A stretch of DNA of 64,000 nt from an uncultured Prevotellaceae bacterium. Its GTDB lineage: Bacteria > Bacteroidota > Bacteroidia > Bacteroidales > Bacteroidaceae. This document shows, piece by piece, positions 1 to 64,000 of this stretch. Made by a program: the position numbers and the translations under genes. The stretch spans positions 1 to 64,000 of the forward strand of contig ONLY01000004.1 in the NCBI GenBank assembly GCA_900318775.1, written 5' to 3'. The notes beneath the pieces are model-generated. The model was given only the letters and a program-made list of their open reading frames with translations, made no database searches and was not told the DNA's origin. The stretch's first letter is position 1; each line of letters begins with the position of its first letter.

Positions 1-199
1 CTTGCTCAAGCCTCTCAGACAAAAGGCAGAGGAGACAGATGACAGACAGCTTCATATTGACTTCAAATTTGATTAACATATATTAAGAGACACTAGTGGG
101 TAATTATATGTTCATTCAACATTAATTATCATTAATTAGAAAATTAATTTGTCGTTAATTATTGGTCATTGATGGTAATTTTGCCCCCCAAAAAAGATG

Positions 200-243
200 A
201 TTGATGAAGATTGACGTGTAGATTCACCTCAATCTTCATCAAT
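200..243 (-). terminator. Perfect 15-bp hairpin downstream of the pseudouridine synthase gene
   Basis: The arms 200-214 (attgatgaagattga) and 229-243 are exact reverse complements around a 14-nt loop. It is placed where a transcript from the minus-strand gene at 388-1056 would end, with an A-rich stretch (191-196) that would read as U-rich in that transcript. The terminator role is inferred. Confidence 0.5.
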
Positions 244-275
244 AAAACATTCCGAATGGCTAACGGTCAATCTTA

Positions 276-346
276 GTTAATTGATAATTGACAATTGCCA
301 TGCAGGGTGTCTGCCGAACTGTCAACTGTCAATTGTCAACTGTCAA
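276..346. repeat. Hairpin element with heptamer arm (H1)
   Basis: The right arm is four 7-nt units (actgtca, actgtca, attgtca, actgtca; 318-345). The left arm 276-296 is imperfectly complementary to it. The loop contains ccatgcagggtgtct, whose reverse complement recurs in the loop of the element at 1117-1203. The two copies therefore flank the pseudouridine synthase gene in inverted orientation. Confidence 0.6.
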
Positions 347-387
347 CTAGATAAGATTGTCAATAAGATAAGAATAGTCTTGCGGTC

Positions 388-1056
388 TCACTTGCCGAAG
401 GACTGCCAAAGCTTGTCGTCGGGCAGCGGTGCCTCGACTGAGATTTCCTTCTTGCTGACCGGATGGATGAACTGCATCGTGCGGCTCAGCAGGGAGATGC
501 TCCCGTCGGGATTGGAGCGCTTGGCGCCATACTTGAGGTCGCCCTTGATGGGGCAGCCTATTTTGGCAAGCTGGCAGCGTATCTGGTGATGGCGGCCCGT
601 CTTGAGGTTCACCTCGACGAGGGTGTAGTTGTCGGAATGCCCGATAACACGGTAGTCGAGTTCGGCCCGTTTGCTGCGAGGCACCTCGTGGTCATAGGCA
701 TAGGACTTGTTCTGCTTCTCATTGCGCACCAGCCAATGGATGAGAGTTCCCTCAGGCTGCTCGGGCGCGTTCTTCACGATGGCCCAGTAGCGCTTCTGCA
801 CCTGTCCGTTGGCAAACATCGCATTGAGCCGCGAGAGAGCCTTGGAGGTGCGGGCGAACATGACGAGTCCTGCCACAGGACGATCCAAACGGTGCACCAC
901 ACCGAGGAACACGTCGCCGGGCTTGGCGTAGGCTTCCTTGATGTATTGCTTGACGGTGTCGCTCAGGGGCTTGTCGCCGGTCTTGTCGCCTTGCACAATT
1001 TCACCAGCCGTCTTGGAGACGATGATGATGTGGTTGTCTTCGTAGATTACCTGCAC
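388..1056 (-). CDS. RluA-family RNA pseudouridine synthase
   Basis: Probably converts specific uridines in rRNA or tRNA to pseudouridine. At 222 residues it is a short RluA-type catalytic domain without an S4 domain. The signature HRLDRPVAG is at residues 55-63, with Asp58 as the expected catalytic residue. The N-terminal part (VIYEDNHIIIVSK) and the later LKTGRHHQIR segment are typical of the family. The start used is a GTG at 1056. No in-frame ATG lies just upstream, where the sequence passes into a repeat element. The RNA target cannot be told from sequence. It follows fabG on the same strand across a 226-bp repeat-filled spacer, so co-transcription is doubtful. Confidence 0.88.
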   Translation of the reverse strand: MQVIYEDNHIIIVSKTAGEIVQGDKTGDKPLSDTVKQYIKEAYAKPGDVFLGVVHRLDRPVAGLVMFARTSKALSRLNAMFANGQVQKRYWAIVKNAPEQPEGTLIHWLVRNEKQNKSYAYDHEVPRSKRAELDYRVIGHSDNYTLVEVNLKTGRHHQIRCQLAKIGCPIKGDLKYGAKRSNPDGSISLLSRTMQFIHPVSKKEISVEAPLPDDKLWQSFGK

Positions 1057-1282
1057 TGGAATGAGTTGAGAGTTGAGAATTTACAATTGAGGATTGAGAA
1101 TTAGTTTCGCCGAGCCGCTACAAACATTGAGAATTGACAATTGTCATTTTAGGAAGACACCCTGCATGGCAATTATCAATTCTCAATTCTCAACGTTTGT
1201 AGCAGCGAGAGCAGAGTCAAGTGCACTTGAACTATGCCGAGTCGCGCCCAAACCTCAGCGAAGCTAATTGTCAATTAACTGA
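1057..1282. repeat. Nested inverted-repeat element filling the spacer (H2)
   Basis: Two stems are nested. The outer arms 1093-1114 and 1254-1275 match at 19 of 22 positions. The inner arms 1117-1149 and 1171-1203 match at about 28 of 33. The inner loop 1150-1170 contains agacaccctgcatggc, the inverse of the loop sequence at 297-312. Arms contain 7-nt units such as tcaattc. No reading frame of interest is seen. Confidence 0.7.
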
Positions 1283-2041
1283 TTACATGTTCATGCCGCC
1301 ATCAATCTGGATGACCTGACCGCTCACGTAGCTTGACATGTCGGATGCGAGGAAGAGACACACGTTGGCGATGTCCTCTACCTGACCACCACGACGAAGT
1401 GGAATCTTCTTCATCCAGTCGGCACGAATTTCCTCAGGAAGCTGAGCTGTCATAGCGGTCTCGATGAAGCCTGGAGCTACCGCGTTGGCACGCACGCCCT
1501 TAGGACCGAGCTCCTGTGCGATAGACTTGGCCAAGCCAATCATACCAGCCTTTGATGCTGAGTAGTTGCACTGACCGGCGTTGCCGTGAACACCTACTAC
1601 TGAAGACATGTTGATGATAGAGCCGCCACGCTGACGGAGCATGATAGGAGCACAAGCGTGGATGAAGTTGAAGGCTGACTTGAGGTTGACGCTCAGCACA
1701 GCGTCCCACTGCTGCTCGGTCATGCGGAGCATGAGGCCGTCTTTCGTGATGCCGGCGTTGTTTACCAGGATGTCAATAGAACCGAAGTCTGCGTGAATCT
1801 GCTTCACAACAGCCTCTGTCTCAGCGAAATCAGCAGCGTTACCCGCATAGGCGCGGCAGGTGACACCAAGCGCCTCAATCTCCTTGCGGGTTGCCTCAAG
1901 GCCAGCGGCCATATCGTCGTTGAGTACCAAATCTGTGAATGCAATGTTAGCACCTTCCTGTGCAAACTTCATAGCGACAGCCTTGCCGATGCCGCGCGCA
2001 GCGCCTGTTACAATCGCTGTCTTACCTGTTAAAAGTCCCAT
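1283..2041 (-). CDS. fabG: 3-oxoacyl-[acyl-carrier-protein] reductase
   Basis: NADPH-dependent reduction of 3-oxoacyl-ACP in type II fatty acid elongation, in the cytoplasm. The 252-residue length fits. This is a classical short-chain dehydrogenase with cofactor motif TGAARGIG (12-19), NNAG (94-97), Ser147, and YSASK with Tyr160 and Lys164. The C-terminus (YVSGQVIQIDGGMNM) is characteristic of FabG. The upstream neighbour on the same strand is a TetR regulator 77 bp away, which could control it. No acpP, fabD or fabF is next to it, so a related short-chain dehydrogenase role cannot be fully excluded. Confidence 0.92.
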   Translation of the reverse strand: MGLLTGKTAIVTGAARGIGKAVAMKFAQEGANIAFTDLVLNDDMAAGLEATRKEIEALGVTCRAYAGNAADFAETEAVVKQIHADFGSIDILVNNAGITKDGLMLRMTEQQWDAVLSVNLKSAFNFIHACAPIMLRQRGGSIINMSSVVGVHGNAGQCNYSASKAGMIGLAKSIAQELGPKGVRANAVAPGFIETAMTAQLPEEIRADWMKKIPLRRGGQVEDIANVCLFLASDMSSYVSGQVIQIDGGMNM

Positions 2042-2118
2042 GAATCTTTTGTTGTTTTAAAGTTTATATTATTCTTTGTCTCGTTGATACTGAGCGAGCG
2101 GCCAGGGGCGCGCCCGAA

Positions 2119-2718
2119 TCAGTATGCGCCGTATTTCAAGTTTCTTCCAAAATGGCGGAATACCATGTTGCGCACGTAGGGATAGAGTTCCTCAGCGTTC
2201 TTGGCTGCATAGCGGCCATAGATGTAAGGCACTTCACAGCCCTTGAGGCAGTAGTGCATGATTTCGGACGAGAGGCGCACGTTGCGGATATCGAACACGC
2301 CCTTGTCGATGCCCTCGTTCATGATGCGGCGGAAGAGGTTGATTTCGTTCTTGTCGAAGGTCTTGCGCACCGACTCCACCTTCCACACGTCGCGGAAGAA
2401 CTCGGCTCGCAGGTTGCCGTTGCGGTACACAGCCTCCTTCATCACTTCGAGATGGGCAAAGATGAGCTGCACTATCTTTTCCTCGGGGGAGATGCTGCGG
2501 CGGGCCACCTCTTCCATACGCTCGTAGAGGCGGTCGAGCTCCGTCTGGATGACCGCCAGATAGATTTCCTCCTTGCTGTTGAAATATGTATAAAGGGTTC
2601 GCCGCCCACGGTTCGCCGCCACAGCGATATCGTTCATCGATGTATCCTCGAAGCCGTTCTTTGCGAAGAGCTGGCGAGCCACATCCACTAAAAGCGCCCT
2701 TGTCTTTACAACCGACAT
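2119..2718 (-). CDS. TetR/AcrR-family transcriptional regulator
   Basis: Putative DNA-binding repressor of 199 residues. The N-terminal helix-turn-helix is clear: LLVDVARQLFAKNGFEDTS, then MNDIAVAANRGRRTLYTYF and NSKEEIYLAVI. The rest is an all-helical ligand domain with no recognisable specificity. The ATG at 2718 (MSVVKT) is chosen because it fits the family N-terminus. An in-frame extension to 2787 adds 23 basic, unrelated residues. A TAATTTTG box lies upstream at 2811-2804. Located just upstream of fabG on the same strand, so a role in fatty-acid or envelope control is possible but inferred. Confidence 0.85.
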   Translation of the reverse strand: MSVVKTRALLVDVARQLFAKNGFEDTSMNDIAVAANRGRRTLYTYFNSKEEIYLAVIQTELDRLYERMEEVARRSISPEEKIVQLIFAHLEVMKEAVYRNGNLRAEFFRDVWKVESVRKTFDKNEINLFRRIMNEGIDKGVFDIRNVRLSSEIMHYCLKGCEVPYIYGRYAAKNAEELYPYVRNMVFRHFGRNLKYGAY

Positions 2719-2803
2719 GAATTGATATTTTTTGAGTTTCTTCTGTATTGTGCTTTTGCCCTGCGTGCGGGCAGGAAACAAGCACAAGAGCTGTTTCCGT
2801 GTG

Positions 2804-2811
2804 CAAAATTA
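2804..2811 (-). promoter_or_regulatory. TAnnTTTG promoter box for the TetR gene
   Basis: TAATTTTG on the minus strand, 85 bp before the chosen start at 2718. It matches the Bacteroidetes -7 consensus. No clear -33 element was identified. Confidence 0.5.
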
Positions 2812-2915
2812 CAGAAAAAAGTTGAATGCGCAAAGCTTTTTTTGCACATCTTTTCATCGCCGATACACACCCGTCTATTTTCTAGGGAGTTGCATCGTGC
2901 ACAAGGCGTAATGCA

Positions 2916-4301
2916 TCATCCGAAGAGCTCTCTCAGAGCTTCTTCTACTTTGCGGACGGGCACGACCTTGATTTTGAACTTGCCCGTGTCGAGCCCGCTC
3001 ATGTTGGCGCGCGGCACTATCATCTTGCGGAATCCCAGCTTGTCAGCCTCGGCAATGCGCTGCTGGATGCGGCTGACGGGACGCACCTCACCGCTAAGGC
3101 CCACCTCGCCCGCAAAGCAGATGTCACGGGGAATGCCTGTGTCCACATTGCTGGACAGCACAGCGGCAATGACGCTCAGGTCGATGGCGGGGTCGGTCAC
3201 CCGGATGCCTCCGGCAATGTTGAGGAACACGTCGCGCTGGGGCAGCTTGAAGCCGACTCGCTTCTCAAGCACGGCGAGCAGCATGTTGAGCCGGCGCAGG
3301 TCAAAGCCCGTGGCTGAGCGCTGAGGCGTGCCGTAAGCGGCGGTGCTGACCAGCGCCTGGGTCTCGATGAGCAGAGGGCGCACACCCTCGATGGAGCAGG
3401 CCACAGCGACTCCGCTCAGCTCTTCTCCGTCTTTCACGTCGCTGAGCAGCAGTTCGGAGGGGTTCTCCACAGGACGCAGCCCGTTGTGCACCATCTCGTA
3501 GATGCCCAGTTCGGCAGTGGAGCCAAAGCGGTTCTTGATGGCGCGAACGATGCGGTACATATAGTGCTGGTCGCCCTCGAACTGCAGCACAGTGTCCACC
3601 ATGTGCTCCAGTATCTTGGGACCGGCAATTGCGCCCTCTTTGGTGATGTGGCCTATGACAATGACGGGCACGCCGGACTCTTTGGCATATTTGAGCAACA
3701 TCGCTGCACACTCGCGTATCTGGGTGACGCTGCCGGGCGACGACTCGACTGTCTCGGTGGCCATCGTCTGGATAGAGTCTATCACCAGCAGGTCGGGCTC
3801 CACTTCCTTGATGTGCTCAAGCACTCGCTCCATCATCGCCTCGCACACTACGTAGAGCGTGGACAGCTGAGAACTGGCACCCTCGACAATCCGGTCGGCA
3901 CGCATCTTCAGCTGGCGGGCGCTCTCCTCCCCGCTCACATACAGGACCTTGTGCCCCTTGAGGCGCAGCACCGTCTGCAGGACGAGCGTGGATTTTCCGA
4001 TGCCCGGCTCGCCGCCCAGCAGCGTCATGCTGCCCGGCACAAGGCCTCCGCCCAGCACACGGTTCAGTTCCCCGTCGCCCATGTTGATGCGGGGCTCGTC
4101 GTCTGTCTGGATGTGCGACATCAGCACGGGGCTTGACTTCTGTGCCCCTTTCTCAAGGTCCGGCAACACCTGCGGAGCCGCCTTCCCCACCCTGTACTCG
4201 GAGAAGGTGTTCCACTCGCCGCAGGCCGGACACTTGCCAATCCACTTCGGGCTGTCATAGCCGCACGATGTGCACACGTATGCTATCTTTTCTTTTGCCA
4301 T
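2916..4301 (-). CDS. radA: DNA repair protein RadA
   Basis: RecA-like ATPase that helps process recombination intermediates and branch migration. All parts are present in 461 residues: an N-terminal C4 zinc finger (Cys10, Cys13, Cys24, Cys27), Walker A GEPGIGKST (97-105), Walker B region LLVIDSIQT (171-179), the RadA-specific KNRFG motif (256-260) and a C-terminal Lon-protease-like domain (GGIRVTDPAIDL and FAGEVGLSGEVRPV). The start at 4301 (MAKEKIAYVC) is standard. A TATCTTTG box lies at 4399-4392, and the leader between box and start consists largely of heptamer repeats. Confidence 0.97.
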   Translation of the reverse strand: MAKEKIAYVCTSCGYDSPKWIGKCPACGEWNTFSEYRVGKAAPQVLPDLEKGAQKSSPVLMSHIQTDDEPRINMGDGELNRVLGGGLVPGSMTLLGGEPGIGKSTLVLQTVLRLKGHKVLYVSGEESARQLKMRADRIVEGASSQLSTLYVVCEAMMERVLEHIKEVEPDLLVIDSIQTMATETVESSPGSVTQIRECAAMLLKYAKESGVPVIVIGHITKEGAIAGPKILEHMVDTVLQFEGDQHYMYRIVRAIKNRFGSTAELGIYEMVHNGLRPVENPSELLLSDVKDGEELSGVAVACSIEGVRPLLIETQALVSTAAYGTPQRSATGFDLRRLNMLLAVLEKRVGFKLPQRDVFLNIAGGIRVTDPAIDLSVIAAVLSSNVDTGIPRDICFAGEVGLSGEVRPVSRIQQRIAEADKLGFRKMIVPRANMSGLDTGKFKIKVVPVRKVEEALRELFG

Positions 4302-4309
4302 TCTATTTT

Positions 4310-4374
4310 GAGTTAGGAGTGAGGAGTTAGGAGTTAGGAGTTAGGAGTTTCTGCTTTCACACTTCACCTTTCAC
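4310..4374. repeat. Two heptamer arrays in the radA leader
   Basis: Five 7-nt units of gagttag type occupy 4310-4344 and three of ctttcac type occupy 4354-4374. The first array ends 8 nt before the radA start codon. The gagttag heptamer is the same one that occurs next to the asnS start. Confidence 0.75.
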
Positions 4375-4391
4375 ATTTCCTTACTGAAGGA

Positions 4392-4399
4392 CAAAGATA
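4392..4399 (-). promoter_or_regulatory. TAnnTTTG promoter box for radA
   Basis: TATCTTTG on the minus strand, giving a leader of roughly 85 nt that contains the heptamer arrays. Confidence 0.6.
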
Positions 4400-4463
4400 C
4401 GGAACTTTTCTCAGCGCCCGCACTTTTTTGGGCAAATAGTGCGTGCCAAATCAAAAAAAGCTC

Positions 4464-4471
4464 TACCTTTG
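4464..4471 (+). promoter_or_regulatory. TAnnTTTG promoter box for the DUF3943 gene
   Basis: TACCTTTG lies 28 bp before the ATG at 4500. It is the main reason for preferring that start over the in-frame ATG at 4443, which precedes the box. Confidence 0.65.
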
Positions 4472-4499
4472 TACTCGAAACCTTAAATCAAACACAAAA

Positions 4500-6155
4500 A
4501 TGAACTTCTCAAAAAAAATAGACATAGGTATGCACGGCTTGAAGATTCTCATCACTTTGCTGATCAGCATCAGCTTCTTCCACGAAGTCAAGGCATCGGA
4601 GTCTGACTCCATCTGGCACGACTCTATCACGGGCATCCGCGCACACCTGCAGCGTCCAGGCACGCTGGCCCCCTACACCTGCCCTGTCTCCATCTTTGGG
4701 AAAAAGAACAAGAGCTACTGCCTGGAGGACTCTACCCCGCTGTCAACCCTCAAGCATCCCGCGCTCCAGGCGCTCACAGAGGCGCTTGCCATTAACGCGA
4801 CCGTGCTCAGCTGGGATTATTTCGTCAAGGACCGCTCATGGGCCCGAATCAGCCGTGGGGTCATACGCGACCACCTCACCAACGGCTGGGTGTGGGACAA
4901 CGACAGCTATTCGGGCAACCAATTCTCTCACCCCTATCACGGAGGCATGTTCTACAACGCGGCCCGTGAGCACGGACTCTCATACGGTGTCTCGCTCCTC
5001 TACCCCGTGGTGGGCTCCCTCACATGGGAACTCTTCTGCGAAACGAACAGGCCAGCCATGAACGACTTGCTTTCTACAGGCATCGGAGGCGCCGCCATCG
5101 GCGAAATCACCCACCGCGCCTCAGACATCTTCTTCGACAACACCCAAAGGGGATTCCGGCGCGTGCTGCGCGAAATCGTGGGCACAGCCCTCAACCCCGT
5201 GCGAGGCTTTCACCGAATGGTGTCGGGCGAGATGTTCCGCGTGAACCGCCTCAATGCAGGCAAGAAGGAAGCACCCGAGCCTTACAGCTTCCAAGTGGGC
5301 ATGGGCGAACGTTTTATCTACGACGTGGGAGACATTCACCCCCTTGTGGGAAAGCGCTACAAGCACGGTATCCCCTACTTCGACGTGCACTTCACCTACG
5401 GAAACCACTATAACAACCTGGACCTGGGCAAGGCCGCCCGAGCGTTCGACTATTTCGAACTCTATGCGCTCGTGAACCTCGCCTCGCACAACCCCACTGT
5501 GGGCGAACTCGACTTGAGAGGACGCATCGGCTCTATTCAGCGGCAACTGCCCCACGAGTGGAAGCTTGACATAGGTTTCTACCAGAACATCCGGCTCATA
5601 GACCACTATAGCGGCAAGGAGACCCAGTCGCCAGGCAACTTGGCACTCATCTCCGAAGCTGCCAGCTTCGGTGCCGGATTCCACGCTGAGCGTCAAGGGG
5701 CAAAAGTGAGTCTCATGCACGACTTGCTGATTTCGGCCGTTCCCTTGGGAGGATGCGCTGCCGACTATTACCCCCTGCGACGCTACAACTTCGGAACGGG
5801 ATTCTCCGTAGAGCACAAGTTCCAACTGTTTCGCAATCGGCGCCTCTCGCTCTCTAACGAGTGCTACTTCATGCGTCTCTTCATCATGCGCGGAGCCGAC
5901 CTCGACAAACTGCAACGCTATCACGAGGACCCTGTGAACTATCACGAGGAACTGGAAGAAGGCATCAACGCCTGGGGCGACAAAGGGCAGCAGAGCGTGC
6001 TACGCAACCGTTTGCAATTCAATGTGCACATCACTTCCAATACGCAGATTCACCTCATGCACGAGTTCAATCTCCGGCACGGAAAGTATGAGTTCTATCC
6101 TTCTGTCACAGCCAAGAGCCACGAATGGAAGGCGGGCATCAGCTACGCAATGTAG
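4500..6155 (+). CDS. DUF3943 family protein, probably outer-membrane associated
   Basis: A 551-residue exported protein of unknown function. The N-terminus (KILITLLISISFFHEVKAS) is a signal peptide or anchor. A block with NQFSHPYHGGMFYNAAREHG, WELFCETNRPA and FFDNTQRGFRR corresponds to the DUF3943 family as I know it. The C-terminal half has alternating, aromatic-rich segments that end in HEWKAGISYAM, consistent with a beta-barrel, but this is inferred. The start follows a TACCTTTG box. The spacer to the next gene is 223 bp and holds that gene's own promoter, so this gene is probably monocistronic. Confidence 0.75.
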   Translation: MNFSKKIDIGMHGLKILITLLISISFFHEVKASESDSIWHDSITGIRAHLQRPGTLAPYTCPVSIFGKKNKSYCLEDSTPLSTLKHPALQALTEALAINATVLSWDYFVKDRSWARISRGVIRDHLTNGWVWDNDSYSGNQFSHPYHGGMFYNAAREHGLSYGVSLLYPVVGSLTWELFCETNRPAMNDLLSTGIGGAAIGEITHRASDIFFDNTQRGFRRVLREIVGTALNPVRGFHRMVSGEMFRVNRLNAGKKEAPEPYSFQVGMGERFIYDVGDIHPLVGKRYKHGIPYFDVHFTYGNHYNNLDLGKAARAFDYFELYALVNLASHNPTVGELDLRGRIGSIQRQLPHEWKLDIGFYQNIRLIDHYSGKETQSPGNLALISEAASFGAGFHAERQGAKVSLMHDLLISAVPLGGCAADYYPLRRYNFGTGFSVEHKFQLFRNRRLSLSNECYFMRLFIMRGADLDKLQRYHEDPVNYHEELEEGINAWGDKGQQSVLRNRLQFNVHITSNTQIHLMHEFNLRHGKYEFYPSVTAKSHEWKAGISYAM

Positions 6156-6213
6156 AAGCCTCATAAAAGATGAAAAGAGAAAGGGGAAAGGTCGAAGGGG
6201 AAGAGGGAGAGAA

Positions 6214-6303
6214 CTCAAATCTCAAATCTCAGTTTACTTTCATGCCCCTACATTTCACCCTCCACATTATACAATTGACCTCTTCACATTTTCACTTTTC
6301 ACA
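6214..6303. repeat. Heptamer arrays upstream of the pectate lyase gene
   Basis: 7-nt units of ctcaaat type at 6214-6234 and of ttcacat/tttcact type at 6283-6303. The second array ends 10 nt before a TACCTTTG promoter box. The same heptamers next to a promoter occur upstream of the M13 peptidase gene at about 46509-46536. Confidence 0.65.
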
Positions 6304-6313
6304 TGAAAAGTTG

Positions 6314-6321
6314 TACCTTTG
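6314..6321 (+). promoter_or_regulatory. TAnnTTTG promoter box for the pectate lyase gene
   Basis: TACCTTTG, 57 bp before the start at 6379, directly downstream of a heptamer array. Confidence 0.65.
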
Positions 6322-6378
6322 TGGCCAAAACCACTTGTGGGCAAAATAGACACACAAGTTTAGCCGACAAAGCGAACA

Positions 6379-9363
6379 ATGAAAAAAGCATTTCTTTTAT
6401 TATCCTGGATTTTGACCTGCTCTGTGCAGGCTCAGCAACTGGCATTTCCCGGAGCCGAAGGTTATGGCGCCTATGCGTCAGGCGGACGCGGCTGTACGGT
6501 GGTGCATGTGACAAATCTAAATGCCGCGGGCGCAGGCTCGCTGGCTAACGCTGTAAGCCAACCGAACCGCTTTGTAGTGTTTGACGTGGGCGGTGTGATT
6601 GACATCACAGGCAAGAGCATCACCATTGCCAGCAACATCACCATCGCGGGACAGACTGCACCCGGAGAGGGAATCACCATTTACGGCGGACGCGTCATCG
6701 CCTCTAAGGCCAAGAACGTCATCATGAGATATATCCGCATGAGAGGCGGAAAAAGCGTGAACAGCAGCAAGTGTACGCTCACGCTGGACGAATGCGAGAA
6801 CTTCATCATGGACCACTGCTCTGTGTCATGGGGACCGTGGGACAATGTGCACATCAAAGACGCCAACAACATCACGTGGCAGTACTGCATCAACGCAGAG
6901 GGTATCGAGCCTCAACGCTTCGGGTCCATCACCGACGGAACAAGAAACTGGACCGTGCACCACTGCCTGTGGGCCAACAACAAGAGCCGCAACCCGAAGA
7001 TGAAGTGCTACATACAATATTATAATAATGTGGTGTACAATTACGGAATGGGCATCATCGGCGGACATTCGGCTGCAGACAACTATCAAGACGTGATGAA
7101 CAACTACTTTATCGCCGGTCCGAATGGCTCAGCGAAGTATTTTGACGACTGGACGGCAACAGACCACCTCTATAGCTCGGGCAACTACTTTGATGGCAAC
7201 TGCGACGGTGTGCTCAACGGCACGCTCATCACCGACCACAATAGCGCCACAGCGATGCAGAAACCCAACTTCAACACGACGCACCCCATGAATGTGGAAA
7301 CAGCAAAACAGGCTTATCAGGCTATCGTGGACCACGCGGGCGCTTCACGCGTAAGAGACATGCACGACAAGCGCATTCTGGAGCAATTGACTTCACTAGG
7401 CAAAAAAGGATGTTTCATCGCCAACGAGGACGAGCTGGGCGGTATCGGAATTGTGGCCAACGGACCGAAACCCGCAGATGCCGATAATGACGGAATGGCG
7501 GATGATTGGGAGAAGGAGAATGGGTTGAATCCTGCAGTAAACGATGCAAATGCCTACACACTGGGAGGAGGATACACGAACATTGAGCACTATGTGAACA
7601 GCCTAGCGCAGAAGAGCAGCTACCTGATGTATCCGACCAATCCGGAGGTGAAGCTGCTGAACGCTACAACCGCAGAACTGAAATGGGTGAACAATGAGAC
7701 TGAAAATACGGAGGCGATTGTGGTGGAGCTGTCGGAGGATGGTAAAACGTTTACCGAGATTCAGCGTCTGGCTGGCGACTCCAAGAATACTCAAGTGGAA
7801 GGGCTGATAGCCGATAAAGTATATTATTTCAGGATAAAAGCCGTCGGAAAAGACGGGACCGAGTCGCTCTACTCGGCTGCCGTATCGGTAAACGACGAGT
7901 ATATGCGTCCCGGAGGAGGCACACAAGCCGGGAGCAATCCATTTACCCCTTCCGAAGGAAAGCTGTACCGCATCATCTGCTATGCGACGATGCCCTACAA
8001 TTCGGGCACCACGCTACAAGGTTCCCCGAAGTATCTCACGTTCAACACTAACGGAACTCTCGGCTCGACCGAGAATTATCTGTGGAATGACCCAGACCTG
8101 CTTTGGGTCATCACACCCGCAGAAGGAGGCTTCAACATCCGCAACTATGGGAACAAGAAATATATCGCTGACCGCAACGCAAGCATCAGCAACACAGACC
8201 GCATCGGAATGTCCAGCAACCCGACGGTGCTGAGCATTAACTATACAGGCGACCAGCAGCCTTCCCAGTCGGGACTGTACAGCGCGGTGTCGATGTACCG
8301 AATCAACAGCGCAGCGGCCAGCAACCAGCAAATTCGCGCACGCGGATTCGCAGATGACTGGTTTTGGGGCTCTGGCACTTTTGACCGCGCCGACATGGTG
8401 TTCACCTTTGTGGAAATTGACGCCTCGCTGGTGACTGTCTTCCTAACGAAATTGAATGCCACCCTGGAGGACGCCATAAAATTGGCAAAGGACGCGCAGA
8501 CAGATGTGACATTGGGCTACCCGGCTGAAGCAGTCGACCAGCTGATGGACGCAATCAACGACGCAAGCACCTTCACAGAGCGCATCACCGGAGAAACTGG
8601 ACAAGAGGAAATTGATGCACAGGTGACAGCCCTCACGAATGCGATGACGGCCTTCTCGAATACAAAAATCTACACGTTTGAAGGCTTTTCCACAGATTTG
8701 GCCTACAACATCTACAGTTACGGCACTCACCCGGGAGCTCGCGACGCAAATGCGACAACATCCACTCAACGGCGCTATCTCTATGCGGTGAACAAGAACA
8801 GCGGAGAAAACGATGATTTGGTGTACCGCATCGGGCTGTCGGACAACAGCATCAACAGCGGAGAGGTTGATGCCTACAGAAGGGACCCTGCTGCTTTATG
8901 GGCTTTCGAGTCGGCTGGGAACGGGTATGTGCGAGTTCGCAATCTGTCAGACGGGCAATATCTGCAAATAGAGAACCAGCTCTCGGTGCAACCTGTCGCC
9001 ATACACCCTTACTATGCGAAGCAAGACAACGGGAAGATGGCTTTCTATCTGGACGCCACAGAGGAAGGCAAACGTCTCTTCAATGTGGGAGCTGCTGACG
9101 CAGACGGCAAAGGTGGACCTTTGGAGTTCTTTGCCGGTCATGCAGACAGAACCCGCTTGCGCTGGGTGATTGAGGAAACGGATGTGGAAGCGAATTTCCC
9201 TTCTACCGCTATCTCGCCCATCAATGGTTCACGACCTTTGCCCACTCGCTTTTTTACGTTGCAAGGCATCGAGATGAACCAACGCCCAACAAATGGGATT
9301 TACATGGAGCAGACTACAGGAGCCGACGGGAACATCAACACAAAGAAAATCTTAACAAAGTAA
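6379..9363 (+). CDS. Secreted pectate lyase-like multidomain protein
   Basis: Probably cleaves pectic polysaccharide by beta-elimination outside the cell. It has 994 residues. A signal peptide covers about 1-19. The pectate lyase-type right-handed beta-helix follows at about 22-330, with FPGAEGYGAYASGGRG, repeated N-N-I-T strands, MDHCSVSWG and SRNPKMKCY. A fibronectin III-like domain is at about 415-505, two probable lectin-like regions are at about 515-680 and 775-930, and a helical spacer is at about 690-765. The tail ends RFFTLQGIEMNQ...NGIYMEQ, which resembles the C-terminal sorting domains of Prevotella secreted proteins. That suggests type IX secretion, but this is inferred. The PL family number and exact substrate are not assigned. 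A thioredoxin-fold lipoprotein gene follows after 33 bp. Confidence 0.8.
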   Translation: MKKAFLLLSWILTCSVQAQQLAFPGAEGYGAYASGGRGCTVVHVTNLNAAGAGSLANAVSQPNRFVVFDVGGVIDITGKSITIASNITIAGQTAPGEGITIYGGRVIASKAKNVIMRYIRMRGGKSVNSSKCTLTLDECENFIMDHCSVSWGPWDNVHIKDANNITWQYCINAEGIEPQRFGSITDGTRNWTVHHCLWANNKSRNPKMKCYIQYYNNVVYNYGMGIIGGHSAADNYQDVMNNYFIAGPNGSAKYFDDWTATDHLYSSGNYFDGNCDGVLNGTLITDHNSATAMQKPNFNTTHPMNVETAKQAYQAIVDHAGASRVRDMHDKRILEQLTSLGKKGCFIANEDELGGIGIVANGPKPADADNDGMADDWEKENGLNPAVNDANAYTLGGGYTNIEHYVNSLAQKSSYLMYPTNPEVKLLNATTAELKWVNNETENTEAIVVELSEDGKTFTEIQRLAGDSKNTQVEGLIADKVYYFRIKAVGKDGTESLYSAAVSVNDEYMRPGGGTQAGSNPFTPSEGKLYRIICYATMPYNSGTTLQGSPKYLTFNTNGTLGSTENYLWNDPDLLWVITPAEGGFNIRNYGNKKYIADRNASISNTDRIGMSSNPTVLSINYTGDQQPSQSGLYSAVSMYRINSAAASNQQIRARGFADDWFWGSGTFDRADMVFTFVEIDASLVTVFLTKLNATLEDAIKLAKDAQTDVTLGYPAEAVDQLMDAINDASTFTERITGETGQEEIDAQVTALTNAMTAFSNTKIYTFEGFSTDLAYNIYSYGTHPGARDANATTSTQRRYLYAVNKNSGENDDLVYRIGLSDNSINSGEVDAYRRDPAALWAFESAGNGYVRVRNLSDGQYLQIENQLSVQPVAIHPYYAKQDNGKMAFYLDATEEGKRLFNVGAADADGKGGPLEFFAGHADRTRLRWVIEETDVEANFPSTAISPINGSRPLPTRFFTLQGIEMNQRPTNGIYMEQTTGADGNINTKKILTK

Positions 9364-9396
9364 AATCTTAGACACGAAACATACATATATTGATTT

Positions 9397-10560
9397 ATGA
9401 TGAAGAAACATTATACAAGAATGGCGCTGATGGCGCTGATGATGACTGCTTGCTCACAAGGTGACTATTTCCACGTGGAGGGCACTATCGAGGGGGCGAA
9501 GGATTCTATGTTGTATCTGGTGCAGAATGGGTTGGAGGGGGTTCAGCGACTGGACTCAGTAAAACTGAAAGAGGATGGGACTTTTGCCTTCAAGGCACAA
9601 GCCCCAGGGGAAGCACCCGAATTCTATGCGCTAGTAGCTGGACACCATGTGGTGCACTTCGCGGTGGACAGCACAGAGACTATCACGGTGAAAGCTAAGT
9701 TGTCCTCTATGGAACGGGACTATTCAATCGAAGGCAACGAGAGTAATCTTAAGATTAAAGAAATCAGCAGATTGCAGCAGGATGTACAAGCACAGTTGAT
9801 TGCGGTTGAGAAGAATCAAGACCTTTTGCCGGGCGATCAGCGAGACAGCCTGGAGAATATCTTGAACGACTATAAGGAACGGATGAAACGTGATTACATT
9901 GTGGGAAATCCAATGTTGGAAGTTGCCTATTTCGCTGTGTGCCAAAGCATCACCGACTTGGGAGGCACGTTTCAGTTGTTCAACCCGTTGACGAATCGAG
10001 ACGATGTGAGATGCTACGCAGCTGTGGCTACAGCATGGGACGGCGCATACCCGGATGCTCCCCGCACGAAGCAGCTTTGCAATATGGCGATTAAGGGAAT
10101 GGACAATACAGCCACACCCCAACAGCAGACGTTGGAGGTGGACGAGGAGAAGGTTTCTGAAACGGGTATCATCGACATTGAGTTACCCGACATCAACGGA
10201 AACTTGCGCAGCATCAAGAAACTGAGGGGGAAGGTGGTGATGATAGACTTCACGATGTATGGCGCGAAGGAGTCGGCAGAACGCACACGAATAATGCGCT
10301 CGCTTCATGAGAAGTATCACGAACAGGGTTTCGAAATCTACCAGATTTCGTTGGACGAAGATTTGCACTTCTGGAAATTCGCTTGTGAGAATCTGCCTTG
10401 GGTCTGTGTACACGAGACGAATGGAACAACAACCAACATCTATAACGTGAAGAATCTGCCTACATTCTTCCTGGTGAACAGAAATAACGAAATCGTTGTG
10501 CGCAGCGACTTTATGGAGGGAAGCCTCGAATCTAATCTTCTGAAACTTTTGGCTAATTGA
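9397..10560 (+). CDS. DUF4369/TlpA-like lipoprotein lacking the CxxC motif
   Basis: A 387-residue predicted lipoprotein with lipobox LMMTAC at Cys19. Residues about 24-120 are a DUF4369-type beta domain (VEGTIEGAKDSMLYLV). Residues about 245-385 are a TlpA/AhpC-type thioredoxin fold: LPDINGNLRSIKKLRGKVVMIDF, then NVKNLPTFFLVNRN with the cis-Pro loop. Where redox-active relatives have WCxxC this protein has TMYGAKESAER, so it cannot do ordinary thiol-disulfide exchange. Paralogs of this kind are common in Bacteroidetes. It follows the pectate lyase gene by 33 bp and is probably co-transcribed. A structural or ligand-binding role at the envelope is an inference. Confidence 0.82.
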   Translation: MMKKHYTRMALMALMMTACSQGDYFHVEGTIEGAKDSMLYLVQNGLEGVQRLDSVKLKEDGTFAFKAQAPGEAPEFYALVAGHHVVHFAVDSTETITVKAKLSSMERDYSIEGNESNLKIKEISRLQQDVQAQLIAVEKNQDLLPGDQRDSLENILNDYKERMKRDYIVGNPMLEVAYFAVCQSITDLGGTFQLFNPLTNRDDVRCYAAVATAWDGAYPDAPRTKQLCNMAIKGMDNTATPQQQTLEVDEEKVSETGIIDIELPDINGNLRSIKKLRGKVVMIDFTMYGAKESAERTRIMRSLHEKYHEQGFEIYQISLDEDLHFWKFACENLPWVCVHETNGTTTNIYNVKNLPTFFLVNRNNEIVVRSDFMEGSLESNLLKLLAN

Positions 10561-10597
10561 CAATTAGTTTAACAAGGGGCTAGTTGCTATAAACGTT

Positions 10598-10681
10598 GAA
10601 AATTGACAATTGATTATTACCAAGCGGGATGCTGTCTATCAGCAGGCACCGCGTAAGCGTAATAATCAATTGTCAATTTTC
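10598..10681. repeat. Hairpin element with a perfect 22-bp stem (H3)
   Basis: Arms 10598-10619 and 10660-10681 are exact reverse complements around a 40-nt loop. The loop gcgggatgctgtctatcagc... can be aligned with the loop of the element at 21213-21300 (gcgatgcgttctatccgc...). It sits between two convergent genes, so it may also terminate transcription in both directions. Confidence 0.75.
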
Positions 10682-10704
10682 TATTATTTATCCTTATAAG
10701 AATA

Positions 10705-11793
10705 TCACACGAACTCTTCTCCGAGGTTGAGCTGTGCGTCGTTGACAAACTTTCGGATATTCTTCTGATCGCCTTTCTTACAAATGACAAGCACATTGCC
10801 TTCCTCAACAACGACGTAATCTTCAAGTCCCTGAACCACAGCCACGTGGCCATCAGGAAGCTTAATAATGCAATCTTTACAGTCATAAAGGAGAGATTTG
10901 GAGTCGATAACGACATTGCCCATATCTGACTGAGGCAGAGCTTCGTGCACAGAAGCCCATGTACCAAGGTCTGACCATCCAAAGTGACAGAGCAACACAT
11001 CAACATTGTCCACTTTCTCAAGCACACTCTGCTCAAGACTCATGTTCGGGCATTTTGCAAAGAGTTCTAGCAGAAGGTCGGAAATGAACTCACCGCTCCG
11101 GTAAGCCTCTACCACATTCTCTACAATGAGAGAAAACTCTGGGCTGACATCTTGCACAGCACCTAAGAAAGTGTCTGCGCTCCACAGGAAAATACCAGTG
11201 TTCCACAAGAACTCACCGCTCTCAAAGAAAATCTGAGCAAAATCATTCGCGGGCTTTTCCGTAAAACTCTGCACCCGGTAGAGATGTTCCATTCCTTCGA
11301 CAGCATCCCCCATCTGGATGTAGCCATAAGACACTTCTGGCCGATTGGGCTTGACACCCATCGTGAGAAGAACGGAGTGACCTCCTACATAGTCAAGACC
11401 ACAGAGCACATCTGAACGGAAAGCATCATAGTCGGTGATGTTTTGGTCAGAAGGACTCACGACAAGCCGTCCCTCAGGACAACGCCGCTTCACCTCAAGA
11501 GCAGCCCATGTGACTGCGGGAACGGTGTTGCGCCTCATGGGTTCCATGAGCACATTCTCGTACTTTATGCCTGGAATCTGCTCAACCACAAGCTGCCGAT
11601 AGGCCTCGTTGGTAACAATAATGATGTTGTCTGTATCTATGAAGCTAGCGAAACGCTCATAGGTCATTTGCAAAAGAGACTTGCCAATGCCCAAAACATC
11701 AATAAACTGCTTGGGTTTCCGCTCACGGCTCATGGGCCATAGGCGTGTGCCAAGCCCACCAGCCAATATCACACAATAATTTCTCTTATCCAT
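10705..11793 (-). CDS. Mannose-1-phosphate guanylyltransferase
   Basis: Makes GDP-mannose from mannose 1-phosphate and GTP, feeding surface polysaccharide and GDP-fucose synthesis in the cytoplasm. The 362 residues cover the nucleotidyltransferase domain alone, without the isomerase domain of bifunctional ManC. Signature motifs are ILAGGLGTRLWPMSRERKPKQF (8-29), the conserved VSPSDQ (131-136), FTEKPA and FLWNTGIFLW. No polysaccharide genes lie next to it. It faces the pectate lyase operon convergently across a hairpin. Confidence 0.92.
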   Translation of the reverse strand: MDKRNYCVILAGGLGTRLWPMSRERKPKQFIDVLGIGKSLLQMTYERFASFIDTDNIIIVTNEAYRQLVVEQIPGIKYENVLMEPMRRNTVPAVTWAALEVKRRCPEGRLVVSPSDQNITDYDAFRSDVLCGLDYVGGHSVLLTMGVKPNRPEVSYGYIQMGDAVEGMEHLYRVQSFTEKPANDFAQIFFESGEFLWNTGIFLWSADTFLGAVQDVSPEFSLIVENVVEAYRSGEFISDLLLELFAKCPNMSLEQSVLEKVDNVDVLLCHFGWSDLGTWASVHEALPQSDMGNVVIDSKSLLYDCKDCIIKLPDGHVAVVQGLEDYVVVEEGNVLVICKKGDQKNIRKFVNDAQLNLGEEFV

Positions 11794-11932
11794 GCTTTGG
11801 TATCAATTAGGTTAGTTGGTGTTTGTATTTGCGAATATAGGAATTAAAGCGACACCATCCAAATATTTTTGCAAAATAATGACCTTCACCCTCAAAAAGA
11901 ATATGAATGGAGTTTTTTCAAGAAAAAAGTCG

Positions 11933-11940
11933 TACCTTTG
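11933..11940 (+). promoter_or_regulatory. TAnnTTTG promoter box just before an ABC ATPase gene
   Basis: TACCTTTG, with only 8 nt between it and the ATG at 11949. If it is used, the mRNA is nearly leaderless. The in-frame ATG at 11907 lies upstream of the box and is therefore not preferred. Confidence 0.6.
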
Positions 11941-11948
11941 TCAGCATT

Positions 11949-13022
11949 ATGAGCATATCTATTGAACTTAAAGACCTCGCAACGGGGTATGTGACGAAAA
12001 AGGGGAAGAAGACTATTGCTTCAGGGCTGAATGCTACGCTGGAGAGTGGCGAAATGACCTGTCTGCTGGGACCTAACGGAGCGGGCAAGTCAACGCTTCT
12101 GCGGACATTGGCAGCCTTTCAGCCGGTACTGAACGGAACGATTGAGATGAGGGGCAAAAAACTTGAAGAATACACGAGCAAGGAACTGTCGCAGGTGGTG
12201 AGTGTGGTGCTGACAGATAACTCCGACATTAAGAACATGAGAGCGGAGGAAGTAGTGGCTATGGGCAGAAGCCCCTATACTGGTTTCTGGGGAAAGCTTA
12301 ATGAGAAGGACAAGACTGTCATCAAGAAATGCTTGCATTGGGTGGGCATTGAGGATTTAGCAGACCGCAGGATGCAGACACTCTCAGATGGAGAACGGCA
12401 GAAGGTGATGATTGCAAAGGCTGTCGCACAAGAAACACCTATCATCTTGCTGGATGAACCTACAGCCTATCTGGACTATCCCAGCAAAATTGCGATGATG
12501 CTCCTGCTGCACAGATTGGCCAAAGCGCTGAAGAAGACAATATTCATGAGCACACACGATTTGGAACACGCCCTGCAAGTGGCTGACCAAGTGTGGCTGC
12601 TGGATAAAGAACAGGGACTCACGACTGGACTGCCCGAAGACTTGAGCCTGGACGGCAGCATTGAACGTTACTTCAGCAGAGATGACATGGTGTTTGACAG
12701 AGAGTCATGCACATTTTCCATAACTCACGAGACTGCCCGTGACCTAATTGTGGAAGGTGACCCTAACACTCAAGCCCATCAGCTGTTTCACAAGGCACTA
12801 GTCCGTAACGGCATCCGCCCCGTTACAAAGCAGGAGACAAGCGAGGCAAGTAAAGATGTATATGTGAAGATTGACGCAAACAGTTTCCACCTCATAGAAA
12901 AAGGAGAAGAAAGTCTCTGTACAAAAAAGATGGGGTCCATCCTTCGGGCTATCGTACCCGCTATCACCAAGCATCAGATTTCAGCCATCAGAGAGGCTGC
13001 GAACTTGAACTCATATGAATAA
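11949..13022 (+). CDS. ABC transporter ATP-binding protein, iron/heme or corrinoid type
   Basis: Cytoplasmic ATPase of 357 residues resembling FecE/FhuC/BtuD. It has Walker A GPNGAGKST (41-49), signature LSDGERQKVMIAKA, Walker B IILLDEPTAYLD, and the family-typical VAMGRSPYTGFWGKL segment. After the ATPase core there is an extension of about 100 residues, as in Bacteroidetes siderophore/hemin ATPases. No permease or binding-protein gene is adjacent, so it must act with partners encoded elsewhere. The next gene, 18 bp downstream, is a CbiK-like exported protein. This pairing recalls heme uptake loci such as Porphyromonas iht, where a CbiK-like lipoprotein is part of the set. Confidence 0.85.
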   Translation: MSISIELKDLATGYVTKKGKKTIASGLNATLESGEMTCLLGPNGAGKSTLLRTLAAFQPVLNGTIEMRGKKLEEYTSKELSQVVSVVLTDNSDIKNMRAEEVVAMGRSPYTGFWGKLNEKDKTVIKKCLHWVGIEDLADRRMQTLSDGERQKVMIAKAVAQETPIILLDEPTAYLDYPSKIAMMLLLHRLAKALKKTIFMSTHDLEHALQVADQVWLLDKEQGLTTGLPEDLSLDGSIERYFSRDDMVFDRESCTFSITHETARDLIVEGDPNTQAHQLFHKALVRNGIRPVTKQETSEASKDVYVKIDANSFHLIEKGEESLCTKKMGSILRAIVPAITKHQISAIREAANLNSYE

Positions 13023-13040
13023 TAGCTCTGTACTATATTT

Positions 13041-13943
13041 ATGAAAAGACTTCTCACCATCATGCTCTTCTTCATGGCTTGCAGCATTGGCGCACTTGCA
13101 CAAGAGACGGAGATGGAGCAAGACCTCTTCGAGACCATGCGCGAAGGCGACAAGGCAGCTATCGTGGCGGTGCACCAAGGGGCGGAAGATGCTCAAAGCC
13201 GCTTGAGTATTGACCGCTTTAACACACGCTTGCGCAAGGCTTATCCCAACTACACCTTCTATGAAGCATGGACTTCGAGACGGCTCATCCAGAAGATGAG
13301 TGTTAATGGAGTCAGCTACGTCCCCACTCCAGATGAGCTATTCAATCAACTGCACAAAGAAGGCTACACACATGTGCTAATTCAGTCATCTAACATCGTG
13401 AACAGTGCCGATATGCAGTTCCTGCGCCACACAGTAGAAGCAACTCAGCCACGTTTCAAGCACATGCGGTTGGGCGAGCCTCTGCTGACAGACGAACAAG
13501 ACTACGCAGAAGCCGCGCAAGCAACAGCAGAGGCTTTTGGCAGCGAGAAGGAAGCCAATGTGCTGATGTGCAGCAGTGACGTTGGCCCAGAGAATGCACA
13601 GTTTGCAATGCTGGACTATGCCCTGAAAGATCATGATTCCAGAGATTGGTATGTTGGCACCACAGGAGGATACCCTTCATTGGAGAGTCTCATCCGGCAG
13701 CTGAAACATCAGAAAGTCAAGAAAGTGCACATAATTCCATTTATATTTACAGCCAACGCACAAGCCACCAATGAGATGGTCCACGAATGGGCTCAGCACT
13801 TACAGAAGGCCGGATACAAAGTAACTTCAGAAGTGCGTTGTCTAGCCGATGTGGATGCTATCATGGGCATCTTTGAGCGCCATATCCGTCATGCGGAGAA
13901 GTTCAGAAGATTAACAGCAAAGGAACAGAAACTGATTAGATAA
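13041..13943 (+). CDS. Exported CbiK-like protein without the expected metal histidines
   Basis: A 300-residue relative of anaerobic cobalt chelatase CbiK with an N-terminal signal (LLTIMLFFMACSIGALAQ). Cys14 could be a weak lipobox. The fold is recognisable from AAIVAVHQGAEDAQSR (39-54), TGGYPSLESLI (208-218) and KKVHIIPF (227-234). In CbiK enzymes two active-site histidines lie in a GHGTEH-like segment and after the HIIPF strand. Here these positions read CSSDVGPENA (177-186) and FTANAQATNE (236-245). Chelatase activity is therefore doubtful and a heme- or metal-binding role is more likely. It follows the ABC ATPase by 18 bp. The family assignment is fairly sure, and the loss of residues rests on memory of CbiK alignments. 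Confidence 0.72.
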   Translation: MKRLLTIMLFFMACSIGALAQETEMEQDLFETMREGDKAAIVAVHQGAEDAQSRLSIDRFNTRLRKAYPNYTFYEAWTSRRLIQKMSVNGVSYVPTPDELFNQLHKEGYTHVLIQSSNIVNSADMQFLRHTVEATQPRFKHMRLGEPLLTDEQDYAEAAQATAEAFGSEKEANVLMCSSDVGPENAQFAMLDYALKDHDSRDWYVGTTGGYPSLESLIRQLKHQKVKKVHIIPFIFTANAQATNEMVHEWAQHLQKAGYKVTSEVRCLADVDAIMGIFERHIRHAEKFRRLTAKEQKLIR

Positions 13944-14009
13944 GCCAGCTGCATGACTCAGCACCCACTATACTTATTATACATTTCATAACCAACTTAT
14001 CATTCACTA

Positions 14010-15770
14010 ATGGCAAAGCCATTTCTTGAAATACAGGGACTAACCAAGCGCATCGGCCACAGAGTTCTTTTCGAGAACATCTCGTTCACCGTAAACGAGC
14101 GTGAGCACATCGGCCTAATAGCAAAGAACGGCACAGGCAAATCCACCTTGCTCAGTATCATCGCAGGACAAGAAGGCAATGATGGGGGCAAGATGATATT
14201 CCGTAATGACTTGACCGTAGGGTATCTGGAACAGACACCTCACATAAACAGATACCTACAGGAGGAACATGATGACGAGTACTTGCAGCGCTACAAGCAA
14301 CTGCTCACCCAGATGAACATCACGCCAGAGGAAGCTGTACGTCCCGAATCCCAATTAAGCGGCGGGCAGGTAAAGCGCATCGCTTTGGCAGGAGTGCTCG
14401 CTGGAGAGCCCGACTTGCTGATTCTGGACGAGCCAACAAACCATCTGGACTTACAGATGATTGAATGGCTTGAGAACATGTTGCGACGCTCCACAATGGC
14501 TATCTTGATGGTAACCCACGACCGATATTTCCTCGACCGCATCTGTTCAAGCATCATCGAGATGGACAACTCCCACATCTACACCTATCAAGGCAACTAC
14601 GCCTACTATCTGGAGAAGCGGCAAGAGCGTATCGACAACATAAATGCAGAGATTGCACGTGCCAACAACTTATACAGAACAGAGCTGGAGTGGATGCGAT
14701 CAACCCCATGTGCACGCAGTTCAAAGGCAAGATACAGGATTGAGTCTTTCTACGAACTGGAGAAGGTTGCCAAACAGCGCATTGAGGAACGAAACGTCAG
14801 ATTAGAGATTGGTGGCACATACATCGGCAACAAGATTTTCGAGGCGAAAAACGTATACAAAGCCTTTGGAGAGCATATTATCTTGAAAGACTTCAACTAC
14901 AATTTTGCACGATACGAGAAACTGGGCATTGTAGGCAACAACGGAACCGGGAAATCCACCTTCGTAAAAATGTTGCTAGGCCTTGAGCCGCACGATAGCG
15001 GCACTATCGATATCGGAGAGACTGTTCGATTTGGCTACTACTCGCAGCAAGGGATGGCTTTCAAGGATGACCAGAAGGTCATTGACGCTGTAAGGGATAT
15101 TGCCGAATATGTCGATATGGGAAATGGAGAAAAACTATCAGCAGGTCAATTCCTGCAGCACTTCCTCTTTCCTCCCGAAGAGCAGTATAGCTACATCTAC
15201 AAGCTGAGCGGTGGAGAGAAACGGAGACTCTATCTGTGCACCGTACTGATGAAAGCCCCAAACTTTCTCATTCTGGACGAGCCAACAAATGACCTTGACA
15301 TCGTGACTCTTCAAATTTTGGAAGAGTACTTGAAGAACTTCAGAGGGTGTCTCATCATCGTAAGCCACGACCGCTACTTTATGGACCGTGTTGTGGACCA
15401 CACTCTGGTCTTTCACGGAAACGGCAACATACAAGATTTCCCAGGCAGCTATAGCCAATATTGCGATTGGAAAGAACAAAACGAGAAGTTGCAAACAACC
15501 GAGAAGCCCCAAGAAAAGCCTGAGAAAAAGACCGACGGAAGAAACCAAAATAGGATCAGAAAACTCACTTTCAAAGAACGGCAAGAATACAATCAACTGG
15601 AACAAGACATTGCTGTCCTTGAGACTGAAAAGAAACAAATAGAAACTGCACTCTGTGGAGGCACCACCTCTGTAGATGACATCACAAAAATGAGCAAACG
15701 CCTTCCTCTCCTATCCGAAGAACTGGAAGAAAAAGAGATGCGCTGGCTCGAGCTATCAGAATTTGCATAA
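14010..15770 (+). CDS. uup: ABC-F family ATPase, Uup-like
   Basis: Cytoplasmic protein of 586 residues with two ABC domains and no membrane segments. Domain 1 has Walker A AKNGTGKST, signature LSGGQVKRIALA and LILDEPTNHLD. Domain 2 has GNNGTGKST, LSGGEKRRLYL and LILDEPTNDLD. The linker between them (about 205-265, with ARSSKARYRIESFYELEK) and a charged coiled-coil C-terminus (about 510-586) resemble Uup rather than antibiotic-resistance ABC-F proteins. The family acts on ribosomes or DNA replication intermediates, and the role here is not set by sequence. engB starts 1 bp after its stop, so the two are translationally linked. Confidence 0.88.
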   Translation: MAKPFLEIQGLTKRIGHRVLFENISFTVNEREHIGLIAKNGTGKSTLLSIIAGQEGNDGGKMIFRNDLTVGYLEQTPHINRYLQEEHDDEYLQRYKQLLTQMNITPEEAVRPESQLSGGQVKRIALAGVLAGEPDLLILDEPTNHLDLQMIEWLENMLRRSTMAILMVTHDRYFLDRICSSIIEMDNSHIYTYQGNYAYYLEKRQERIDNINAEIARANNLYRTELEWMRSTPCARSSKARYRIESFYELEKVAKQRIEERNVRLEIGGTYIGNKIFEAKNVYKAFGEHIILKDFNYNFARYEKLGIVGNNGTGKSTFVKMLLGLEPHDSGTIDIGETVRFGYYSQQGMAFKDDQKVIDAVRDIAEYVDMGNGEKLSAGQFLQHFLFPPEEQYSYIYKLSGGEKRRLYLCTVLMKAPNFLILDEPTNDLDIVTLQILEEYLKNFRGCLIIVSHDRYFMDRVVDHTLVFHGNGNIQDFPGSYSQYCDWKEQNEKLQTTEKPQEKPEKKTDGRNQNRIRKLTFKERQEYNQLEQDIAVLETEKKQIETALCGGTTSVDDITKMSKRLPLLSEELEEKEMRWLELSEFA

Positions 15771-15771
15771 T

Positions 15772-16368
15772 ATGAAAATTACGTCAGCCACTTACATCGG
15801 TTCAAAACCCAACCACACACAATGCCCCAATGACCAGCGCCTTGAATACGCATTCATCGGACGAAGCAATGTCGGGAAGTCATCACTCATCAATGCTTTG
15901 ACGGAACGGCGTAACTTGGCACTCACGTCCTCCACACCTGGAAAAACCATGTGCATCAACCACTTTCTCATCAACAATGAGTGGTACTTAGTAGATTTGC
16001 CCGGTTACGGTTATGCACAACGCGGCAAAAAGGAAATGGAGAAACTGAAGAACATGATCAGCGGATATGTGCTGGAACGGGAGCAATTGACATGCCTCTT
16101 CGTACTCATCGACATCCGTCATGACCCACAAAAAGTGGATTTGGCCTTTCTTCATTTCTTAGGAAGCCACGAAGTACCTTTCGCTATTGTCTTCACCAAA
16201 GCGGACAAACTATCCCAATCAAAAATCAAACCAACAGTACAGAAATATCTAGCGACTTTGCAAGAAGAATGGGAAGAACTCCCACCCTACTTCATCACCA
16301 GCGCAGCTAACAAGATGGGGCGCGAAGACCTCCTCTCTTATATTGAGAGTATCAACAAGCAGCTCTGA
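15772..16368 (+). CDS. engB: Ribosome biogenesis GTPase EngB (YihA/YsxC)
   Basis: Essential-type GTPase for large ribosomal subunit assembly, 198 residues. It shows G1 GRSNVGKS (30-37), the TPGKT switch, G3 DLPGYG, G4 TKAD and G5 TSA. The ATG at 15772 is preferred. A TTG at 15763 would add three residues and overlap the preceding stop. The gene begins 1 bp after the ABC-F gene and is followed by a good Rho-independent terminator, so it closes that operon. Confidence 0.95.
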   Translation: MKITSATYIGSKPNHTQCPNDQRLEYAFIGRSNVGKSSLINALTERRNLALTSSTPGKTMCINHFLINNEWYLVDLPGYGYAQRGKKEMEKLKNMISGYVLEREQLTCLFVLIDIRHDPQKVDLAFLHFLGSHEVPFAIVFTKADKLSQSKIKPTVQKYLATLQEEWEELPPYFITSAANKMGREDLLSYIESINKQL

Positions 16369-16374
16369 TAATAG

Positions 16375-16416
16375 CACTCAGAAAAACATTTCTGAGTGTT
16401 TTTTATTCTTTTTTTT
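16375..16416 (+). terminator. Rho-independent terminator after engB
   Basis: A perfect 10-bp stem (16375-16384 with 16389-16398) and 4-nt loop, followed by long T runs to 16416. It ends the operon in front of rho. Confidence 0.88.
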
Positions 16417-16437
16417 GTCCGAATGAAAAATAATTCC

Positions 16438-16445
16438 TATTTTTG
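16438..16445 (+). promoter_or_regulatory. TAnnTTTG promoter box for rho
   Basis: TATTTTTG, giving a leader of about 205 nt before the rho start at 16658. The leader contains the hairpin element at 16548-16630. Confidence 0.5.
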
Positions 16446-16547
16446 CACCATACTTTAGGACAGCACATCTTTTTGTAACGTACAAAGCGTTGTCTTGAAG
16501 AACTCATCTCATTCAAATCATTCCAAGATAACTTAATCAGCAACTCT

Positions 16548-16630
16548 TAATACATAATTTATAATGTATGGTTAGAGCTGATGCGATGCACGCAAGCCGC
16601 ATGCCTATGCACATTATAAATTATACATTA
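16548..16630. repeat. Hairpin element in the rho leader (H4)
   Basis: Arms 16548-16567 and 16611-16630 match at 18 of 20 positions and are built from units like attataa/attatac. The 43-nt loop contains gcgatgcacgcaagccgcatgcc, which is similar to the loop of the asnS element (gcgatgcgttctatccgcatggc). It ends 28 nt before the rho ATG. Confidence 0.7.
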
Positions 16631-16657
16631 GGGAAAGCATTAACACCTATATTTTCT

Positions 16658-18637
16658 ATGTACAAATTAGAAGAGCTGAACCACAAGAGCAAAGAAGAGC
16701 TTGTGAACATTGCCAACGAGTTGGGCATCAAAAACACCAACAAGATGGACGAGGCAGAATTGCGGCTAACCATCATAGATGAGCAAGCTGCCAACTTTGC
16801 TTCGACAGCAGCAACAGAAAAGACTCCCCGTAAGCGTGCCCGCGTCAGTGTGAAGAGCGTGGATCGTGTCTATTCAGCTAATCAGGAAAAGGTAAAGAAG
16901 ATAGACAAGACCATGAAGATAACAAGAGACGAATCAATGTTCGCCGACCTCTCCGACGAAGAAAAAGCCATGCTGACTCCCACTACACCTGCTGAAACTC
17001 CAGCTACACCTGCTGAGGAATCTGTAGCCACAGAACCCAAGAAGCGTGGACGCAAGCCCAAAGCGAAAGCTGAAGAAGAGAAAGGCCAGGACACAGCAAA
17101 GGATTCTGAAGCAGAGAGCGCTGAAGAGCCGGTGGCTGCAGAGTCCAAAAAACGTGGACGTAAGCCCAAAGCAAAGCCAGAAGAAACAGATAATTCAGCA
17201 GAAGCACAGCAAGAGACTGCCGCACCTGCAAAAATAGAAGAAGCCATCATTCCAGAGGAAGTGTTCGAGTCAACAGAGGACCATCCCCTGCAAACCATCT
17301 ACACTACCGCAGGAAAGGAGCAGAACGCCAACAGCGAGGACTTCATCATCGTAGAGGATATCCCCAATGAAGCTGAGTACTATCAGCCACTGGAAGTATT
17401 CAATCGCTATGAAGAAGAGAAAAACGTGGAGCAGAACTATGCCGCACCAATCTACGACACGTATGAAGCGCCTCTGGCACCAGCAAAAAAGGAACGCATT
17501 CAGAAAGAAAAGCCATATGACTTCGACAACATCATTCGTGTGAGCGGAGTGCTCGAAACAGTCGATAACTACGGATTCCTCCGCAGCAGTGACTACAACT
17601 ACCTCCCATCACCTGATGATGTATATGTGAACCTGCAGCAAATCAAACACTACGGTTTGAAAACAGGCGACGTTGTGGATGGATACGTGCGACCGCCGAA
17701 GGATGGAGAACGCTTCTTCCCGTTAGCCAGTGTAGAAAAAATCAACGGATGCGAACCAGCTCGCGTACGCGACCGTGTAGGTTTCGAGTTTCTCACGCCC
17801 CTCTTCCCCGACGAGAAGTTCAAACTCTGCAAAGGCTTCAACGACAGCAAGTCATCACGTATTGTCGACCTCTTCTCGCCTATCGGTAAAGGACAGCGCG
17901 CACTCATCGTGGCACAACCCAAAACAGGTAAGACAATGCTGATGAAGGATATTGCCAACTCTATTGCAGCCAACCACCCTGAAGCATACCTCATGATGTT
18001 GCTCATTGATGAACGTCCAGAGGAGGTGACAGATATGGCACGTACCGTCAACGCAGAAGTCATCGCTTCCACTTTTGACGCGCCAGCAGAGAATCACGTG
18101 AAGATAGCAGGAATCGTGCTTGAAAAAGCCAAGCGTATGGTTGAATGCGGACACGATGTTGTCATCTTCCTTGACTCCATCACCCGCCTGGCACGTGCCT
18201 ACAACACAGTTTCACCTGCATCCGGCAAAGTGCTCTCCGGTGGTGTTGATGCCAATGCTCTTCACAAGCCTAAGCGCTTTTTTGGTGCGGCCCGTAACAT
18301 CGAAAACGGCGGCTCACTCACCATCATCGCAACAGCACTCATCGATACAGGTTCCAAGATGGATGAAGTCATCTTCGAGGAGTTCAAGGGAACAGGCAAC
18401 ATGGAGTTGCAGCTCGACCGTAGCCTTGCCAACAAACGTGTCTTCCCAGCTGTCAACCTCACCGCATCTTCTACTCGCCGCGACGACCTGCTGCAAGACC
18501 AGACAACCCTCAACCGCATGTGGGTACTCCGCAACCACCTTGCCGATATGAACGCGATGGAGGCGATGGACTTTGTGATGAAACAAGTGGAACGCACAAA
18601 GAACAACGAGGAGTTCCTCATCAGCATGAATGGCTAA
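16658..18637 (+). CDS. rho: Transcription termination factor Rho with long disordered insert
   Basis: Hexameric RNA helicase that ends transcription. It has 659 residues against about 420 in E. coli. The start at 16658 ([15 protein letters not shown]) gives the normal Rho N-terminal domain. The in-frame ATG at 16568 would translate the repeat element. Residues about 50-285 are a low-complexity Ala/Glu/Pro/Lys insert with two [10 protein letters not shown] segments. Then come the RNA-binding cold-shock domain ([14 protein letters not shown]) and the RecA-type motor, with [36 protein letters not shown] and [11 protein letters not shown]. Bacteroides Rho carries a comparable disordered region reported to drive phase separation. 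The long leader suggests autoregulation, but that is inferred. Confidence 0.96.
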
Positions 18638-18711
18638 GCAGACGAAAAGCTTTAGTAACGCTTTTCAAGAGGCAAGAAACAAAGCTTAAAGCAAACATAC
18701 ATTATCAATAA

Positions 18712-18753
18712 CAAGAGAGGCCCAAACGATATCTTTCGTTTGGGCCTCTCTTG
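18712..18753. terminator. Strong bidirectional hairpin between rho and the DUF4369 gene
   Basis: A perfect 18-bp stem (18712-18729 with 18736-18753) and 6-nt loop lies between convergent genes. It lacks a long T run, so termination strength in either direction is inferred. Confidence 0.8.
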
Positions 18754-18770
18754 CTTACTTATTAATCCAT

Positions 18771-19472
18771 TCATTCACCCCGCTCGCAACGCTCCATATA
18801 CAGCCGCACATCCTTATTATTACGGAACGAATCAGGGGCACGACCATAAATCTCGTCTATTTGCGGAGTAGTAGTCGGAAAACCAAATTGGTTATATGCA
18901 TTGTCACACAGCACCAAGAAATAGGTGATGCCCAACACATTATCAAAATTATCCACCACAAAATCGGTTTCCAGTTTATCAATGGCCATCCGAAGGCTAC
19001 CCTCCTCTTCGCCTAACTGACGAAGAATCTCATCCTCCTCAAAACCATCCAGTATCATCCGCGTTTGCTTGCGTGGCAACTCCTGAAGCATAAACATCAA
19101 CGAGTCACGCTCTGTCATAAAAGCATAGAACTTATCATTCAGCGGAGTACCTTCCACCTTCATCGCATTGTTCAGGTCAATCACCTTGATATTGCCCTCT
19201 TCCAGAATGATGGGAATATTGTCACCACCATTACCAAAGAACATCCTCACACACATCACCGAATCCACAGGACCGCACATGGAGAAAGCTCCATGCAAAA
19301 TCTTGCAAGAATCCACAGCCTTAGTGTCTTCCCCACCCATCGGGCGCAGATACACCATATCGCCATCGCAGAACGAACGCATGGACGTACCCGAGATATT
19401 GTAACTCGTTGAGCACGCTCCCAACATCGTTGCGAGAACTATTGTCAGAAAAATAAAGAATCGACTTTTCAT
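18771..19472 (-). CDS. DUF4369-domain lipoprotein
   Basis: A 233-residue predicted lipoprotein with lipobox MLGACS. The DUF4369-type domain covers about 25-120: DGDMVYLRPMGGEDTKAVDSCKI, LHGAFSMCGPVDS, then IILEEGNIKVID. The rest is helical and charged, with no thioredoxin domain. Function is unknown. The start at 19472 (MKSRFF) follows a TACTTTTG box by only 4 nt. An alternative in-frame ATG at 19487 lies within or before the box. It is convergent with rho across a strong hairpin and separate from asnS. Confidence 0.78.
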   Translation of the reverse strand: MKSRFFIFLTIVLATMLGACSTSYNISGTSMRSFCDGDMVYLRPMGGEDTKAVDSCKILHGAFSMCGPVDSVMCVRMFFGNGGDNIPIILEEGNIKVIDLNNAMKVEGTPLNDKFYAFMTERDSLMFMLQELPRKQTRMILDGFEEDEILRQLGEEEGSLRMAIDKLETDFVVDNFDNVLGITYFLVLCDNAYNQFGFPTTTPQIDEIYGRAPDSFRNNKDVRLYMERCERGE

Positions 19473-19476
19473 ATTG

Positions 19477-19484
19477 CAAAAGTA
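19477..19484 (-). promoter_or_regulatory. TAnnTTTG box at the DUF4369 lipoprotein start
   Basis: TACTTTTG on the minus strand, only 4 nt from the ATG at 19472. If it is used, the transcript would be leaderless. Confidence 0.45.
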
Positions 19485-19717
19485 CAAAACCTACCCCACC
19501 CCCACAAACGATTTAGCACTTCTTCACCCACAATTAATTATTTTTAATGATTGTATCCGTTTCTGCTCCGCCATGCCAATACAGCCTTCCCCATAGAGAG
19601 CATCCCTATACCGCCACACAACAAACATGTACAAAATGCATCACAATCCATTCTCTGAAAGATAAGAATAGCGTTCACTATATTCTCAAAAGGTAATCCA
19701 ACGGCCGGTACAACAAC

Positions 19718-19748
19718 AAGGCACAAAGTCCGTCGGACTTTGTGCCTT
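19718..19748 (-). terminator. Hairpin after asnS
   Basis: A perfect 14-bp stem (19718-19731 with 19735-19748) and 3-nt loop, 27 bp beyond the asnS stop. Its stem core gcacaaagtc/gactttgtgc is nearly the same as that of the hairpin at 49334-49371. Confidence 0.7.
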
Positions 19749-19774
19749 TATATATAAATATGTGGGATTGTCGG

Positions 19775-21196
19775 TTAGAACTCGGCAGTCTTTGGGGTGC
19801 GAGGGAAAGGAATCACGTCGCGGATGTTCTGCATGCCGGTAACGAAGAGGATGAGACGCTCGAAACCAAGGCCGAATCCTGCATGAGGGCAAGAGCCGAA
19901 CTTGCGGGTATCAAGATACCACCACATGTCCTTCATTGGGATGTTGCGCTCTTCGATTTCACCCATTAGCTTGCCGTAGTCTTCCTCGCGGACAGAACCA
20001 CCGATAATCTCGCCAATCTGCGGGAAGAGCACATCGGTACCCTGCACCGTCTGAGCCATCTCCTGACCGTCAAGCACGGGGTTCTTATCATCTATCTTCA
20101 TGTAGAAGGCTTTGATGGCCTTTGGATAGTGAGTCATGATGACAGGCTTCTTAAAGTGCTCCTCCACCAGGTAGCGCTCGTGCTCGCTGGCAAGGTCATC
20201 GCCCCAGTTACATGGGAACTCGAACTTGCGTCCGTCCTTGATAGCCTGCTGAAGGATTCGAATACCCTCTGTATAGTCAAGACGAACGAAATCCTCACGG
20301 AGCACACCCTCAAGACGTTCGATGAGTCCCTTGTCAATCATCTTGTTGAGGAACTCAAGGTCGTCCTTGCAGTTGTCAAGTGCCCAACGCACGCAGTACT
20401 TGATAAAGTCTTCTTCCAAATCCATCAAGTCAGGCAAATCCATGAAGGCTATCTCAGGCTCAATCATCCAGAACTCAGCCAAGTGGCGAGGTGTGTTGGA
20501 GTTCTCTGCACGGAATGTAGGACCGAAGGTGTAGATAGCACCCAGTGCAGTAGCGCCGAGCTCACCTTCGAGCTGACCCGACACTGTGAGTGAAGTCTGT
20601 TTGCCGAAGAAGTCATCGTCATAGATGATAGAACCGTTCTCGTCCTTCTTCAGGTCGTAGAGGTTCTTGGTAGTCACCTGGAACATCTGTCCTGCACCCT
20701 CACAGTCCGAAGCTGTGATGATTGGCGTATGGAAATAGAAGTAGCCATGCTGGTGGAAGTATGTGTGGATGGCCATTGCCATATTGTGGCGAATACGCAT
20801 CACAGCGCCGAACGTGTTTGTGCGCAGACGCATATGGGCGTGCTGACGCATATACTCGAAAGACTGTCCCTTCTTCTGCATGGGGTAGTCGGCAGGACAT
20901 TCGCCAAACACCTTGATGTCTGCAGCCTGCACTTCCACAGCCTGACCCGAGCCGATAGACTCAACCATCGTACCCGTCACAGAAAGACAGGCACCGGTAG
21001 TGATAAGCTTCATCATCTCTGGGTCGAACTTCTCCACATCAGCCACCACTTGCACATTCTTGATGGTGGAGCCATCGTTGAGGGCGATGAAGTTGACAGC
21101 CTTGCTGCCGCGCTTCGTGCGCACCCAACCCATAACAGTAACCTCAGCGCCGAAATCGGTACGCTGCAAAAGGTCTATAATTTTTGTACGTTTCAT
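19775..21196 (-). CDS. asnS: Asparaginyl-tRNA synthetase
   Basis: Charges tRNA(Asn) with asparagine in the cytoplasm. It has 473 residues: an N-terminal OB-fold anticodon-binding domain (about 15-105, [25 protein letters not shown]) and a class II catalytic core. Motif 2 is [21 protein letters not shown]. Motif 3, [15 protein letters not shown], is followed by the AsnRS-type ending [15 protein letters not shown]. It lies downstream of the pseudouridine synthase and purB on the same strand. A heptamer hairpin element ends 8 nt before its start codon. Confidence 0.97.
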
Positions 21197-21204
21197 CTTT
21201 ATTT

Positions 21205-21301
21205 AAGTTAGGAGTTAGGAGTTAAGAGTTAGGAGTTAGGCTAACGCGATGCGTTCTATCCGCATGGCAAATCCTAACTCCTAACTTCTCACTCTTAACT
21301 G
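21205..21301. repeat. Hairpin element before asnS (H5)
   Basis: The left array has five 7-nt units of gagttag type (21205-21239). The right array has four complementary units (21274-21301). Arms 21213-21240 and 21273-21300 match at 24 of 28 positions. The loop holds gcgatgcgttctatccgcatggca. It fills almost the whole gap between the pseudouridine synthase and asnS genes. Confidence 0.78.
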
Positions 21302-21303
21302 AT

Positions 21304-22731
21304 TTATTCGTAGTGTCCTGTGTGCAGCATTGCCACCTCCTGCTCTGTGAGGAAACGCCAATCACCGCGCTTGATACCTTTCTTCGTCAGACCGGCAAAC
21401 ATCACACGGTCGAGCTTGCACACCTTGTAGCCAAGGCTTTCGAAGATACGGCGCACGATGCGGTTCTTGCCAGAGTGAATTTCGATGCCCACTTGCTTGC
21501 GGTCGGTGTCAGAAGCGTAGCTGATAGCATCTGCCTTGATGTCGCCATCTTCCAGCGTGATGCCCTCTGCTATCTGCTTCATGTCGGCAGCAGTGAGGTT
21601 CTTGTCGAGGAACACGTGATAAATCTTCTTCTTCAAGAACTTAGGATGCGTGAGCTTTGAAGCCAAGTCACCATCGTTAGTGAAGAGCAGCACACCCGTT
21701 GTGTTGCGGTCCAGACGACCTACAGGATAGATGCGCTCGCGGCAGCAATTCTTCACGAGGTCCATCACCGTCTTGCGCTGCTGTGGGTCATCAGAAGTGG
21801 TCACGTAGTCCTTTGGCTTGTTCAGGATAACATACACTTTCTTCTCGATGCTGACGAGCTGGTCGTGGAAGTGCACTTGGTCGGTACGCTGAACCTTCGT
21901 TCCCAACTCTGTCACCACCTGTCCGTTGACTGTAACCACACCTGCCTGAATGAACTGGTCGGCCTCACGACGAGAGCAAACACCTGCATTTGCCAGGAAC
22001 TTGTTCAAACGGATTGGTGCGTTAGGATCCTCAAGATACTCCTTATATTCAATCTGCTTCTTCAAGCTATATTTAGCATTAGGGTTGTAGTCGGCTGTGC
22101 GTGGACGATAACCACCTGGACGCTGCTGATAGCCGCCACGGTTGTTATTATTGTAGCCGCCACGCTGCTGGTAACCGCCTTGGCGAGGCTGGTAGCCACC
22201 ACGATTGTTGTTGTAGCCGCCACGCTGCTGGTAGCCGCCACGCTGCTGATAGCCGCCTTGGCGAGGCTGGTAGCCACCCTGCTGTTCGAAGTTTCCTTCT
22301 CCGTCGCCATTCTGCTGATAGCCACGCTGCTGATATCCGCCGCGGTTGTTGTAGCCGCCACGGTTGTTGTAGCCGCCACGCTGCTGGTAACCACCACGCT
22401 GCTGATAGCCGCCATTATTGTATGGACGCTGCTGATAGCCGCCCTGACGAGGCTGGTAGCCACGCTGTTCGCCTTCGTTTCCTTCCGAAGAGCCACCAAA
22501 GCCAGAGGGGCGGAAGCCACGCTCATTCTGTACGCCATTTGAACTGTATGCAGCACGCTCGCTACGATTGAAGCGAGGACGCTGCGGACGGTCGCCACGA
22601 TTGAACGATGGGCGGCCACCAAAATTGTTTTCACGGTTGTAAGATGGACGGAAGCCCTCACGGTCGCCGCCATTGTCAGATCTTTCTTCTGCTGCAGGTG
22701 CATTGCCCTGCCATTCTTCAATTTCAGACAT
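21304..22731 (-). CDS. RsuA/RluB-family pseudouridine synthase with Gly/Gln/Tyr/Arg-rich N-terminus
   Basis: Probable 16S or 23S rRNA pseudouridine synthase, 475 residues. The catalytic part is about 235-475. It has an S4 RNA-binding domain (IRLNKFLANAGVCSRREADQFI), then VGRLDRNTTGVLLFTNDG with the catalytic Asp, and GKNRIVRRIFESLGYKV. Residues about 20-225 are low complexity with tandem GGYQQR, GGYNNR and GGYQPRQ units, like eukaryotic RGG domains. Such extensions are known in Bacteroidetes homologs and may bind RNA or ribosomes. The start at 22731 is followed by a plausible acidic lead (MSEIEEWQG). It lies between purB and asnS, all on the minus strand. Confidence 0.92.
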   Translation of the reverse strand: MSEIEEWQGNAPAAEERSDNGGDREGFRPSYNRENNFGGRPSFNRGDRPQRPRFNRSERAAYSSNGVQNERGFRPSGFGGSSEGNEGEQRGYQPRQGGYQQRPYNNGGYQQRGGYQQRGGYNNRGGYNNRGGYQQRGYQQNGDGEGNFEQQGGYQPRQGGYQQRGGYQQRGGYNNNRGGYQPRQGGYQQRGGYNNNNRGGYQQRPGGYRPRTADYNPNAKYSLKKQIEYKEYLEDPNAPIRLNKFLANAGVCSRREADQFIQAGVVTVNGQVVTELGTKVQRTDQVHFHDQLVSIEKKVYVILNKPKDYVTTSDDPQQRKTVMDLVKNCCRERIYPVGRLDRNTTGVLLFTNDGDLASKLTHPKFLKKKIYHVFLDKNLTAADMKQIAEGITLEDGDIKADAISYASDTDRKQVGIEIHSGKNRIVRRIFESLGYKVCKLDRVMFAGLTKKGIKRGDWRFLTEQEVAMLHTGHYE

Positions 22732-22740
22732 AATCGAATT

Positions 22741-22761
22741 ATTAACTATTAACTTGTAACT
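22741..22761. repeat. Heptamer array before the RsuA-type gene
   Basis: Three 7-nt units: attaact, attaact, tgtaact. They begin 10 nt upstream of the start codon at 22731. No partner arm was found. Confidence 0.55.
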
Positions 22762-22805
22762 ATTTATTTTGCGATTGTATCAATTTTACTTATAACAATC
22801 TTCTT

Positions 22806-24152
22806 TTACATTCCGGTATAGCTATGAGGAGTGATGGCACGAAGTTCGGCTTTCACGCTCTCTGGCACTTCCAAACCTTCGATAAAGTTGCTGATGCTTT
22901 CAGCTGTAATTGCTGCATTCGTGCGGGTAAGCGCCTTAAGCGCCTCGTAGGGATGGGGATAAGCCTCACGGCGGAGAATGGTCTGGATGCCCTCAGCACA
23001 TACAGCCCAGCAGTTGTCGAGGTCGCGGTTGATGGCGTCCTGATTGAGCAGGAGCTTCCGCAGTCCCTTCAGAGTAGATTGGATGGAGATGACCATGTGG
23101 CCCATAGGAACGCCCACGTTGCGAAGCACCGTAGAGTCTGTCAGGTCGCGCTGCAGACGGCTCACTGGCAACTTCTGGCTCAAGAAGGCAAGGATGGCAT
23201 TCGCCATGCCGAGATTACCCTCCGAGTTCTCAAAATCAATGGGGTTCACCTTGTGAGGCATAGCAGAAGAGCCCACCTCACCAGCTTTAATCTTCTGCTT
23301 AAAGTACTCCATAGACACGTACATCCAGAAGTCGCGGTCAAGGTCGATGATGATGGTGTTGATGCGCTTCATGGCATCGAAGATTGCGCCCAAGTTGTCG
23401 TAGTTGCTGATTTGCGTAGTCCACTGCTCACGCTCCAGACCCAGTTTCTCGCTCACGAACTTGTTGCCAAACTCCTTCCAGTCGTACGCAGGATATGCGA
23501 TGTGGTGCGCATTGTAGTTGCCGGTTGCGCCTCCAAACTTGGCCGTAATCTTGCAAGCTTTCAACTGGTTCAGTTGCTCGGTGAGACGGTACACATATAC
23601 CATCACCTCCTTGCCCAAACGTGTGGGTGAAGCAGGCTGGCCGTGTGTCTTAGCTAGCATGGACACATCTTTCCATTCCTCGGCATAAGTCTTCAGCTGG
23701 TCAATCAGCTCTTCCATCAGAGGATAATATACCTCGTTGAGTGCATCCTTGATGCTGAGAGGCACAGATGTGTTATTGATATCCTGGCTGGTCAAGCCGA
23801 AGTGGATGAATTCCTTGTAGCTGTCAAAGTTGCCGATTTTGTCCAGTTCTTCCTTGATGAAATATTCCACAGCTTTCACGTCGTGGTTGGTCACCTTCTC
23901 GATGTCCTTCACACGCTGTGCATCCGCCTCCGAGAAATTGCGGTAGATGTCACGCAGACGCTCGAAAAGGTTTTTGTCAAACCCTTCCAGCTGTGGGAGC
24001 GGCAGTTCACAGAGTGTAATGAAATACTCTATTTCGACACGAACGCGATACTTGATAAGTGCATATTCGGAAAAATACGAAGCAAAGTCTTGTGTCTTGC
24101 CTCTGTAACGGCCGTCAATTGGTGACACAGCCGTAAGTGCATTCAGTTCCAT
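22806..24152 (-). CDS. purB: Adenylosuccinate lyase
   Basis: Acts twice in purine synthesis, on SAICAR and on adenylosuccinate, releasing fumarate. The 448-residue length is normal. It shows the fumarase-superfamily signature GSSAMPHKVNPIDFENSEGN (about 297-316), an N-terminal SPIDGRYRGKT, TSQDINNT and KTHGQPASPT with the catalytic His. A TAACTTTG box lies at 24275-24268. It heads a minus-strand series purB - pseudouridine synthase - asnS, although the spacers hold repeats. Confidence 0.96.
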   Translation of the reverse strand: MELNALTAVSPIDGRYRGKTQDFASYFSEYALIKYRVRVEIEYFITLCELPLPQLEGFDKNLFERLRDIYRNFSEADAQRVKDIEKVTNHDVKAVEYFIKEELDKIGNFDSYKEFIHFGLTSQDINNTSVPLSIKDALNEVYYPLMEELIDQLKTYAEEWKDVSMLAKTHGQPASPTRLGKEVMVYVYRLTEQLNQLKACKITAKFGGATGNYNAHHIAYPAYDWKEFGNKFVSEKLGLEREQWTTQISNYDNLGAIFDAMKRINTIIIDLDRDFWMYVSMEYFKQKIKAGEVGSSAMPHKVNPIDFENSEGNLGMANAILAFLSQKLPVSRLQRDLTDSTVLRNVGVPMGHMVISIQSTLKGLRKLLLNQDAINRDLDNCWAVCAEGIQTILRREAYPHPYEALKALTRTNAAITAESISNFIEGLEVPESVKAELRAITPHSYTGM

Positions 24153-24267
24153 ATTCAGATTGCTTTTACTTGTCTATATAATCTTTTACCTTTTCATGCG
24201 TCACCTAGACGCTATACTTCTATTCTCGTTTCGAACTAATTCAGGAATTATCAAACAATTCTGGCCA

Positions 24268-24275
24268 CAAAGTTA
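24268..24275 (-). promoter_or_regulatory. TAnnTTTG promoter box for purB
   Basis: TAACTTTG on the minus strand, 115 bp before the purB start. Confidence 0.5.
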
Positions 24276-24344
24276 AGAGTTTTCCCTTGCACATTATTTA
24301 TATGAAAGAAAGAAAATGGGCCTTACATCCGTTTTTTTCTCTTT

Positions 24345-24746
24345 TTAGCCCTTTTCTGCCTTCGGAATGCGAAATGCGGTATACAGTTCCACTACCACAA
24401 AGAAGACAAACGGGAGTAGCCAAGACGAGTTTCCCACCCACAGGCCAAGATAAAAACCGGATGGTGTCAGCATCAACACCGCTGATGCAGCCAAAGCGAT
24501 AACGCCAAACGCGCGCTGGTGATACAGCCTCCGCAAAGTCAAGTTACGCGGGTCATGCAGCGGGACATTCTGATAGAAGGGCTTAGGCAAGAAACGGCCC
24601 AGCGCCAGCAGCACCGTCGCTGCCGCCATCACCACACCAGCCGCCAATCGGAGAGACGCCGCAGGCACCACCCACATACATGCGGCCGCAACTACCAAAG
24701 TAAGTCCAGCCATCTCCACATACCCTAAAAATTTCTCTTTCTTCAT
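24345..24746 (-). CDS. Small integral membrane protein of unknown function
   Basis: A 133-residue protein with about four hydrophobic segments: around 10-29, 32-50, 78-95 and 103-122. A short polar loop, PKPFYQNVPLHDPRNLTLRRLYHQRA, lies between the second and third. No family is recognised. It starts at an ATG at 24746, right after the end of a possible GreA-like remnant. A TACCTTTG box at 24835-24828 may serve it. The compact hydrophobic layout and a start with Lys-rich residues support a real gene. Confidence 0.65.
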   Translation of the reverse strand: MKKEKFLGYVEMAGLTLVVAAACMWVVPAASLRLAAGVVMAAATVLLALGRFLPKPFYQNVPLHDPRNLTLRRLYHQRAFGVIALAASAVLMLTPSGFYLGLWVGNSSWLLPFVFFVVVELYTAFRIPKAEKG

Positions 24747-24749
24747 TTT

Positions 24750-24860
24750 CTATATTTCCAAACGATAAATGTCCAGTTGTGCTCCTCTCTCCACGCCCAA
24801 CAGCGCATCTCCCAGAGGCGAACGCTGCAAAGGTACGAAAAGTTTGTCACACACGATTTG
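24750..24860 (-). pseudogene. Possible remnant of a GreA/GreB-type C-terminus
   Basis: The last 35 or so codons of a minus-strand frame read ...KLFVPLQRSPLGDALLG, then VERGAQLDIYRLEI and stop. SPLGxALLG followed by a GxQ/GD segment is the hallmark of the GreA/GreB C-terminal domain. No matching N-terminal coiled coil is found upstream, where a palindrome array lies instead. The resemblance is short and could be chance. A promoter-like TACCTTTG falls inside it. Confidence 0.3.
24828..24835 (-). promoter_or_regulatory. TAnnTTTG promoter box for the small membrane protein
   Basis: TACCTTTG on the minus strand, 81 bp before the start at 24746. It coincides with codons of the possible GreA-like remnant, so it may be accidental. 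Confidence 0.4.
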
Positions 24861-25001
24861 CCAAGAACCACTTTTTTGAGCTCTTCCGGCCATTAGTCCA
24901 CCCAAGACATTCCTAGCGTACGGCTCAGCCCTACCCCCACAAGGAGATTTTGAAAGACTCAATCATGAACCTAACAAACGTCGCTTCGTTCGTCACATAA
25001 T

Positions 25002-25077
25002 CGGTGTGACTCAGACCGGCATAGGCGGTGTGACTCAGACCGCCACCCCCGGTGTGACTCACACCGTTTTTGAGGCA
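25002..25077. repeat. Array of three 17-bp palindromes, 24-nt period (copy 1)
   Basis: Units at 25002-25018, 25026-25042 and 25050-25066 follow cggtgtga-c-tca[g/c]accg and are separated by 7-nt spacers gcatagg and ccacccc. The flank after unit 3 is tttttgaggc. The same architecture occurs at 44241-44315 with equal spacing. Confidence 0.85.
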
Positions 25078-25269
25078 ACGGAAGAGCACTCAAGATTAGG
25101 CACGAAGCGAACGGCTAAGAGCGGTGCTTATAAGGCAACCTCACCCATTTATGCACGGCATCACCACTTCTCATGATTACAATTAGCAAAATGCGGGCAA
25201 TATTCACATTTTCCACTTTCCTGGCAACTTTTTTTCAGCACACACGTACACCAATGTCCAATATTTTTG

Positions 25270-25277
25270 TACCTTTG
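25270..25277 (+). promoter_or_regulatory. TAnnTTTG promoter box for the 112-residue hypothetical gene
   Basis: TACCTTTG, 45 bp before the ATG at 25323. Confidence 0.6.
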
Positions 25278-25322
25278 TGTTTATTATTCTACAGATACAG
25301 GTGAAAAAACACATAACCTAAT

Positions 25323-25661
25323 ATGAAAACACCACATACATATACACCAGCTAAAGACGAAGGTGTGCTTGAGTTTGTGCGGCGCATCATTGAGCACCAA
25401 CCAGACCACAAGCCCCTACACATTGTAGAGCATCTGGTGGAGATAGCCCTAAATGAGTTGAAGGAGCGGCCATGCCAAGTGTGCGCCGAGACTGCGGAAA
25501 AGCAACTGACCGTAACATTGCACCACAACGGGAAGCCCATTGACGAGCGAACCGTGTGGGTGATGGGCGACCACACCGACCACGTGGACTACTATCCCAA
25601 TGGTAACGAATGGGTTCTCACCATCCGCCGAGACGTTCCGTCACTCTTCATCGACAAGTAA
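25323..25661 (+). CDS. Hypothetical protein, 112 residues
   Basis: A soluble, His- and Glu-rich protein without signal peptide. The N-terminal half is helical (EFVRRIIEHQPDHKPLHIVEHLVEIAL). The C-terminal part is mixed, with GDHTDHVDYYPNGNEWVLTIRRD. No family is recognised. A TACCTTTG box and an ATG in good distance support expression. It ends 61 bp before a GH3 remnant. Confidence 0.6.
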   Translation: MKTPHTYTPAKDEGVLEFVRRIIEHQPDHKPLHIVEHLVEIALNELKERPCQVCAETAEKQLTVTLHHNGKPIDERTVWVMGDHTDHVDYYPNGNEWVLTIRRDVPSLFIDK

Positions 25662-25722
25662 GAAAAACAAAGAGTCAATCGCTGAACGACTCACCCAATA
25701 TAAACAACAAAAAAAAGAATTA

Positions 25723-25938
25723 ATGAAAATGAAACAATGGATGTTGGCTGCCATCCTGACAATTAGCAGCCCCTTCGTGTTAACCTCGTGCTCATAAGAC
25801 GACGGCAGCACACCTGTCCCCGACCTTGTTGAAAAACAGCTCATACAGATGACGCTTCGCGAAAAGGTAGGACAGATGTTCTATGTACGCTTGGAGTCGC
25901 TCGACCCCACACTTACCAGAGCGTTCGCCGCATTCTGA
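25723..25938 (+). pseudogene. Remnant of a GH3 glycoside hydrolase lipoprotein
   Basis: The ATG at 25723 starts a lipoprotein signal (MKMKQWMLAAILTIS...LTSCS) that ends in a TAA at 25795. Reading on in the same frame gives PDLVEKQLIQMTLREKVGQM and FYVRLESLDP, the typical beginning of Bacteroidetes GH3 (beta-N-acetylhexosaminidase-like) proteins. A second stop follows at 25936. Nothing of the remaining several hundred residues was found. It carries both a nonsense mutation and a large truncation. Confidence 0.65.
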
Positions 25939-26039
25939 AACTCAAACGTTCCATCAGATAATATTTTCTTTCCCTTGAACAAGGACCTTCTGGGAACACG
26001 CATAAAACAATTGCACAGCCCATCACGAGGCACAGCCTC

Positions 26040-26093
26040 TAACAGCGAATCCGCCAAGACATCGTGAGTGATGTCCCGGCGGATTCGCTGTTA
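26040..26093 (-). terminator. Perfect 16-bp hairpin after the DUF4923 gene
   Basis: Arms 26040-26055 and 26078-26093 (taacagcgaatccgcc and complement) enclose a 22-nt loop, 15 bp beyond the stop of the minus-strand gene. The loop is long and there is no clear T run, so the terminator role is inferred. Confidence 0.6.
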
Positions 26094-26108
26094 AGGAGAT
26101 GATGCTTC

Positions 26109-26753
26109 TTATTTCTTTTCAAGCTTCATGCCAACATACATGCTCTTGTATTGGCTGAGGATGCTGGAAACGGTGCCCATCTGTGCAGAGTAAGCGCTGG
26201 CCTTAGTGGCAATAGCGTTAACGATGGCAAGCATCTTGTCTGCCTTCATAGCCATTTGCAGCGTGGTGAGTGAAATCTTGACGTTGGTCTTCACAGACTT
26301 GGCTGGCTGCTTGAACGTCAGTGTCAAGTCAGCACCGTTCACCTCATAAGTGCCTTTCACCGTCTTGGTACCCACCTTGGTGGAGAAGGTCTTATCGGCA
26401 TTGAAGGTGATGCTCATCTGTCCGGCTTTGATGCCAGCCTTTTCCAGACCTTGCTTCAGTTTCGTCTCAATTTTGGACTGCGCCACACTGCCAGCCAGGT
26501 TGCTGAGCGCATCCTCGCTTTCAAAGGCCAAGCAAGGCTGAGAATAAACCCATGTACCCTCCAAACTCTTTGCCGTCACTTTCTTGGTACCCAAGAGGTT
26601 ACCAACAGCATCCACCACAGTACCTGCTGCTGGCGATGTACTGCTGACAACGTCTTTTGCCTTCTTAATAATGTTTGTAAGCTGCGCATTCAGCGCAACG
26701 GGCATCATGGCTGCCATGAAGGCGACAGCCAATCGCAAAATAGTCTTTTTCAT
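26109..26753 (-). CDS. Exported DUF4923-family protein
   Basis: A 214-residue protein with signal peptide MKKTILRLAVAFMAAMMPVALNA. The mature part begins QLTNIIKKAKDVVSS, followed by VDAVGNLLGTKKVTAKSLEGTWVYSQPCLAFES, MSITFNADKTFSTKV and a lipocalin-like run of strands. This matches the DUF4923 proteins of Bacteroidales as I know them. Function is unknown. The start at 26753 is chosen for the signal peptide. An in-frame extension to 26828 crosses the TAATTTTG box at 26805-26798. Confidence 0.75.
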   Translation of the reverse strand: MKKTILRLAVAFMAAMMPVALNAQLTNIIKKAKDVVSSTSPAAGTVVDAVGNLLGTKKVTAKSLEGTWVYSQPCLAFESEDALSNLAGSVAQSKIETKLKQGLEKAGIKAGQMSITFNADKTFSTKVGTKTVKGTYEVNGADLTLTFKQPAKSVKTNVKISLTTLQMAMKADKMLAIVNAIATKASAYSAQMGTVSSILSQYKSMYVGMKLEKK

Positions 26754-26797
26754 GTCAAATAGAAGTGTGAATTGTTGATGATAGATAAATTTCATTG

Positions 26798-26805
26798 CAA
26801 AATTA
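26798..26805 (-). promoter_or_regulatory. TAnnTTTG promoter box for the DUF4923 gene
   Basis: TAATTTTG on the minus strand, 44 bp before the start at 26753. Confidence 0.5.
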
Positions 26806-26870
26806 AGGCACGTTGGCGACTTTTGCAATAAAATAATAATGTGATACTTGTTATTTAATGAATTTTAATC

Positions 26871-26878
26871 TAACTTTG
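26871..26878 (+). promoter_or_regulatory. TAnnTTTG promoter box for the FtsB/DivIC-like gene
   Basis: TAACTTTG, 35 bp before the ATG at 26914. Confidence 0.6.
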
Positions 26879-26913
26879 CCACTTATTGAAGAGAACAGAA
26901 AACAAACAGCACT

Positions 26914-27210
26914 ATGAACAAGAACATCAAACAGTGGTTCTTTAAACTAAAATATGTCATCGCGTTAGCCATTTTTATAGTGGCTGTTGGATTTGTAGGA
27001 GAGAGCAGCCTGTTGAAACGTATCGGGCAACGTCAGGAGATCTCACGCCTACGCGAAGAAATAGACACCTACAACCGCAAGTTTGAAGAAGACAAGAAGG
27101 TGCTGAATGCGCTGAAGCACGACCCTGAAGCCGTAAGGGATGTGGCACGCAGCCGCTACTACATGAAGACCGACAATGAGGACATCTTCATTGTGGAAGA
27201 CGACCAATAA
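26914..27210 (+). CDS. Septum formation initiator, FtsB/DivIC family
   Basis: A small bitopic cell-division protein of 98 residues. It has a short cytoplasmic lead, one membrane helix (YVIALAIFIVAVGFVG, about 13-28), then a coiled coil (RIGQRQEISRLREEIDTYNRKFEEDKKVLNAL) and the family end DPEAVRDVARSRYYMKTDNEDIFIVED. In relatives it joins FtsL and FtsQ at the divisome. It stands alone here. The convergent DUF4861 gene ends 38 bp away. Confidence 0.88.
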   Translation: MNKNIKQWFFKLKYVIALAIFIVAVGFVGESSLLKRIGQRQEISRLREEIDTYNRKFEEDKKVLNALKHDPEAVRDVARSRYYMKTDNEDIFIVEDDQ

Positions 27211-27248
27211 GCCGCCCTTCCGCATTCTCTCTTACTCTCTTTTCTTTA

Positions 27249-28517
27249 TCACTTCCCTATTGTTTTCACCTTCACAGGGTGATTCACTGTGTCTTGCCAC
27301 TTCTCTAAAGAGGAGAACCATTCTTTGGCTGTGTGATAGCCCTGCTCTTCCTTGTCGGCACAGAAGCTTACAAAATAACGGATGTGCTGCTGCTTGTCAG
27401 CTTTCATCACGTAGAGGTAATTCAAATCATCTTCTTGAGTGTCGCTGACATATTCCTTGGGCACATAGACCGCCAGGCCAACAGGTTCGGGCGCCCACAA
27501 CTGCTTCTTGCCCATGTCGGGATAGTCACACCCCCACGATGCAGCCAGACCGTCCTTCTTCACGAATCCTTGCGACTTATGCCCTTTGCGTGTAGCCTCA
27601 TCGGCAGTGGATCCAACTCTCTGTACGCCTGTGCAGAAACGTTTCTTCTCCATCAACATTTTGTCCTGTGCTGAACAGAGCTCCACATCCACCTGCATGT
27701 CACGATGACCTGCATAAAGGGAATAATACTGATGCATATCATAGGTGGCCCCATCGACGGTCTTCACACCGAGGTCATACACTTCCACCACTGTACGCAA
27801 GGGACCTGAAGTGACAATGCGCTGTCCTCTCACCGCCACATTACTCCAATTGGTCGGCATTCCATTCTGCCAGTCTTTCAACGAACCGCAACCAATGGCA
27901 TTTCCCGCCCAAAGCACATCTACACCATAGCCGTCATCCAACTGCTCGGCTGAAGTGTAGAACTGCGTCTGCGGCAGTTCTATGCGGCGATACCGTTTGC
28001 CATACAGGTCTATGTTCTGTCGCTGGTCAAAATAGATGCGGTAGCCCACCAGCTCCGACTCTACAGTGATGCCATGCATATAAATATCGTTGAAGATGTC
28101 ACTCTTCCCAGAAGCCTCTACCCGCAATACATCAGGATGCTTATCCTGCTTATCACGCAACTGCAAGGCAGTGTAGATGCGTGCTGGCACATTGCGTTCC
28201 GGCAGCGAAGCAAACAGTGTCACTTCATAAGTTTTCGTCTCTTTGCCCCCGATAGACGCGAGGAAAAATAATTCATCGGCACACAAGTCGCCATCCATAT
28301 CGTCCAGTTGACATGCCACTTCGCTTCCTCCGCAAGTCACTTTCGCCCCTTTCACCTCGAAGCCAACCTTCTTCTGTGCAGGCAACTTCACCACGACGGG
28401 CTCATCCTGTTTGTCCTCCGACCAACTGTTTGCCACCGTCACTTGCAACGTCTTCACTTGCGCTGTTGCCGCCACACAAGACAGCAGCAGCATCCATACC
28501 ATTATATTTTTTTTCAT
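27249..28517 (-). CDS. Exported DUF4861-domain protein
   Basis: A 422-residue exported protein with signal peptide MKKNIMVWMLLLSCVAATAQ. Segments such as DGDLCADELFFLASIGGKETKTYEV, FNDIYMHGITVESELVGYRIYFD, QNIDLYGKRYRRIELP and YHTAKEWFSSLEKW fit DUF4861. That family is often found with pectin or rhamnogalacturonan degradation genes in Bacteroidetes, and its activity is not established to my knowledge. The start at 28517 is chosen for the signal peptide. An in-frame extension to 28649 would cross the promoter box at 28551-28544. No polysaccharide genes lie next to it. Confidence 0.82.
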   Translation of the reverse strand: MKKNIMVWMLLLSCVAATAQVKTLQVTVANSWSEDKQDEPVVVKLPAQKKVGFEVKGAKVTCGGSEVACQLDDMDGDLCADELFFLASIGGKETKTYEVTLFASLPERNVPARIYTALQLRDKQDKHPDVLRVEASGKSDIFNDIYMHGITVESELVGYRIYFDQRQNIDLYGKRYRRIELPQTQFYTSAEQLDDGYGVDVLWAGNAIGCGSLKDWQNGMPTNWSNVAVRGQRIVTSGPLRTVVEVYDLGVKTVDGATYDMHQYYSLYAGHRDMQVDVELCSAQDKMLMEKKRFCTGVQRVGSTADEATRKGHKSQGFVKKDGLAASWGCDYPDMGKKQLWAPEPVGLAVYVPKEYVSDTQEDDLNYLYVMKADKQQHIRYFVSFCADKEEQGYHTAKEWFSSLEKWQDTVNHPVKVKTIGK

Positions 28518-28543
28518 CTTCTTTCCGAGTTTAAATAATGCCA

Positions 28544-28551
28544 CAAAGGTA
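28544..28551 (-). promoter_or_regulatory. TAnnTTTG promoter box for the DUF4861 gene
   Basis: TACCTTTG on the minus strand, 26 bp before the start at 28517. Confidence 0.65.
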
Positions 28552-28785
28552 AGGAAAAAAGAGAGAAGAAGAACAATAAAACAGCGCTTTTTTATATTTG
28601 CATGAATAGAGCTACCGAAGCAAAAAACAAGATACGAGAGGAAGAACACTAACTAGGCCTGCAGAAAACTTGCCCACGCTGTATTTCAGTTGCACGAATT
28701 CCCACACGGATGTAATCCCCTATCGAGCAAAGGCTTTTTCCCAAAACAATAGTGCTTTTCCTACCATGTTTCCATTTTAATACCG

Positions 28786-28793
28786 TACCTTTG
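28786..28793 (+). promoter_or_regulatory. TAnnTTTG promoter box for the Tyr-rich lipoprotein
   Basis: TACCTTTG, 39 bp before the ATG at 28833. Confidence 0.65.
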
Positions 28794-28832
28794 CCTTCGT
28801 AAATCATTCAGAAACTTAAAAAATAGAAGCGT

Positions 28833-29468
28833 ATGAAAAAGTTTTACTTCCTTTTCAACATTATCGCAGTGATGAGCCTCTGCACAGTGTTTACTTCTTG
28901 TACCGAAGATGAGGACGTTGCAGAAGCACGCGTGCTCTCTGGTGAATGGACTGGCGACTGGAAGATGTCTTACACCACGAATCGGGGACATACCTTCCGC
29001 GCCGATTACACAGACATCGTATTCTATCGCAACAGTGGCTACACCAACCACGGATATGGCTATCAAGTGGACTTCTATTCCGAGGGCCCCTACACCTCTA
29101 TCTACAGCCGCTTCATATGGAGCATTGAGGAAGGCACCATCTACATCGACTATCCTGACGACCATCGCTACGACACGACCATTTATGAGTACCACTTGGA
29201 TGACAGATACTTCTCCGGCTATCTGGGCGACAGCTATCTGCATTTCAACCTAAGAAAGATTGCGGGCTTCGATTGGAGCTACTACTACACCTACAATGGC
29301 AATATTTATGACTATTACTACTGGCCCAACTCTTCTTACACATGGGATGATGGCGACTACTACTGGAGCAAAACGCGTAAGAATAAGAGCACCACACCAT
29401 CCACTCCATCAATAGAAAACAATGAGTCCGAAGAAATCGTCAAGATTGGCATTAATCTGGGCAATTAA
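28833..29468 (+). CDS. Tyrosine-rich predicted lipoprotein of unknown function
   Basis: 211 residues with a lipoprotein signal (FNIIAVMSLCTVFTSC, Cys at about 23). The mature part has a lipocalin-like opening, LSGEWTGDWKMSYTTNRGHTF, and is exceptionally rich in aromatic residues, about 28 tyrosines between residues 48 and 185. These include the clusters DWSYYYTY, IYDYYYW and DGDYYW. The C-terminus is Ser/Thr/Pro-rich and then acidic. No family is recognised. It has its own promoter box and a clean Rho-independent-type hairpin, so it is probably monocistronic. Confidence 0.68.
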   Translation: MKKFYFLFNIIAVMSLCTVFTSCTEDEDVAEARVLSGEWTGDWKMSYTTNRGHTFRADYTDIVFYRNSGYTNHGYGYQVDFYSEGPYTSIYSRFIWSIEEGTIYIDYPDDHRYDTTIYEYHLDDRYFSGYLGDSYLHFNLRKIAGFDWSYYYTYNGNIYDYYYWPNSSYTWDDGDYYWSKTRKNKSTTPSTPSIENNESEEIVKIGINLGN

Positions 29469-29810
29469 GAATCGGGCATAAAGCATAAATTAAAGGGGGA
29501 AAATTTCTTCCCCCTTTAATTTATATATAGACTTGAATGATATATACGCCGGAAAGCGACTAAATCAAAGCACACATTACGTATCACAAGCAAAAGATTA
29601 AGCACATCTTAAAGGCTTCACAAATCACGCCATCACATCTCTTCGGCTACTCTCTGCCACATAGTTGGTGCAGTACAAAACGAGTTGTCAGCTAAACGAA
29701 CACGTGCTACCAAGCAAGCCTACACTCTATTACCGAGCAAGCCTCTCAGTCATGGCCGAGGTAACCATTCATGCTCTTTCGGAAGCCTATCAATAAAAGA
29801 AATACTGTTA
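29469..29810. other. Intergenic region after the Tyr-rich lipoprotein
   Basis: Holds a terminator hairpin (29487-29522). The remainder has no convincing reading frame or RNA gene that I can recognise. Confidence 0.5.
29487..29522 (+). terminator. Terminator hairpin after the Tyr-rich lipoprotein gene
   Basis: A perfect 15-bp stem (29487-29501 with 29508-29522, aaattaaagggggaa and complement) and 6-nt loop, 18 bp after the stop codon. Confidence 0.8.
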
Positions 29811-30887
29811 TTATTGACATTCCAACTTCTTAAGGTGGCAAAGCATCAAGTTGCCTTCTTCGTCACGTAGGTGCATACCACCACCCTCACAATAACGGAA
29901 CATCTTGCAGTCTGCACAATCCCCCTTCCGCATCCAGTCACGGTTGCGGTAGTCCTGAAAACCGTGTTCCCACACGTCCCAAAAACGGTCTTTGTAAATG
30001 TTTCCTTGGTAATACTTGCCCCTAATACTGGTGCATGCAGAGATGCTGCCATCAATCAGCACGGAAGCTACACTAATGCCAGCTGCACACTGATAGAGGT
30101 GATCTCGTACCTTGCCTTCATACGCGCCCAAGAAACCTTCGCAGGCGAAACTGGCATGTATCTTCCCTTCCTTGCGACAGGCAATGATGAAATCCAGCAC
30201 CTCACGAAGTTTCTCACCGGGCAGCTGCAAGTCCGGATGCTGCGACGCTCTGCCTGCAGGAAAGATGGTGAAGAGTCGCCACTGGCGCACACCTGCCTCA
30301 TAAAGCAGATTCTTCAACTGTGTCAGATACTGTACGTTGCGGTTGTTCACACAAGTTACCACATCCCATACCACTCGCTCTTGACTTGCCAAGAGGCGGA
30401 TAGCCCGCATAGCGTTCTTGAAACTGCTCACATGACCGCGCATCCAGTTATGGTCTTCTTCATTGCCATCGAGGCTTACCGCTACACTACGGAGCCCCGC
30501 TGCATACAACTTTCTGAAACGCTCCTCCGTGAACAGCATGCCATTGGTGACCATCCCCCACGGGTACTCGCGCCGATAAAGCGCCCTCCCCACGTCTTCA
30601 ATATCACCCCTCATCAACGGCTCACCCCCCGACAGAATCACCATCACCTCATGCGGATTCACATGAGGCGTCACCTCTTCATCTATTACACGGAGGAAGT
30701 CTTCAGCAGGCATGTCTGGCATAAAGCCTTCCATCTTGCAGTCACTGCCACAATGCCGACACTGCAAATTGCAGCGCAACGTGCACTCCCAAAAGAGCTG
30801 CCGCAATGGATGCAACTGTTTCAAGTTTTGCCGGAGTCGACGTTCGAGTTCAAGTCCAACACGCTGTTTTAATGAAAATGAGGTCAT
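29811..30887 (-). CDS. Radical SAM/SPASM-type maturase
   Basis: A 358-residue radical SAM enzyme with the iron-sulfur motif at Cys39, Cys43 and Cys46 (CNLQCRHC, CX3CX2C). Further family features are VMVILSGGEPLMRGDIEDV and AVSLDGNEEDHNWMRG. The C-terminus resembles a SPASM domain: CAAGISVASVLIDGSISACTS, then GDCADCKMFRYCEGGG and LCHLKKLEC. It is separated by 17 bp from an upstream 89-residue lipoprotein gene. Such pairs are, from memory, the TIGR04133 enzyme with TIGR04134-type lipoproteins of Bacteroidales. The likely role is to modify that small lipoprotein, but no chemistry is known to me. Confidence 0.85.
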   Translation of the reverse strand: MTSFSLKQRVGLELERRLRQNLKQLHPLRQLFWECTLRCNLQCRHCGSDCKMEGFMPDMPAEDFLRVIDEEVTPHVNPHEVMVILSGGEPLMRGDIEDVGRALYRREYPWGMVTNGMLFTEERFRKLYAAGLRSVAVSLDGNEEDHNWMRGHVSSFKNAMRAIRLLASQERVVWDVVTCVNNRNVQYLTQLKNLLYEAGVRQWRLFTIFPAGRASQHPDLQLPGEKLREVLDFIIACRKEGKIHASFACEGFLGAYEGKVRDHLYQCAAGISVASVLIDGSISACTSIRGKYYQGNIYKDRFWDVWEHGFQDYRNRDWMRKGDCADCKMFRYCEGGGMHLRDEEGNLMLCHLKKLECQ

Positions 30888-30904
30888 GATTCAAATGGTT
30901 CGCC

Positions 30905-31174
30905 TCATCTGGTACGGATAATGAATCCCGGATCCACTGTCTCATATTGAACTGGAGCGACACCATACATCAAACGCATCTCATCCGAACCTTTTGGAGA
31001 GCGGCGCTGTGTCGTGTCTGGCAGTTCTGTGCCTTCGTATGGTGCACCATACATCACAACAGGAGGGTCCACCGCACGTTTGGACGTGCCACATCCAGCA
31101 AGTCCTAACAAGGCGATAGCAGCCGAAAGCACCTTGCTTGTGCCCTGCAGCCAATGTTTGCGCAATGCCTTCAT
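30905..31174 (-). CDS. Small lipoprotein, candidate substrate of the radical SAM enzyme
   Basis: 89 residues with lipobox GLAGC at Cys28. The mature part has two similar motifs, VMYGAPY (40-46) and LMYGVAPVQY (68-77), joined by a Thr/Arg/Ser-rich linker (TTQRRSPKGSDE). Repeated MYG..P..Y motifs beside a radical SAM/SPASM gene suggest that these are modification sites. That is inferred from gene order and from similar pairs in Bacteroidales. It begins 6 bp after the rfbA stop codon and ends 17 bp before the maturase, so all three are probably one transcript. Confidence 0.75.
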   Translation of the reverse strand: MKALRKHWLQGTSKVLSAAIALLGLAGCGTSKRAVDPPVVMYGAPYEGTELPDTTQRRSPKGSDEMRLMYGVAPVQYETVDPGFIIRTR

Positions 31175-31180
31175 AACCGT

Positions 31181-32077
31181 CTATTTAATTAACTCGCCAA
31201 AATATTTCGTATCGGCCAACTTCAGCAAGTACTGACCATACTGGTTCTTAAGCATTGGCTGCGCCAACTCACGCAGCTTCTCTGTTGTAATCCACCCTTG
31301 ATGATAAGCAATACCTTCCAGACAGGCGATTTTCAGCCCGGTACGCTTCTCAAGCACTTCAATGAAGGTGGATGCTTCAGAGAGCGAATCGTGTGTACCT
31401 GTATCGAGCCATGCGAAACCACGACCCAGCAGCTGCACCTTGAGGTTCTTTTCGTTGAGGAACTCCTGATTCACCGTGGTGATTTCCAATTCCCCACGAG
31501 CTGAAGGCTTGATATGCTTGGCCACTTCCACCACCTTGTTGGGATAAAAGTAAAGGCCTACCACTGCATAGTTGCTCTTAGGCTTCGCTGGCTTCTCCTC
31601 GATGGAAAGGCAGTTACCATCTGCATCGAACTCTGCCACGCCATAGCGCTCGGGATCTTGTACCCAATAGCCAAACACACTGGCCTTTCCACGTTTGGCA
31701 TTCTCCACACACTCCTTCAACATACCCGAAAACCCGCGACCGTGGAAAATATTGTCGCCAAGAACAAGGCATACATCATCGTTGCCCACGAATTTTTCGC
31801 CTATGATAAAGGCCTGCGCCAACCCATCAGGTGAAGGCTGCTCGGCATATTCGAATCGCACGCCATAATCGCTACCATCGCCCAACAAGCGTTTGAAGCC
31901 TGGAAGGTCTTGCGGTGTGGAAATAATGAGAATATCCCGGATGCCGGCCAACATTAACACAGAGATTGGATAATACACCATAGGTTTGTCAAAAATCGGG
32001 ATAAGCTGCTTGCTTACACCTTTCGTGATGGGATACAACCTTGTACCCGAACCACCAGCCAACACAATTCCTTTCAT
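31181..32077 (-). CDS. rfbA: Glucose-1-phosphate thymidylyltransferase
   Basis: First step of dTDP-L-rhamnose synthesis: glucose 1-phosphate and dTTP give dTDP-glucose. The 298-residue length fits RmlA. Motifs are [25 protein letters not shown] (1-25), [26 protein letters not shown] and [18 protein letters not shown]. The usual partners rfbB, rfbC and rfbD are absent here. Instead the small lipoprotein and radical SAM genes follow directly. A near-consensus GACCTTTG lies upstream at 32104-32097. Confidence 0.96.
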
Positions 32078-32278
32078 ATCGGTTCTGTTTTACACAGACA
32101 AAGGTCGCACATTCTTCCCGAAGAAACAAACAAATTGCCCAAAAAGTTACAAGAAAGACAAAAAGGCCTCTCCAAACGACCTGACACGAGCGTTCGCTAC
32201 GCCACTCTGAAAAGCCTTTGTTTCCAAAGCCGACAGAAAATAACAGGAGGAATGTTTGCAGACGCTCTAAAATATGCG

Positions 32279-32286
32279 TAACTTTG
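32279..32286 (+). promoter_or_regulatory. TAnnTTTG promoter box for the AraC regulator
   Basis: TAACTTTG, 65 bp before the ATG at 32352. Confidence 0.5.
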
Positions 32287-32351
32287 CAACACTAACATAA
32301 TTCTCATCATACAGAATTCGGGAAAACCTCCTCTATAAACATCTCATACTA

Positions 32352-33218
32352 ATGCAATTACCTATCGAGAGCCTTAACTTGCAAATGCTGAACGTGGGAC
32401 TTGCATACCACAACGGCGACTGGAACTGGCAAGGGGTGTCTTCACCTTTCACCAGAATCTACTGTGTGACCAAAGGAGAGGCTCGACTGCATATTGGCTC
32501 GGAGTCTATCTTATTACGTCCAGGACATCTATACATGATTCCCGCCTACACGCTGCATTCGTATGAGTGCAAAGGTGAATTTGAGCACTATTACCTACAT
32601 GTTTATGAAGGTTTCAAGAACGAGACCAACGTGCTGGAAATGTATAAGTTTCCAATGGAAGTAGAGGCACTGGAAAGTGACCACAATCTCATGGAGCAGA
32701 TGGTGGCAGCACACCCTGAAGCCCGATTGCCCGAGAGTGACCCACAAGCATACGACAATGCGAGCATGTTCACAGGCTATGTGAAGCGCTATAATACCTT
32801 GCCCCTATGGGAAAAGATGCGTTTGAGAGGCGCTATTCTTCTATTGTTCTCACGTTTTCTGGAAAAAGCCACCCCACGAGTATGGACAACGGACGAACGA
32901 CTGACAAAAGTGCTGGCACACGTACACAGCCATCTGCATGAGGAAATCAGCATAGAGACACTGGCAGAAATGGCTTGCGTGACAAAGCCCTACCTCATCA
33001 GAGTGTTCAAGCATGAGTTCGGCATTCCTCCTTTGCAATATATCAACAAGAAGAAGATTGAACGTGCCCAATTGCTACTCATCACCGAGGACTGGACTGT
33101 GAAGGAAGTGGCATGGCGGCTGGGATTTGTTGACCACTCTTACTTCATCCGGCTCTTCAAGAAGCTCATCGGCACTACTCCTATGGATTACAGGAGAACC
33201 CTGGATGTGGAACGGTAA
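32352..33218 (+). CDS. AraC-family transcriptional regulator
   Basis: A 288-residue regulator. The N-terminal half is a cupin-type sugar-sensing domain (YCVTKGEARLHIGSESILLRPGHLYMIPAYTLHSYEC, about 37-74). The C-terminal 100 residues are the double helix-turn-helix: ISIETLAEMACVTKPYLIRVFKHEFG and WTVKEVAWRLGFVDHSYFIRLFKKLIGTTPMDYR. It is encoded just upstream of and in the same direction as the 6-deoxy-sugar operon, separated by two promoter boxes, so it is probably that operon's activator. The inducer is inferred only from context. Confidence 0.87.
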   Translation: MQLPIESLNLQMLNVGLAYHNGDWNWQGVSSPFTRIYCVTKGEARLHIGSESILLRPGHLYMIPAYTLHSYECKGEFEHYYLHVYEGFKNETNVLEMYKFPMEVEALESDHNLMEQMVAAHPEARLPESDPQAYDNASMFTGYVKRYNTLPLWEKMRLRGAILLLFSRFLEKATPRVWTTDERLTKVLAHVHSHLHEEISIETLAEMACVTKPYLIRVFKHEFGIPPLQYINKKKIERAQLLLITEDWTVKEVAWRLGFVDHSYFIRLFKKLIGTTPMDYRRTLDVER

Positions 33219-33385
33219 CAGACATGATGCATGTGAGGCATGAAGAGGCCGTATCACAAATTGCGCCTCGACAATCTCTGAAGCGATGTGGGGCACGTCG
33301 TTTTTTATAATGTCAAGCTTACGCTATTTTAACACAGTCGCATTTGATTTCCGGCCTTTATAGCGCTCCAAAGATAATTTTGTGC

Positions 33386-33393
33386 TATCTTTG
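33386..33393 (+). promoter_or_regulatory. Upstream TAnnTTTG box of the sugar operon
   Basis: TATCTTTG, 71 bp before the first operon start at 33465. A second box follows at 33430-33437. Confidence 0.45.
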
Positions 33394-33429
33394 TACTATT
33401 TTATCCCATTGTATATAAATAGGAACACG

Positions 33430-33437
33430 TACCTTTG
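33430..33437 (+). promoter_or_regulatory. Proximal TAnnTTTG box of the sugar operon
   Basis: TACCTTTG, 27 bp before the ATG at 33465. With the box at 33386 it suggests two start points. Confidence 0.6.
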
Positions 33438-33464
33438 CAATAGAAAAACTAAATACACAAAATC

Positions 33465-34412
33465 ATGCGGTATACAGAACTGGGCAAAACAGGGATGAAA
33501 GTATCCCATCTGGCCTTCGGCGCATCATCGCTGGGCAGCGTTTTTCACGAGACCAAAGAGGCTGAAAGCATCAAGGCGGTGGAAGCAGCCATCGAAGGCG
33601 GCATCAACCTAATTGATGTAAGTCCTTACTATGGACACTACAAGGCAGAAACAGTGCTAGGCAAGGCATTGAAACTTATTCCACGTGACAAGTACTTCTT
33701 AAGCACAAAGGTGGGACGTTATGGCAAAGACGGTGTAAACACTTGGGATTACTCAGCCAAGCGTGCCACAGAAAGTGTGTATGAGAGCATGGAACGTTTG
33801 AACGTGGACTTCATCGACCTCATCAATGTGCACGACATCGAGTTCCAAGCAGCTATGGAAGGTGGCTTGCAGAAAGTTGTGGACGAGACACTCCCTGCCC
33901 TTGTGGAACTAAAGAAGAAAGGCGTGGTGGGGCATGTGGGCATCACCGACCTGCAGCTGGAGAACCTCAAGTGGGTAATTGAGCATTCGGAAGAAGGCAC
34001 CGTCGAAAGCGTGCTGAATTTCTGCCACTACTGCCTGAATGATGATAAATTGGTGGACTTCCTCGATTTCTTCGAGTCCAAGGGTATTGGCGTCATCAGC
34101 GCATCTCCTTTGAGCATGGGACTGTTGTCGCAACGTGGTGTGCCTGCATGGCATCCAGCTCCCAAGCCTTTGGTAGAGGCCTGCGCCAAAGCTGCAGCAT
34201 ACTGCAACGAGAAGGGGTACCCTATTGAGAAACTGGCCATCCAATACGCAGTCAGCAACGAGCGTATCGCTGGCACTCTGTTCTCGTCAGCCAACCCCGA
34301 GAACGTAAGGCGCAACATCCAGTGGGCCAATGAAGAACCCGACTGGCAACTGGTGAAGGACGTACAAGAAATCATCGGTCAGCAAAAGAGAGTATCATGG
34401 GCCAACTCATAA
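33465..34412 (+). CDS. Aldo-keto reductase, probable L-fucose/L-galactose dehydrogenase
   Basis: A 315-residue NAD(P)-dependent oxidoreductase. The aldo-keto reductase tetrad is visible as Asp51, Tyr56 (DVSPYYGHY), Lys82 (STKVGRYG) and His123 (NVHDIEF). The sequence resembles L-galactose dehydrogenases, and L-fucose is 6-deoxy-L-galactose. Next to a lactonase-type hydrolase, FucP and a fucosidase, the likely reaction is oxidation of L-fucose to its lactone. It overlaps the next gene by 16 bp. The substrate is inferred from context. Confidence 0.8.
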   Translation: MRYTELGKTGMKVSHLAFGASSLGSVFHETKEAESIKAVEAAIEGGINLIDVSPYYGHYKAETVLGKALKLIPRDKYFLSTKVGRYGKDGVNTWDYSAKRATESVYESMERLNVDFIDLINVHDIEFQAAMEGGLQKVVDETLPALVELKKKGVVGHVGITDLQLENLKWVIEHSEEGTVESVLNFCHYCLNDDKLVDFLDFFESKGIGVISASPLSMGLLSQRGVPAWHPAPKPLVEACAKAAAYCNEKGYPIEKLAIQYAVSNERIAGTLFSSANPENVRRNIQWANEEPDWQLVKDVQEIIGQQKRVSWANS

Positions 34413-35287
34413 TAGATTCACATACCCACCTTTGGAAGAAGCAAGATACCTGGGTGGATGGAAAACGGATTCTTTCCATGAAGAATGGCAGAAGCATCTT
34501 TATGGACGAGGAAGTACAGATGATGCCTCCGTTCATGATTGACGAGCAGAACTCTGCAGAGGTACTGCTGTCGAACATGAACTATGCGCAAGTAGGTGCC
34601 GCAGTTGTGGTACAGGAAGTCATTGACGGCAACCAAAACGCTTATCTCTCAGAAGTACAGCAGCAATACCCTGAACGCTTTTTCTGCATGGGCATGGCAT
34701 GGAACCTCGAAGAAGCAAAAGCTGCGCACACTGCAGGAATGAAAGGCATAGCATTCCCTGGACACCGCATGAAGGAGTCACTTTTAGAACTGATGCCTGT
34801 TTTCAAGTATATGGAAGACGAGCACTTGGTTCTGTCCATGTGCCTAGGTGAGGAAGAAAAACAAATTGGCGAGATGAAGGAAGTGATTCAGGAATGTCCA
34901 CAACTCAAAGTGGCTATTGGCCATTTCGGCATGGTGACTACCCCCATCTTCAAAAGCCAAGTGCTGTTAGCACGCGAAAGCGAGAACGTGAAGATTGAGT
35001 CGGGGGGCATCACATGGCTCTTCAACGCAGAGTTCTACCCCTACCCTTCAGCCATTCGCAGCATCAAGCAGGCCGCTGACTGGGTGGGCATGAAGAAGTT
35101 GATGTGGGGCAGCGACTATCCTCGTACCATCACAGCCATCACCTACAGGATGTCTTATGATTTCATCACCAAGTCGGCAGAACTGACGGATGAGGACAAA
35201 GCGCTCTTCCTCGGCAAGAATGCTGAACATTTCTACGGTTTCAAAAACTTACCTAAATTACCTTATATTAAAAACATGTCAGAATAA
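34397..35287 (+). CDS. Amidohydrolase-2 family protein, probable sugar lactonase
   Basis: A 296-residue TIM-barrel hydrolase of the family that includes L-fucono-1,5-lactonase. The metal-binding HTH motif is at His9 and His11 (IIDSHTHLW). The later motifs VAIGHFGM and MWGSDYPRTI carry the conserved His and Asp. It would open the lactone made by the preceding aldo-keto reductase to give the aldonate. The 16-bp overlap with that gene supports a shared pathway. Exact substrate is inferred. Confidence 0.78.
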   Translation: MGQLIIDSHTHLWKKQDTWVDGKRILSMKNGRSIFMDEEVQMMPPFMIDEQNSAEVLLSNMNYAQVGAAVVVQEVIDGNQNAYLSEVQQQYPERFFCMGMAWNLEEAKAAHTAGMKGIAFPGHRMKESLLELMPVFKYMEDEHLVLSMCLGEEEKQIGEMKEVIQECPQLKVAIGHFGMVTTPIFKSQVLLARESENVKIESGGITWLFNAEFYPYPSAIRSIKQAADWVGMKKLMWGSDYPRTITAITYRMSYDFITKSAELTDEDKALFLGKNAEHFYGFKNLPKLPYIKNMSE

Positions 35288-35345
35288 TCAGTCCTTGTAC
35301 AGAACGATTCTATCTATGGCATCAACCATTTAATACATAACAATC

Positions 35346-36650
35346 ATGAAAAAGCCTTTAGTATCGAAAAAATACCTTTTCACATTTATCCTCATCACGT
35401 CGTTGTTCGCCCTGTGGGGGTTTGCCAACGACATCACCAATCCTATGGTGGCGGCATTTCAGACGGTAATGGAACTGTCGGCAGCCAAGGCATCGCTGAT
35501 TCAGTTTGCCTTCTACGGAGGCTATGCCACGATGGCCATTCCTGCAGCACTGTTCATCCGCAAGTATTCATACAAGAGCGGCATCCTTTTAGGCCTGGCG
35601 CTTTATGCCATAGGCGCATTCCTCTTCATTCCCGCCGCAGAGTGGCAAGAGTTCTCGTTCTTCTGCATCTCACTGTATATCCTCACCTTTGGTTTGGCAT
35701 TTCTAGAGACAACAGCAAACCCTTTCATACTCTCATTAGGCGAGAAAGAGACCTCAACCCGCCGATTAAACCTTGCTCAAGCATTCAATCCTGTTGGTTC
35801 GTTGAGTGGCATGGCCGTCGCATCATTCATCGTGCTACCCCATTTGCTGTCTGACAAGCGCGACGAGGCAGGACAAATCATTTTTCCACTCCTCTCCGAA
35901 GCAGAGAAAGCGGACATCCGTCTGCACGACCTCGCTGTCATCCGCAACCCCTATGTAGCTATCGGCCTTGTGGTTTTAGTAGTTCTCATCGTCATTGCTC
36001 TCACCAAGATGCCTAAGACAGAAAGTGAGGAACAAAAGGCAGCAGGACAAACACACACGGTGAAGAATACTTTATCGAACCTCTGGCACAACACCATCTA
36101 TCGCGAAGGCGTATTTGCACAGGTGTGCTATGTTGCTGCACAGATTATGGTGTGGACCTTCATCATCCAATATGCAGACCATCTTGGCATCAATAAGGCC
36201 ACAGCCCAGTTATTTAATATTGTGGCGATGTCATTCAATCTGGTAGGCCGTTTCATCGGCACCTTCATCATGCGCTACATCAATACACGTAAGCTACTTA
36301 CCATCTTTGGCATAGGAGCGTCAGTGTGCACACTTGGTGCTATCTGTATTGAAGGCATGGTAGGCCTATACAGCCTTGTCTGCATCAGTCTCTTCATGTC
36401 CATCATGTTCCCCTCCATCTATGGCATCGCCCTGGAGAACGTTGACACGAAGGACACTCACCTTGGTGCAGCTTTCCTTGTAATGGCTATTGTGGGTGGG
36501 GCACTCATGCCACCACTACAGGGCTTAATGATTGACCAAGGCACCATCTGGGGCATGCCTGCCGTGAACATGTCGTTCATGCTTCCTTTGGCCTGCTTCC
36601 TCGTGATTATCATGTATGGATACCGAGCATACAAACAAATAAACAAATAA
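35346..36650 (+). CDS. fucP: L-fucose:H+ symporter
   Basis: Major facilitator family transporter of the inner membrane, 434 residues and about 12 membrane segments. FucP features are WGFANDITNPMV with Asp29 and LAFLETTANPF with Glu121, which align with the Asp and Glu needed for fucose/proton coupling in E. coli FucP. The 30-residue loop KTESEEQKAAGQTHTVKN separates the two halves. Its place between lactonase and dehydrogenase genes fits uptake of the sugar that they oxidise. Confidence 0.87.
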   Translation: MKKPLVSKKYLFTFILITSLFALWGFANDITNPMVAAFQTVMELSAAKASLIQFAFYGGYATMAIPAALFIRKYSYKSGILLGLALYAIGAFLFIPAAEWQEFSFFCISLYILTFGLAFLETTANPFILSLGEKETSTRRLNLAQAFNPVGSLSGMAVASFIVLPHLLSDKRDEAGQIIFPLLSEAEKADIRLHDLAVIRNPYVAIGLVVLVVLIVIALTKMPKTESEEQKAAGQTHTVKNTLSNLWHNTIYREGVFAQVCYVAAQIMVWTFIIQYADHLGINKATAQLFNIVAMSFNLVGRFIGTFIMRYINTRKLLTIFGIGASVCTLGAICIEGMVGLYSLVCISLFMSIMFPSIYGIALENVDTKDTHLGAAFLVMAIVGGALMPPLQGLMIDQGTIWGMPAVNMSFMLPLACFLVIIMYGYRAYKQINK

Positions 36651-36653
36651 ACA

Positions 36654-37673
36654 ATGAAAGCAATTCAGATTAGTCACTCTCAAGAGTTGAACATCATTGA
36701 AATGGAGAAGCCAGCAGCGTTGAAGGCTGGCGAAGTGTTGTTGAAACTAGAATATGTAGGTTTCTGCGGTTCCGACCTGAACACCTTCATGGGACGTAAC
36801 ACCATGGCCCTGAATCCTGTCATCCCAGGACATGAGATTGGTGCTGTCATCGAGGCAGTGGGCTGTGATGTGCCTGCTAACCTTCAAGTGGGCATGGTGG
36901 TAACCTGCAATCCCTACACCAACTGCAACCACTGTGCATCGTGCCGCAACGGACGAGTGAATGCCTGTCAGCACAACGAGACACTTGGCGTGCAGCGCAA
37001 CGGTGCCATGAAGGAATACATTGTGATGCCATGGGAAAAGATTATTCCTGCAGGCAGCCTCTCAGCCAAGACCAGTGCACTGATTGAACCTATGAGCGTG
37101 GGCTTCCACGCTGTAAGCCGTGCACAAGTAACCGATGTCGACACCGTGATGGTCATCGGATGCGGTATGGTAGGTATGGGTGCTATTGTACGCGCCGTCA
37201 CCCGTGGCGCCACTGTGATTGCCGCTGATCTTGACGATGAGAAATTGACTCTTGCCAAGCAGATGGGGGCAGCATACGCCATCAACACTAAAACCGAAGA
37301 CGTGCACCAACGATTAGCAGACATCACAGGCGGATTTGGCCCCGATGTCATCATTGAAGCAGTCGGTAATCCTTTCACCTATCAAATGGCCGTCAACGAA
37401 GTTGCTTTCACAGGACGTGTCGCCTGCATCGGTTATGCCAAGAGCGACGTCACCTTCCAAACCAAGCTTTTCGTACAGAAAGAGCTGGATATCCGTGGCT
37501 CGCGTAACGCCACCCCAGAGGATTTCCGCGGTGTCATCCGCTATCTGGAACGCGGCACATGCCCTGTCAACGAGCTTATCACCAAGATAATCCATCCCGA
37601 AGAAGCATTGGAGACCATGCAGTGGTGGAGTGAGAACCCCGGCAAAGTATTCAGAATCTTAGTGAAGTTTTAA
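36654..37673 (+). CDS. Zinc-dependent alcohol dehydrogenase
   Basis: A 339-residue medium-chain dehydrogenase. Catalytic zinc ligands are Cys38, His60 and Glu61 (GFCGSD, PGHE). Structural zinc cysteines are Cys91, Cys94, Cys97 and Cys105. The NAD-binding motif is VMVIGCGMVGMGA. It resembles sorbitol/L-threonate-type dehydrogenases and starts 3 bp after fucP. In oxidative fucose pathways a later step oxidises 2-keto-3-deoxy-fuconate, so that role is plausible. Direct oxidation of the sugar or of an alditol is also possible. Confidence 0.82.
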   Translation: MKAIQISHSQELNIIEMEKPAALKAGEVLLKLEYVGFCGSDLNTFMGRNTMALNPVIPGHEIGAVIEAVGCDVPANLQVGMVVTCNPYTNCNHCASCRNGRVNACQHNETLGVQRNGAMKEYIVMPWEKIIPAGSLSAKTSALIEPMSVGFHAVSRAQVTDVDTVMVIGCGMVGMGAIVRAVTRGATVIAADLDDEKLTLAKQMGAAYAINTKTEDVHQRLADITGGFGPDVIIEAVGNPFTYQMAVNEVAFTGRVACIGYAKSDVTFQTKLFVQKELDIRGSRNATPEDFRGVIRYLERGTCPVNELITKIIHPEEALETMQWWSENPGKVFRILVKF

Positions 37674-37681
37674 ACACCACT

Positions 37682-37734
37682 TGAAATGAGAGATAAAAAG
37701 CGATAGGAACACACGCTTCTCACCTCTCATTTCA
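37682..37734. repeat. Hairpin inside the sugar operon (H7)
   Basis: Arms 37682-37702 and 37714-37734 match at 18 of 21 positions around an 11-nt loop, between the dehydrogenase and the nucleotidyltransferase genes. It may attenuate or stabilise the transcript, which is inferred. Confidence 0.55.
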
Positions 37735-37751
37735 GGCACCACACCTCACAC

Positions 37752-38951
37752 ATGATGAAAGTATTTGTTAGTGGTTGTTACGACTTACTCCACAGTGGAC
37801 ACGTGGAGTTTTTCCGGCAAGCAAGCCAATATGGAGATTTGTATGTTGGCATAGGTTCGGATGCAACCATACTCAATTATAAGAATCACAAGACACTCTA
37901 CCCTGAGCAAGAACGCCTTTTCATGGTGAAGAGCATTCGATACGTGAAAGATGCCTTCATCAACCAAGGTTCAGGTATCATGGACTTTATTCCCACAGTA
38001 GAAGCCCTGAAGCCCGACCGTTTTGTAGTGAATGCCGATGGCTCCAGCGAAGAGAAGCGCCGTTTCTGTGAAGAGCACGGCATCGAATACATCGTGCTCA
38101 ACCGCACCCCTGCCGAAGGTCTAGAGGCACGTAGCAGTACCAGCATTAAGGCCACTTTGGCCAATAAATCAAACGGTGAGGTCCAACCTTCCAACGGCAT
38201 TCCCACCCGTCTTGATCTTGCTGGCACATGGATTGACCAGCCTTACGTGAGCACTTATGCTCCAGGATGGGCTATCACTATTTCACTCATTCCCACCTTC
38301 GAAATTCGTGAACGCTGTGGCCTTTCCACTTCCACACGCAACCAGATCAAACGCATTTGGCCCGTTCGTCTGCCCGACATGGACCCAGAGATGCTAGCCA
38401 AGCTGGTCTTCTGCTTTGAAAATGACCCTGAACGCACCGATGGCATTATCAGCGGTGCACAAGACGCTATCGGAATCTGCATGCCTGGCCTCTGTCGACA
38501 CTATTACAACGCTCATTACTGGCCAGAGCGCATTGAGTCGTGCAACAATGAGCGCGTCCTCCAATGGCTGGAAAGACATCTGTGCATGGTACCCATGTTT
38601 CCACGACGACCAGGTTGCTCTGTTGTGGAAGGGAAATGCATCAACGAACCCAACGTTAAAGCACTGGCTCAGGCTGCTGATGACTGTTGGGAGGCCATAT
38701 TAAAGACGGACCTCAACGCTTTTGCCACAGCCTACCGGAACTCGTTCAATGCACAAATCACACTCTTCCCCTCTATGCTTCAATCAGGTGTGCAGAACTA
38801 TATCGACCGCTATGCATCCCTGCCCGACGTTCTGGCATGGAAGATGCCTGGAGCTGGTGGTGGTGGTTACTTAGCCCTTGTCGTTACCGATGCCCGTTCC
38901 TTCTGCTTACAACATAAGGAAGCCATTCCGCTAACTATCAGAAGGAAATAA
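37752..38951 (+). CDS. Nucleotidyltransferase fused to a GHMP kinase-like domain
   Basis: A 399-residue two-domain protein. Residues 1-140 are a cytidylyltransferase-like fold with HSGH (14-17) and RSSTSIK (127-133), the usual nucleotide-binding motifs. Residues about 150-399 look like a GHMP kinase, with PTRLDLAGTWID (151-162) and MPGAGGGG (365-372). The central GxxSGxG-type loop is unusual and reads DGIISGAQDAIG. Together they could phosphorylate a sugar and attach a nucleotide, but neither substrate nor activity is known to me. It is encoded in the middle of the sugar operon, before the mutarotase. A second ATG at 37755 is an equal start. Confidence 0.72.
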   Translation: MMKVFVSGCYDLLHSGHVEFFRQASQYGDLYVGIGSDATILNYKNHKTLYPEQERLFMVKSIRYVKDAFINQGSGIMDFIPTVEALKPDRFVVNADGSSEEKRRFCEEHGIEYIVLNRTPAEGLEARSSTSIKATLANKSNGEVQPSNGIPTRLDLAGTWIDQPYVSTYAPGWAITISLIPTFEIRERCGLSTSTRNQIKRIWPVRLPDMDPEMLAKLVFCFENDPERTDGIISGAQDAIGICMPGLCRHYYNAHYWPERIESCNNERVLQWLERHLCMVPMFPRRPGCSVVEGKCINEPNVKALAQAADDCWEAILKTDLNAFATAYRNSFNAQITLFPSMLQSGVQNYIDRYASLPDVLAWKMPGAGGGGYLALVVTDARSFCLQHKEAIPLTIRRK

Positions 38952-39010
38952 AAAACAATGAGGATATGACCACAATGCCATACCCTCTTATACATTCCAA
39001 CAGACAAAAG

Positions 39011-39355
39011 ATGAAGACCAAACGTTACGTGCAGACATTAGACTTACACGATGATCCAGACATGATTCGCGAATACCGCAAGTGGCACTCCAAAGAATAC
39101 CATTGGAAAGAGGTACGAGACGGCATCCGTGCCGTAGGCATCCTTGAAATGGAAATCTACATCCTCGGCACTCGACTCGTAATGGTAGTCGATACCCCTG
39201 AGGACTTCGATTGGAACAAAGCTATGCAGAAGTTAGCCACCTTGCCCCGTCAAGCTGAATGGGAAGCCTTTGTGTCTAAGTTTCAAGGCTGCAATGCACA
39301 AGCCACTAGCAATGAGAAGTGGCAAATGATGGAAAGAATGTTCTATCTATATTAA
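39011..39355 (+). CDS. L-rhamnose mutarotase-type (RhaM/DUF718) protein
   Basis: A 114-residue protein of the RhaM family that interconverts anomers of 6-deoxy-hexoses. The opening KRYVQTLDLHDDPDMIREYRKWHSKEYHWKEV and the motif IRAVGILEMEIYILGTRLVMV with EDFDW are characteristic. The start at 39011 (MKTKRY) is chosen. An ATG at 38966 adds 15 unconserved residues. In a fucose operon it probably speeds conversion of the anomer released by the fucosidase to the one used by FucP or the dehydrogenase. Confidence 0.87.
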   Translation: MKTKRYVQTLDLHDDPDMIREYRKWHSKEYHWKEVRDGIRAVGILEMEIYILGTRLVMVVDTPEDFDWNKAMQKLATLPRQAEWEAFVSKFQGCNAQATSNEKWQMMERMFYLY

Positions 39356-39415
39356 TTAAGACCCATATTAATCAACAGGGCCTATCGCTTATAGGCCACA
39401 ACTAACAATTTCCCT

Positions 39416-41086
39416 ATGACTATCAAACAACTGACTTTTGCTACACTGACACTGGCAGCCACACACATGGCTGCACAACATCAGGCCTATCAAATTCCCG
39501 TCCAAGAGAACGACGAGCCCATGGCTACAGGAAAGTTCACGCCCGATTGGGAATCATTAAAAACCTACGAGGTACCCGAATGGTTCCGCGACGCAAAGTT
39601 TGGAATCTGGGCACATTGGGGACCCCAATGTGTGGAGGGCAGCGGTGACTGGATGGCACGCAAGATGTATATTGAAGGAGATTACCAGTATAACTATCAT
39701 CGCAATCATTATGGACACCCTTCAGAAGTAGGTTTCAAAGACATATTGCCACTATTCAAGGCCGAGAACTGGACACCCGATGAACTCGTAAAATTTTACA
39801 AGGAGGAGTGCGGCGCCCAATATTTCTTCGCCCTGGGCAATCACCACGACAACTTTGACCTTTGGGACAGCCAGTACCAAGAATGGAACTCCAAGAACAT
39901 TGGCCCAAAGAAAGACATACTCGACGGATGGGCAAAGGCAGCAAAGAAAGCAGGTCTTCCTTTCGGCATCTCTTTCCATGCCGACCATGCATGGACATGG
40001 TACGAACCCTCACGCCGCTTCGACCTCAAAGGAGACAAACGAGGCGTAAAATACGATGGCTGGCTAACTAAGGAAGACGGCTATAAGCTCAATCCAGATG
40101 GCACAGAGAAGTGGTGGAAAGGACTTGACCCGCAGAAGCTGTATCAGCAGAACCACGATTTTTCTGATCGTACATGGGAGGCACGAAGCATCCATGACCA
40201 ATGGGGATGGAACAACGGGGCCTGCCTACCAAGCCAAGAGTTTGTAACAAACTTCTACAACCGCACGCTTGATGCCATCAATCGCTACAACCCAGACCTT
40301 ATCTACTTCGATGTGACGGTGCTGCCCTTCTACCCCATCAGCGACGCTGGCATGAAGATCGCAGCACATATGTACAATCACAGCGCAGCCACCCACAAAG
40401 GAAAGAACCAGGCCGTAGTGTTTGGCAAGATACTGGAAGAGGACATGAAAGATGCCCTCGTATGGGACGTAGAGCGTGGTGCACCCAATAAGATTATGGA
40501 ACGTCCCTGGCAGTGCTGCAACTGCATCGGTGACTGGCACTACAACACAGACATCTATGAACGTAACGGTTATAAGAACGCTCACACCATCGCCAAGTTG
40601 CTCGTTGATATCGTCAGCAAGAACGGCAACATGCTTCTTTCCGTTCCTCTTCGTGCCGACGGAACTCCTGACGAGAAGGAGCTTGCAATCATGAAAGAGT
40701 TTGGCGCATGGATGAAAATAAATAGCGAAAGCATCGTGAAGACCCGTCCTTGGAAGATTTTCGGTGAAGGTCCTATTGCCAATGCCGACATCAAAATCAA
40801 CGCCCAAGGGTTCAACGATGGACAGTACACCAAGGCAGGCGCTGATGAGATACGCTTTAATCAAACAGAAAAATACCTCTATATCACTCCACTCGCCTGG
40901 CCTAAGAACCAACAAGTCACAATCAAAGCACTTGCCGAAGGTTCAGAACACTTTTCCTCACCCATCAAGAGCGTAGAGTTGCTTGGCTATGGCAAAGTGA
41001 AGTTCCAGCGCACCCAAGATGCACTCATAATCACTCTTCCCCAACCCACCAATAACATCATGCCGGTGTTGAAAATCAAGAAATAA
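39416..41086 (+). CDS. Alpha-L-fucosidase, GH29
   Basis: A secreted retaining exo-fucosidase of 556 residues, signal peptide about 1-20 (ending MAAQHQ). GH29 features are WFRDAKFGIWAHWGPQCVEGSGDWMARKMY, ALGNHHDNFDLWDSQYQEWNS, and YNPDLIYFDVTVLP, where Asp299 is the expected nucleophile. A C-terminal beta domain covers about 450-556. It supplies L-fucose to the preceding uptake and oxidation genes. Whether it is periplasmic or surface-exposed is not clear, since there is no lipobox. Confidence 0.92.
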   Translation: MTIKQLTFATLTLAATHMAAQHQAYQIPVQENDEPMATGKFTPDWESLKTYEVPEWFRDAKFGIWAHWGPQCVEGSGDWMARKMYIEGDYQYNYHRNHYGHPSEVGFKDILPLFKAENWTPDELVKFYKEECGAQYFFALGNHHDNFDLWDSQYQEWNSKNIGPKKDILDGWAKAAKKAGLPFGISFHADHAWTWYEPSRRFDLKGDKRGVKYDGWLTKEDGYKLNPDGTEKWWKGLDPQKLYQQNHDFSDRTWEARSIHDQWGWNNGACLPSQEFVTNFYNRTLDAINRYNPDLIYFDVTVLPFYPISDAGMKIAAHMYNHSAATHKGKNQAVVFGKILEEDMKDALVWDVERGAPNKIMERPWQCCNCIGDWHYNTDIYERNGYKNAHTIAKLLVDIVSKNGNMLLSVPLRADGTPDEKELAIMKEFGAWMKINSESIVKTRPWKIFGEGPIANADIKINAQGFNDGQYTKAGADEIRFNQTEKYLYITPLAWPKNQQVTIKALAEGSEHFSSPIKSVELLGYGKVKFQRTQDALIITLPQPTNNIMPVLKIKK

Positions 41087-41146
41087 GAAAGGATCCACTA
41101 TCCAACCTTGGGGCATCACAAGAGAACAAAATAACAACAACGAAAT

Positions 41147-43525
41147 ATGAAAAGAATACTGACAACAATGCTGATGGCCGCTGCCGTGACAGCGATCCAC
41201 GCACAAGAGAAACTGTATCACGACGAGTTTCCCCTCAGTGATGTAACCCTATTGGATGGTCCATTGAAGAAAGCACGTGACCTGAACATCAAGACCCTGC
41301 TACAATACGATTGTGATCGTTTACTGGCACCCTATCTCAAGGAGGCAGGACTGACACCGAGAGCCAAGGCCTATCCCAATTGGGACGGACTGGATGGACA
41401 CGTTGGTGGCCACTACCTGACGGCGATGGCGCTCAATGCCGCTGCAGGCAACGAGGAGTGCCGCATGCGTATGCTGTATATGATTGGCGAGTTGCAACTC
41501 TGTGCCAACGCCAATGCCATGAACCACCCAGAATGGGGTAAAGGCTATGTGGGTGGTATGCCCAACAGCGACCGAATCTGGAGCACGTTCAAGAAGGGAG
41601 ACTTCAGAGTGTACTTTGGTTCGTGGGCACCATTCTATAATCTCCATAAGATGTATGCAGGCCTGCGTGATGCATGGCTCTACTGCGGCAACGATGATGC
41701 CAAGCGACTCTTCTTAGGTTTTTGCGACTGGGCGATTGATCTTACTGCTGAACTATCTGATGAGCAGATGGAGCAGATGCTAGGCAACGAACACGGTGGC
41801 ATGAACGAGGTGCTGGTGGATGCCTACGCTATCACGAAGGACAAGAAATACCTCGAAGCGGCAAAGCGTTTCTCACACCGCCGATTGCTGATTCCGATGT
41901 CACAACATCTGGACAATCTTGACAACATGCATGCCAACACACAAGTGCCGAAGGTGGTGGGCTTCGAGCGCATCAGCGAGCTCTCTGGCGATGAGAGTTA
42001 CCACAATGCTGCTGACTTCTTCTGGGACATCGTCACAGGTGAGCGTTCGTTAGCCTTTGGCGGTAACTCGCGCCGTGAGCACTTCCCGAGCAAAGAGGCT
42101 TGCACAGACTTCATCAACGACATCGACGGTCCCGAATCATGTAACACCAACAACATGCTGAAACTGACTGAGGACATGCACCGACGTAATCCAGAAGCAC
42201 GTTATGCAGACTATTACGAACTGGCGACCTTCAACCATATCCTCTCGTCACAGCATCCCGAGCATGGTGGCTACGTATACTTCACCCCTGCCCGTCCGCG
42301 CCACTACCGCAACTATTCCGCCCCCAACGAAGCCATGTGGTGTTGCGTAGGCACCGGCATGGAGAATCATGGCAAATACGGTCAGTTCATCTATACCCAC
42401 GTGAAGAACGCCCTCTACGTCAACCTTTTCGTGGCATCAGAACTGAACTGGAAAAAGAAAGGGCTCACCTTGCGTCAAGAGACCAACTTCCCCTACGCTG
42501 AGACAAGCCGCATCACCATCACCAGCGGCAAGGGTGAATTCCCGCTGCTGGTGCGCTATCCCGGTTGGGTAAGTCCTGGCAAATTCTCAGTGAAAGTCAA
42601 TGGCCAGCCTGTTGACATCATCACAGGTCCATCCTCCTACGTCACTATCAACCGCAAGTGGAAGACAGGTGACATCGTTGACATCACCTTCCCTATGCAC
42701 AACAGTGTGAAATATCTGCCCAATGTACCCCAGTATATTGCCCTAATGCATGGTCCCATTCTGCTCGGCATGAAGACAGGCACAGAGGACTTGGCTGGTC
42801 TTATCGCTGACGACAGCCGTTTCGGACAATATGCCGGAGGCAAAAAACTCCCCATCAACGAGGCGCCCATCCTTGTCAACAATGACATTGAAGCTATTGC
42901 CAGTCAACTGACGCCCGTTGCAGGAAAGCCCCTGCACTTCACCCTCAGCACCACTATGGAGAATGCCATCCACAACGAACTGCAACCATTCTTCGAAATT
43001 CACGATGCCCGTTACATGATTTATTGGCTTGCCCTCTCCGAAAGCAGCTACAAGAGCTATCTCCAGCAACTGGAAAAAGAAGAACAAGAGCGCCAAGCCC
43101 TCGAAGCACGCACCATAGACAAAGTGCAGCCCGGTGAACAGCAGCCCGAGACCGACCACCGTTTGGAGACAGACCAGTCACAAACAGGCAACACCAACGA
43201 CGTGTTCTGGCGTGATGCCAGCAATGGGCATTATTTTAGCTACCTTATGCAGACCGCAGGACGCACAGACCTCTCGCTGCGTCTGAAGTTTTGGGGCGTA
43301 GGCGAGTGGAAGAGTCATGAGTTTGATATTTTCATCGACGACCAGTTGCTCACCTCCATCAACAACACCGGCAAATATCGAATCTCTGAGTTCAAATACG
43401 AGACATTCAGCATCCCTGCAAGCATGCTGAAAGGCAAACAGCAGATTCGCGTGAAGTTCGTAGCAAAGCCGCACAAACAAATCGGAGAGATCTATGGTGT
43501 GCGTCTGGTAAGCCCTGCAAAGTGA
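41147..43525 (+). CDS. DUF1680 glycoside hydrolase (GH127/GH146-like)
   Basis: A 792-residue secreted enzyme, signal peptide about 1-19. The N-terminal (alpha/alpha)6 barrel has WDGLDGHVGGHYLTAMA, RREHF with the likely catalytic Glu311, ESCNTNNMLKL with Cys332, and MWCCVGTGMENH with Cys399 and Cys400. These match the zinc-cysteine active site of beta-L-arabinofuranosidases. A beta domain follows (about 440-640), then a Gln/Glu-rich linker and a C-terminal carbohydrate-binding-like domain (about 680-792). Family number and substrate are not certain. In this locus it probably removes a second sugar from a fucosylated glycan. Confidence 0.85.
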   Translation: MKRILTTMLMAAAVTAIHAQEKLYHDEFPLSDVTLLDGPLKKARDLNIKTLLQYDCDRLLAPYLKEAGLTPRAKAYPNWDGLDGHVGGHYLTAMALNAAAGNEECRMRMLYMIGELQLCANANAMNHPEWGKGYVGGMPNSDRIWSTFKKGDFRVYFGSWAPFYNLHKMYAGLRDAWLYCGNDDAKRLFLGFCDWAIDLTAELSDEQMEQMLGNEHGGMNEVLVDAYAITKDKKYLEAAKRFSHRRLLIPMSQHLDNLDNMHANTQVPKVVGFERISELSGDESYHNAADFFWDIVTGERSLAFGGNSRREHFPSKEACTDFINDIDGPESCNTNNMLKLTEDMHRRNPEARYADYYELATFNHILSSQHPEHGGYVYFTPARPRHYRNYSAPNEAMWCCVGTGMENHGKYGQFIYTHVKNALYVNLFVASELNWKKKGLTLRQETNFPYAETSRITITSGKGEFPLLVRYPGWVSPGKFSVKVNGQPVDIITGPSSYVTINRKWKTGDIVDITFPMHNSVKYLPNVPQYIALMHGPILLGMKTGTEDLAGLIADDSRFGQYAGGKKLPINEAPILVNNDIEAIASQLTPVAGKPLHFTLSTTMENAIHNELQPFFEIHDARYMIYWLALSESSYKSYLQQLEKEEQERQALEARTIDKVQPGEQQPETDHRLETDQSQTGNTNDVFWRDASNGHYFSYLMQTAGRTDLSLRLKFWGVGEWKSHEFDIFIDDQLLTSINNTGKYRISEFKYETFSIPASMLKGKQQIRVKFVAKPHKQIGEIYGVRLVSPAK

Positions 43526-43638
43526 AGAATGATAAGCACTGTTTCAATTCATTCTTCCTTTCACTCGAAAGACTATAACGATTACACTAGAATCTTAACC
43601 CACTAAAAATAACAGAACACCTATCACATTTATAAACC

Positions 43639-44151
43639 ATGCTTAGGAAAAAATTATTCTGCTCAGGGCCTTAACAAGCGCTATGGCCATCCAGGCACAG
43701 GAAAAAACTTCACCAGCCACAAAAGCTCTATTTGATAGAAGCTGGCAGTTCACACAACAAGGGGAAACCATCACTGTAGATTTACCACACGATTGGGACA
43801 TCTACACCGCTTCCAACCCTGCCACTGGAGCCACCAGCACAGGCGAAGGCTGGTTTCAAGGCGGCAAAGGAGAATGCAAGCCCCCCTCAAGTCCCCTGCT
43901 GCAGAACTGGTGAAACTCCACTTTGAAGGTGTCTATCAACATATAGAAATGGATATCAACGGACAGAAGGCAGGACAGCACGCATACGGATACCCCCATT
44001 CACCATCGATGCCACGCCCTATCTGCACAAGAACAATCGCCTTAACGAAGTGCTCGCCAAAGTGGAAGTGTCCATTTCCAATGAGTCTGGCCGCGACAGA
44101 AACGCCACCCTCTCTCTTCTTTTTCCAAGTCATCCCAATAATTGTTCATAA
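43639..44151 (+). pseudogene. Broken GH2 beta-galactosidase-type gene
   Basis: Homology runs through three frames. The ATG at 43639 opens a signal peptide but meets TAA. A second frame gives LRALTSAMAIQAQEK and FDRSWQFTQQGETITVDLPHDWD. A third continues APLKSPAAELVKLHFEGVYQH and MDINGQKAGQHAYGY. The last gives PFTIDATPYLHKNNRLNEV. The shifts fall at homopolymers: A6 at 43648-43653, C6 at 43881-43886 and C5 at 43993-43997. The gene also stops after about 165 of an expected 800 or so residues, so it is a real pseudogene rather than only read errors. It would have extended the glycan-degrading set. Confidence 0.82.
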
Positions 44152-44177
44152 GAAACGAGACAACATTTCATCTATTG

Positions 44178-44217
44178 AGGGACTATGCCGAAGCACCGGC
44201 ATGGTCCCTTTCTTTTT
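44178..44217 (+). terminator. Terminator-like hairpin after the broken GH2 gene
   Basis: Arms 44178-44190 and 44197-44209 (agggactatgccg and complement, 12 of 13 match) with a 6-nt loop, followed by a T-rich run. It probably ends the sugar operon. Confidence 0.65.
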
Positions 44218-44240
44218 CCCCTCTTCTTGCACCACTTTGG

Positions 44241-44315
44241 CGGTGTGAGTCACACCGGCATGGTCGGTCTGAGTCACACCGCCACCCTCGGTGTGACTCA
44301 GACCGATTTTGAGGC
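44241..44315. repeat. Array of three 17-bp palindromes, 24-nt period (copy 2)
   Basis: Units at 44241-44257, 44265-44281 and 44289-44305 with 7-nt spacers gcatggt and ccaccct, flanked on the right by attttgaggc. The first unit, cggtgtgagtcacaccg, is a perfect odd-length palindrome. Order, spacing and right flank equal those of copy 1 at 25002-25077. Confidence 0.85.
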
Positions 44316-44350
44316 TCTGGGAGCAAGGAAGACTGCATCACTTCAACAAA

Positions 44351-44383
44351 CAGGCCCCGATGCACGGATAGCATCGGGGCCTG
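44351..44383 (-). terminator. Hairpin after the M13 peptidase gene
   Basis: A perfect 13-bp GC-rich stem (44351-44363 with 44371-44383, caggccccgatgc and complement) and 7-nt loop, 51 bp beyond the peptidase stop. Confidence 0.7.
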
Positions 44384-44433
44384 CTGTACATGAAGGCTGA
44401 AAGGTACTCCTTCCTATGTAGGATTCTGTGCCA

Positions 44434-46458
44434 TTACCAAATCTTCACACGCTTGTCGGCGGGTACGAACATAGGATCGCTCTCTGTGATGCCAAATGCA
44501 TCGTACCACGCATCCACGAGGGGAAGGGCACCATTGACACGCCAACGTCCAAGGGAGTGAGGATCGCTGGTGGTGAGGTTGCGAATAGCCTCTTCTGTGA
44601 TGTTGCCAGCCCACACACCAGCATAAGAGAGGAAGAAGCGCTGTTCAGGCGTGAAGCCGTTCTTCACAGGCAGCGGGTTGTCCTTGGTCGCATTCTTAAA
44701 GGCAGTGTAGGCAAACTTGATGCCTCCGTGGTCGCCAAGGTTCTCGCCACAGCAGAGGTCACCGTTGGCATTGAGATCGGGCAGCACCTTGATGGCTGAG
44801 AAGAAGTCCTTGATGACCTGGGCACGCTCGTTATATTTGTCACCATCGCCTTCTGCCCACCAGTCGCGGAAGTTTCCGTCCTTGTCGAACTGGCGGCCCT
44901 GGTCGTCAAAACCATGTGACATCTCGTGACCGATGACCACACCGATGGCGCCATAGTTGAAGGCGTCGTCGGCTTCCATATCAAAGAAGGGGTACTGAAG
45001 AATACCTGCAGGGAAGCAGATTTCATTTGTGGTAGGATTGTAGTAGGCGTTGACAGTCTGTGGGTTCATGTACCACTCGTCACGGTCAACGGGTTTCTTC
45101 CACTTGCGAGCTAACATATCGGCATGTGCCCACTTAGACACTTCTTTCATGTTCTCATAGAGAGTCTTGGCAGGATCGATGTCAAGCTGTGAGTAGTCAC
45201 GCCACTTGTTAGGATAGCCAACCTTCACATAGAAGGCGTCAAGTTTCTCGTGGGCAGCCTTCTTGGTGGATGGGCTCATCCAGTCTTGTGCGTCGATGCG
45301 CTCGCCGAGGGCTATCTGCAAGTTCTTGATGAGCTGTTCCATACGTGCCTTGTTGGCTGGCGGAAAGTACTTCTCCACATAGAGCTGACCTACAGCCTCG
45401 CCGAGGATGCTATTGACCACGCTCACGCTACGCTTCCAGCGTGGACGGGGCTCTTGTGCTCCAGTCATGATGCGTCCGTTGAAGTCAAAGAACTCTTCAT
45501 ACACTTTGTCGCCCAGCATGGAGCCTGCCGCATCAAGCATCTGCCACTGCACCCAGTCCTTGAGCACAGCAACAGGAGTGTCGGCCAGCACAGCGAGAGC
45601 TTCTTTCACCGCCTCTGGCTGACCCACAGAAAGGGAGTCTATGTCGGTGATTCCCTGCATGTCAAAGTAGGTTTTCCAATCGAAGCCGGCATATTCCTTG
45701 ACGAAGTCGGAGAATGACATCTTGTTATAGTTCGAAGCAGGGTCGCGCAGTGCCACATTGTCACGTCCAGCCTTAGCCATACGTGTCTCCAGAGCCAAGA
45801 TGTTCTCCATCTTCTGCTGCGCGGCAGCAGGCTTTTCGCCTACGAGCTGGAACATCTTGACAATATGTGCCTTGTAAGCCTCAAGTATCTTCTTGTTGGC
45901 CTCATCGTCTTTCACGTAATAGTCGCGCTCAATAGAATAACCGCCCTGAGAAATCTCCAACAGGTTCTGGGTAGAGTTCATCATGTCGGCGCTGATGTAT
46001 GAGCCCCACAACTCGCCAAAGCCCACACCTTCCTGATTCATCTTGTTCATGAGAGCAATGAGTTCAGGGGTGCTCTTCACCTTTGCTACACGCTTGAGGT
46101 CGGCCAGCACAGGTTTCACACCATCTTTGTTCTGACGCACAGAGTCCATGCGCAGGGCATAGAGGTCTCCTATCTTCTGACCCAAGGAGCCACGCTCCTG
46201 CGGATGAGCTGCTAATCCTTCAATAATCTCACGGATGCGCTTCTGGTTCTCCTCTGCCACCACATCAAAACTGCCGAAGCGTGAATATTCGGGCTTGAGA
46301 GGATTGTTCGCTATCCAACCGCCACAGGCATACTGATAGAAGTCTGTGCCAGGCTTGGCAGTCGTGTCCATATTCTCCAGCTTGATACCCATGGTCTGGG
46401 CATTCGCCATTGTCGATGCTGCCATTGTCATCATCATCAAAAAGTTTTTAGTTTTCAT
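44434..46458 (-). CDS. M13-family zinc endopeptidase (PepO/neprilysin-like)
   Basis: An exported metallopeptidase of 674 residues that cleaves oligopeptides, probably in the periplasm. The signal peptide is about 1-20 (MKTKNFLMMMTMAASTMANA). M13 features are the zinc motif HEMSH within GVVIGHEMSHGFDDQGRQFD (about residue 509), VNAYYNPTTNEICFPAGIL, ENLGDHGGIKFAY with the third zinc ligand region, and the C-terminal RVNGAL and DKRVKIW. Length and order are normal for the family. A TACCTTTG box lies 31 bp upstream. It is monocistronic. Confidence 0.93.
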   Translation of the reverse strand: MKTKNFLMMMTMAASTMANAQTMGIKLENMDTTAKPGTDFYQYACGGWIANNPLKPEYSRFGSFDVVAEENQKRIREIIEGLAAHPQERGSLGQKIGDLYALRMDSVRQNKDGVKPVLADLKRVAKVKSTPELIALMNKMNQEGVGFGELWGSYISADMMNSTQNLLEISQGGYSIERDYYVKDDEANKKILEAYKAHIVKMFQLVGEKPAAAQQKMENILALETRMAKAGRDNVALRDPASNYNKMSFSDFVKEYAGFDWKTYFDMQGITDIDSLSVGQPEAVKEALAVLADTPVAVLKDWVQWQMLDAAGSMLGDKVYEEFFDFNGRIMTGAQEPRPRWKRSVSVVNSILGEAVGQLYVEKYFPPANKARMEQLIKNLQIALGERIDAQDWMSPSTKKAAHEKLDAFYVKVGYPNKWRDYSQLDIDPAKTLYENMKEVSKWAHADMLARKWKKPVDRDEWYMNPQTVNAYYNPTTNEICFPAGILQYPFFDMEADDAFNYGAIGVVIGHEMSHGFDDQGRQFDKDGNFRDWWAEGDGDKYNERAQVIKDFFSAIKVLPDLNANGDLCCGENLGDHGGIKFAYTAFKNATKDNPLPVKNGFTPEQRFFLSYAGVWAGNITEEAIRNLTTSDPHSLGRWRVNGALPLVDAWYDAFGITESDPMFVPADKRVKIW

Positions 46459-46489
46459 TTATGATTGGTTTTTGTCTGTATCGAGCCGC

Positions 46490-46497
46490 AAAGGTAC
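46490..46497 (-). promoter_or_regulatory. TAnnTTTG promoter box for the M13 peptidase
   Basis: TACCTTTG on the minus strand, 31 bp before the start at 46458. Upstream of it lies the heptamer array 46509-46536. Confidence 0.65.
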
Positions 46498-46508
46498 GAC
46501 TTTTTCAT

Positions 46509-46536
46509 GTGAAAGGTGGAATGTGGAATGTGAAAA
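46509..46536. repeat. Heptamer array upstream of the M13 peptidase promoter
   Basis: Four 7-nt units: gtgaaag, gtggaat, gtggaat, gtgaaaa. On the minus strand they read ...cac, as in the arrays at 4354-4374 and 6283-6303, and like the latter they sit directly upstream of a TACCTTTG box. Confidence 0.65.
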
Positions 46537-46712
46537 ATCAATAATGGGCAGACAGGATGCAGAGATAAAGTCAAAGGGCAGAGGCCTGAGGTCAAAGGCG
46601 GGCAGTGAATCCTTTGCCCAAGAGGAATGCACTTTGAGTGTATAAGTTCAATTACTTAACAACCGGCTACTTATGCAACAAGACGGTTGAAATATGACTT
46701 TTGACATACAAA

Positions 46713-46740
46713 TTGTGAATTGTTGATTATGAATTATGAA
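46713..46740. repeat. Heptamer array upstream of the small-protein operon
   Basis: Four 7-nt units: ttgtgaa, ttgttga, ttatgaa, ttatgaa. They end 10 nt before a TACCTTTG box. Confidence 0.6.
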
Positions 46741-46750
46741 TTAAAAACAC

Positions 46751-46758
46751 TACCTTTG
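46751..46758 (+). promoter_or_regulatory. TAnnTTTG promoter box for the 46.8-49.3 kb operon
   Basis: TACCTTTG, 24 bp before the ATG at 46783. Confidence 0.65.
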
Positions 46759-46782
46759 CACCCAAGAATACAAAAAACACCT

Positions 46783-46980
46783 ATGACCAAGAAAAAACAA
46801 ACAGATCAACTGAACCGTCTCGTCAACCTCATCAGCGATGACAGTGAGATCCTTAGCCGCGCCAGCACTTTTGTGCAGAACTTTGTGGACAGCAAGACCA
46901 CTGTGCATGGGAAACAGGACCTCGCTTCGCAGCTGAGCGCACAAGCTCAAAAGGAAGCCAAGAACGAGCGTCCCCAGTAA
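46783..46980 (+). CDS. Small hypothetical protein, 65 residues
   Basis: A charged, soluble, helical protein (MTKKKQTDQLNRLVNLISDD, later QLSAQAQKEAKNERPQ). No family is recognised. The start follows a good promoter box at the usual distance, and the gene lies 26 bp before the DUF1460 gene. It is the first gene of the operon. An in-frame ATG at 46720 lies in the repeat array and before the promoter. Confidence 0.6.
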   Translation: MTKKKQTDQLNRLVNLISDDSEILSRASTFVQNFVDSKTTVHGKQDLASQLSAQAQKEAKNERPQ

Positions 46981-47006
46981 TTTTTCTTTTTGAAACACCC
47001 TACTCC

Positions 47007-47876
47007 ATGAAACGAATTGCCTTGCTGTTCCTTATCATGTGTACTGGGCTATGCGCATATGCGAAACACATAGAGTACACGTCAGAAGATAGTGCCCGTG
47101 TGGTGCAGCTGCTGAAGGACGCCCAAGAACTGCGAGGCACCGAAAACCGTGTCTTTTATTTCGGCAAAAAGTTTCTGAATCTCCCTTACGTGGCCCACAC
47201 GCTTGAACTGGGCAACACAGAACATCTCATTGTCAATCTTCATGAACTGGATTGCACCACGTTCGTCGAGACGGTAGTGGCGCTTGCGTTGTGTGATCTA
47301 CAAGACAAGCGCACCTTTGACGACTTTTGCAACAATCTCACCCACATCCGATTCCGCCAGGGACTGATGACCGACTACACGTCACGCCTCCACTACTTCA
47401 CGTGGTGGGCAGAAGACAACGAGCAACTGGGCATCGTAAAGGACATTACCCCACAATCGGCTCCATGGGGGGCTTTCACCGCCATACAGACCGTCAACAT
47501 CAACTACATGTCTTCCCACCCCATGCTATACAAGCAGTTGAAGAGCCACCCTGCATTTGTACCGACAATCAAAGCGTATGAACAGGCCAGCAACGGAAAG
47601 AAGTTCCGCTATATTCCCAAGCAGAATCTGGCATGGAACCAAAGCAGCGCGTTGGGAACCGTGAAAGACGGTGATATCGTGGCCATGCTCACCGACAACG
47701 ATGGCCTCGACACCCGCCATATCGGCATCGCCTTCTGGCAGAACGGCCGTCTCCACTTGCTCCACGCCTCCAGCCTCTACAAGAAAGTGCTCATGAGCAA
47801 AGAGACGTTCCACGAATATGAGATGAAACAGCCTAAACACACGGGCATCCGGGTATTTAGGCTCGTTGAGAATTAA
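47007..47876 (+). CDS. DUF1460 family protein, probable cell-wall amidase/peptidase
   Basis: A 289-residue exported protein, signal peptide about 1-19 (LLFLIMCTGLCAYA). DUF1460 proteins have an NlpC/P60-like papain fold. Here the likely nucleophile is Cys83 in NLHELDCTTFVETV and the likely partner is His238 in DTRHIGIAFW. NLPYVAHTLE and DGDIVAMLTDNDG are also typical. Relatives have been described as N-acetylmuramoyl-L-alanine amidase-like. It precedes the EFR1-type gene by 11 bp. Confidence 0.82.
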   Translation: MKRIALLFLIMCTGLCAYAKHIEYTSEDSARVVQLLKDAQELRGTENRVFYFGKKFLNLPYVAHTLELGNTEHLIVNLHELDCTTFVETVVALALCDLQDKRTFDDFCNNLTHIRFRQGLMTDYTSRLHYFTWWAEDNEQLGIVKDITPQSAPWGAFTAIQTVNINYMSSHPMLYKQLKSHPAFVPTIKAYEQASNGKKFRYIPKQNLAWNQSSALGTVKDGDIVAMLTDNDGLDTRHIGIAFWQNGRLHLLHASSLYKKVLMSKETFHEYEMKQPKHTGIRVFRLVEN

Positions 47877-47887
47877 AGGCAAGAGAT

Positions 47888-48583
47888 ATGACATATTGTT
47901 TTTCCGGTACGGGCAACAGCCAATGGGTAGCAGACAAACTCCAAGGACTGCTCCAAGAAGAAGCGGACTCTTTTGGACTGGTTTTCCCTGTCTATGCATG
48001 GGGCATCCCCAAAGTGGTTACGCAGTATATCCTAGAGCATCTGGAAGAAATCAAGAAAGCAAAGTATGTGTGGGCCGTCATGACCTGTGGGGATGACATT
48101 GGTTATGCCGACCTCATTCTCAACCAACTGCTAGAGGAAAGACTGGATGCGGTCTTCTCAGTCCAGATGCCTAACACGTATGTCTGTCTGCCAGGCTTTG
48201 ATGTTGACCCTGCCGATGTGGCAAAAGCCAAGGTACAAGAGACCTTGAAGCGCTTGCCGACCATTGCCGATAGCATCGGGAAGCATGAGAAAAAGACGGA
48301 AGTAGTGAGAGGAAGTTCAGCATGGCTGAAGACATATGTGCTTCGTCCTCTTTTCAACCGTTTCCTCGTCACCGACAAATATTTTCATACAAATATACAC
48401 TGCATACACTGCAAGCGCTGTGTACGTGGATGTCCTCAAGGCAACATCACCCTCGATGCAGATGACAATATTCGTTGGAAGCATGAGAACTGCACGGGTT
48501 GTCTCCGATGCTATCACCGGTGCCCCTGCCACTCAGTACACTTCGGCATCTTCACCAAAAACAAGGGACAACACCATCTGTAA
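47888..48583 (+). CDS. EFR1-type flavodoxin/ferredoxin fusion
   Basis: A cytoplasmic electron carrier of 231 residues. The N-terminal part is a short flavodoxin fold (MTYCFSGTGNSQWVADKL, FPVYAWGIPKV). The C-terminal part carries two 4Fe-4S motifs, CIHCKRCVRGCP (about 172-183) and CTGCLRCYHRCPC (about 202-214). The combination is that of the EFR1 family, whose partners are unknown to me. It is 11 bp after the DUF1460 gene and 12 bp before the B3/B4 gene. Confidence 0.85.
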   Translation: MTYCFSGTGNSQWVADKLQGLLQEEADSFGLVFPVYAWGIPKVVTQYILEHLEEIKKAKYVWAVMTCGDDIGYADLILNQLLEERLDAVFSVQMPNTYVCLPGFDVDPADVAKAKVQETLKRLPTIADSIGKHEKKTEVVRGSSAWLKTYVLRPLFNRFLVTDKYFHTNIHCIHCKRCVRGCPQGNITLDADDNIRWKHENCTGCLRCYHRCPCHSVHFGIFTKNKGQHHL

Positions 48584-48595
48584 GCACTTTTTCCC

Positions 48596-49261
48596 ATGAA
48601 AGTAATCGTATCAAATGAGATAGAGCAAATCTGCCCTGAATTTGTCGGGGCATGTCTGGAGGCTGAGGTAGTCAATTCACCTTACAATGAAGCCTTGTGG
48701 AGAGAAATAAACACGCAGGGAGAGCTGTTCCGCAAGGAATTGACCACAGAATCGCTGAAGGAACAAGCCAGCATATCCGCAACCAGAAGAGTGTATAGGG
48801 CCTGTGGCAAAGACCCCTCTAGATACCGTCCTGCCTCCGAAGCGCTGATACGCCGTATGCTTCAAGGCAAGGAACTCTATCAGAGAGACACGCTTGTTGA
48901 CCTCATCAATCTGGCATCCATTGCCTACGGATACAGCATCGGAGGCTTTGATGCAGACAAATTTGTAGGTGACACACTCACTTTAGGCATCGGACGTGAA
49001 GGAGAACCGTATGAAGGCATCGGACGTGGCTTCATCAATATTCATGGTCTGCCCGTGTATCGTGACGAGCAAGGCGGTGTGGGAACTCCCACAAGCGATA
49101 ATGAACGGACGAAGATGACCCTTGGAACCCGTCACTTACTCGTTCTCATCAACGGCTATGACGGCAACGAGCAACGCGTGCGTGACAATGCAACTTACAT
49201 ACAGGCCCTCCTCCAGAAATATGCTCAAAGCGACGGAGGTTCCTTCTTCATTTACAAATAA
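48596..49261 (+). CDS. B3/B4 tRNA-binding domain protein
   Basis: A 221-residue stand-alone B3/B4 domain, related to the editing domain of phenylalanyl-tRNA synthetase beta chain. Signatures are TRRVYRACGKDPSRYRPASEALIRRML, NLASIAYGYSIGGFDADK and GTPTSDNERTKMT. Proteins of this type may clear mischarged tRNA, but that is a family-level suggestion. Last gene of the operon, followed by a bidirectional hairpin. Confidence 0.82.
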   Translation: MKVIVSNEIEQICPEFVGACLEAEVVNSPYNEALWREINTQGELFRKELTTESLKEQASISATRRVYRACGKDPSRYRPASEALIRRMLQGKELYQRDTLVDLINLASIAYGYSIGGFDADKFVGDTLTLGIGREGEPYEGIGRGFINIHGLPVYRDEQGGVGTPTSDNERTKMTLGTRHLLVLINGYDGNEQRVRDNATYIQALLQKYAQSDGGSFFIYK

Positions 49262-49332
49262 GCACTGACCATGGATAAAGGAGTGTAGATAGATAATGAT
49301 TCAAAACGTATAGCCTTGCGCATAAGGAAACG

Positions 49333-49372
49333 CAAATAGCCACAAAGTCTTGCTTGACTTTGTGGCTATTTG
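49333..49372. terminator. Bidirectional terminator hairpin
   Basis: A perfect 16-bp stem (49334-49349 with 49356-49371), extended by one pair, with loop ttgctt, between convergent genes. Its core cacaaagtc/gactttgtg is shared with the hairpin after asnS. Confidence 0.82.
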
Positions 49373-49402
49373 TTATGCAGCACTTGCTTCAGAAAAGAGC
49401 AG

Positions 49403-51781
49403 TCAGAATGGATAGCCTACTGCAAAGTGGAAACCGAGGCTGTCTTTGAACTTGCGCATGTTGTAGTAGGAAGATTTCCCCGTATCATAAGGAGCATGGA
49501 TGCCTACACCAAGGTCGAAGCGAAGGATGAGAAACTCGAGGTCGTAACGAATACCTGCACCTGTGCCCACAGCCAGAGACTTGAAGAAGCCATCGTCACC
49601 AAAGCGTCCACCTGGATGCTGGTCGTCACCATGCATGAGCCACACATTACCCGCATCGAGGAAAAGAGCACCCTGAAGGGCTTTGACCAAAGGAAAACGA
49701 TACTCTGCATTCATTTCCAACTTCATGTCACCTGATTGGTCTAGATAAGTGCCACGACCATTAGTGTCTTGGTAACGCCCAGGACCGATGCTGCGCACGG
49801 CAAAGGCACGGATGCTGTTGGCACCACCAATGTAGAAGAGTTCACTATAGGGGGCATAGTTAGAGTTCCCATAAGTCCAAATGCCGCCCAAAAACACACG
49901 GGTGGCAATAGAAGTCTTCTCCGTAAGATGGAATGTGTTCTTGAGGGTGAACTGGAACTTGAGGAACTGTGAGTACGGTGTGAAGAGCAACTTCTTGTCC
50001 TTCTGATAATAGTCAAAGCCCAAGAAAGAGTTGGTGAGATTGAGGAAGTTGCCCGATTCTTTCACCGTACCTTCAAAGTGCATGGAGTGCGGAATGCGTG
50101 TATTCCATGTATTGTCGTATATGATGGAATACTGCATAGCAGGGATGAATTGGTCACGCAATGAAACATATAGAGCAGAATTGCGTGACACAATCGAGTC
50201 AAAGCGCGCCGTTGTCTCCTGCATCTTGTTGTAGGAAATGGTGAAGGGAGAGAGCTGGTGGCTCCACGAGCGTGAGGTCTGGAAGCCATAAGCAGCTTCT
50301 GCCATGAAAGACATCAAACGGTAATAGTTGGCACGGTTCAGCTGATTGACATTCACACGGAAACGAGTAGATGTGGGATACTTGTAGAAGCGCTTGTTGA
50401 GCCAAGGGAAGGCAATCCATGGATAAGCCAGGGAGATGTCTGCGCCTATCTCGTAAGAGTTTATGCGCTTATTCTGTCCAAACTGCTTTTGGGTCTGCCA
50501 CTCGTAACTTCCCTTCAAACCTACAGAAAGTGTTTCACCATGATGAAAGGCGTTGCGCTTGGAGATGGTGATACCTAAGTTAGGACCTATCTGTGAATTA
50601 GACTTTTGAGTGATATTGAAGTCTATCTCAGTATCCATCAGTTGGTCAAGCGTCAAGTCAAGGCGGATATCAATTGTGTCGGACGCAGTTGGCTGTTGAG
50701 AGTTGAACACAGAAAGGCTGTCCGCAGATTCCCGCTGCATAAACGTGAATTTGACGCCGGAAAAGATGTCCATACTATGCAGGTTAGCCAATGTCTGATC
50801 CACGCTGGACTGATTAAACAACTGTCGGCGACGGAACTTGAAATTCTTGAACAGCACACGAGGGGCGATTGGCATACGGTCACCCTGGTATGCCACTTTT
50901 AAACTGCGCATCACGAGCGAATCATCGTAGACATTAGACGTGCCAGCAGCCCGACGCTTCATTCCTTCGCTGCTACGCATATTCTCACGAATGTAGGCGC
51001 TCACCTTACCGAAATAGTACTGCCGCTTAGCTTTCTCAGGCATATCCCAGTCTGCAGCCACCAAAAGGTTTACTCGATAGGGAGTGTTTACAGAATCGGC
51101 AAGATAGGTCACATAATCTGGACGATAGTAATAAAAGCCGTTGTTGCGAAGAGCTGTGACGATACGGGTCTTCTCATTGGTGAGGTCGAGTGTGGAGAAC
51201 TGAGAGCCTTTCCGAATGTATGGTTCATCGATGGAAGAGCGAATGATGCTGTCCTCCAACTCCGGGAAAGCATATCGGATGCTGTCAAACAGATAAGGTT
51301 GCCCTAATTTCACGTCGTAAGCAATCTTTTGCTTCTTCGGATTTTTCTGTTCAACAATTTCGTACCCGACCTTTCCTCTGAAATAACCGTAATTCTGCAA
51401 GAGATTGGTAGCAACTTTCACACGCGTGTCTGGCGACACATGTGTCATGGTCACGGGCTGTGCGGCAAACGAATTAAACATCCACTTATTAAATCCTACT
51501 CGCGGCTGGTTCACATATGCGTTGTAGACCCACAAACCTACTTGCAAGGGAGAACGAGTAAATGAACTGCCCATGAAAGATCCATTAGGTGCATAGTCAA
51601 GCGCGGCTTGCACTTCCAACAAAGCATTCTCTTCCTCTGTTGTACCCAATTTGTCATGCACCTTCACCTTGTCTATACCCGTATAAAGCACTTCACCCTC
51701 AGGCAAGTTGGAAGTGGTGGAGCATGCGACCTGCACAAGAGCCACTATTATATATAATATGTATAGTAAATGCTTCTTCAT
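49403..51781 (-). CDS. Omp85-family outer membrane protein, TamA/BamA-like
   Basis: A 792-residue outer-membrane assembly factor. It has a lipoprotein-like signal (YIIVALVQVACS, Cys20), then POTRA-like repeats (about 30-400). The C-terminal 16-strand barrel includes the conserved GGANSIRAFAVRSIGPG segment and ends in phenylalanine (FHFAVGYPF). It overlaps the upstream tamB by 4 bp, which marks it as the TamA-like partner. With TamB it is expected to help insert outer membrane proteins or move lipids. The lipid anchor is typical of Bacteroidetes versions. Confidence 0.9.
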   Translation of the reverse strand: MKKHLLYILYIIVALVQVACSTTSNLPEGEVLYTGIDKVKVHDKLGTTEEENALLEVQAALDYAPNGSFMGSSFTRSPLQVGLWVYNAYVNQPRVGFNKWMFNSFAAQPVTMTHVSPDTRVKVATNLLQNYGYFRGKVGYEIVEQKNPKKQKIAYDVKLGQPYLFDSIRYAFPELEDSIIRSSIDEPYIRKGSQFSTLDLTNEKTRIVTALRNNGFYYYRPDYVTYLADSVNTPYRVNLLVAADWDMPEKAKRQYYFGKVSAYIRENMRSSEGMKRRAAGTSNVYDDSLVMRSLKVAYQGDRMPIAPRVLFKNFKFRRRQLFNQSSVDQTLANLHSMDIFSGVKFTFMQRESADSLSVFNSQQPTASDTIDIRLDLTLDQLMDTEIDFNITQKSNSQIGPNLGITISKRNAFHHGETLSVGLKGSYEWQTQKQFGQNKRINSYEIGADISLAYPWIAFPWLNKRFYKYPTSTRFRVNVNQLNRANYYRLMSFMAEAAYGFQTSRSWSHQLSPFTISYNKMQETTARFDSIVSRNSALYVSLRDQFIPAMQYSIIYDNTWNTRIPHSMHFEGTVKESGNFLNLTNSFLGFDYYQKDKKLLFTPYSQFLKFQFTLKNTFHLTEKTSIATRVFLGGIWTYGNSNYAPYSELFYIGGANSIRAFAVRSIGPGRYQDTNGRGTYLDQSGDMKLEMNAEYRFPLVKALQGALFLDAGNVWLMHGDDQHPGGRFGDDGFFKSLAVGTGAGIRYDLEFLILRFDLGVGIHAPYDTGKSSYYNMRKFKDSLGFHFAVGYPF

Positions 51782-54700
51782 TGCTGCATAACAATCCTGT
51801 CTGTAGTTTCTCCTTCGCGGTTTTTCTCCTGTTCTCCACTTTCTGGTGATTCTTCCCTTCTTCTCATCGGAGGCACTTCTTCCTTCTTCTTACGCCAGAT
51901 AAACAGATCGGAGAACTTATCCATTTTCTTGCGCAACAGCACACCCGCACCATTCTTGTCCAACTCGCCTTCAATCAAGTTGGAATAGTCTTTTTCATGG
52001 AAAAGACGCACATACTGCGTGCCGCCATTGTCAAGTCTCCACTCCAACGAAACGTCATCGATGTAGGCACCTGATTCGTTATACTGCTCACTACCGCCAT
52101 CAGAACTCACCTTGCCTCCAATCACCACATTGAGGCGGTCCGAGAAGAAGCGGCGTGAGAATTTGAACGAATAATCTGTTCGGGTTGTTCCGTCATCACG
52201 CGTGGTCTGTTCCATGCCCACATTCACATCCACCATCGTGGACATAGCCTTACCTGCGATGTTATTAATTTCATTCTGCAAGAAACTGTTCAACGCATTG
52301 CCAGCTGTGAATCCTTTCTTGTTTGAGCCAGAAAGGTACATGCCTGTGGCAAGCATACCTACAGCCAACTTGTTCTTTTCCTCTGCCGAGCAAGCAGCCA
52401 GCTCGTTCTGAACAGAAATATCTTCAGGCGCATCAATGATGAACTCCAGCCCCATGTTAGACAACGTGTTAGAAATCTTCAGACCTGCATCGAAAGCCAC
52501 ACTGCGACTAGTTCCATCTGCAGCTCCTACGGTAGCCTTCACTCGTTCCGTAGCTGTTATGTTGAGCACAGGATTAGCGGGCTCACCTGCAAACTCCACG
52601 TATGAACCATTATGGATGGTAAAGGTCTTCAGCGGAATAACGGGGAGAGTGTACTTCATCTCACCCTCATTGATGGTATAGCGTCCCTGCATGTTCAGTA
52701 CACCCTCAGGCGTGTAAGTCATAGTGACAGAACCACCACCTTGCACCTTTACGTAACTCTCATGATCAGCAGAGAGATCGGCATTCAGTTTGGCGCCATC
52801 CTCAATGCTGAGCGTGAGGTTCATATCCATGCCCATAAAGGTCTTTTTCACCATCTCGTCACGCGGTGGAGGAGGAGCGTTGAAATCAATAAATGTCACG
52901 ATGTCTTCCAGTCGGTCTGTTTGATAAAGTGGCGTATCTGTCAGCACATATGTGATGTTGGTCGTAGGTAACACACGCACCATGCCACGCACCGTCATGT
53001 CTTGCGTAGAACCCAGCACACGCACAAAGAAGTCGCCATACATATCACCATACAGAAGTGACTTAGCAGCAGGCTTTGCTTCTATCACGTGGAAGTTACG
53101 TCCCATCAACGAAAGCGACATGAAAATTTCCGACAAGTCTGCGAAATCCACATAACCGTTCAGCGTAAGCGGGTTGTCATCCGCGCCGTAGAACTTAAAC
53201 GCGTTAAAATCCACACGGCTGTTGTTGAACGGTATGGGCTGATTATCTAAAGCCAAGTCAACGCTGTAAGGTTTAGATAGCACATGGACATCCTTCGGTT
53301 GCAAGGCGCCATTAAAAAGCAATGAGTTCATCGGTCCTGCCACTTTCAGATTACCAGCCAAAAGGCCATTGAAAGCCAGCAACTGGTTCGGCATGAAAGC
53401 GTCGAACATCGACATGGGCACATCCATGAAAGCCAAATTGGCATCAAGAGCCCCCTCGCCCTCTGCTAAATATGTACCATCCAACTGAATCACATCACGG
53501 TCATCAAGAGCCAAGGTCGCATCCACCGCATGCATTGTCTCTCCCTTTGGCATATAGGTAAACCGTGTGCCCACATTACCCACAGGCATACCATCATAAG
53601 TAAAACGATCCACGCCCAGTGTTCCCTCCACCATGAAATTATCGCCTTGGTCAATATAGGTAGCATCAGCCGCAAGCATGCCCGTCATGCTAGGCAATCC
53701 AGGAATAGGCACCACCTTCAGAATTTCTTTCAAATTCAAGTCACTCGCAATCACATTCGCGATTTGCTTGCCAATGTCACTCTCATCAGCATACACAGCC
53801 ACATAAGCGCTGTCTGTCATGCTCGCCAAACGCACATCAGCCATAATAGGCCGATTCGGACGCGTAATAATATAGTTGTCGCTATTCAGCGTGAACTCAC
53901 GGTAAGCAATAATAGGATGTTGTGGATAAAGGCTAAAGGTCACGCATGAATCATTCGCCACACCATTCACACCCAAATCAATACCCTTCTTTCCTTGTTT
54001 ATCAAAGAAGGTAAGATGAGCATCCACTTCATCCGCCTTCAGGAATCCATCCACATATGCACGGAAAGCAGGCAGCAACAGCTGTTCCTTACACTGCACA
54101 CCCACGTGGTAATCCAACTTTGCAGAATCTTGCGTCAAATCAAAGAAGGCGGTATCAATCTTTACACTATCCGTCTTAAAGGAATACACGTGCCCGTTAC
54201 CCATCAAACCTGTTTCTGGCGATGCCTCCACATGTGCTACAAATTCATCGAATTGCACGCCATACACCCTCAGCACGTCCATCAGTGGATTCTGTTTGCC
54301 AGCGGATGCATGCATCCATATTTCAGGCAAGTAAGAACGCAACACATTCAAATCCACATCACGTTTCTTGAACTGTCTCAACGCCTCCTTCTCCAACTTC
54401 TCTATCTTGGGCATCAGGTTAAACATATTGTTAGGAGTGAAGAACGAGAAATCCAAATCGCCTGTTTGCAGCATGGCAGACGTGGTGTCCTTCTTAGCTT
54501 CCGCCATCAAATCAAAAGCCTCTGTCAAGATGCTGTCATTGCCCAGTTTCAGACTCAGCGCATCAATGTGCGAATCCACACGGAACAGTTTGTCCATGTT
54601 ATAAGAGAACTCCAACGTCCCACTCGTGCGAGCCTGCAGCACATCCTCGCTGAAGCCCATTGCTTGGACATCCAGCCAAGGCAGTTGAAGGCTCAGCAAG

Positions 54701-56355
54701 CCCTTCAACAGATTCTTCTTCAATTCACCGTCAAACGACAGGTCTGTCTGTACTTGATTATTATCAGCCACCAAATCCAGCAACACCTTGCCCCCCTTCA
54801 TCGTGGCATTAGCCGTAATGTTGCTTAGGTTTATCTTTCCCATGCGAGCATCAGTCAATAGGGCATCTGCATCCAGCACCGTAAAAGGCGAGAAGAAATC
54901 AAAACCATGTCCAGAGGCCTTCAATTGTCCCGACAGCATCGTCTGTTCCTCCATCGGCACAAAGCGGTTCACCACAAACTGATGCAGCCGCACATTCGCC
55001 CGATAAGCCTCCTGCGCCATTACATAACTCGCCTCAATGTCAGCCCTTCCGCCACGCAAGTCCTCAGCCTTCAGCTTCGTTTCCAGCGACAAGTCATTCA
55101 CCACATCCCACAGCATCGCTTCACCGTCCACTTGAACCAATCCAGGCACTTTCAGATAGAGCGTGCTCACATCCAGTGCCTCCAAGTTTCCTTCAGCCTT
55201 CAGTCTCACCTCCGAAGGACGCACAGGCAACCACTGGTTCATCATCGAGCACACATCCCTCGTCTCTGGACCGCCCATTCGAGTAAAGAACAATATGTCG
55301 CCCTTTCCCACTTGTCCCTCGCCCATCACAGAGAAGCCGCCAGGGTTCTCCTCATCAAAGGCATTCAGGTCCATTCTATAGACCGCAGTCAAATCGCTGT
55401 CCGCCGTCTTCACATGCAGTTTCGGAATGACCAACGCCAGAGAGTCCATCTCCAATCGGCACGCCGTTTCTTGAATGGTCAAGCCCGACTGCTCGACAGC
55501 AGCAAAGTGGCTCAAACGCATCGAGAGGTCTTTGCCCACTGCCGAAAGCGAATCCACCCGCAGATGTATGCCATCAAACTGCAAATGGTTAGGGTCAAGC
55601 TGCTGAGGCAGCCGAGGTTCCTTAAGGCGGTCATAAGCCACCTTCGACTCCTGCATCTCCAGCCAATCCACCTTATACGCCCCTTCCTTCAAGTCGAGGA
55701 AAGCCTTCGTCTGCAAGTTGCCAATATCTGCAGCCACCCAAGTGCTGTCCGCATTAGGTGTCAGCAACACGTTCAGCTTCACACTCTGCAACTGCAAATC
55801 CTCCAGCTGCACACGCCAATCAATCGTAGTCGTGTCTTCAGGCACCGAGTCTGCCAAGATGACCGTCAAGTCAGCATCTCTCAGCAGAGCCTCATTTATC
55901 ACAGCAAGCCCATTCTTGATGTCCGTACTGTGAGAATTGAGACTAAGTTCGGCAAGTTTGCCCTTCAACACACACAAGTCAATCATTCCCTTCGTGTTCA
56001 ACTTGGCATCATACAGATGGACGCCATCCACCTCCGCCTCCAGACGGAACAGCGGCAAAGCCCTTACGCTCACATCCAGTTCGCGCGCATCCAGCAGCGT
56101 GTCGCCCTCATCCACAGCCAGCACCCCTCCCATCGAGAGGTCAAGCGGAAACTTCAGACACACACGCTCTACCGATACCTCCATGCCCGTTTCCTCACTC
56201 AGCATCTCAGCGGCCTTATCCACCGCATATTTTTGGACAGGGGGCACATAAATCAGCACGAAAAGCAACAACAACAAGAAAATTGGAGTTAGCACCATTC
56301 CCAAGAGAATGCGCCAGCTCCAACCTACAAGCGTATACTTTCCGTACTTCTTCAT
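51778..56355 (-). CDS. tamB: Translocation and assembly module protein TamB
   Basis: A very large AsmA/TamB-type protein of 1525 residues that would bridge the periplasm. A single N-terminal anchor (ILLGMVLTPIFLLLLLFVLIYV, about 16-37) is followed by long repetitive beta-strand sequence. The conserved C-terminal DUF490 part is at about 1090-1470, with PVIPLKTFTIHNGSYVEFAG, NPVLNITATERV and QNEINNIAGKAMSTMVDVNVG. The start at 56355 (MKKYGKYT) is chosen. An extension to 56400 would read through a hairpin repeat. It overlaps the TamA-like gene by 4 bp and lies downstream of mdh. Confidence 0.93.
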   Translation of the reverse strand: MKKYGKYTLVGWSWRILLGMVLTPIFLLLLLFVLIYVPPVQKYAVDKAAEMLSEETGMEVSVERVCLKFPLDLSMGGVLAVDEGDTLLDARELDVSVRALPLFRLEAEVDGVHLYDAKLNTKGMIDLCVLKGKLAELSLNSHSTDIKNGLAVINEALLRDADLTVILADSVPEDTTTIDWRVQLEDLQLQSVKLNVLLTPNADSTWVAADIGNLQTKAFLDLKEGAYKVDWLEMQESKVAYDRLKEPRLPQQLDPNHLQFDGIHLRVDSLSAVGKDLSMRLSHFAAVEQSGLTIQETACRLEMDSLALVIPKLHVKTADSDLTAVYRMDLNAFDEENPGGFSVMGEGQVGKGDILFFTRMGGPETRDVCSMMNQWLPVRPSEVRLKAEGNLEALDVSTLYLKVPGLVQVDGEAMLWDVVNDLSLETKLKAEDLRGGRADIEASYVMAQEAYRANVRLHQFVVNRFVPMEEQTMLSGQLKASGHGFDFFSPFTVLDADALLTDARMGKINLSNITANATMKGGKVLLDLVADNNQVQTDLSFDGELKKNLLKGLLSLQLPWLDVQAMGFSEDVLQARTSGTLEFSYNMDKLFRVDSHIDALSLKLGNDSILTEAFDLMAEAKKDTTSAMLQTGDLDFSFFTPNNMFNLMPKIEKLEKEALRQFKKRDVDLNVLRSYLPEIWMHASAGKQNPLMDVLRVYGVQFDEFVAHVEASPETGLMGNGHVYSFKTDSVKIDTAFFDLTQDSAKLDYHVGVQCKEQLLLPAFRAYVDGFLKADEVDAHLTFFDKQGKKGIDLGVNGVANDSCVTFSLYPQHPIIAYREFTLNSDNYIITRPNRPIMADVRLASMTDSAYVAVYADESDIGKQIANVIASDLNLKEILKVVPIPGLPSMTGMLAADATYIDQGDNFMVEGTLGVDRFTYDGMPVGNVGTRFTYMPKGETMHAVDATLALDDRDVIQLDGTYLAEGEGALDANLAFMDVPMSMFDAFMPNQLLAFNGLLAGNLKVAGPMNSLLFNGALQPKDVHVLSKPYSVDLALDNQPIPFNNSRVDFNAFKFYGADDNPLTLNGYVDFADLSEIFMSLSLMGRNFHVIEAKPAAKSLLYGDMYGDFFVRVLGSTQDMTVRGMVRVLPTTNITYVLTDTPLYQTDRLEDIVTFIDFNAPPPPRDEMVKKTFMGMDMNLTLSIEDGAKLNADLSADHESYVKVQGGGSVTMTYTPEGVLNMQGRYTINEGEMKYTLPVIPLKTFTIHNGSYVEFAGEPANPVLNITATERVKATVGAADGTSRSVAFDAGLKISNTLSNMGLEFIIDAPEDISVQNELAACSAEEKNKLAVGMLATGMYLSGSNKKGFTAGNALNSFLQNEINNIAGKAMSTMVDVNVGMEQTTRDDGTTRTDYSFKFSRRFFSDRLNVVIGGKVSSDGGSEQYNESGAYIDDVSLEWRLDNGGTQYVRLFHEKDYSNLIEGELDKNGAGVLLRKKMDKFSDLFIWRKKKEEVPPMRRREESPESGEQEKNREGETTDRIVMQQ

Positions 56356-56363
56356 ATAAAACC

Positions 56364-56426
56364 AAAGAATTGAAGAATTGAAGCTTTGGGCAACAGCCAC
56401 ATAGCCACTTCAATTCTTCAATCTTT
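56364..56426. repeat. Hairpin element before tamB (H6)
   Basis: Arms 56364-56383 and 56408-56426 are complementary with one bulge (aaagaattgaagaattgaag). The right side is made of 7-nt units cttcaat, tcttcaa, tctttca. It ends 8 nt before the tamB start and lies between mdh and tamB on the same strand. Confidence 0.7.
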
Positions 56427-56441
56427 CAATTCTGCAATTGA

Positions 56442-57440
56442 TTACAGATTTGGATTAATCTTGCTCCACTCCGAAACAGGAGGAACGATGTTCAATGTCA
56501 CGAGCTCGTCGCGCATCTTGCAGAGGTGCTCATACGAAGCATCCAGCTTAGCCATCTCCTCAGGAGTGCCAGTAGGCATCTTGTAAGTGCAGCCGTTCGT
56601 GTCGAGCGTAGTGTCCATAGCCATCATGATGTGATTGTACTTCTCGTTGTTCACGTAAGTACCAGCAGGCCAACGGAACTTCTCGCCACCCATCACAGAG
56701 CGAATCATCTCTACAGAGCAGAAAGCAGGGCTCTGCCAAGAGCTGCGGCCACGGAGCTCGATAATCTTCGCGCCACCCTTCGTCACAGCCACCTTCAGCT
56801 GTTCCCATTCCTCTTCAGGAAGAGCAGGAGTGCCGATGAGCTCATTCAGAGGCTTGCCAGCCACCTTCACAGCGCTGCCAAACACAGCCATCTGCTCGCC
56901 ATGACCGCCATATGTTGCGCAGCCAGTCACCTCATACTGCTTCACACCAAACTTCTTGGCAAGAGCAGACTGCAGGCGAGTAGAGTCGAGCGCAGCCAGC
57001 GTAGTCACCTGACCTGGTTTCAAGCCAGAATACAACAGCGTAACCAGACCCGTCAAGTCAGCAGGGTTGAAAATGACAGTCACGTGCTTCACGTCAGGGC
57101 AGTATGCCTTGATGTTCTTACCCAGATCCTCAGCAATCTTGCAGTTGCCAGCCAAAAGATCCTCACGGGTCATGCCAGCCTTACGTGGAGCGCCGCCAGA
57201 AGAGATGATGTATTTAGCATCCTTGAATGCTTCAGCCACATCCGTAGTAGCGGTGAGGTTCACACCGTCATATCCGCAATGGAACATCTCTTCCATCACA
57301 CCCTCCATACCTGGAGCATACACATCATAGAGACACACATTAGGAGTCAGCTTCATCGTCAGAGCCAACTGAACCATTGTGGAACCGATAGCGCCACCGG
57401 CACCCACAATCACGAGCTTATCGTTAGTCAAAAATCCCAT
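56442..57440 (-). CDS. mdh: Malate dehydrogenase
   Basis: Interconverts malate and oxaloacetate with NAD in central metabolism. 332 residues, with NAD-binding KLVIVGAGGAIGSTMVQLAL at the N-terminus, SSGGAPRKAGMTREDLL with the substrate-binding Arg, and CATYGGHGEQM with the catalytic His. It belongs to the LDH-like malate dehydrogenase group common in Bacteroidetes. A TACATTTG box lies 40 bp upstream. tamB follows after 86 bp that hold a hairpin. Confidence 0.94.
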   Translation of the reverse strand: MGFLTNDKLVIVGAGGAIGSTMVQLALTMKLTPNVCLYDVYAPGMEGVMEEMFHCGYDGVNLTATTDVAEAFKDAKYIISSGGAPRKAGMTREDLLAGNCKIAEDLGKNIKAYCPDVKHVTVIFNPADLTGLVTLLYSGLKPGQVTTLAALDSTRLQSALAKKFGVKQYEVTGCATYGGHGEQMAVFGSAVKVAGKPLNELIGTPALPEEEWEQLKVAVTKGGAKIIELRGRSSWQSPAFCSVEMIRSVMGGEKFRWPAGTYVNNEKYNHIMMAMDTTLDTNGCTYKMPTGTPEEMAKLDASYEHLCKMRDELVTLNIVPPVSEWSKINPNL

Positions 57441-57480
57441 AATACTAGTGGTTTTTAAAAGTTATAAATCTTATCTTTTG

Positions 57481-57488
57481 CAAATGTA
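57481..57488 (-). promoter_or_regulatory. TAnnTTTG promoter box for mdh
   Basis: TACATTTG on the minus strand, 40 bp before the mdh start. Confidence 0.6.
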
Positions 57489-57603
57489 CCCCTTTTTTCG
57501 TTACCCGCCAACTATTCCGTCACTTTTTCTTGATTATTTTTCAGCAGACGACATACTCTTCATCCACAAGCGGGGGCCATCTGCACACACCTAAAATAAA
57601 AGC

Positions 57604-58413
57604 TCAGCGAACCACTTCGGTAAACTCCGGCTGAGCCCCTTCTTCCTTACCCACAGTCACATAGATAGTAGAAGTGCTCTCTGCTCCGTTCATGCCTGTG
57701 CTCGTCACGGTGAACTTATAATCCGTCGTCGTCTCGGTCTCTCGTTTGCCCACCATCTTAGGGGTACCGAGAGGGAATTGATAAGTAGAGCAAGCAGCGC
57801 TGAACACAGCCGAGTCCTCAGGAGTCACAGGCACAGATTCACCATAGGCCGGGAGAGGAGCCACCTCACCTTCCTTATAGCCATTCTCTATCAAGAAACG
57901 GTCCAGTTCCTTGGCAGCTGCAGCCACACGCGCAGTACGCACGCCATAGCCCTGCTTGATATTAGCCTTTGGCAGCGCCTTCTTCAGCGCCTCAGACGAT
58001 GTGTTCAGACCACCGCTGCCAAAAGTACAGAACGGCACAATCGTCTTGCCCGCAAAGTCATTCTCCTTCACCAGCGTAGCGATAGGCATCGCATAAGTGC
58101 CAAACCAGATAGGATAGCCGAGGAAGATGACATCATAGTCCGCCAGTTTCGACTGAAGAGGCTGAATAGCAGGAAGATTTCCGCTGTTCATCTCTTCATT
58201 GCAACGCTGAATAGTTGCTTGGAAATCCCCGTCATAAGGATTCACCACCTCGATGCGCTCCATGTCAGCGCCCAATTGCTTCTGCAACTCTTCAGCGACA
58301 GTCTGTGTTGCGCCATTCTGAGAATAATACAGCACCAGCGCCTTCTGCTGCGTGCACCCCGTGATGAAGCATGCCATCACGGCCAGTGACATCAAAGTCT
58401 TTTTCAGATTCAT
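57604..58413 (-). CDS. Lipid-anchored flavodoxin
   Basis: A 269-residue protein with a lipoprotein signal (LMSLAVMACFITGC, Cys20), then a flavodoxin fold: ALVLYYSQNGATQTVAEEL with the FMN phosphate loop, YDVIFLGYPIWFGTYAMPIATLV, and KTIVPFCTFGSGGLNTS. Most flavodoxins are cytoplasmic, so export is unusual and would place FMN in the periplasm or at the surface. About 70 C-terminal residues after the fold are beta-rich and lack a recognised family. The ATG at 58413 is preferred to a TTG at 58419. A TATCTTTG box lies at 58448-58441. Confidence 0.85.
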   Translation of the reverse strand: MNLKKTLMSLAVMACFITGCTQQKALVLYYSQNGATQTVAEELQKQLGADMERIEVVNPYDGDFQATIQRCNEEMNSGNLPAIQPLQSKLADYDVIFLGYPIWFGTYAMPIATLVKENDFAGKTIVPFCTFGSGGLNTSSEALKKALPKANIKQGYGVRTARVAAAAKELDRFLIENGYKEGEVAPLPAYGESVPVTPEDSAVFSAACSTYQFPLGTPKMVGKRETETTTDYKFTVTSTGMNGAESTSTIYVTVGKEEGAQPEFTEVVR

Positions 58414-58440
58414 ATACAATACATTTTAGATTAATGGCCA

Positions 58441-58448
58441 CAAAGATA
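58441..58448 (-). promoter_or_regulatory. TAnnTTTG promoter box for the flavodoxin gene
   Basis: TATCTTTG on the minus strand, 27 bp before the start at 58413. Confidence 0.6.
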
Positions 58449-58705
58449 GCTATTTCCATTGGACACCTACAAGAGATAAGGCAACAAAAATCCTCTGCTC
58501 TAGCATTTTCTGCTAAAGCAGGCCACAAACTGGAAGAACCGATTAACAACCTATTTCATACAATCCAAACTACTTGTGGACTAAACGCACACGTGTTTGT
58601 GGGCAAGCCAACGCTGTGCTACCAGGCGAGCCATCATTGTATGACTGGGCAAAACAGGGACTCCTTTCTGTTCCCTATCTGGGGGAGCATAAAAAGGCTG
58701 CATCC

Positions 58706-61207
58706 TTATTGCCGCTCCGCAGCCAAACCTGAATACAAATCCTCCGTCGGACGCGGATATTCCTTCAGATGCCCAAGATGCACCACCCTCTTTCCGTTAT
58801 ACAAATCCCGTTGCATCGTCAGGAAGAAGTCACGCAAGCCAATGGGCGTCATCTGCAACTTCGTCATCGCATCCATCGTAGAATGATACTTCATGTCGAT
58901 AAGTGTTGGCAGCTTATCCATACCCAACTCCTTAAAGCCATTGCGCACATACATATCCAAAATAAAGTCGGCAAACTCCTGCTGCTGCTCAGTCACCTTC
59001 TTTCGCAAGTCTTCACGCACCATCTGCGCCCTCCGCTCACGTTCCATCGGTGTGGTGTTGTATGCCAAGAAAGCCAACACATCCAGCATGTCGCACTTCT
59101 CCATTTGCAGGAATCGGCGCATCACCTCCAACTTGTCCTCTTGGAATCCCGACCGCTCCAGCAACTCCAGCAGCTGCTCACGAGTGTCGGGTTGGCTCCA
59201 ACGCTCACGCAAATCTTCCTCGCCATCCAAGAACTCAGGCAACGCACCAAACAATCTCTTCACATACTCTTCCAACGTCAGCAACTCATCGCCAAACTGA
59301 ATGCGTTCCTCCCAATCGGTGTGCAAGGTTAGCGAACGCAACTTTGAGAGTTTCACCACCACCTGTTTCCTCTTGCTTGGTCCATCACAAGTGCAAGGCA
59401 GATGGCCACACACAGGGCAAGGAACAGGAATCTTTGGAGGGCACACACAAGGGTCTTGTCCACATGTAGGGCATACACCTTTAGGCCTCTTGTTACAGGT
59501 GCAGGGATAGTTGCCACATATCGGGCAGAAAGGGTCACCATCCCATTCGGGGTCCTTGAAGTTCGCCGAAGCACCCACAAAGTCATATAGCGTGAAGAAA
59601 TACTTCCCTTCAAACAAACGGGTGCCACGACCCAAGATTTGCTTGAACTCCACCATGTTGTTCACAGGACGGAGCAGCACGATGTTTCTCACGTTTCGGG
59701 CATCCACACCTGTAGAGAGTTTCTGTGAGGTCGTCAAGATGGTGGGGCGCAGCAAGTCGTTGTTCTGAAAGAGCTTCAGTTGCTTCTCACCCTTGTCGCC
59801 ATCGTCAGCCGTCACACGTTCGCAATAATTAGAGTCAGGCACACGCTTCCAGCGGTTAATCATCGCCGCAATTTGCAAGGCGTGACTCTGAGTGGCACAA
59901 AACACCAGCGTCTTCTCGTTAGGGGCAAGCTTGCCCAACAGCTCTTTCACGCGGTGCTCATCACGCTCCTTCAATTTGATGTTTCCACAATAGAAATCAT
60001 TCTCCGTATAGACTTTCTTCTTGTCAATATCACCCTCCACATCGTCGTTAGGATTATATTGGTATGTGTCGATGTTGCTCGTAGCCACTTGCACACGGAA
60101 AGGAGTCAAGAAACCATCCTCTATGCCCTGCTTCAGCGAGTAGGTATAGACAGGGCTGCCAAAATACTCATAGGTATTAGCATTCACCTTGCGTCGAGGC
60201 GTGGCAGTCATACCCAACTGCACAGCTGGCTCAAACCAGTTCATCAGTTCTCGCCATTCGCTTTCGTCGTTTGCGCCGCCACGATGACACTCATCAATGA
60301 TGATGAAGTCAAAGAAATCCCTTGGCCATTGCTTGTAGTAGGGCTCACCACCCTCTTCGGCACTCCCCATCACCGTCTGGAAGATAGTAAAGTACAAGTG
60401 CCTTGCAGTAGGCAGACAGTTGTTGTGTTTCTTGTCATGAATCAGTTCGGGCGTCACGCGCTCCATCGCATCCTCCGGGAACTGCTCAAAGTCGTTCTTT
60501 GCTTGGTTCGCTAAGATGTTTCGGTCCGAGATGAAGAGGATGCGAGGCTTTTGTTCCTTGCCTCGGATATTCCATCCAGTCTCATACAGTTTCCAGCAGA
60601 TTTGGAACGCCGTGTAGGTCTTTCCTGTGCCCGTAGCCATCGTAAGCAAGATGCGCTTCTGTCCGTTGGCCACAGCACTCAGAACATTGTCGATGGCTAT
60701 TTCCTGATAGTAGCGAGGTTCACGACCACCACCACGATTCAGCGCACAGAGGTTGAACTTGTCGCGCCATTCGTTGTGCTCTGTATAGGTCATTGCCCAC
60801 AGTTCCTGCGGACTTGGAAACTTCGTCACAGGCCCTTCGGTAGAAGGGATGATGTAGTTGCCCTCGTTGTCCTTCACACCCATGTCGATACCCCAAATCT
60901 CATCGCCGTTGGTGGCGTAAGCAAAGCGGATGTGCAGCAACTCAGCGTACTCTTTCGCCTGCGGAATGCCCACGCTCACATCCTTCTCATCGCTCTTCGC
61001 CTCAATCACCGCCAACTTCCTCTTCTTATATTCCAGCAGATAGTCAGCCTTCTTGGGGTGTCGGTTCTGAGGCAAGGAACTCACCTGACCCGGTGCAATC
61101 TGATAGGCACGTTGCTCCGTCAGTATCTCACTTTCAGGCACTTGTTCCCATCCCACGCCATATAGCGCAGGGTCAATCTTCTTTCGTCGGGTTGCTGTTT
61201 CGTCCAT
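58706..61207 (-). CDS. hsdR: Type I restriction enzyme, restriction/translocation subunit
   Basis: An 833-residue HsdR of the EcoEI-like branch that pumps and cuts unmodified DNA. The N-terminal nuclease shows Asp55 and ExK at Glu69-Lys71 (LAVIEAKSDEKD). The motor has ATGTGKT (191-197), DECH (305-308), GMTATP (332-337) and QILGRGTRL. Between motor and C-terminal helical domain there are three tandem CPxCGxxPCxC units (Cys561-571, 579-589, 597-607), probably metal-binding. It lies downstream of hsdM, hsdS and a small gene on the same strand. Confidence 0.93.
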   Translation of the reverse strand: MDETATRRKKIDPALYGVGWEQVPESEILTEQRAYQIAPGQVSSLPQNRHPKKADYLLEYKKRKLAVIEAKSDEKDVSVGIPQAKEYAELLHIRFAYATNGDEIWGIDMGVKDNEGNYIIPSTEGPVTKFPSPQELWAMTYTEHNEWRDKFNLCALNRGGGREPRYYQEIAIDNVLSAVANGQKRILLTMATGTGKTYTAFQICWKLYETGWNIRGKEQKPRILFISDRNILANQAKNDFEQFPEDAMERVTPELIHDKKHNNCLPTARHLYFTIFQTVMGSAEEGGEPYYKQWPRDFFDFIIIDECHRGGANDESEWRELMNWFEPAVQLGMTATPRRKVNANTYEYFGSPVYTYSLKQGIEDGFLTPFRVQVATSNIDTYQYNPNDDVEGDIDKKKVYTENDFYCGNIKLKERDEHRVKELLGKLAPNEKTLVFCATQSHALQIAAMINRWKRVPDSNYCERVTADDGDKGEKQLKLFQNNDLLRPTILTTSQKLSTGVDARNVRNIVLLRPVNNMVEFKQILGRGTRLFEGKYFFTLYDFVGASANFKDPEWDGDPFCPICGNYPCTCNKRPKGVCPTCGQDPCVCPPKIPVPCPVCGHLPCTCDGPSKRKQVVVKLSKLRSLTLHTDWEERIQFGDELLTLEEYVKRLFGALPEFLDGEEDLRERWSQPDTREQLLELLERSGFQEDKLEVMRRFLQMEKCDMLDVLAFLAYNTTPMERERRAQMVREDLRKKVTEQQQEFADFILDMYVRNGFKELGMDKLPTLIDMKYHSTMDAMTKLQMTPIGLRDFFLTMQRDLYNGKRVVHLGHLKEYPRPTEDLYSGLAAERQ

Positions 61208-61264
61208 GTTTCTGTTCTTTTAGAGCCTTCTTCATACATGGCACAGAAACATGGAAATAAGAAA

Positions 61265-61513
61265 TCAAGATTTGTCAATCAGAGAGAATCGCTGGTTTAA
61301 ATAGTGTTCCGCTTCCTCTTGGCTATAACTCTTCCCAGCCATCACTTCTTGATGGCTTATCTTCAGAAGTAAGTCCTCTTCTATCCATCGGGCGAACATC
61401 GTTTTGAATTCATCCATCGAAACGACTTCCCCGCGTTCCACTTCTTCGATTATCCCTTCCAATTCGGGCGTAATTTGTAGCACCCCATCTTGTATTAGTT
61501 CATCTTCTTCCAT
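61265..61513 (-). CDS. Small acidic hypothetical protein between hsdS and hsdR
   Basis: 82 residues, strongly acidic at the N-terminus (MEEDELIQDG, ELEGIIEEVERGE), then DEFKTMFARWIEEDLLLKI and SYSQEEAEHYLNQRFSL. It is helical with no recognised family. The start at 61513 is preferred because a TATCTTTG box lies at 61562-61555. A longer frame to 61618 would start before that box. It ends 57 bp before hsdR. It could be an antitoxin-like or an anti-restriction control protein, but nothing in the sequence proves either. Confidence 0.6.
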   Translation of the reverse strand: MEEDELIQDGVLQITPELEGIIEEVERGEVVSMDEFKTMFARWIEEDLLLKISHQEVMAGKSYSQEEAEHYLNQRFSLIDKS

Positions 61514-61554
61514 TAGTGGATAAGGCTTTCTTCCATCGTTCTGGTATTTTGTCG

Positions 61555-61562
61555 CAAAGATA
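61555..61562 (-). promoter_or_regulatory. TAnnTTTG promoter box inside the restriction locus
   Basis: TATCTTTG on the minus strand, 41 bp before the small gene at 61513. It suggests that the small gene and hsdR can be expressed apart from hsdM-hsdS. Confidence 0.5.
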
Positions 61563-61644
61563 CGACACGATTCCGAAAGTTCCAAACTTTTTCCACTAAT
61601 TCCGTACCATGATGTCAAAGAGCGATGATATAGGTTTATCTTTC

Positions 61645-62757
61645 TTATTCAAATACTTCTCTTAGCATTGCTTGTTTGAGGGCATCGCACTCGGCGATGG
61701 TCTTCTGCTGCAATTCCTCTAACGTGCGGATATTGGAGGAAAGGGAGTCGAGGCAGGCGACGATGGAACGTTGCTCTGCAAGAGAAGGATATGAAATCTT
61801 GACACTGGCTACTCTTTCAGTATTTAAGTTACTAACAGTACTACCTTGTGCTTTCATTTTGAACTGCTCCTGAACGCTTGAAGATAACAGCATGTAATAA
61901 AAGAAGTCAATGAATAGATTCTTTTGATATTCTCTTAAAACAAGCCAACCATCATGAATGCATCCATTAGTTTTCAAGATATAAGGACGTCCAAAACTCA
62001 TTGAGTTTGATAAAAGAAACTCATCTTCTTCAACCCATCTTGTCTTTTTCAATCCTTCACGCTTAATTTTCTCTTTCGTTGAGAAAATATATTTTCCTTG
62101 TGGATCTGTGTCGCCAATTTTTATCCAATTTAAGCCGTCTGGATCGTCTGTAATAAAAGCCTTAATCGGACGTGGTGAACCTCCCCTTTCAATACGGCAA
62201 ACCTCTCCCAACTTCTTCTCTTCCCATCCCTCTTTAGGTTTCATACATTCCGTGAGTTCTGCTTGGAAGAGTTTGCGGGCTTCGTTGAGTTGTTTTTCGG
62301 CATTGGCTTTTAGAGCATCAATATGGGAAAAGGCAGCGTCTAAACGGGTGACGATGGAACGCTGCTCGGAAAGAGGGGGAACAGGAATCTCTACAGATGT
62401 CACCACTTGTTGCGTCAAACTCGGCAATGTTGTACCAGTGTTCTTTTTAGACCAATCTATACTTTTAACAAAATAATAGATGAACTTGCTATCATTTCCT
62501 GGCTGAGCTGTTATCCCAAACGCTGTATCCACGTTCCAAAAGCGTTTTTCTATAAATTGTGGATTATTTATGGTTCCCTTTCTACCTAGAATAGTTGTTC
62601 TTGCTTCACATAAGAAATCATTGGCATATCCCATAATAGTCCCACCACTTCCCAAAATAGGATACTGCCCATTCTCGGAAAGAACTTCTTTTTGGTTTTT
62701 GCCATGAATGACTCTTGCCACCTCTCCCAACTTCTTATAACTCCAACCTTCTTTCAT
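61645..62757 (-). CDS. hsdS: Type I restriction-modification specificity subunit
   Basis: A 370-residue DNA-recognition subunit with two target-recognition domains. Each begins with a related motif (EGWSYKKLGEV at about 3-13, EGWEEKKLGEV at about 177-187) and ends in a helical spacer (SEQRSIVTRLDAAFSHID and AEQRSIVACLDSLSSNI). The two halves differ in between, which gives the bipartite target. The start overlaps hsdM by 4 bp. Target sequence cannot be predicted by eye. No second or silent hsdS copy is seen in the window. Confidence 0.93.
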   Translation of the reverse strand: MKEGWSYKKLGEVARVIHGKNQKEVLSENGQYPILGSGGTIMGYANDFLCEARTTILGRKGTINNPQFIEKRFWNVDTAFGITAQPGNDSKFIYYFVKSIDWSKKNTGTTLPSLTQQVVTSVEIPVPPLSEQRSIVTRLDAAFSHIDALKANAEKQLNEARKLFQAELTECMKPKEGWEEKKLGEVCRIERGGSPRPIKAFITDDPDGLNWIKIGDTDPQGKYIFSTKEKIKREGLKKTRWVEEDEFLLSNSMSFGRPYILKTNGCIHDGWLVLREYQKNLFIDFFYYMLLSSSVQEQFKMKAQGSTVSNLNTERVASVKISYPSLAEQRSIVACLDSLSSNIRTLEELQQKTIAECDALKQAMLREVFE

Positions 62758-64000
62758 CCTACCATCTCCTTTATATCATTCAACAAAGACTGCGATTCAC
62801 TTTGCAGTTTGAGCAGCGACGCAACAATCTCGGCAGATGTGCGTTCATCCACCTCTTCCACCTTGTTGGGGTTCTTCACGCTAAGGTCATAGTCGCTGCC
62901 TAAGGTGCTCACGTCGAGTGTCCACGAGTTTTCACTGTCGGCTTTCGTCTTTTGCAGGGCGAGGAAGTCGGCAAGGTCGTCTTCGTTGAGGGCATTTGTT
63001 TTGCCGAGATTGCGCCCAGGGTTGAGTTGGTAGTACCAAATCTTCTTGGTGGGAGTGCCCTTGTCGAAGAAGAGCACGACGGTCTTCACACCAGCCCCTT
63101 GGAACACACCGCTGGGGAGGTCGAGGATGGTGTGGAGGTTGCATTGCTCCAAAAGCAACTGACGGAGGGATGCTGCGTCGCCGTTGGAAAGGAAGGTGTT
63201 CTTGATGACGATGCCAGCACGACCGCCCACCTTGAGCATCTTAATGAAGTGCTGCATGAACATATAGGCGGTCTCGGAAGTGTTGATGTCGAAGTTCTGC
63301 TTCACCTCGCCTCGTTCGCTGCCGCCAAAGGGTGGGTTGGCAAGAATCACGCTCTTGCGGTCTTTCTCCTGAATCTGCGAGAGGTTTTCTGCCAAGGTGT
63401 TGCCACGAATAATGTTAGGCGCTGCCACACCGTGAAAAATCATGTTCATGGTGGCGATGATGTAAGGCAGCGGCTTCTTCTCCTTGCCGAAGAAAGTGTC
63501 TTCCTGCAAAGTCTTGTTGTCGGCGGTGCTTGCCACCTTCTCGTTCATATAAGAGAATGCCTCGCAAAGGAAACCTGCCGACCCACAAGCAGGGTCATAC
63601 ACGGTCTCACCAATCTGGGGGTCAACCACCTTGACGATGGTGCGGATGAGCGGACGGGGCGTGTAGTATTCGCCACCATTCCTGCCCGCATTGCCCATCT
63701 TGGCAATCTTCGATTCGTAGAGCACCGTCATTTCGTGCTTGTCCTCTGCTGTCTGAAAATGAAGCTGGTCAATCAGGTTGATGACTTCACGCAGGTTGTA
63801 GCCCGAGGTGATTTTGTTGCGCAGTTCGGCAAAAATCTCGCCAATCTTATATTCCAAGGTCTTGGCACTCGATGCCGTCTCTTGGAACTTGCGCAAGGTG
63901 GAAAAGAGTTTGCCATCCACAAACTGAGCCAAGTCAGGACCCGTCATGGCATTCACCGTGTCGAGTGTGCCATCCGCCTTCTTGGGAGCAGCCCACTGGC
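62754..64000 (-). CDS. hsdM: Type I restriction-modification methyltransferase subunit, partial
   Basis: The adenine methyltransferase of the type I system, cut off by the window edge at its N-terminus. The frame stays open to position 64000 (...QWAAPKKADGTLDTVNAMTG). Visible are GEYYTPRPLIRTIV, the SAM-binding DPACGSAGFL, the catalytic NPPF in VILANPPFGGSERG, and the C-terminal KNPNKVEEVDERTSAEIVASL. At least 415 codons are present, and the N-terminal helical domain is missing. A GTG at 63956 is not a credible start. It overlaps hsdS by 4 bp. Confidence 0.93.
   Translation of the reverse strand, partial: QWAAPKKADGTLDTVNAMTGPDLAQFVDGKLFSTLRKFQETASSAKTLEYKIGEIFAELRNKITSGYNLREVINLIDQLHFQTAEDKHEMTVLYESKIAKMGNAGRNGGEYYTPRPLIRTIVKVVDPQIGETVYDPACGSAGFLCEAFSYMNEKVASTADNKTLQEDTFFGKEKKPLPYIIATMNMIFHGVAAPNIIRGNTLAENLSQIQEKDRKSVILANPPFGGSERGEVKQNFDINTSETAYMFMQHFIKMLKVGGRAGIVIKNTFLSNGDAASLRQLLLEQCNLHTILDLPSGVFQGAGVKTVVLFFDKGTPTKKIWYYQLNPGRNLGKTNALNEDDLADFLALQKTKADSENSWTLDVSTLGSDYDLSVKNPNKVEEVDERTSAEIVASLLKLQSESQSLLNDIKEMVG

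Follow-up and report, generated by a model that had tools for sequence, protein, structure and literature searches.

Heptad-armed intergenic hairpins in a Prevotellaceae genome as probable gene-less relatives of S23-bearing, IVS-like elements

The hairpins in this window (the whole stretch of DNA that was analysed, 64,000 nucleotides) are probably gene-less derivatives of a small intergenic, IVS-like mobile-element family whose full form carries an S23 gene, a reading to which we give a probability of about 0.65. S23 is the '23S rRNA intervening sequence protein' (PF05635), and its gene is held by full-size relatives of the hairpins. In the full-size element, a tandem-repeat arm (often of heptads, and C-poor) is followed by the S23/IVP gene and a complementary arm, and in some subfamilies the core lies immediately inward of the arms. 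The element sits in sense in spacers within operons, and in the mRNA it would fold into a single long stem whose loop contains the gene, which is the 23S rRNA IVS architecture in ordinary mRNAs. No published link of S23 to heptad-armed hairpin elements was found in the open-licence literature.

Arrays and hairpins of the window

Period 7 is the dominant tandem-repeat period in the window, and all nine tandem heptamer arrays named in the earlier note were recovered as period-7 rows by Tandem Repeats Finder. In a strict lag test on the window alone, there were six arrays at lag 7, three at lag 14, four at lag 21, and at most two at each other lag from 4 to 24, and units were mixed within single arrays. 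The lag-7 arrays also stood up to a shuffle check, as 20 Markov shuffles of the window gave none at lags 6-8. When 350 kb of the same genome was added, 37 lag-7 arrays were found vs none in one shuffle, and 75 hairpins scoring at least 12, not all of them heptadic, vs 5 in one shuffle; these densities are biased upward, since 10 of the 20 extra stretches were chosen for holding pattern matches. The features of the window are the following.

268..359, no strand: gene-less hairpin element; arms 268-297 and 330-359 with TTGACAA/TGTCAAC-type heptads; core from 298 (CCATGCAGGGTGTCTGCCGAA)
1117..1203, no strand: gene-less hairpin element; core in opposite orientation (CCTGCATGG); TTGAGAA-type arms; outer end motif GCTACAAACATTGA / GCTACAAACGTTGA
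4310..4379, plus strand: purine-rich GAGTTAG array (4310-4349), then pyrimidine-rich CTTTCAC array (4354-4379); not complementary, without core
6214..6304, plus strand: one-sided CTCAAAT and TTCACAT arrays, the latter directly upstream of GTTGTACCTTTG, which we take to be promoter-like
10586..10681, no strand: gene-less hairpin element; outer motif GCTATAAACGTTGA; arms 10598-10620 and 10659-10681; loop CAAGCGGGATG..CGCGTAAGC
16548..16630, no strand: gene-less hairpin element; core GCTGATGCGATGCACGCAAGCCGCATGCC; arms loosely 7-periodic
21205..21301, no strand: gene-less hairpin element; AGTTAGG arms; core 21239-21267 (minus strand CCATGCGGATAGAACGCATCGCGTTAGCC)
22740..22764, plus strand: one-sided TATTAAC array
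46507..46535, plus strand: one-sided GTGGAAT array, adjoining on the minus strand a presumably promoter-like GTCGTACCTTTG
46711..46743, plus strand: one-sided TTATGAA array
56364..56440, no strand: hairpin with 8-nt AAGAATTG arms and a short loop without core

Complementary heptad arrays had been said to form long hairpins at six places. All six do fold as RNA (-30.5 kcal/mol for 268-359, -36.9 for 1117-1203, -43.4 for 10586-10690, -28.0 for 16540-16640, -46.5 for 21205-21301, and -26.8 for 56364-56440), but the arms at 56364-56426 are built of 8-nt units, and by eye those at 10598 and 16548 are merely loosely heptadic. The arrays at 4310, 4354, 6214, 6283, 22741, 46509, and 46713 are one-sided, with RNA folds of 0 to -0.7 kcal/mol. 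The element at 21205..21301 fills the spacer ahead of an asnS-like gene. The window contains no S23 gene and no Rfam covariance-model match at the gathering threshold. Intrinsic terminators (short GC stem plus T run) were also considered, and a scan limited to loops of 3-8 called none at the six hairpins.

The arrays might also have arisen neutrally, with heptads from polymerase slippage, arms made complementary by hairpin-templated repair, and nothing mobile. Among longer simple repeats, heptads are the largest class in most genomes (PMC4679880 on Mrazek 2007, in the excerpt consulted), and both the mixed units and the one-sided arrays fit such an origin. We nevertheless consider it very improbable, because it is already strained by a core conserved at many places, and S23 within arms in many phyla and arm-to-arm homology at two sites (both below) also speak against it.

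The core in relatives and the S23 loci

The core pattern CCATGCGGN{8,30}CGYNAGCC matched 172 times, in 32 of the 45 genus genomes, and some of these matches fall in coding sequence and look like chance; the reversed pattern gave 5. The core thus recurs in relatives. At least 21 of 28 arm positions pair (G-U allowed) in 40 of 68 distinct core copies, compared with 19.9% when right arms were dealt anew, and among these 40, changes on both sides occur at 27 of the 28 positions. Arm pairs were counted by script rather than with a covariance model because the arms differ in unit length. The remaining 28 copies are a mixture of chance matches in coding regions and copies whose arms really are dissimilar. 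In one relative (G030; 16 of 19 matches examined), 9 of the 16 core copies have poorly matching arms, and therefore arm pairing is not always kept. Another genome (G035) has 32 core matches, and one arm unit is common to 14 of the 20 examined. These results support the claim of the earlier note that there is a dispersed family in which the core is conserved while the complementary arms, mostly heptad-based, change freely. Of the two outcomes that it had set beforehand as refuting, no excess over shuffles and no core or covariation outside the window, neither was observed.

Across genus genomes, the core matches are dispersed short copies with inverted ends, as in MITEs. Of the 82 genus S23 loci, 13 also have the core in their flanks, where a Markov model predicts 0.9 and distant windows give 4 of 120; the core is absent from the other 69 and from all 100 other S23 loci. 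In two loci (L066 and L121) the S23 start codon is within the core, and in these and two more (L052 and L131) ends common to the short copies and the S23-bearing form are evident. The earlier note had taken the hairpins to be neither REP nor MITE, but since S23-bearing forms exist inside such arms, the hairpins appear MITE-like after all.

At most S23 loci, the S23p ORF is in the loop of a stem, as in rRNA IVSs. We pooled loci from the own genus, its phylum, and other phyla, which are best matches and not a random sample (205, reduced to 182 after removing L056, L141, short-flank loci, and near-identical flanks). Strongly complementary flanks were found at 111 of the 182 S23 loci vs 15 of 272 other ORFs of the same loci; 71 were below the inverted-repeat score threshold. 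In the own genome, four of six S23 genes have inverted arms with 7-nt arrays, and a fifth has, by eye, arms of a longer unit. In the genus (first 60 matches listed plus the best per genome; 95 loci, reduced to 84 without L056 and near-identical flanks), 62 of 84 loci score at least 32, with 67 mismatched pairs in 1680. The architecture is widespread. In other phyla, 43 of 79 loci are complementary (one of 80 dropped for short flanks) vs 87 of 6162. In Cyanobacteria (without L464, L468-L471, and further copies lacking a locus), 16 of 25 loci have complementary arms vs 13 of 600, and 14 of 25 have a 7-nt array. The signal is weaker in Bacteroidota elsewhere (best match per genome), where 9 of 30 score at least 32 vs 11 of 870 and a 7-nt array flanks S23 on at least one side in only 6 of 27.

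Lag-7 arrays were present in 178 of the 364 flanks of S23 and in 45 of the 406 distant ones, and arrays at each other lag from 4 to 12 in at most 18 of 364. Distant flanks served as the control in place of neighbouring-ORF flanks (111 of 272 with arrays), because the latter overlap S23 arms. The arms contain 98 different heptad units, and both arms of a locus carry an identical unit in 60 of 65 cases (8.6% on random pairing). In the 5' arm, G exceeds C in 101 of 118 cases.

The median dN/dS was 0.06 for 18 same-site S23 pairs, which share loci (pairs with dS of 0.15 or less or saturated were excluded), and this indicates strong purifying selection on S23. The S23 fold matches 2gsc (TM 0.91), Avd of diversity-generating retroelements (DGR; 4dwl), and the DGR RNP, and PF05635 is described as Avd-like in the consulted part of PMC10053308. 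Together with the sense placement in transcripts, these likenesses would suit a retro-mobile element in which S23 acts as an Avd-like subunit and supplies its RNA to a reverse transcriptase in trans. A search for RVT_1, however, gave no match in this assembly (91% complete) while 3 of 14 control genomes were positive, and this explanation seems doubtful.

Genomic setting and mobility

Protein genes border the spacers in which S23 elements sit. Both neighbours have the orientation of S23 at 131 of 159 loci, compared with 123 of 266 gene trios in the own genome, and S23 is antisense to both at 4 vs 33 (23 loci without both neighbours called were dropped). Insertion in rRNA was ruled out for these loci: five motifs that we take to be conserved in 23S rRNA gave one stray match (L219) in 205 loci, and no Rfam RNA family was found in 20 S23 loci, L219 among them. 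Plasmids gave 34 records, and no phage matched the S23 of L202. The orthologous serC-serA and asnS spacers contain an S23 element, a gene-less hairpin, or are short, depending on the genome, with no clear target site duplication by eye.

In two pairs of copies at two sites, the likeness starts at the left arm and ends shortly beyond the right one (L080/L109, 87.5% over 448 bp; L078/L106, 81.7% over 471 bp), with no match outside the arms within 700 bp. Both pairs represent the same two sites in four genomes, and therefore at least one event; alignments of the remaining between-site pairs that we compared were broken. Two cyanobacterial plasmids carrying the same S23 were rejected as a transposition case, as annotated neighbours, including an integrase gene, are common too.

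These data bear on whether the hairpins are instead host regulatory structures, that is, intercistronic mRNA processing or stability elements under selection, with S23 an ordinary small operon gene. The sense placement between genes, the selection on S23, and the arm changes on both sides would all be expected. Such hairpins would not readily explain why one orthologous spacer may be occupied or empty, or carry differing cores and arms, nor the 32 core matches and shared arm unit of one genome, nor homology that stops at the arms at two sites, and we regard this alternative as unlikely, if the most credible of those considered. Dispersal by a single-strand (Y1) transposase, a mode proposed for REPINs (PMC3116915, in part), would make S23 a passenger and could account for hairpins with a conserved core, many copies, and gene-less copies. 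It appears highly improbable here, since Y1_Tnp (PF01797)/RAYT had no match in this assembly (5 of 14 control genomes positive) and the gene in the loop is S23. As candidate movers, neither a RAYT nor a reverse transcriptase was found in the own assembly, at 91% completeness.

S23 presence as a predictor of hairpin density was not supported. In matched serC/asnS neighbourhoods, genomes without S23 came close to S23-rich ones in density (one-sided p 0.41 for 7-nt arrays and 0.37 for periodic-arm hairpins), and core matches persist in 3 of 9 S23-less genomes; therefore, there is no support from these comparisons for S23 mobilising the hairpins. With kinship ignored, S23 and core matches show a rank correlation of 0.40 (p 0.006; a longer class of ~220 aa that matches weakly is counted with S23), and S23-less genomes differ from the remaining ones in core matches (p 0.011).

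For the IVS-like mobile family that we favour, we infer the following course. RNase III would cut the transcript in the stem, by analogy with rRNA IVSs, and an S23 oligomer might bind the RNA of its own element. Gene-less copies may be internal deletions that retain arms and core. The arms may drift through repeat-unit slippage on one side, with complementarity restored by hairpin-templated copying and selection.

Comparison with known systems

The elements occur between genes in many bacterial phyla and would unite scattered repeats of unexplained origin under a single type of element. The stem sequence is replaced wholesale with pairing usually kept, offering a natural system for how inverted repeats stay complementary. 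More broadly, S23/IVP proteins might mark a widespread bacterial class of RNA-hairpin mobile elements with heptad arms. On this view rRNA IVSs would be a special instance that had inserted into rRNA, and the TAACTGA and GGGAATC arrays, STRR-type heptads, and REP-like heptad hairpins would be gene-less footprints of such elements; we consider the odds of this generalisation to be even. It joins separate puzzles, namely the purpose of an 'rRNA intervening sequence' protein that was in no examined locus within rRNA, its up to 16 genes per genome, and the origin of heptad repeats in unrelated bacteria, and makes all of them accessible to a single type of experiment, in which a marked element is followed for mobility and RNA processing.

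Salmonella has short IVSs without an ORF. The 23S rRNA IVSs (e.g. of Leptospira, Salmonella, and Coxiella) resemble the present elements in the protein family name (PF05635), the hairpin, the complementary ends, and, in some, the S23p ORF in the loop, and some authors propose that they are remnants of mobile elements (PMC4990558, in part). Unlike IVSs, the elements here lie between protein genes without surrounding 23S rRNA, and their arms consist of tandem arrays whose units change freely.

Intergenic heptad arrays are also seen in the GGGAATC heptads of Xanthomonas, which include 70-75 convergent inverted pairs (PMC4692102), and the TAACTGA repeats of Beggiatoaceae, Cyanobacteria, and Bacteroidetes, some of whose spacers are shorter in relatives (PMC4679880). 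In the consulted parts of those papers, however, the arrays are interpreted as G-quadruplexes or regulator sites, and GGGAATC repeats are described as generally not associated with mobile elements (PMC4692102). REPINs and RAYTs are similar as dispersed hairpins with conserved sequence (PMC3116915, in part), but here the arms change freely, the inner gene is S23, and this assembly has no RAYT. Diversity-generating retroelements share the fold of their Avd with S23 (TM 0.77 to 4dwl), but differ in their reverse transcriptase, which is absent from this assembly by the RVT_1 search.

Cyanobacterial STRR heptads and the STRRs of RNase P RNA were reportedly treated by Vioque (1997; cited in PMC2858038) and Mazel (1990). 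In these, and in the P6b repeats (TDNGATT / NNTGAGT) of the trnL intron, heptad arrays form stems as in the present elements, and in the trnL intron one heptad motif has repeatedly been replaced by the other (PMC4476775, in part). That paper, in the part consulted, makes no link to S23, whereas here cyanobacterial heptads flank S23.

Heptad arrays and hairpins in the window

The earlier note described tandem 7-nt units in spacers of the window, some of them paired into long hairpins. Tandem Repeats Finder bore out the arrays, as did a lag scan. Six of the named places are hairpins by folding, while the other named arrays are one-sided. The hairpins had been thought not to be normal terminators, and a terminator-like site was called at none of the six (0/6). 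In 414 kb of the own genome (assembly GCA_900318775.1, 2.62 Mb in 41 contigs), there were 37 lag-7 arrays, compared with 0 at lag 7 in a Markov shuffle; the array density is biased, because the 414 kb consisted of the window and 20 further stretches, 10 of which were picked for having pattern matches. Judged by its genes, the assembly seems to be Prevotella-like. The names serC, serA and asnS used below are likewise presumed from our own reading of the genes.

Other repeats and motifs in the window and at single loci (L numbers)
Window 6283-6330 and 46490-46536: arrays adjoining a near-identical promoter-like stretch (TTTCACATGAAAA..GT.GTACCTTTG), in opposite directions
Window 1117, 1190 (minus strand) and 10586, and L037:19388: conserved outer end motif GCTAYAAACRTTGA beside TTGAGAA/TTGACAA arms
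L035:10296-10406, L034:19691-19769 and L036:12242-12354: coreless spacers with unlike arms, a purine-rich AGGAGTG-type array almost directly before a pyrimidine-rich TCAACTG-type array (this order in 3/3)
L033:1807-1877, L036:6816-6896, L041:634-704 and L043:2251-2321: second dispersed hairpin family of the own genome, based on CGACATCGTCGACGTCGG-like sequences
Window 22153-22275: 39-nt tandem repeat array (alternatively 18-nt units) within a 475-aa ORF preceding an asnS-like gene

Since the near-identical promoter-like stretch lies beside both arrays, some one-sided arrays may be at a duplicated promoter. The motif GCTAYAAACRTTGA has four matches in the 414 kb, every one at TTGAGAA/TTGACAA-type arms.

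A dispersed core with changing arms

The GC-rich core in the hairpin loops, proposed earlier as the constant part of a family with changing arms, does occur outside the window. The pattern CCATGCGGN{8,30}CGYNAGCC had 172 matches in 32 of the 45 genus genomes, and the reversed pattern had 5. The arms were complementary (score of at least 28) in 18 of the 28 core copies first inspected, compared with 41 of 756 mismatched pairs, and most of the remaining copies look like chance matches in coding sequence. In one genus relative (G035), an AAAGTTT-type unit was on both sides in 14 of the 20 core copies fetched, and other copies had different units. In another (G030), the arms match poorly in 9 of 16 core copies, where the right arm is mostly TGTCAAC and the left arm is AATGAGG, AGTTAGG or something else. 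Covariation, which the earlier note had suggested checking, was scored by script on 68 distinct copies. Pairing reached 21 or more of the 28 arm positions in 40 of them, compared with 19.9% when right arms were dealt anew, and among these 40 well-paired copies both-sided changes were found at 27 of the 28 positions.

S23 genes between complementary arms

In the own genome, two arrays face each other about 500 bp apart with a small ORF in between, and this ORF belongs to PF05635 (23S rRNA intervening sequence protein, here S23). The genome has six PF05635 genes, none in the window; four are within inverted arms with 7-nt arrays and a fifth is within longer-unit arms. PF05635 is present in 36 of 45 genus genomes and 157 of 198 sampled Bacteroidota, with up to 16 copies per genome.

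The 150 nt before and the 150 nt after the ORF were scored for complementarity and compared with mismatched pairs. Scores of at least 32 were found at 62 of 84 genus S23 loci (controls 67/1680). In other Bacteroidota (best match of each of 30 genomes) the counts were 9/30 vs 11/870, with a 7-nt array in only 6 of the 27 loci kept and other unit lengths visible. The set from other phyla gave 43/79 vs 87/6162; its 80 loci came, by record titles, from Planctomycetota, Clostridia, Alphaproteobacteria, Acidobacteriota, Chloroflexota, Akkermansia, candidate phyla and more. Cyanobacteria carry PF05635 in 28 of 59 genomes, and 16 of 25 of their loci have complementary flanks (controls 13/600), with GTAATTC-, TAATGAC- and CACTCAG-type heptads. 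Complementary flanks surround S23 more often than other ORFs of the same loci (111/182 vs 15/272). Heptad arrays were found in 178 of 364 S23 flanks and 45 of 406 distant flanks, and each other lag from 4 to 12 in at most 18 of the 364. Among loci with a unit on each side, the two units agree with at most one mismatch in 60 of 65, and 98 different units occur across S23 loci. The 5' arm is C-poor (G > C in 101 of 118 loci, C > G in 15).

There are S23 copies at different sites that are 82-89% identical, and seven pairs were aligned base by base. In L080/L109 and L078/L106, which represent a single pair of sites seen in four genomes, the match begins at the outer end of one arm and stops shortly past the other arm, with none outside. 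In this clear case, then, what moved included the arms. Of the other five pairs, L083/L120 turned out to be a single site, and the remaining alignments are partial or broken. No RT and no RAYT (the Y1 transposase of REPINs) were found in the own assembly.

Of 82 genus S23 loci, 13 have the core in their flanks, compared with 0.9 expected from a Markov model and 4/120 distant windows; among non-genus loci the count was 0/100. At two loci, L066 and L121, the S23 start codon follows GGCTAACGCG / GGCTGACGC; in the gene-less core the sequence is GGCTNACGCGATG..CCGCATGGC. From its anatomy, the gene-less core looks as if the S23 gene had been excised from such an arrangement. At L066, the S23 gene has next to it a gene-less hairpin whose arms are the same. 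S23 and core counts have a rank correlation of 0.40 (p 0.006, kinship ignored); near serC and asnS, S23-less and S23-rich genomes showed no significant difference in the density of arrays and hairpins.

Genomic placement, proposed mechanism and known systems

In 131 of 159 loci, both neighbours of S23 run in the same direction as it does, compared with 123 of 266 gene trios of the own genome; S23 is antisense to both in 4 (trios 33). No 23S rRNA was found around S23: five motifs gave one stray match in 205 loci, and Rfam had no match in a set of 20 loci that included the one with the stray match. Among 30 genomes, the serC-serA spacer contains an S23 element in 2, a gene-less hairpin with 8-nt units in 2, and at most 30 nt in 8; in the rest it has other sequence or was not measurable (L279). 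In other species this spacer also has an inverted-repeat family with units of about 10-11 nt (catgaatgcccacgaat; L265, L267, L272, L273, L275, L277, L280, L281). The spacer of the window 21205 hairpin has, in 30 genomes, an AGTTAGG hairpin in 6, its core in inverted orientation with 8-nt arms in 4, other heptad hairpins in 3, only 8-13 nt in 7, and one-sided arrays or other sequence in the last 10.

Same-site S23 pairs have dN/dS of 0.04-0.18 (median 0.06; 18 non-independent pairs). The predicted structure (pLDDT 95.5) matches 2gsc and 2rld and, more weakly (E 0.01), Avd of diversity-generating retroelements; a likeness of 2GSC to 4DWL is already in print (PMC10053308). From the likeness to Avd, we infer that S23 may bind RNA.

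Most likely, the element would be co-transcribed with its operon, fold, and be processed at the RNA level like an rRNA intervening sequence (IVS), in which RNase III cuts in the stem (PMC4990558). On general grounds, slippage would let the arms drift and hairpin-templated copying would match them again.

IVSs within rRNA are already described. In the open-licence literature, as far as its texts were available, no paper was found joining heptad repeats with S23 or IVSs. Heptads have been reported from Xanthomonas and Nostoc, Beggiatoaceae and Geobacter (PMC4692102, PMC4679880, PMC2700814), and the available parts of these papers do not mention S23 alongside. Nostoc offers a published parallel to the changing arms: one heptad class in the stem of its trnL intron was replaced by another (PMC4476775).
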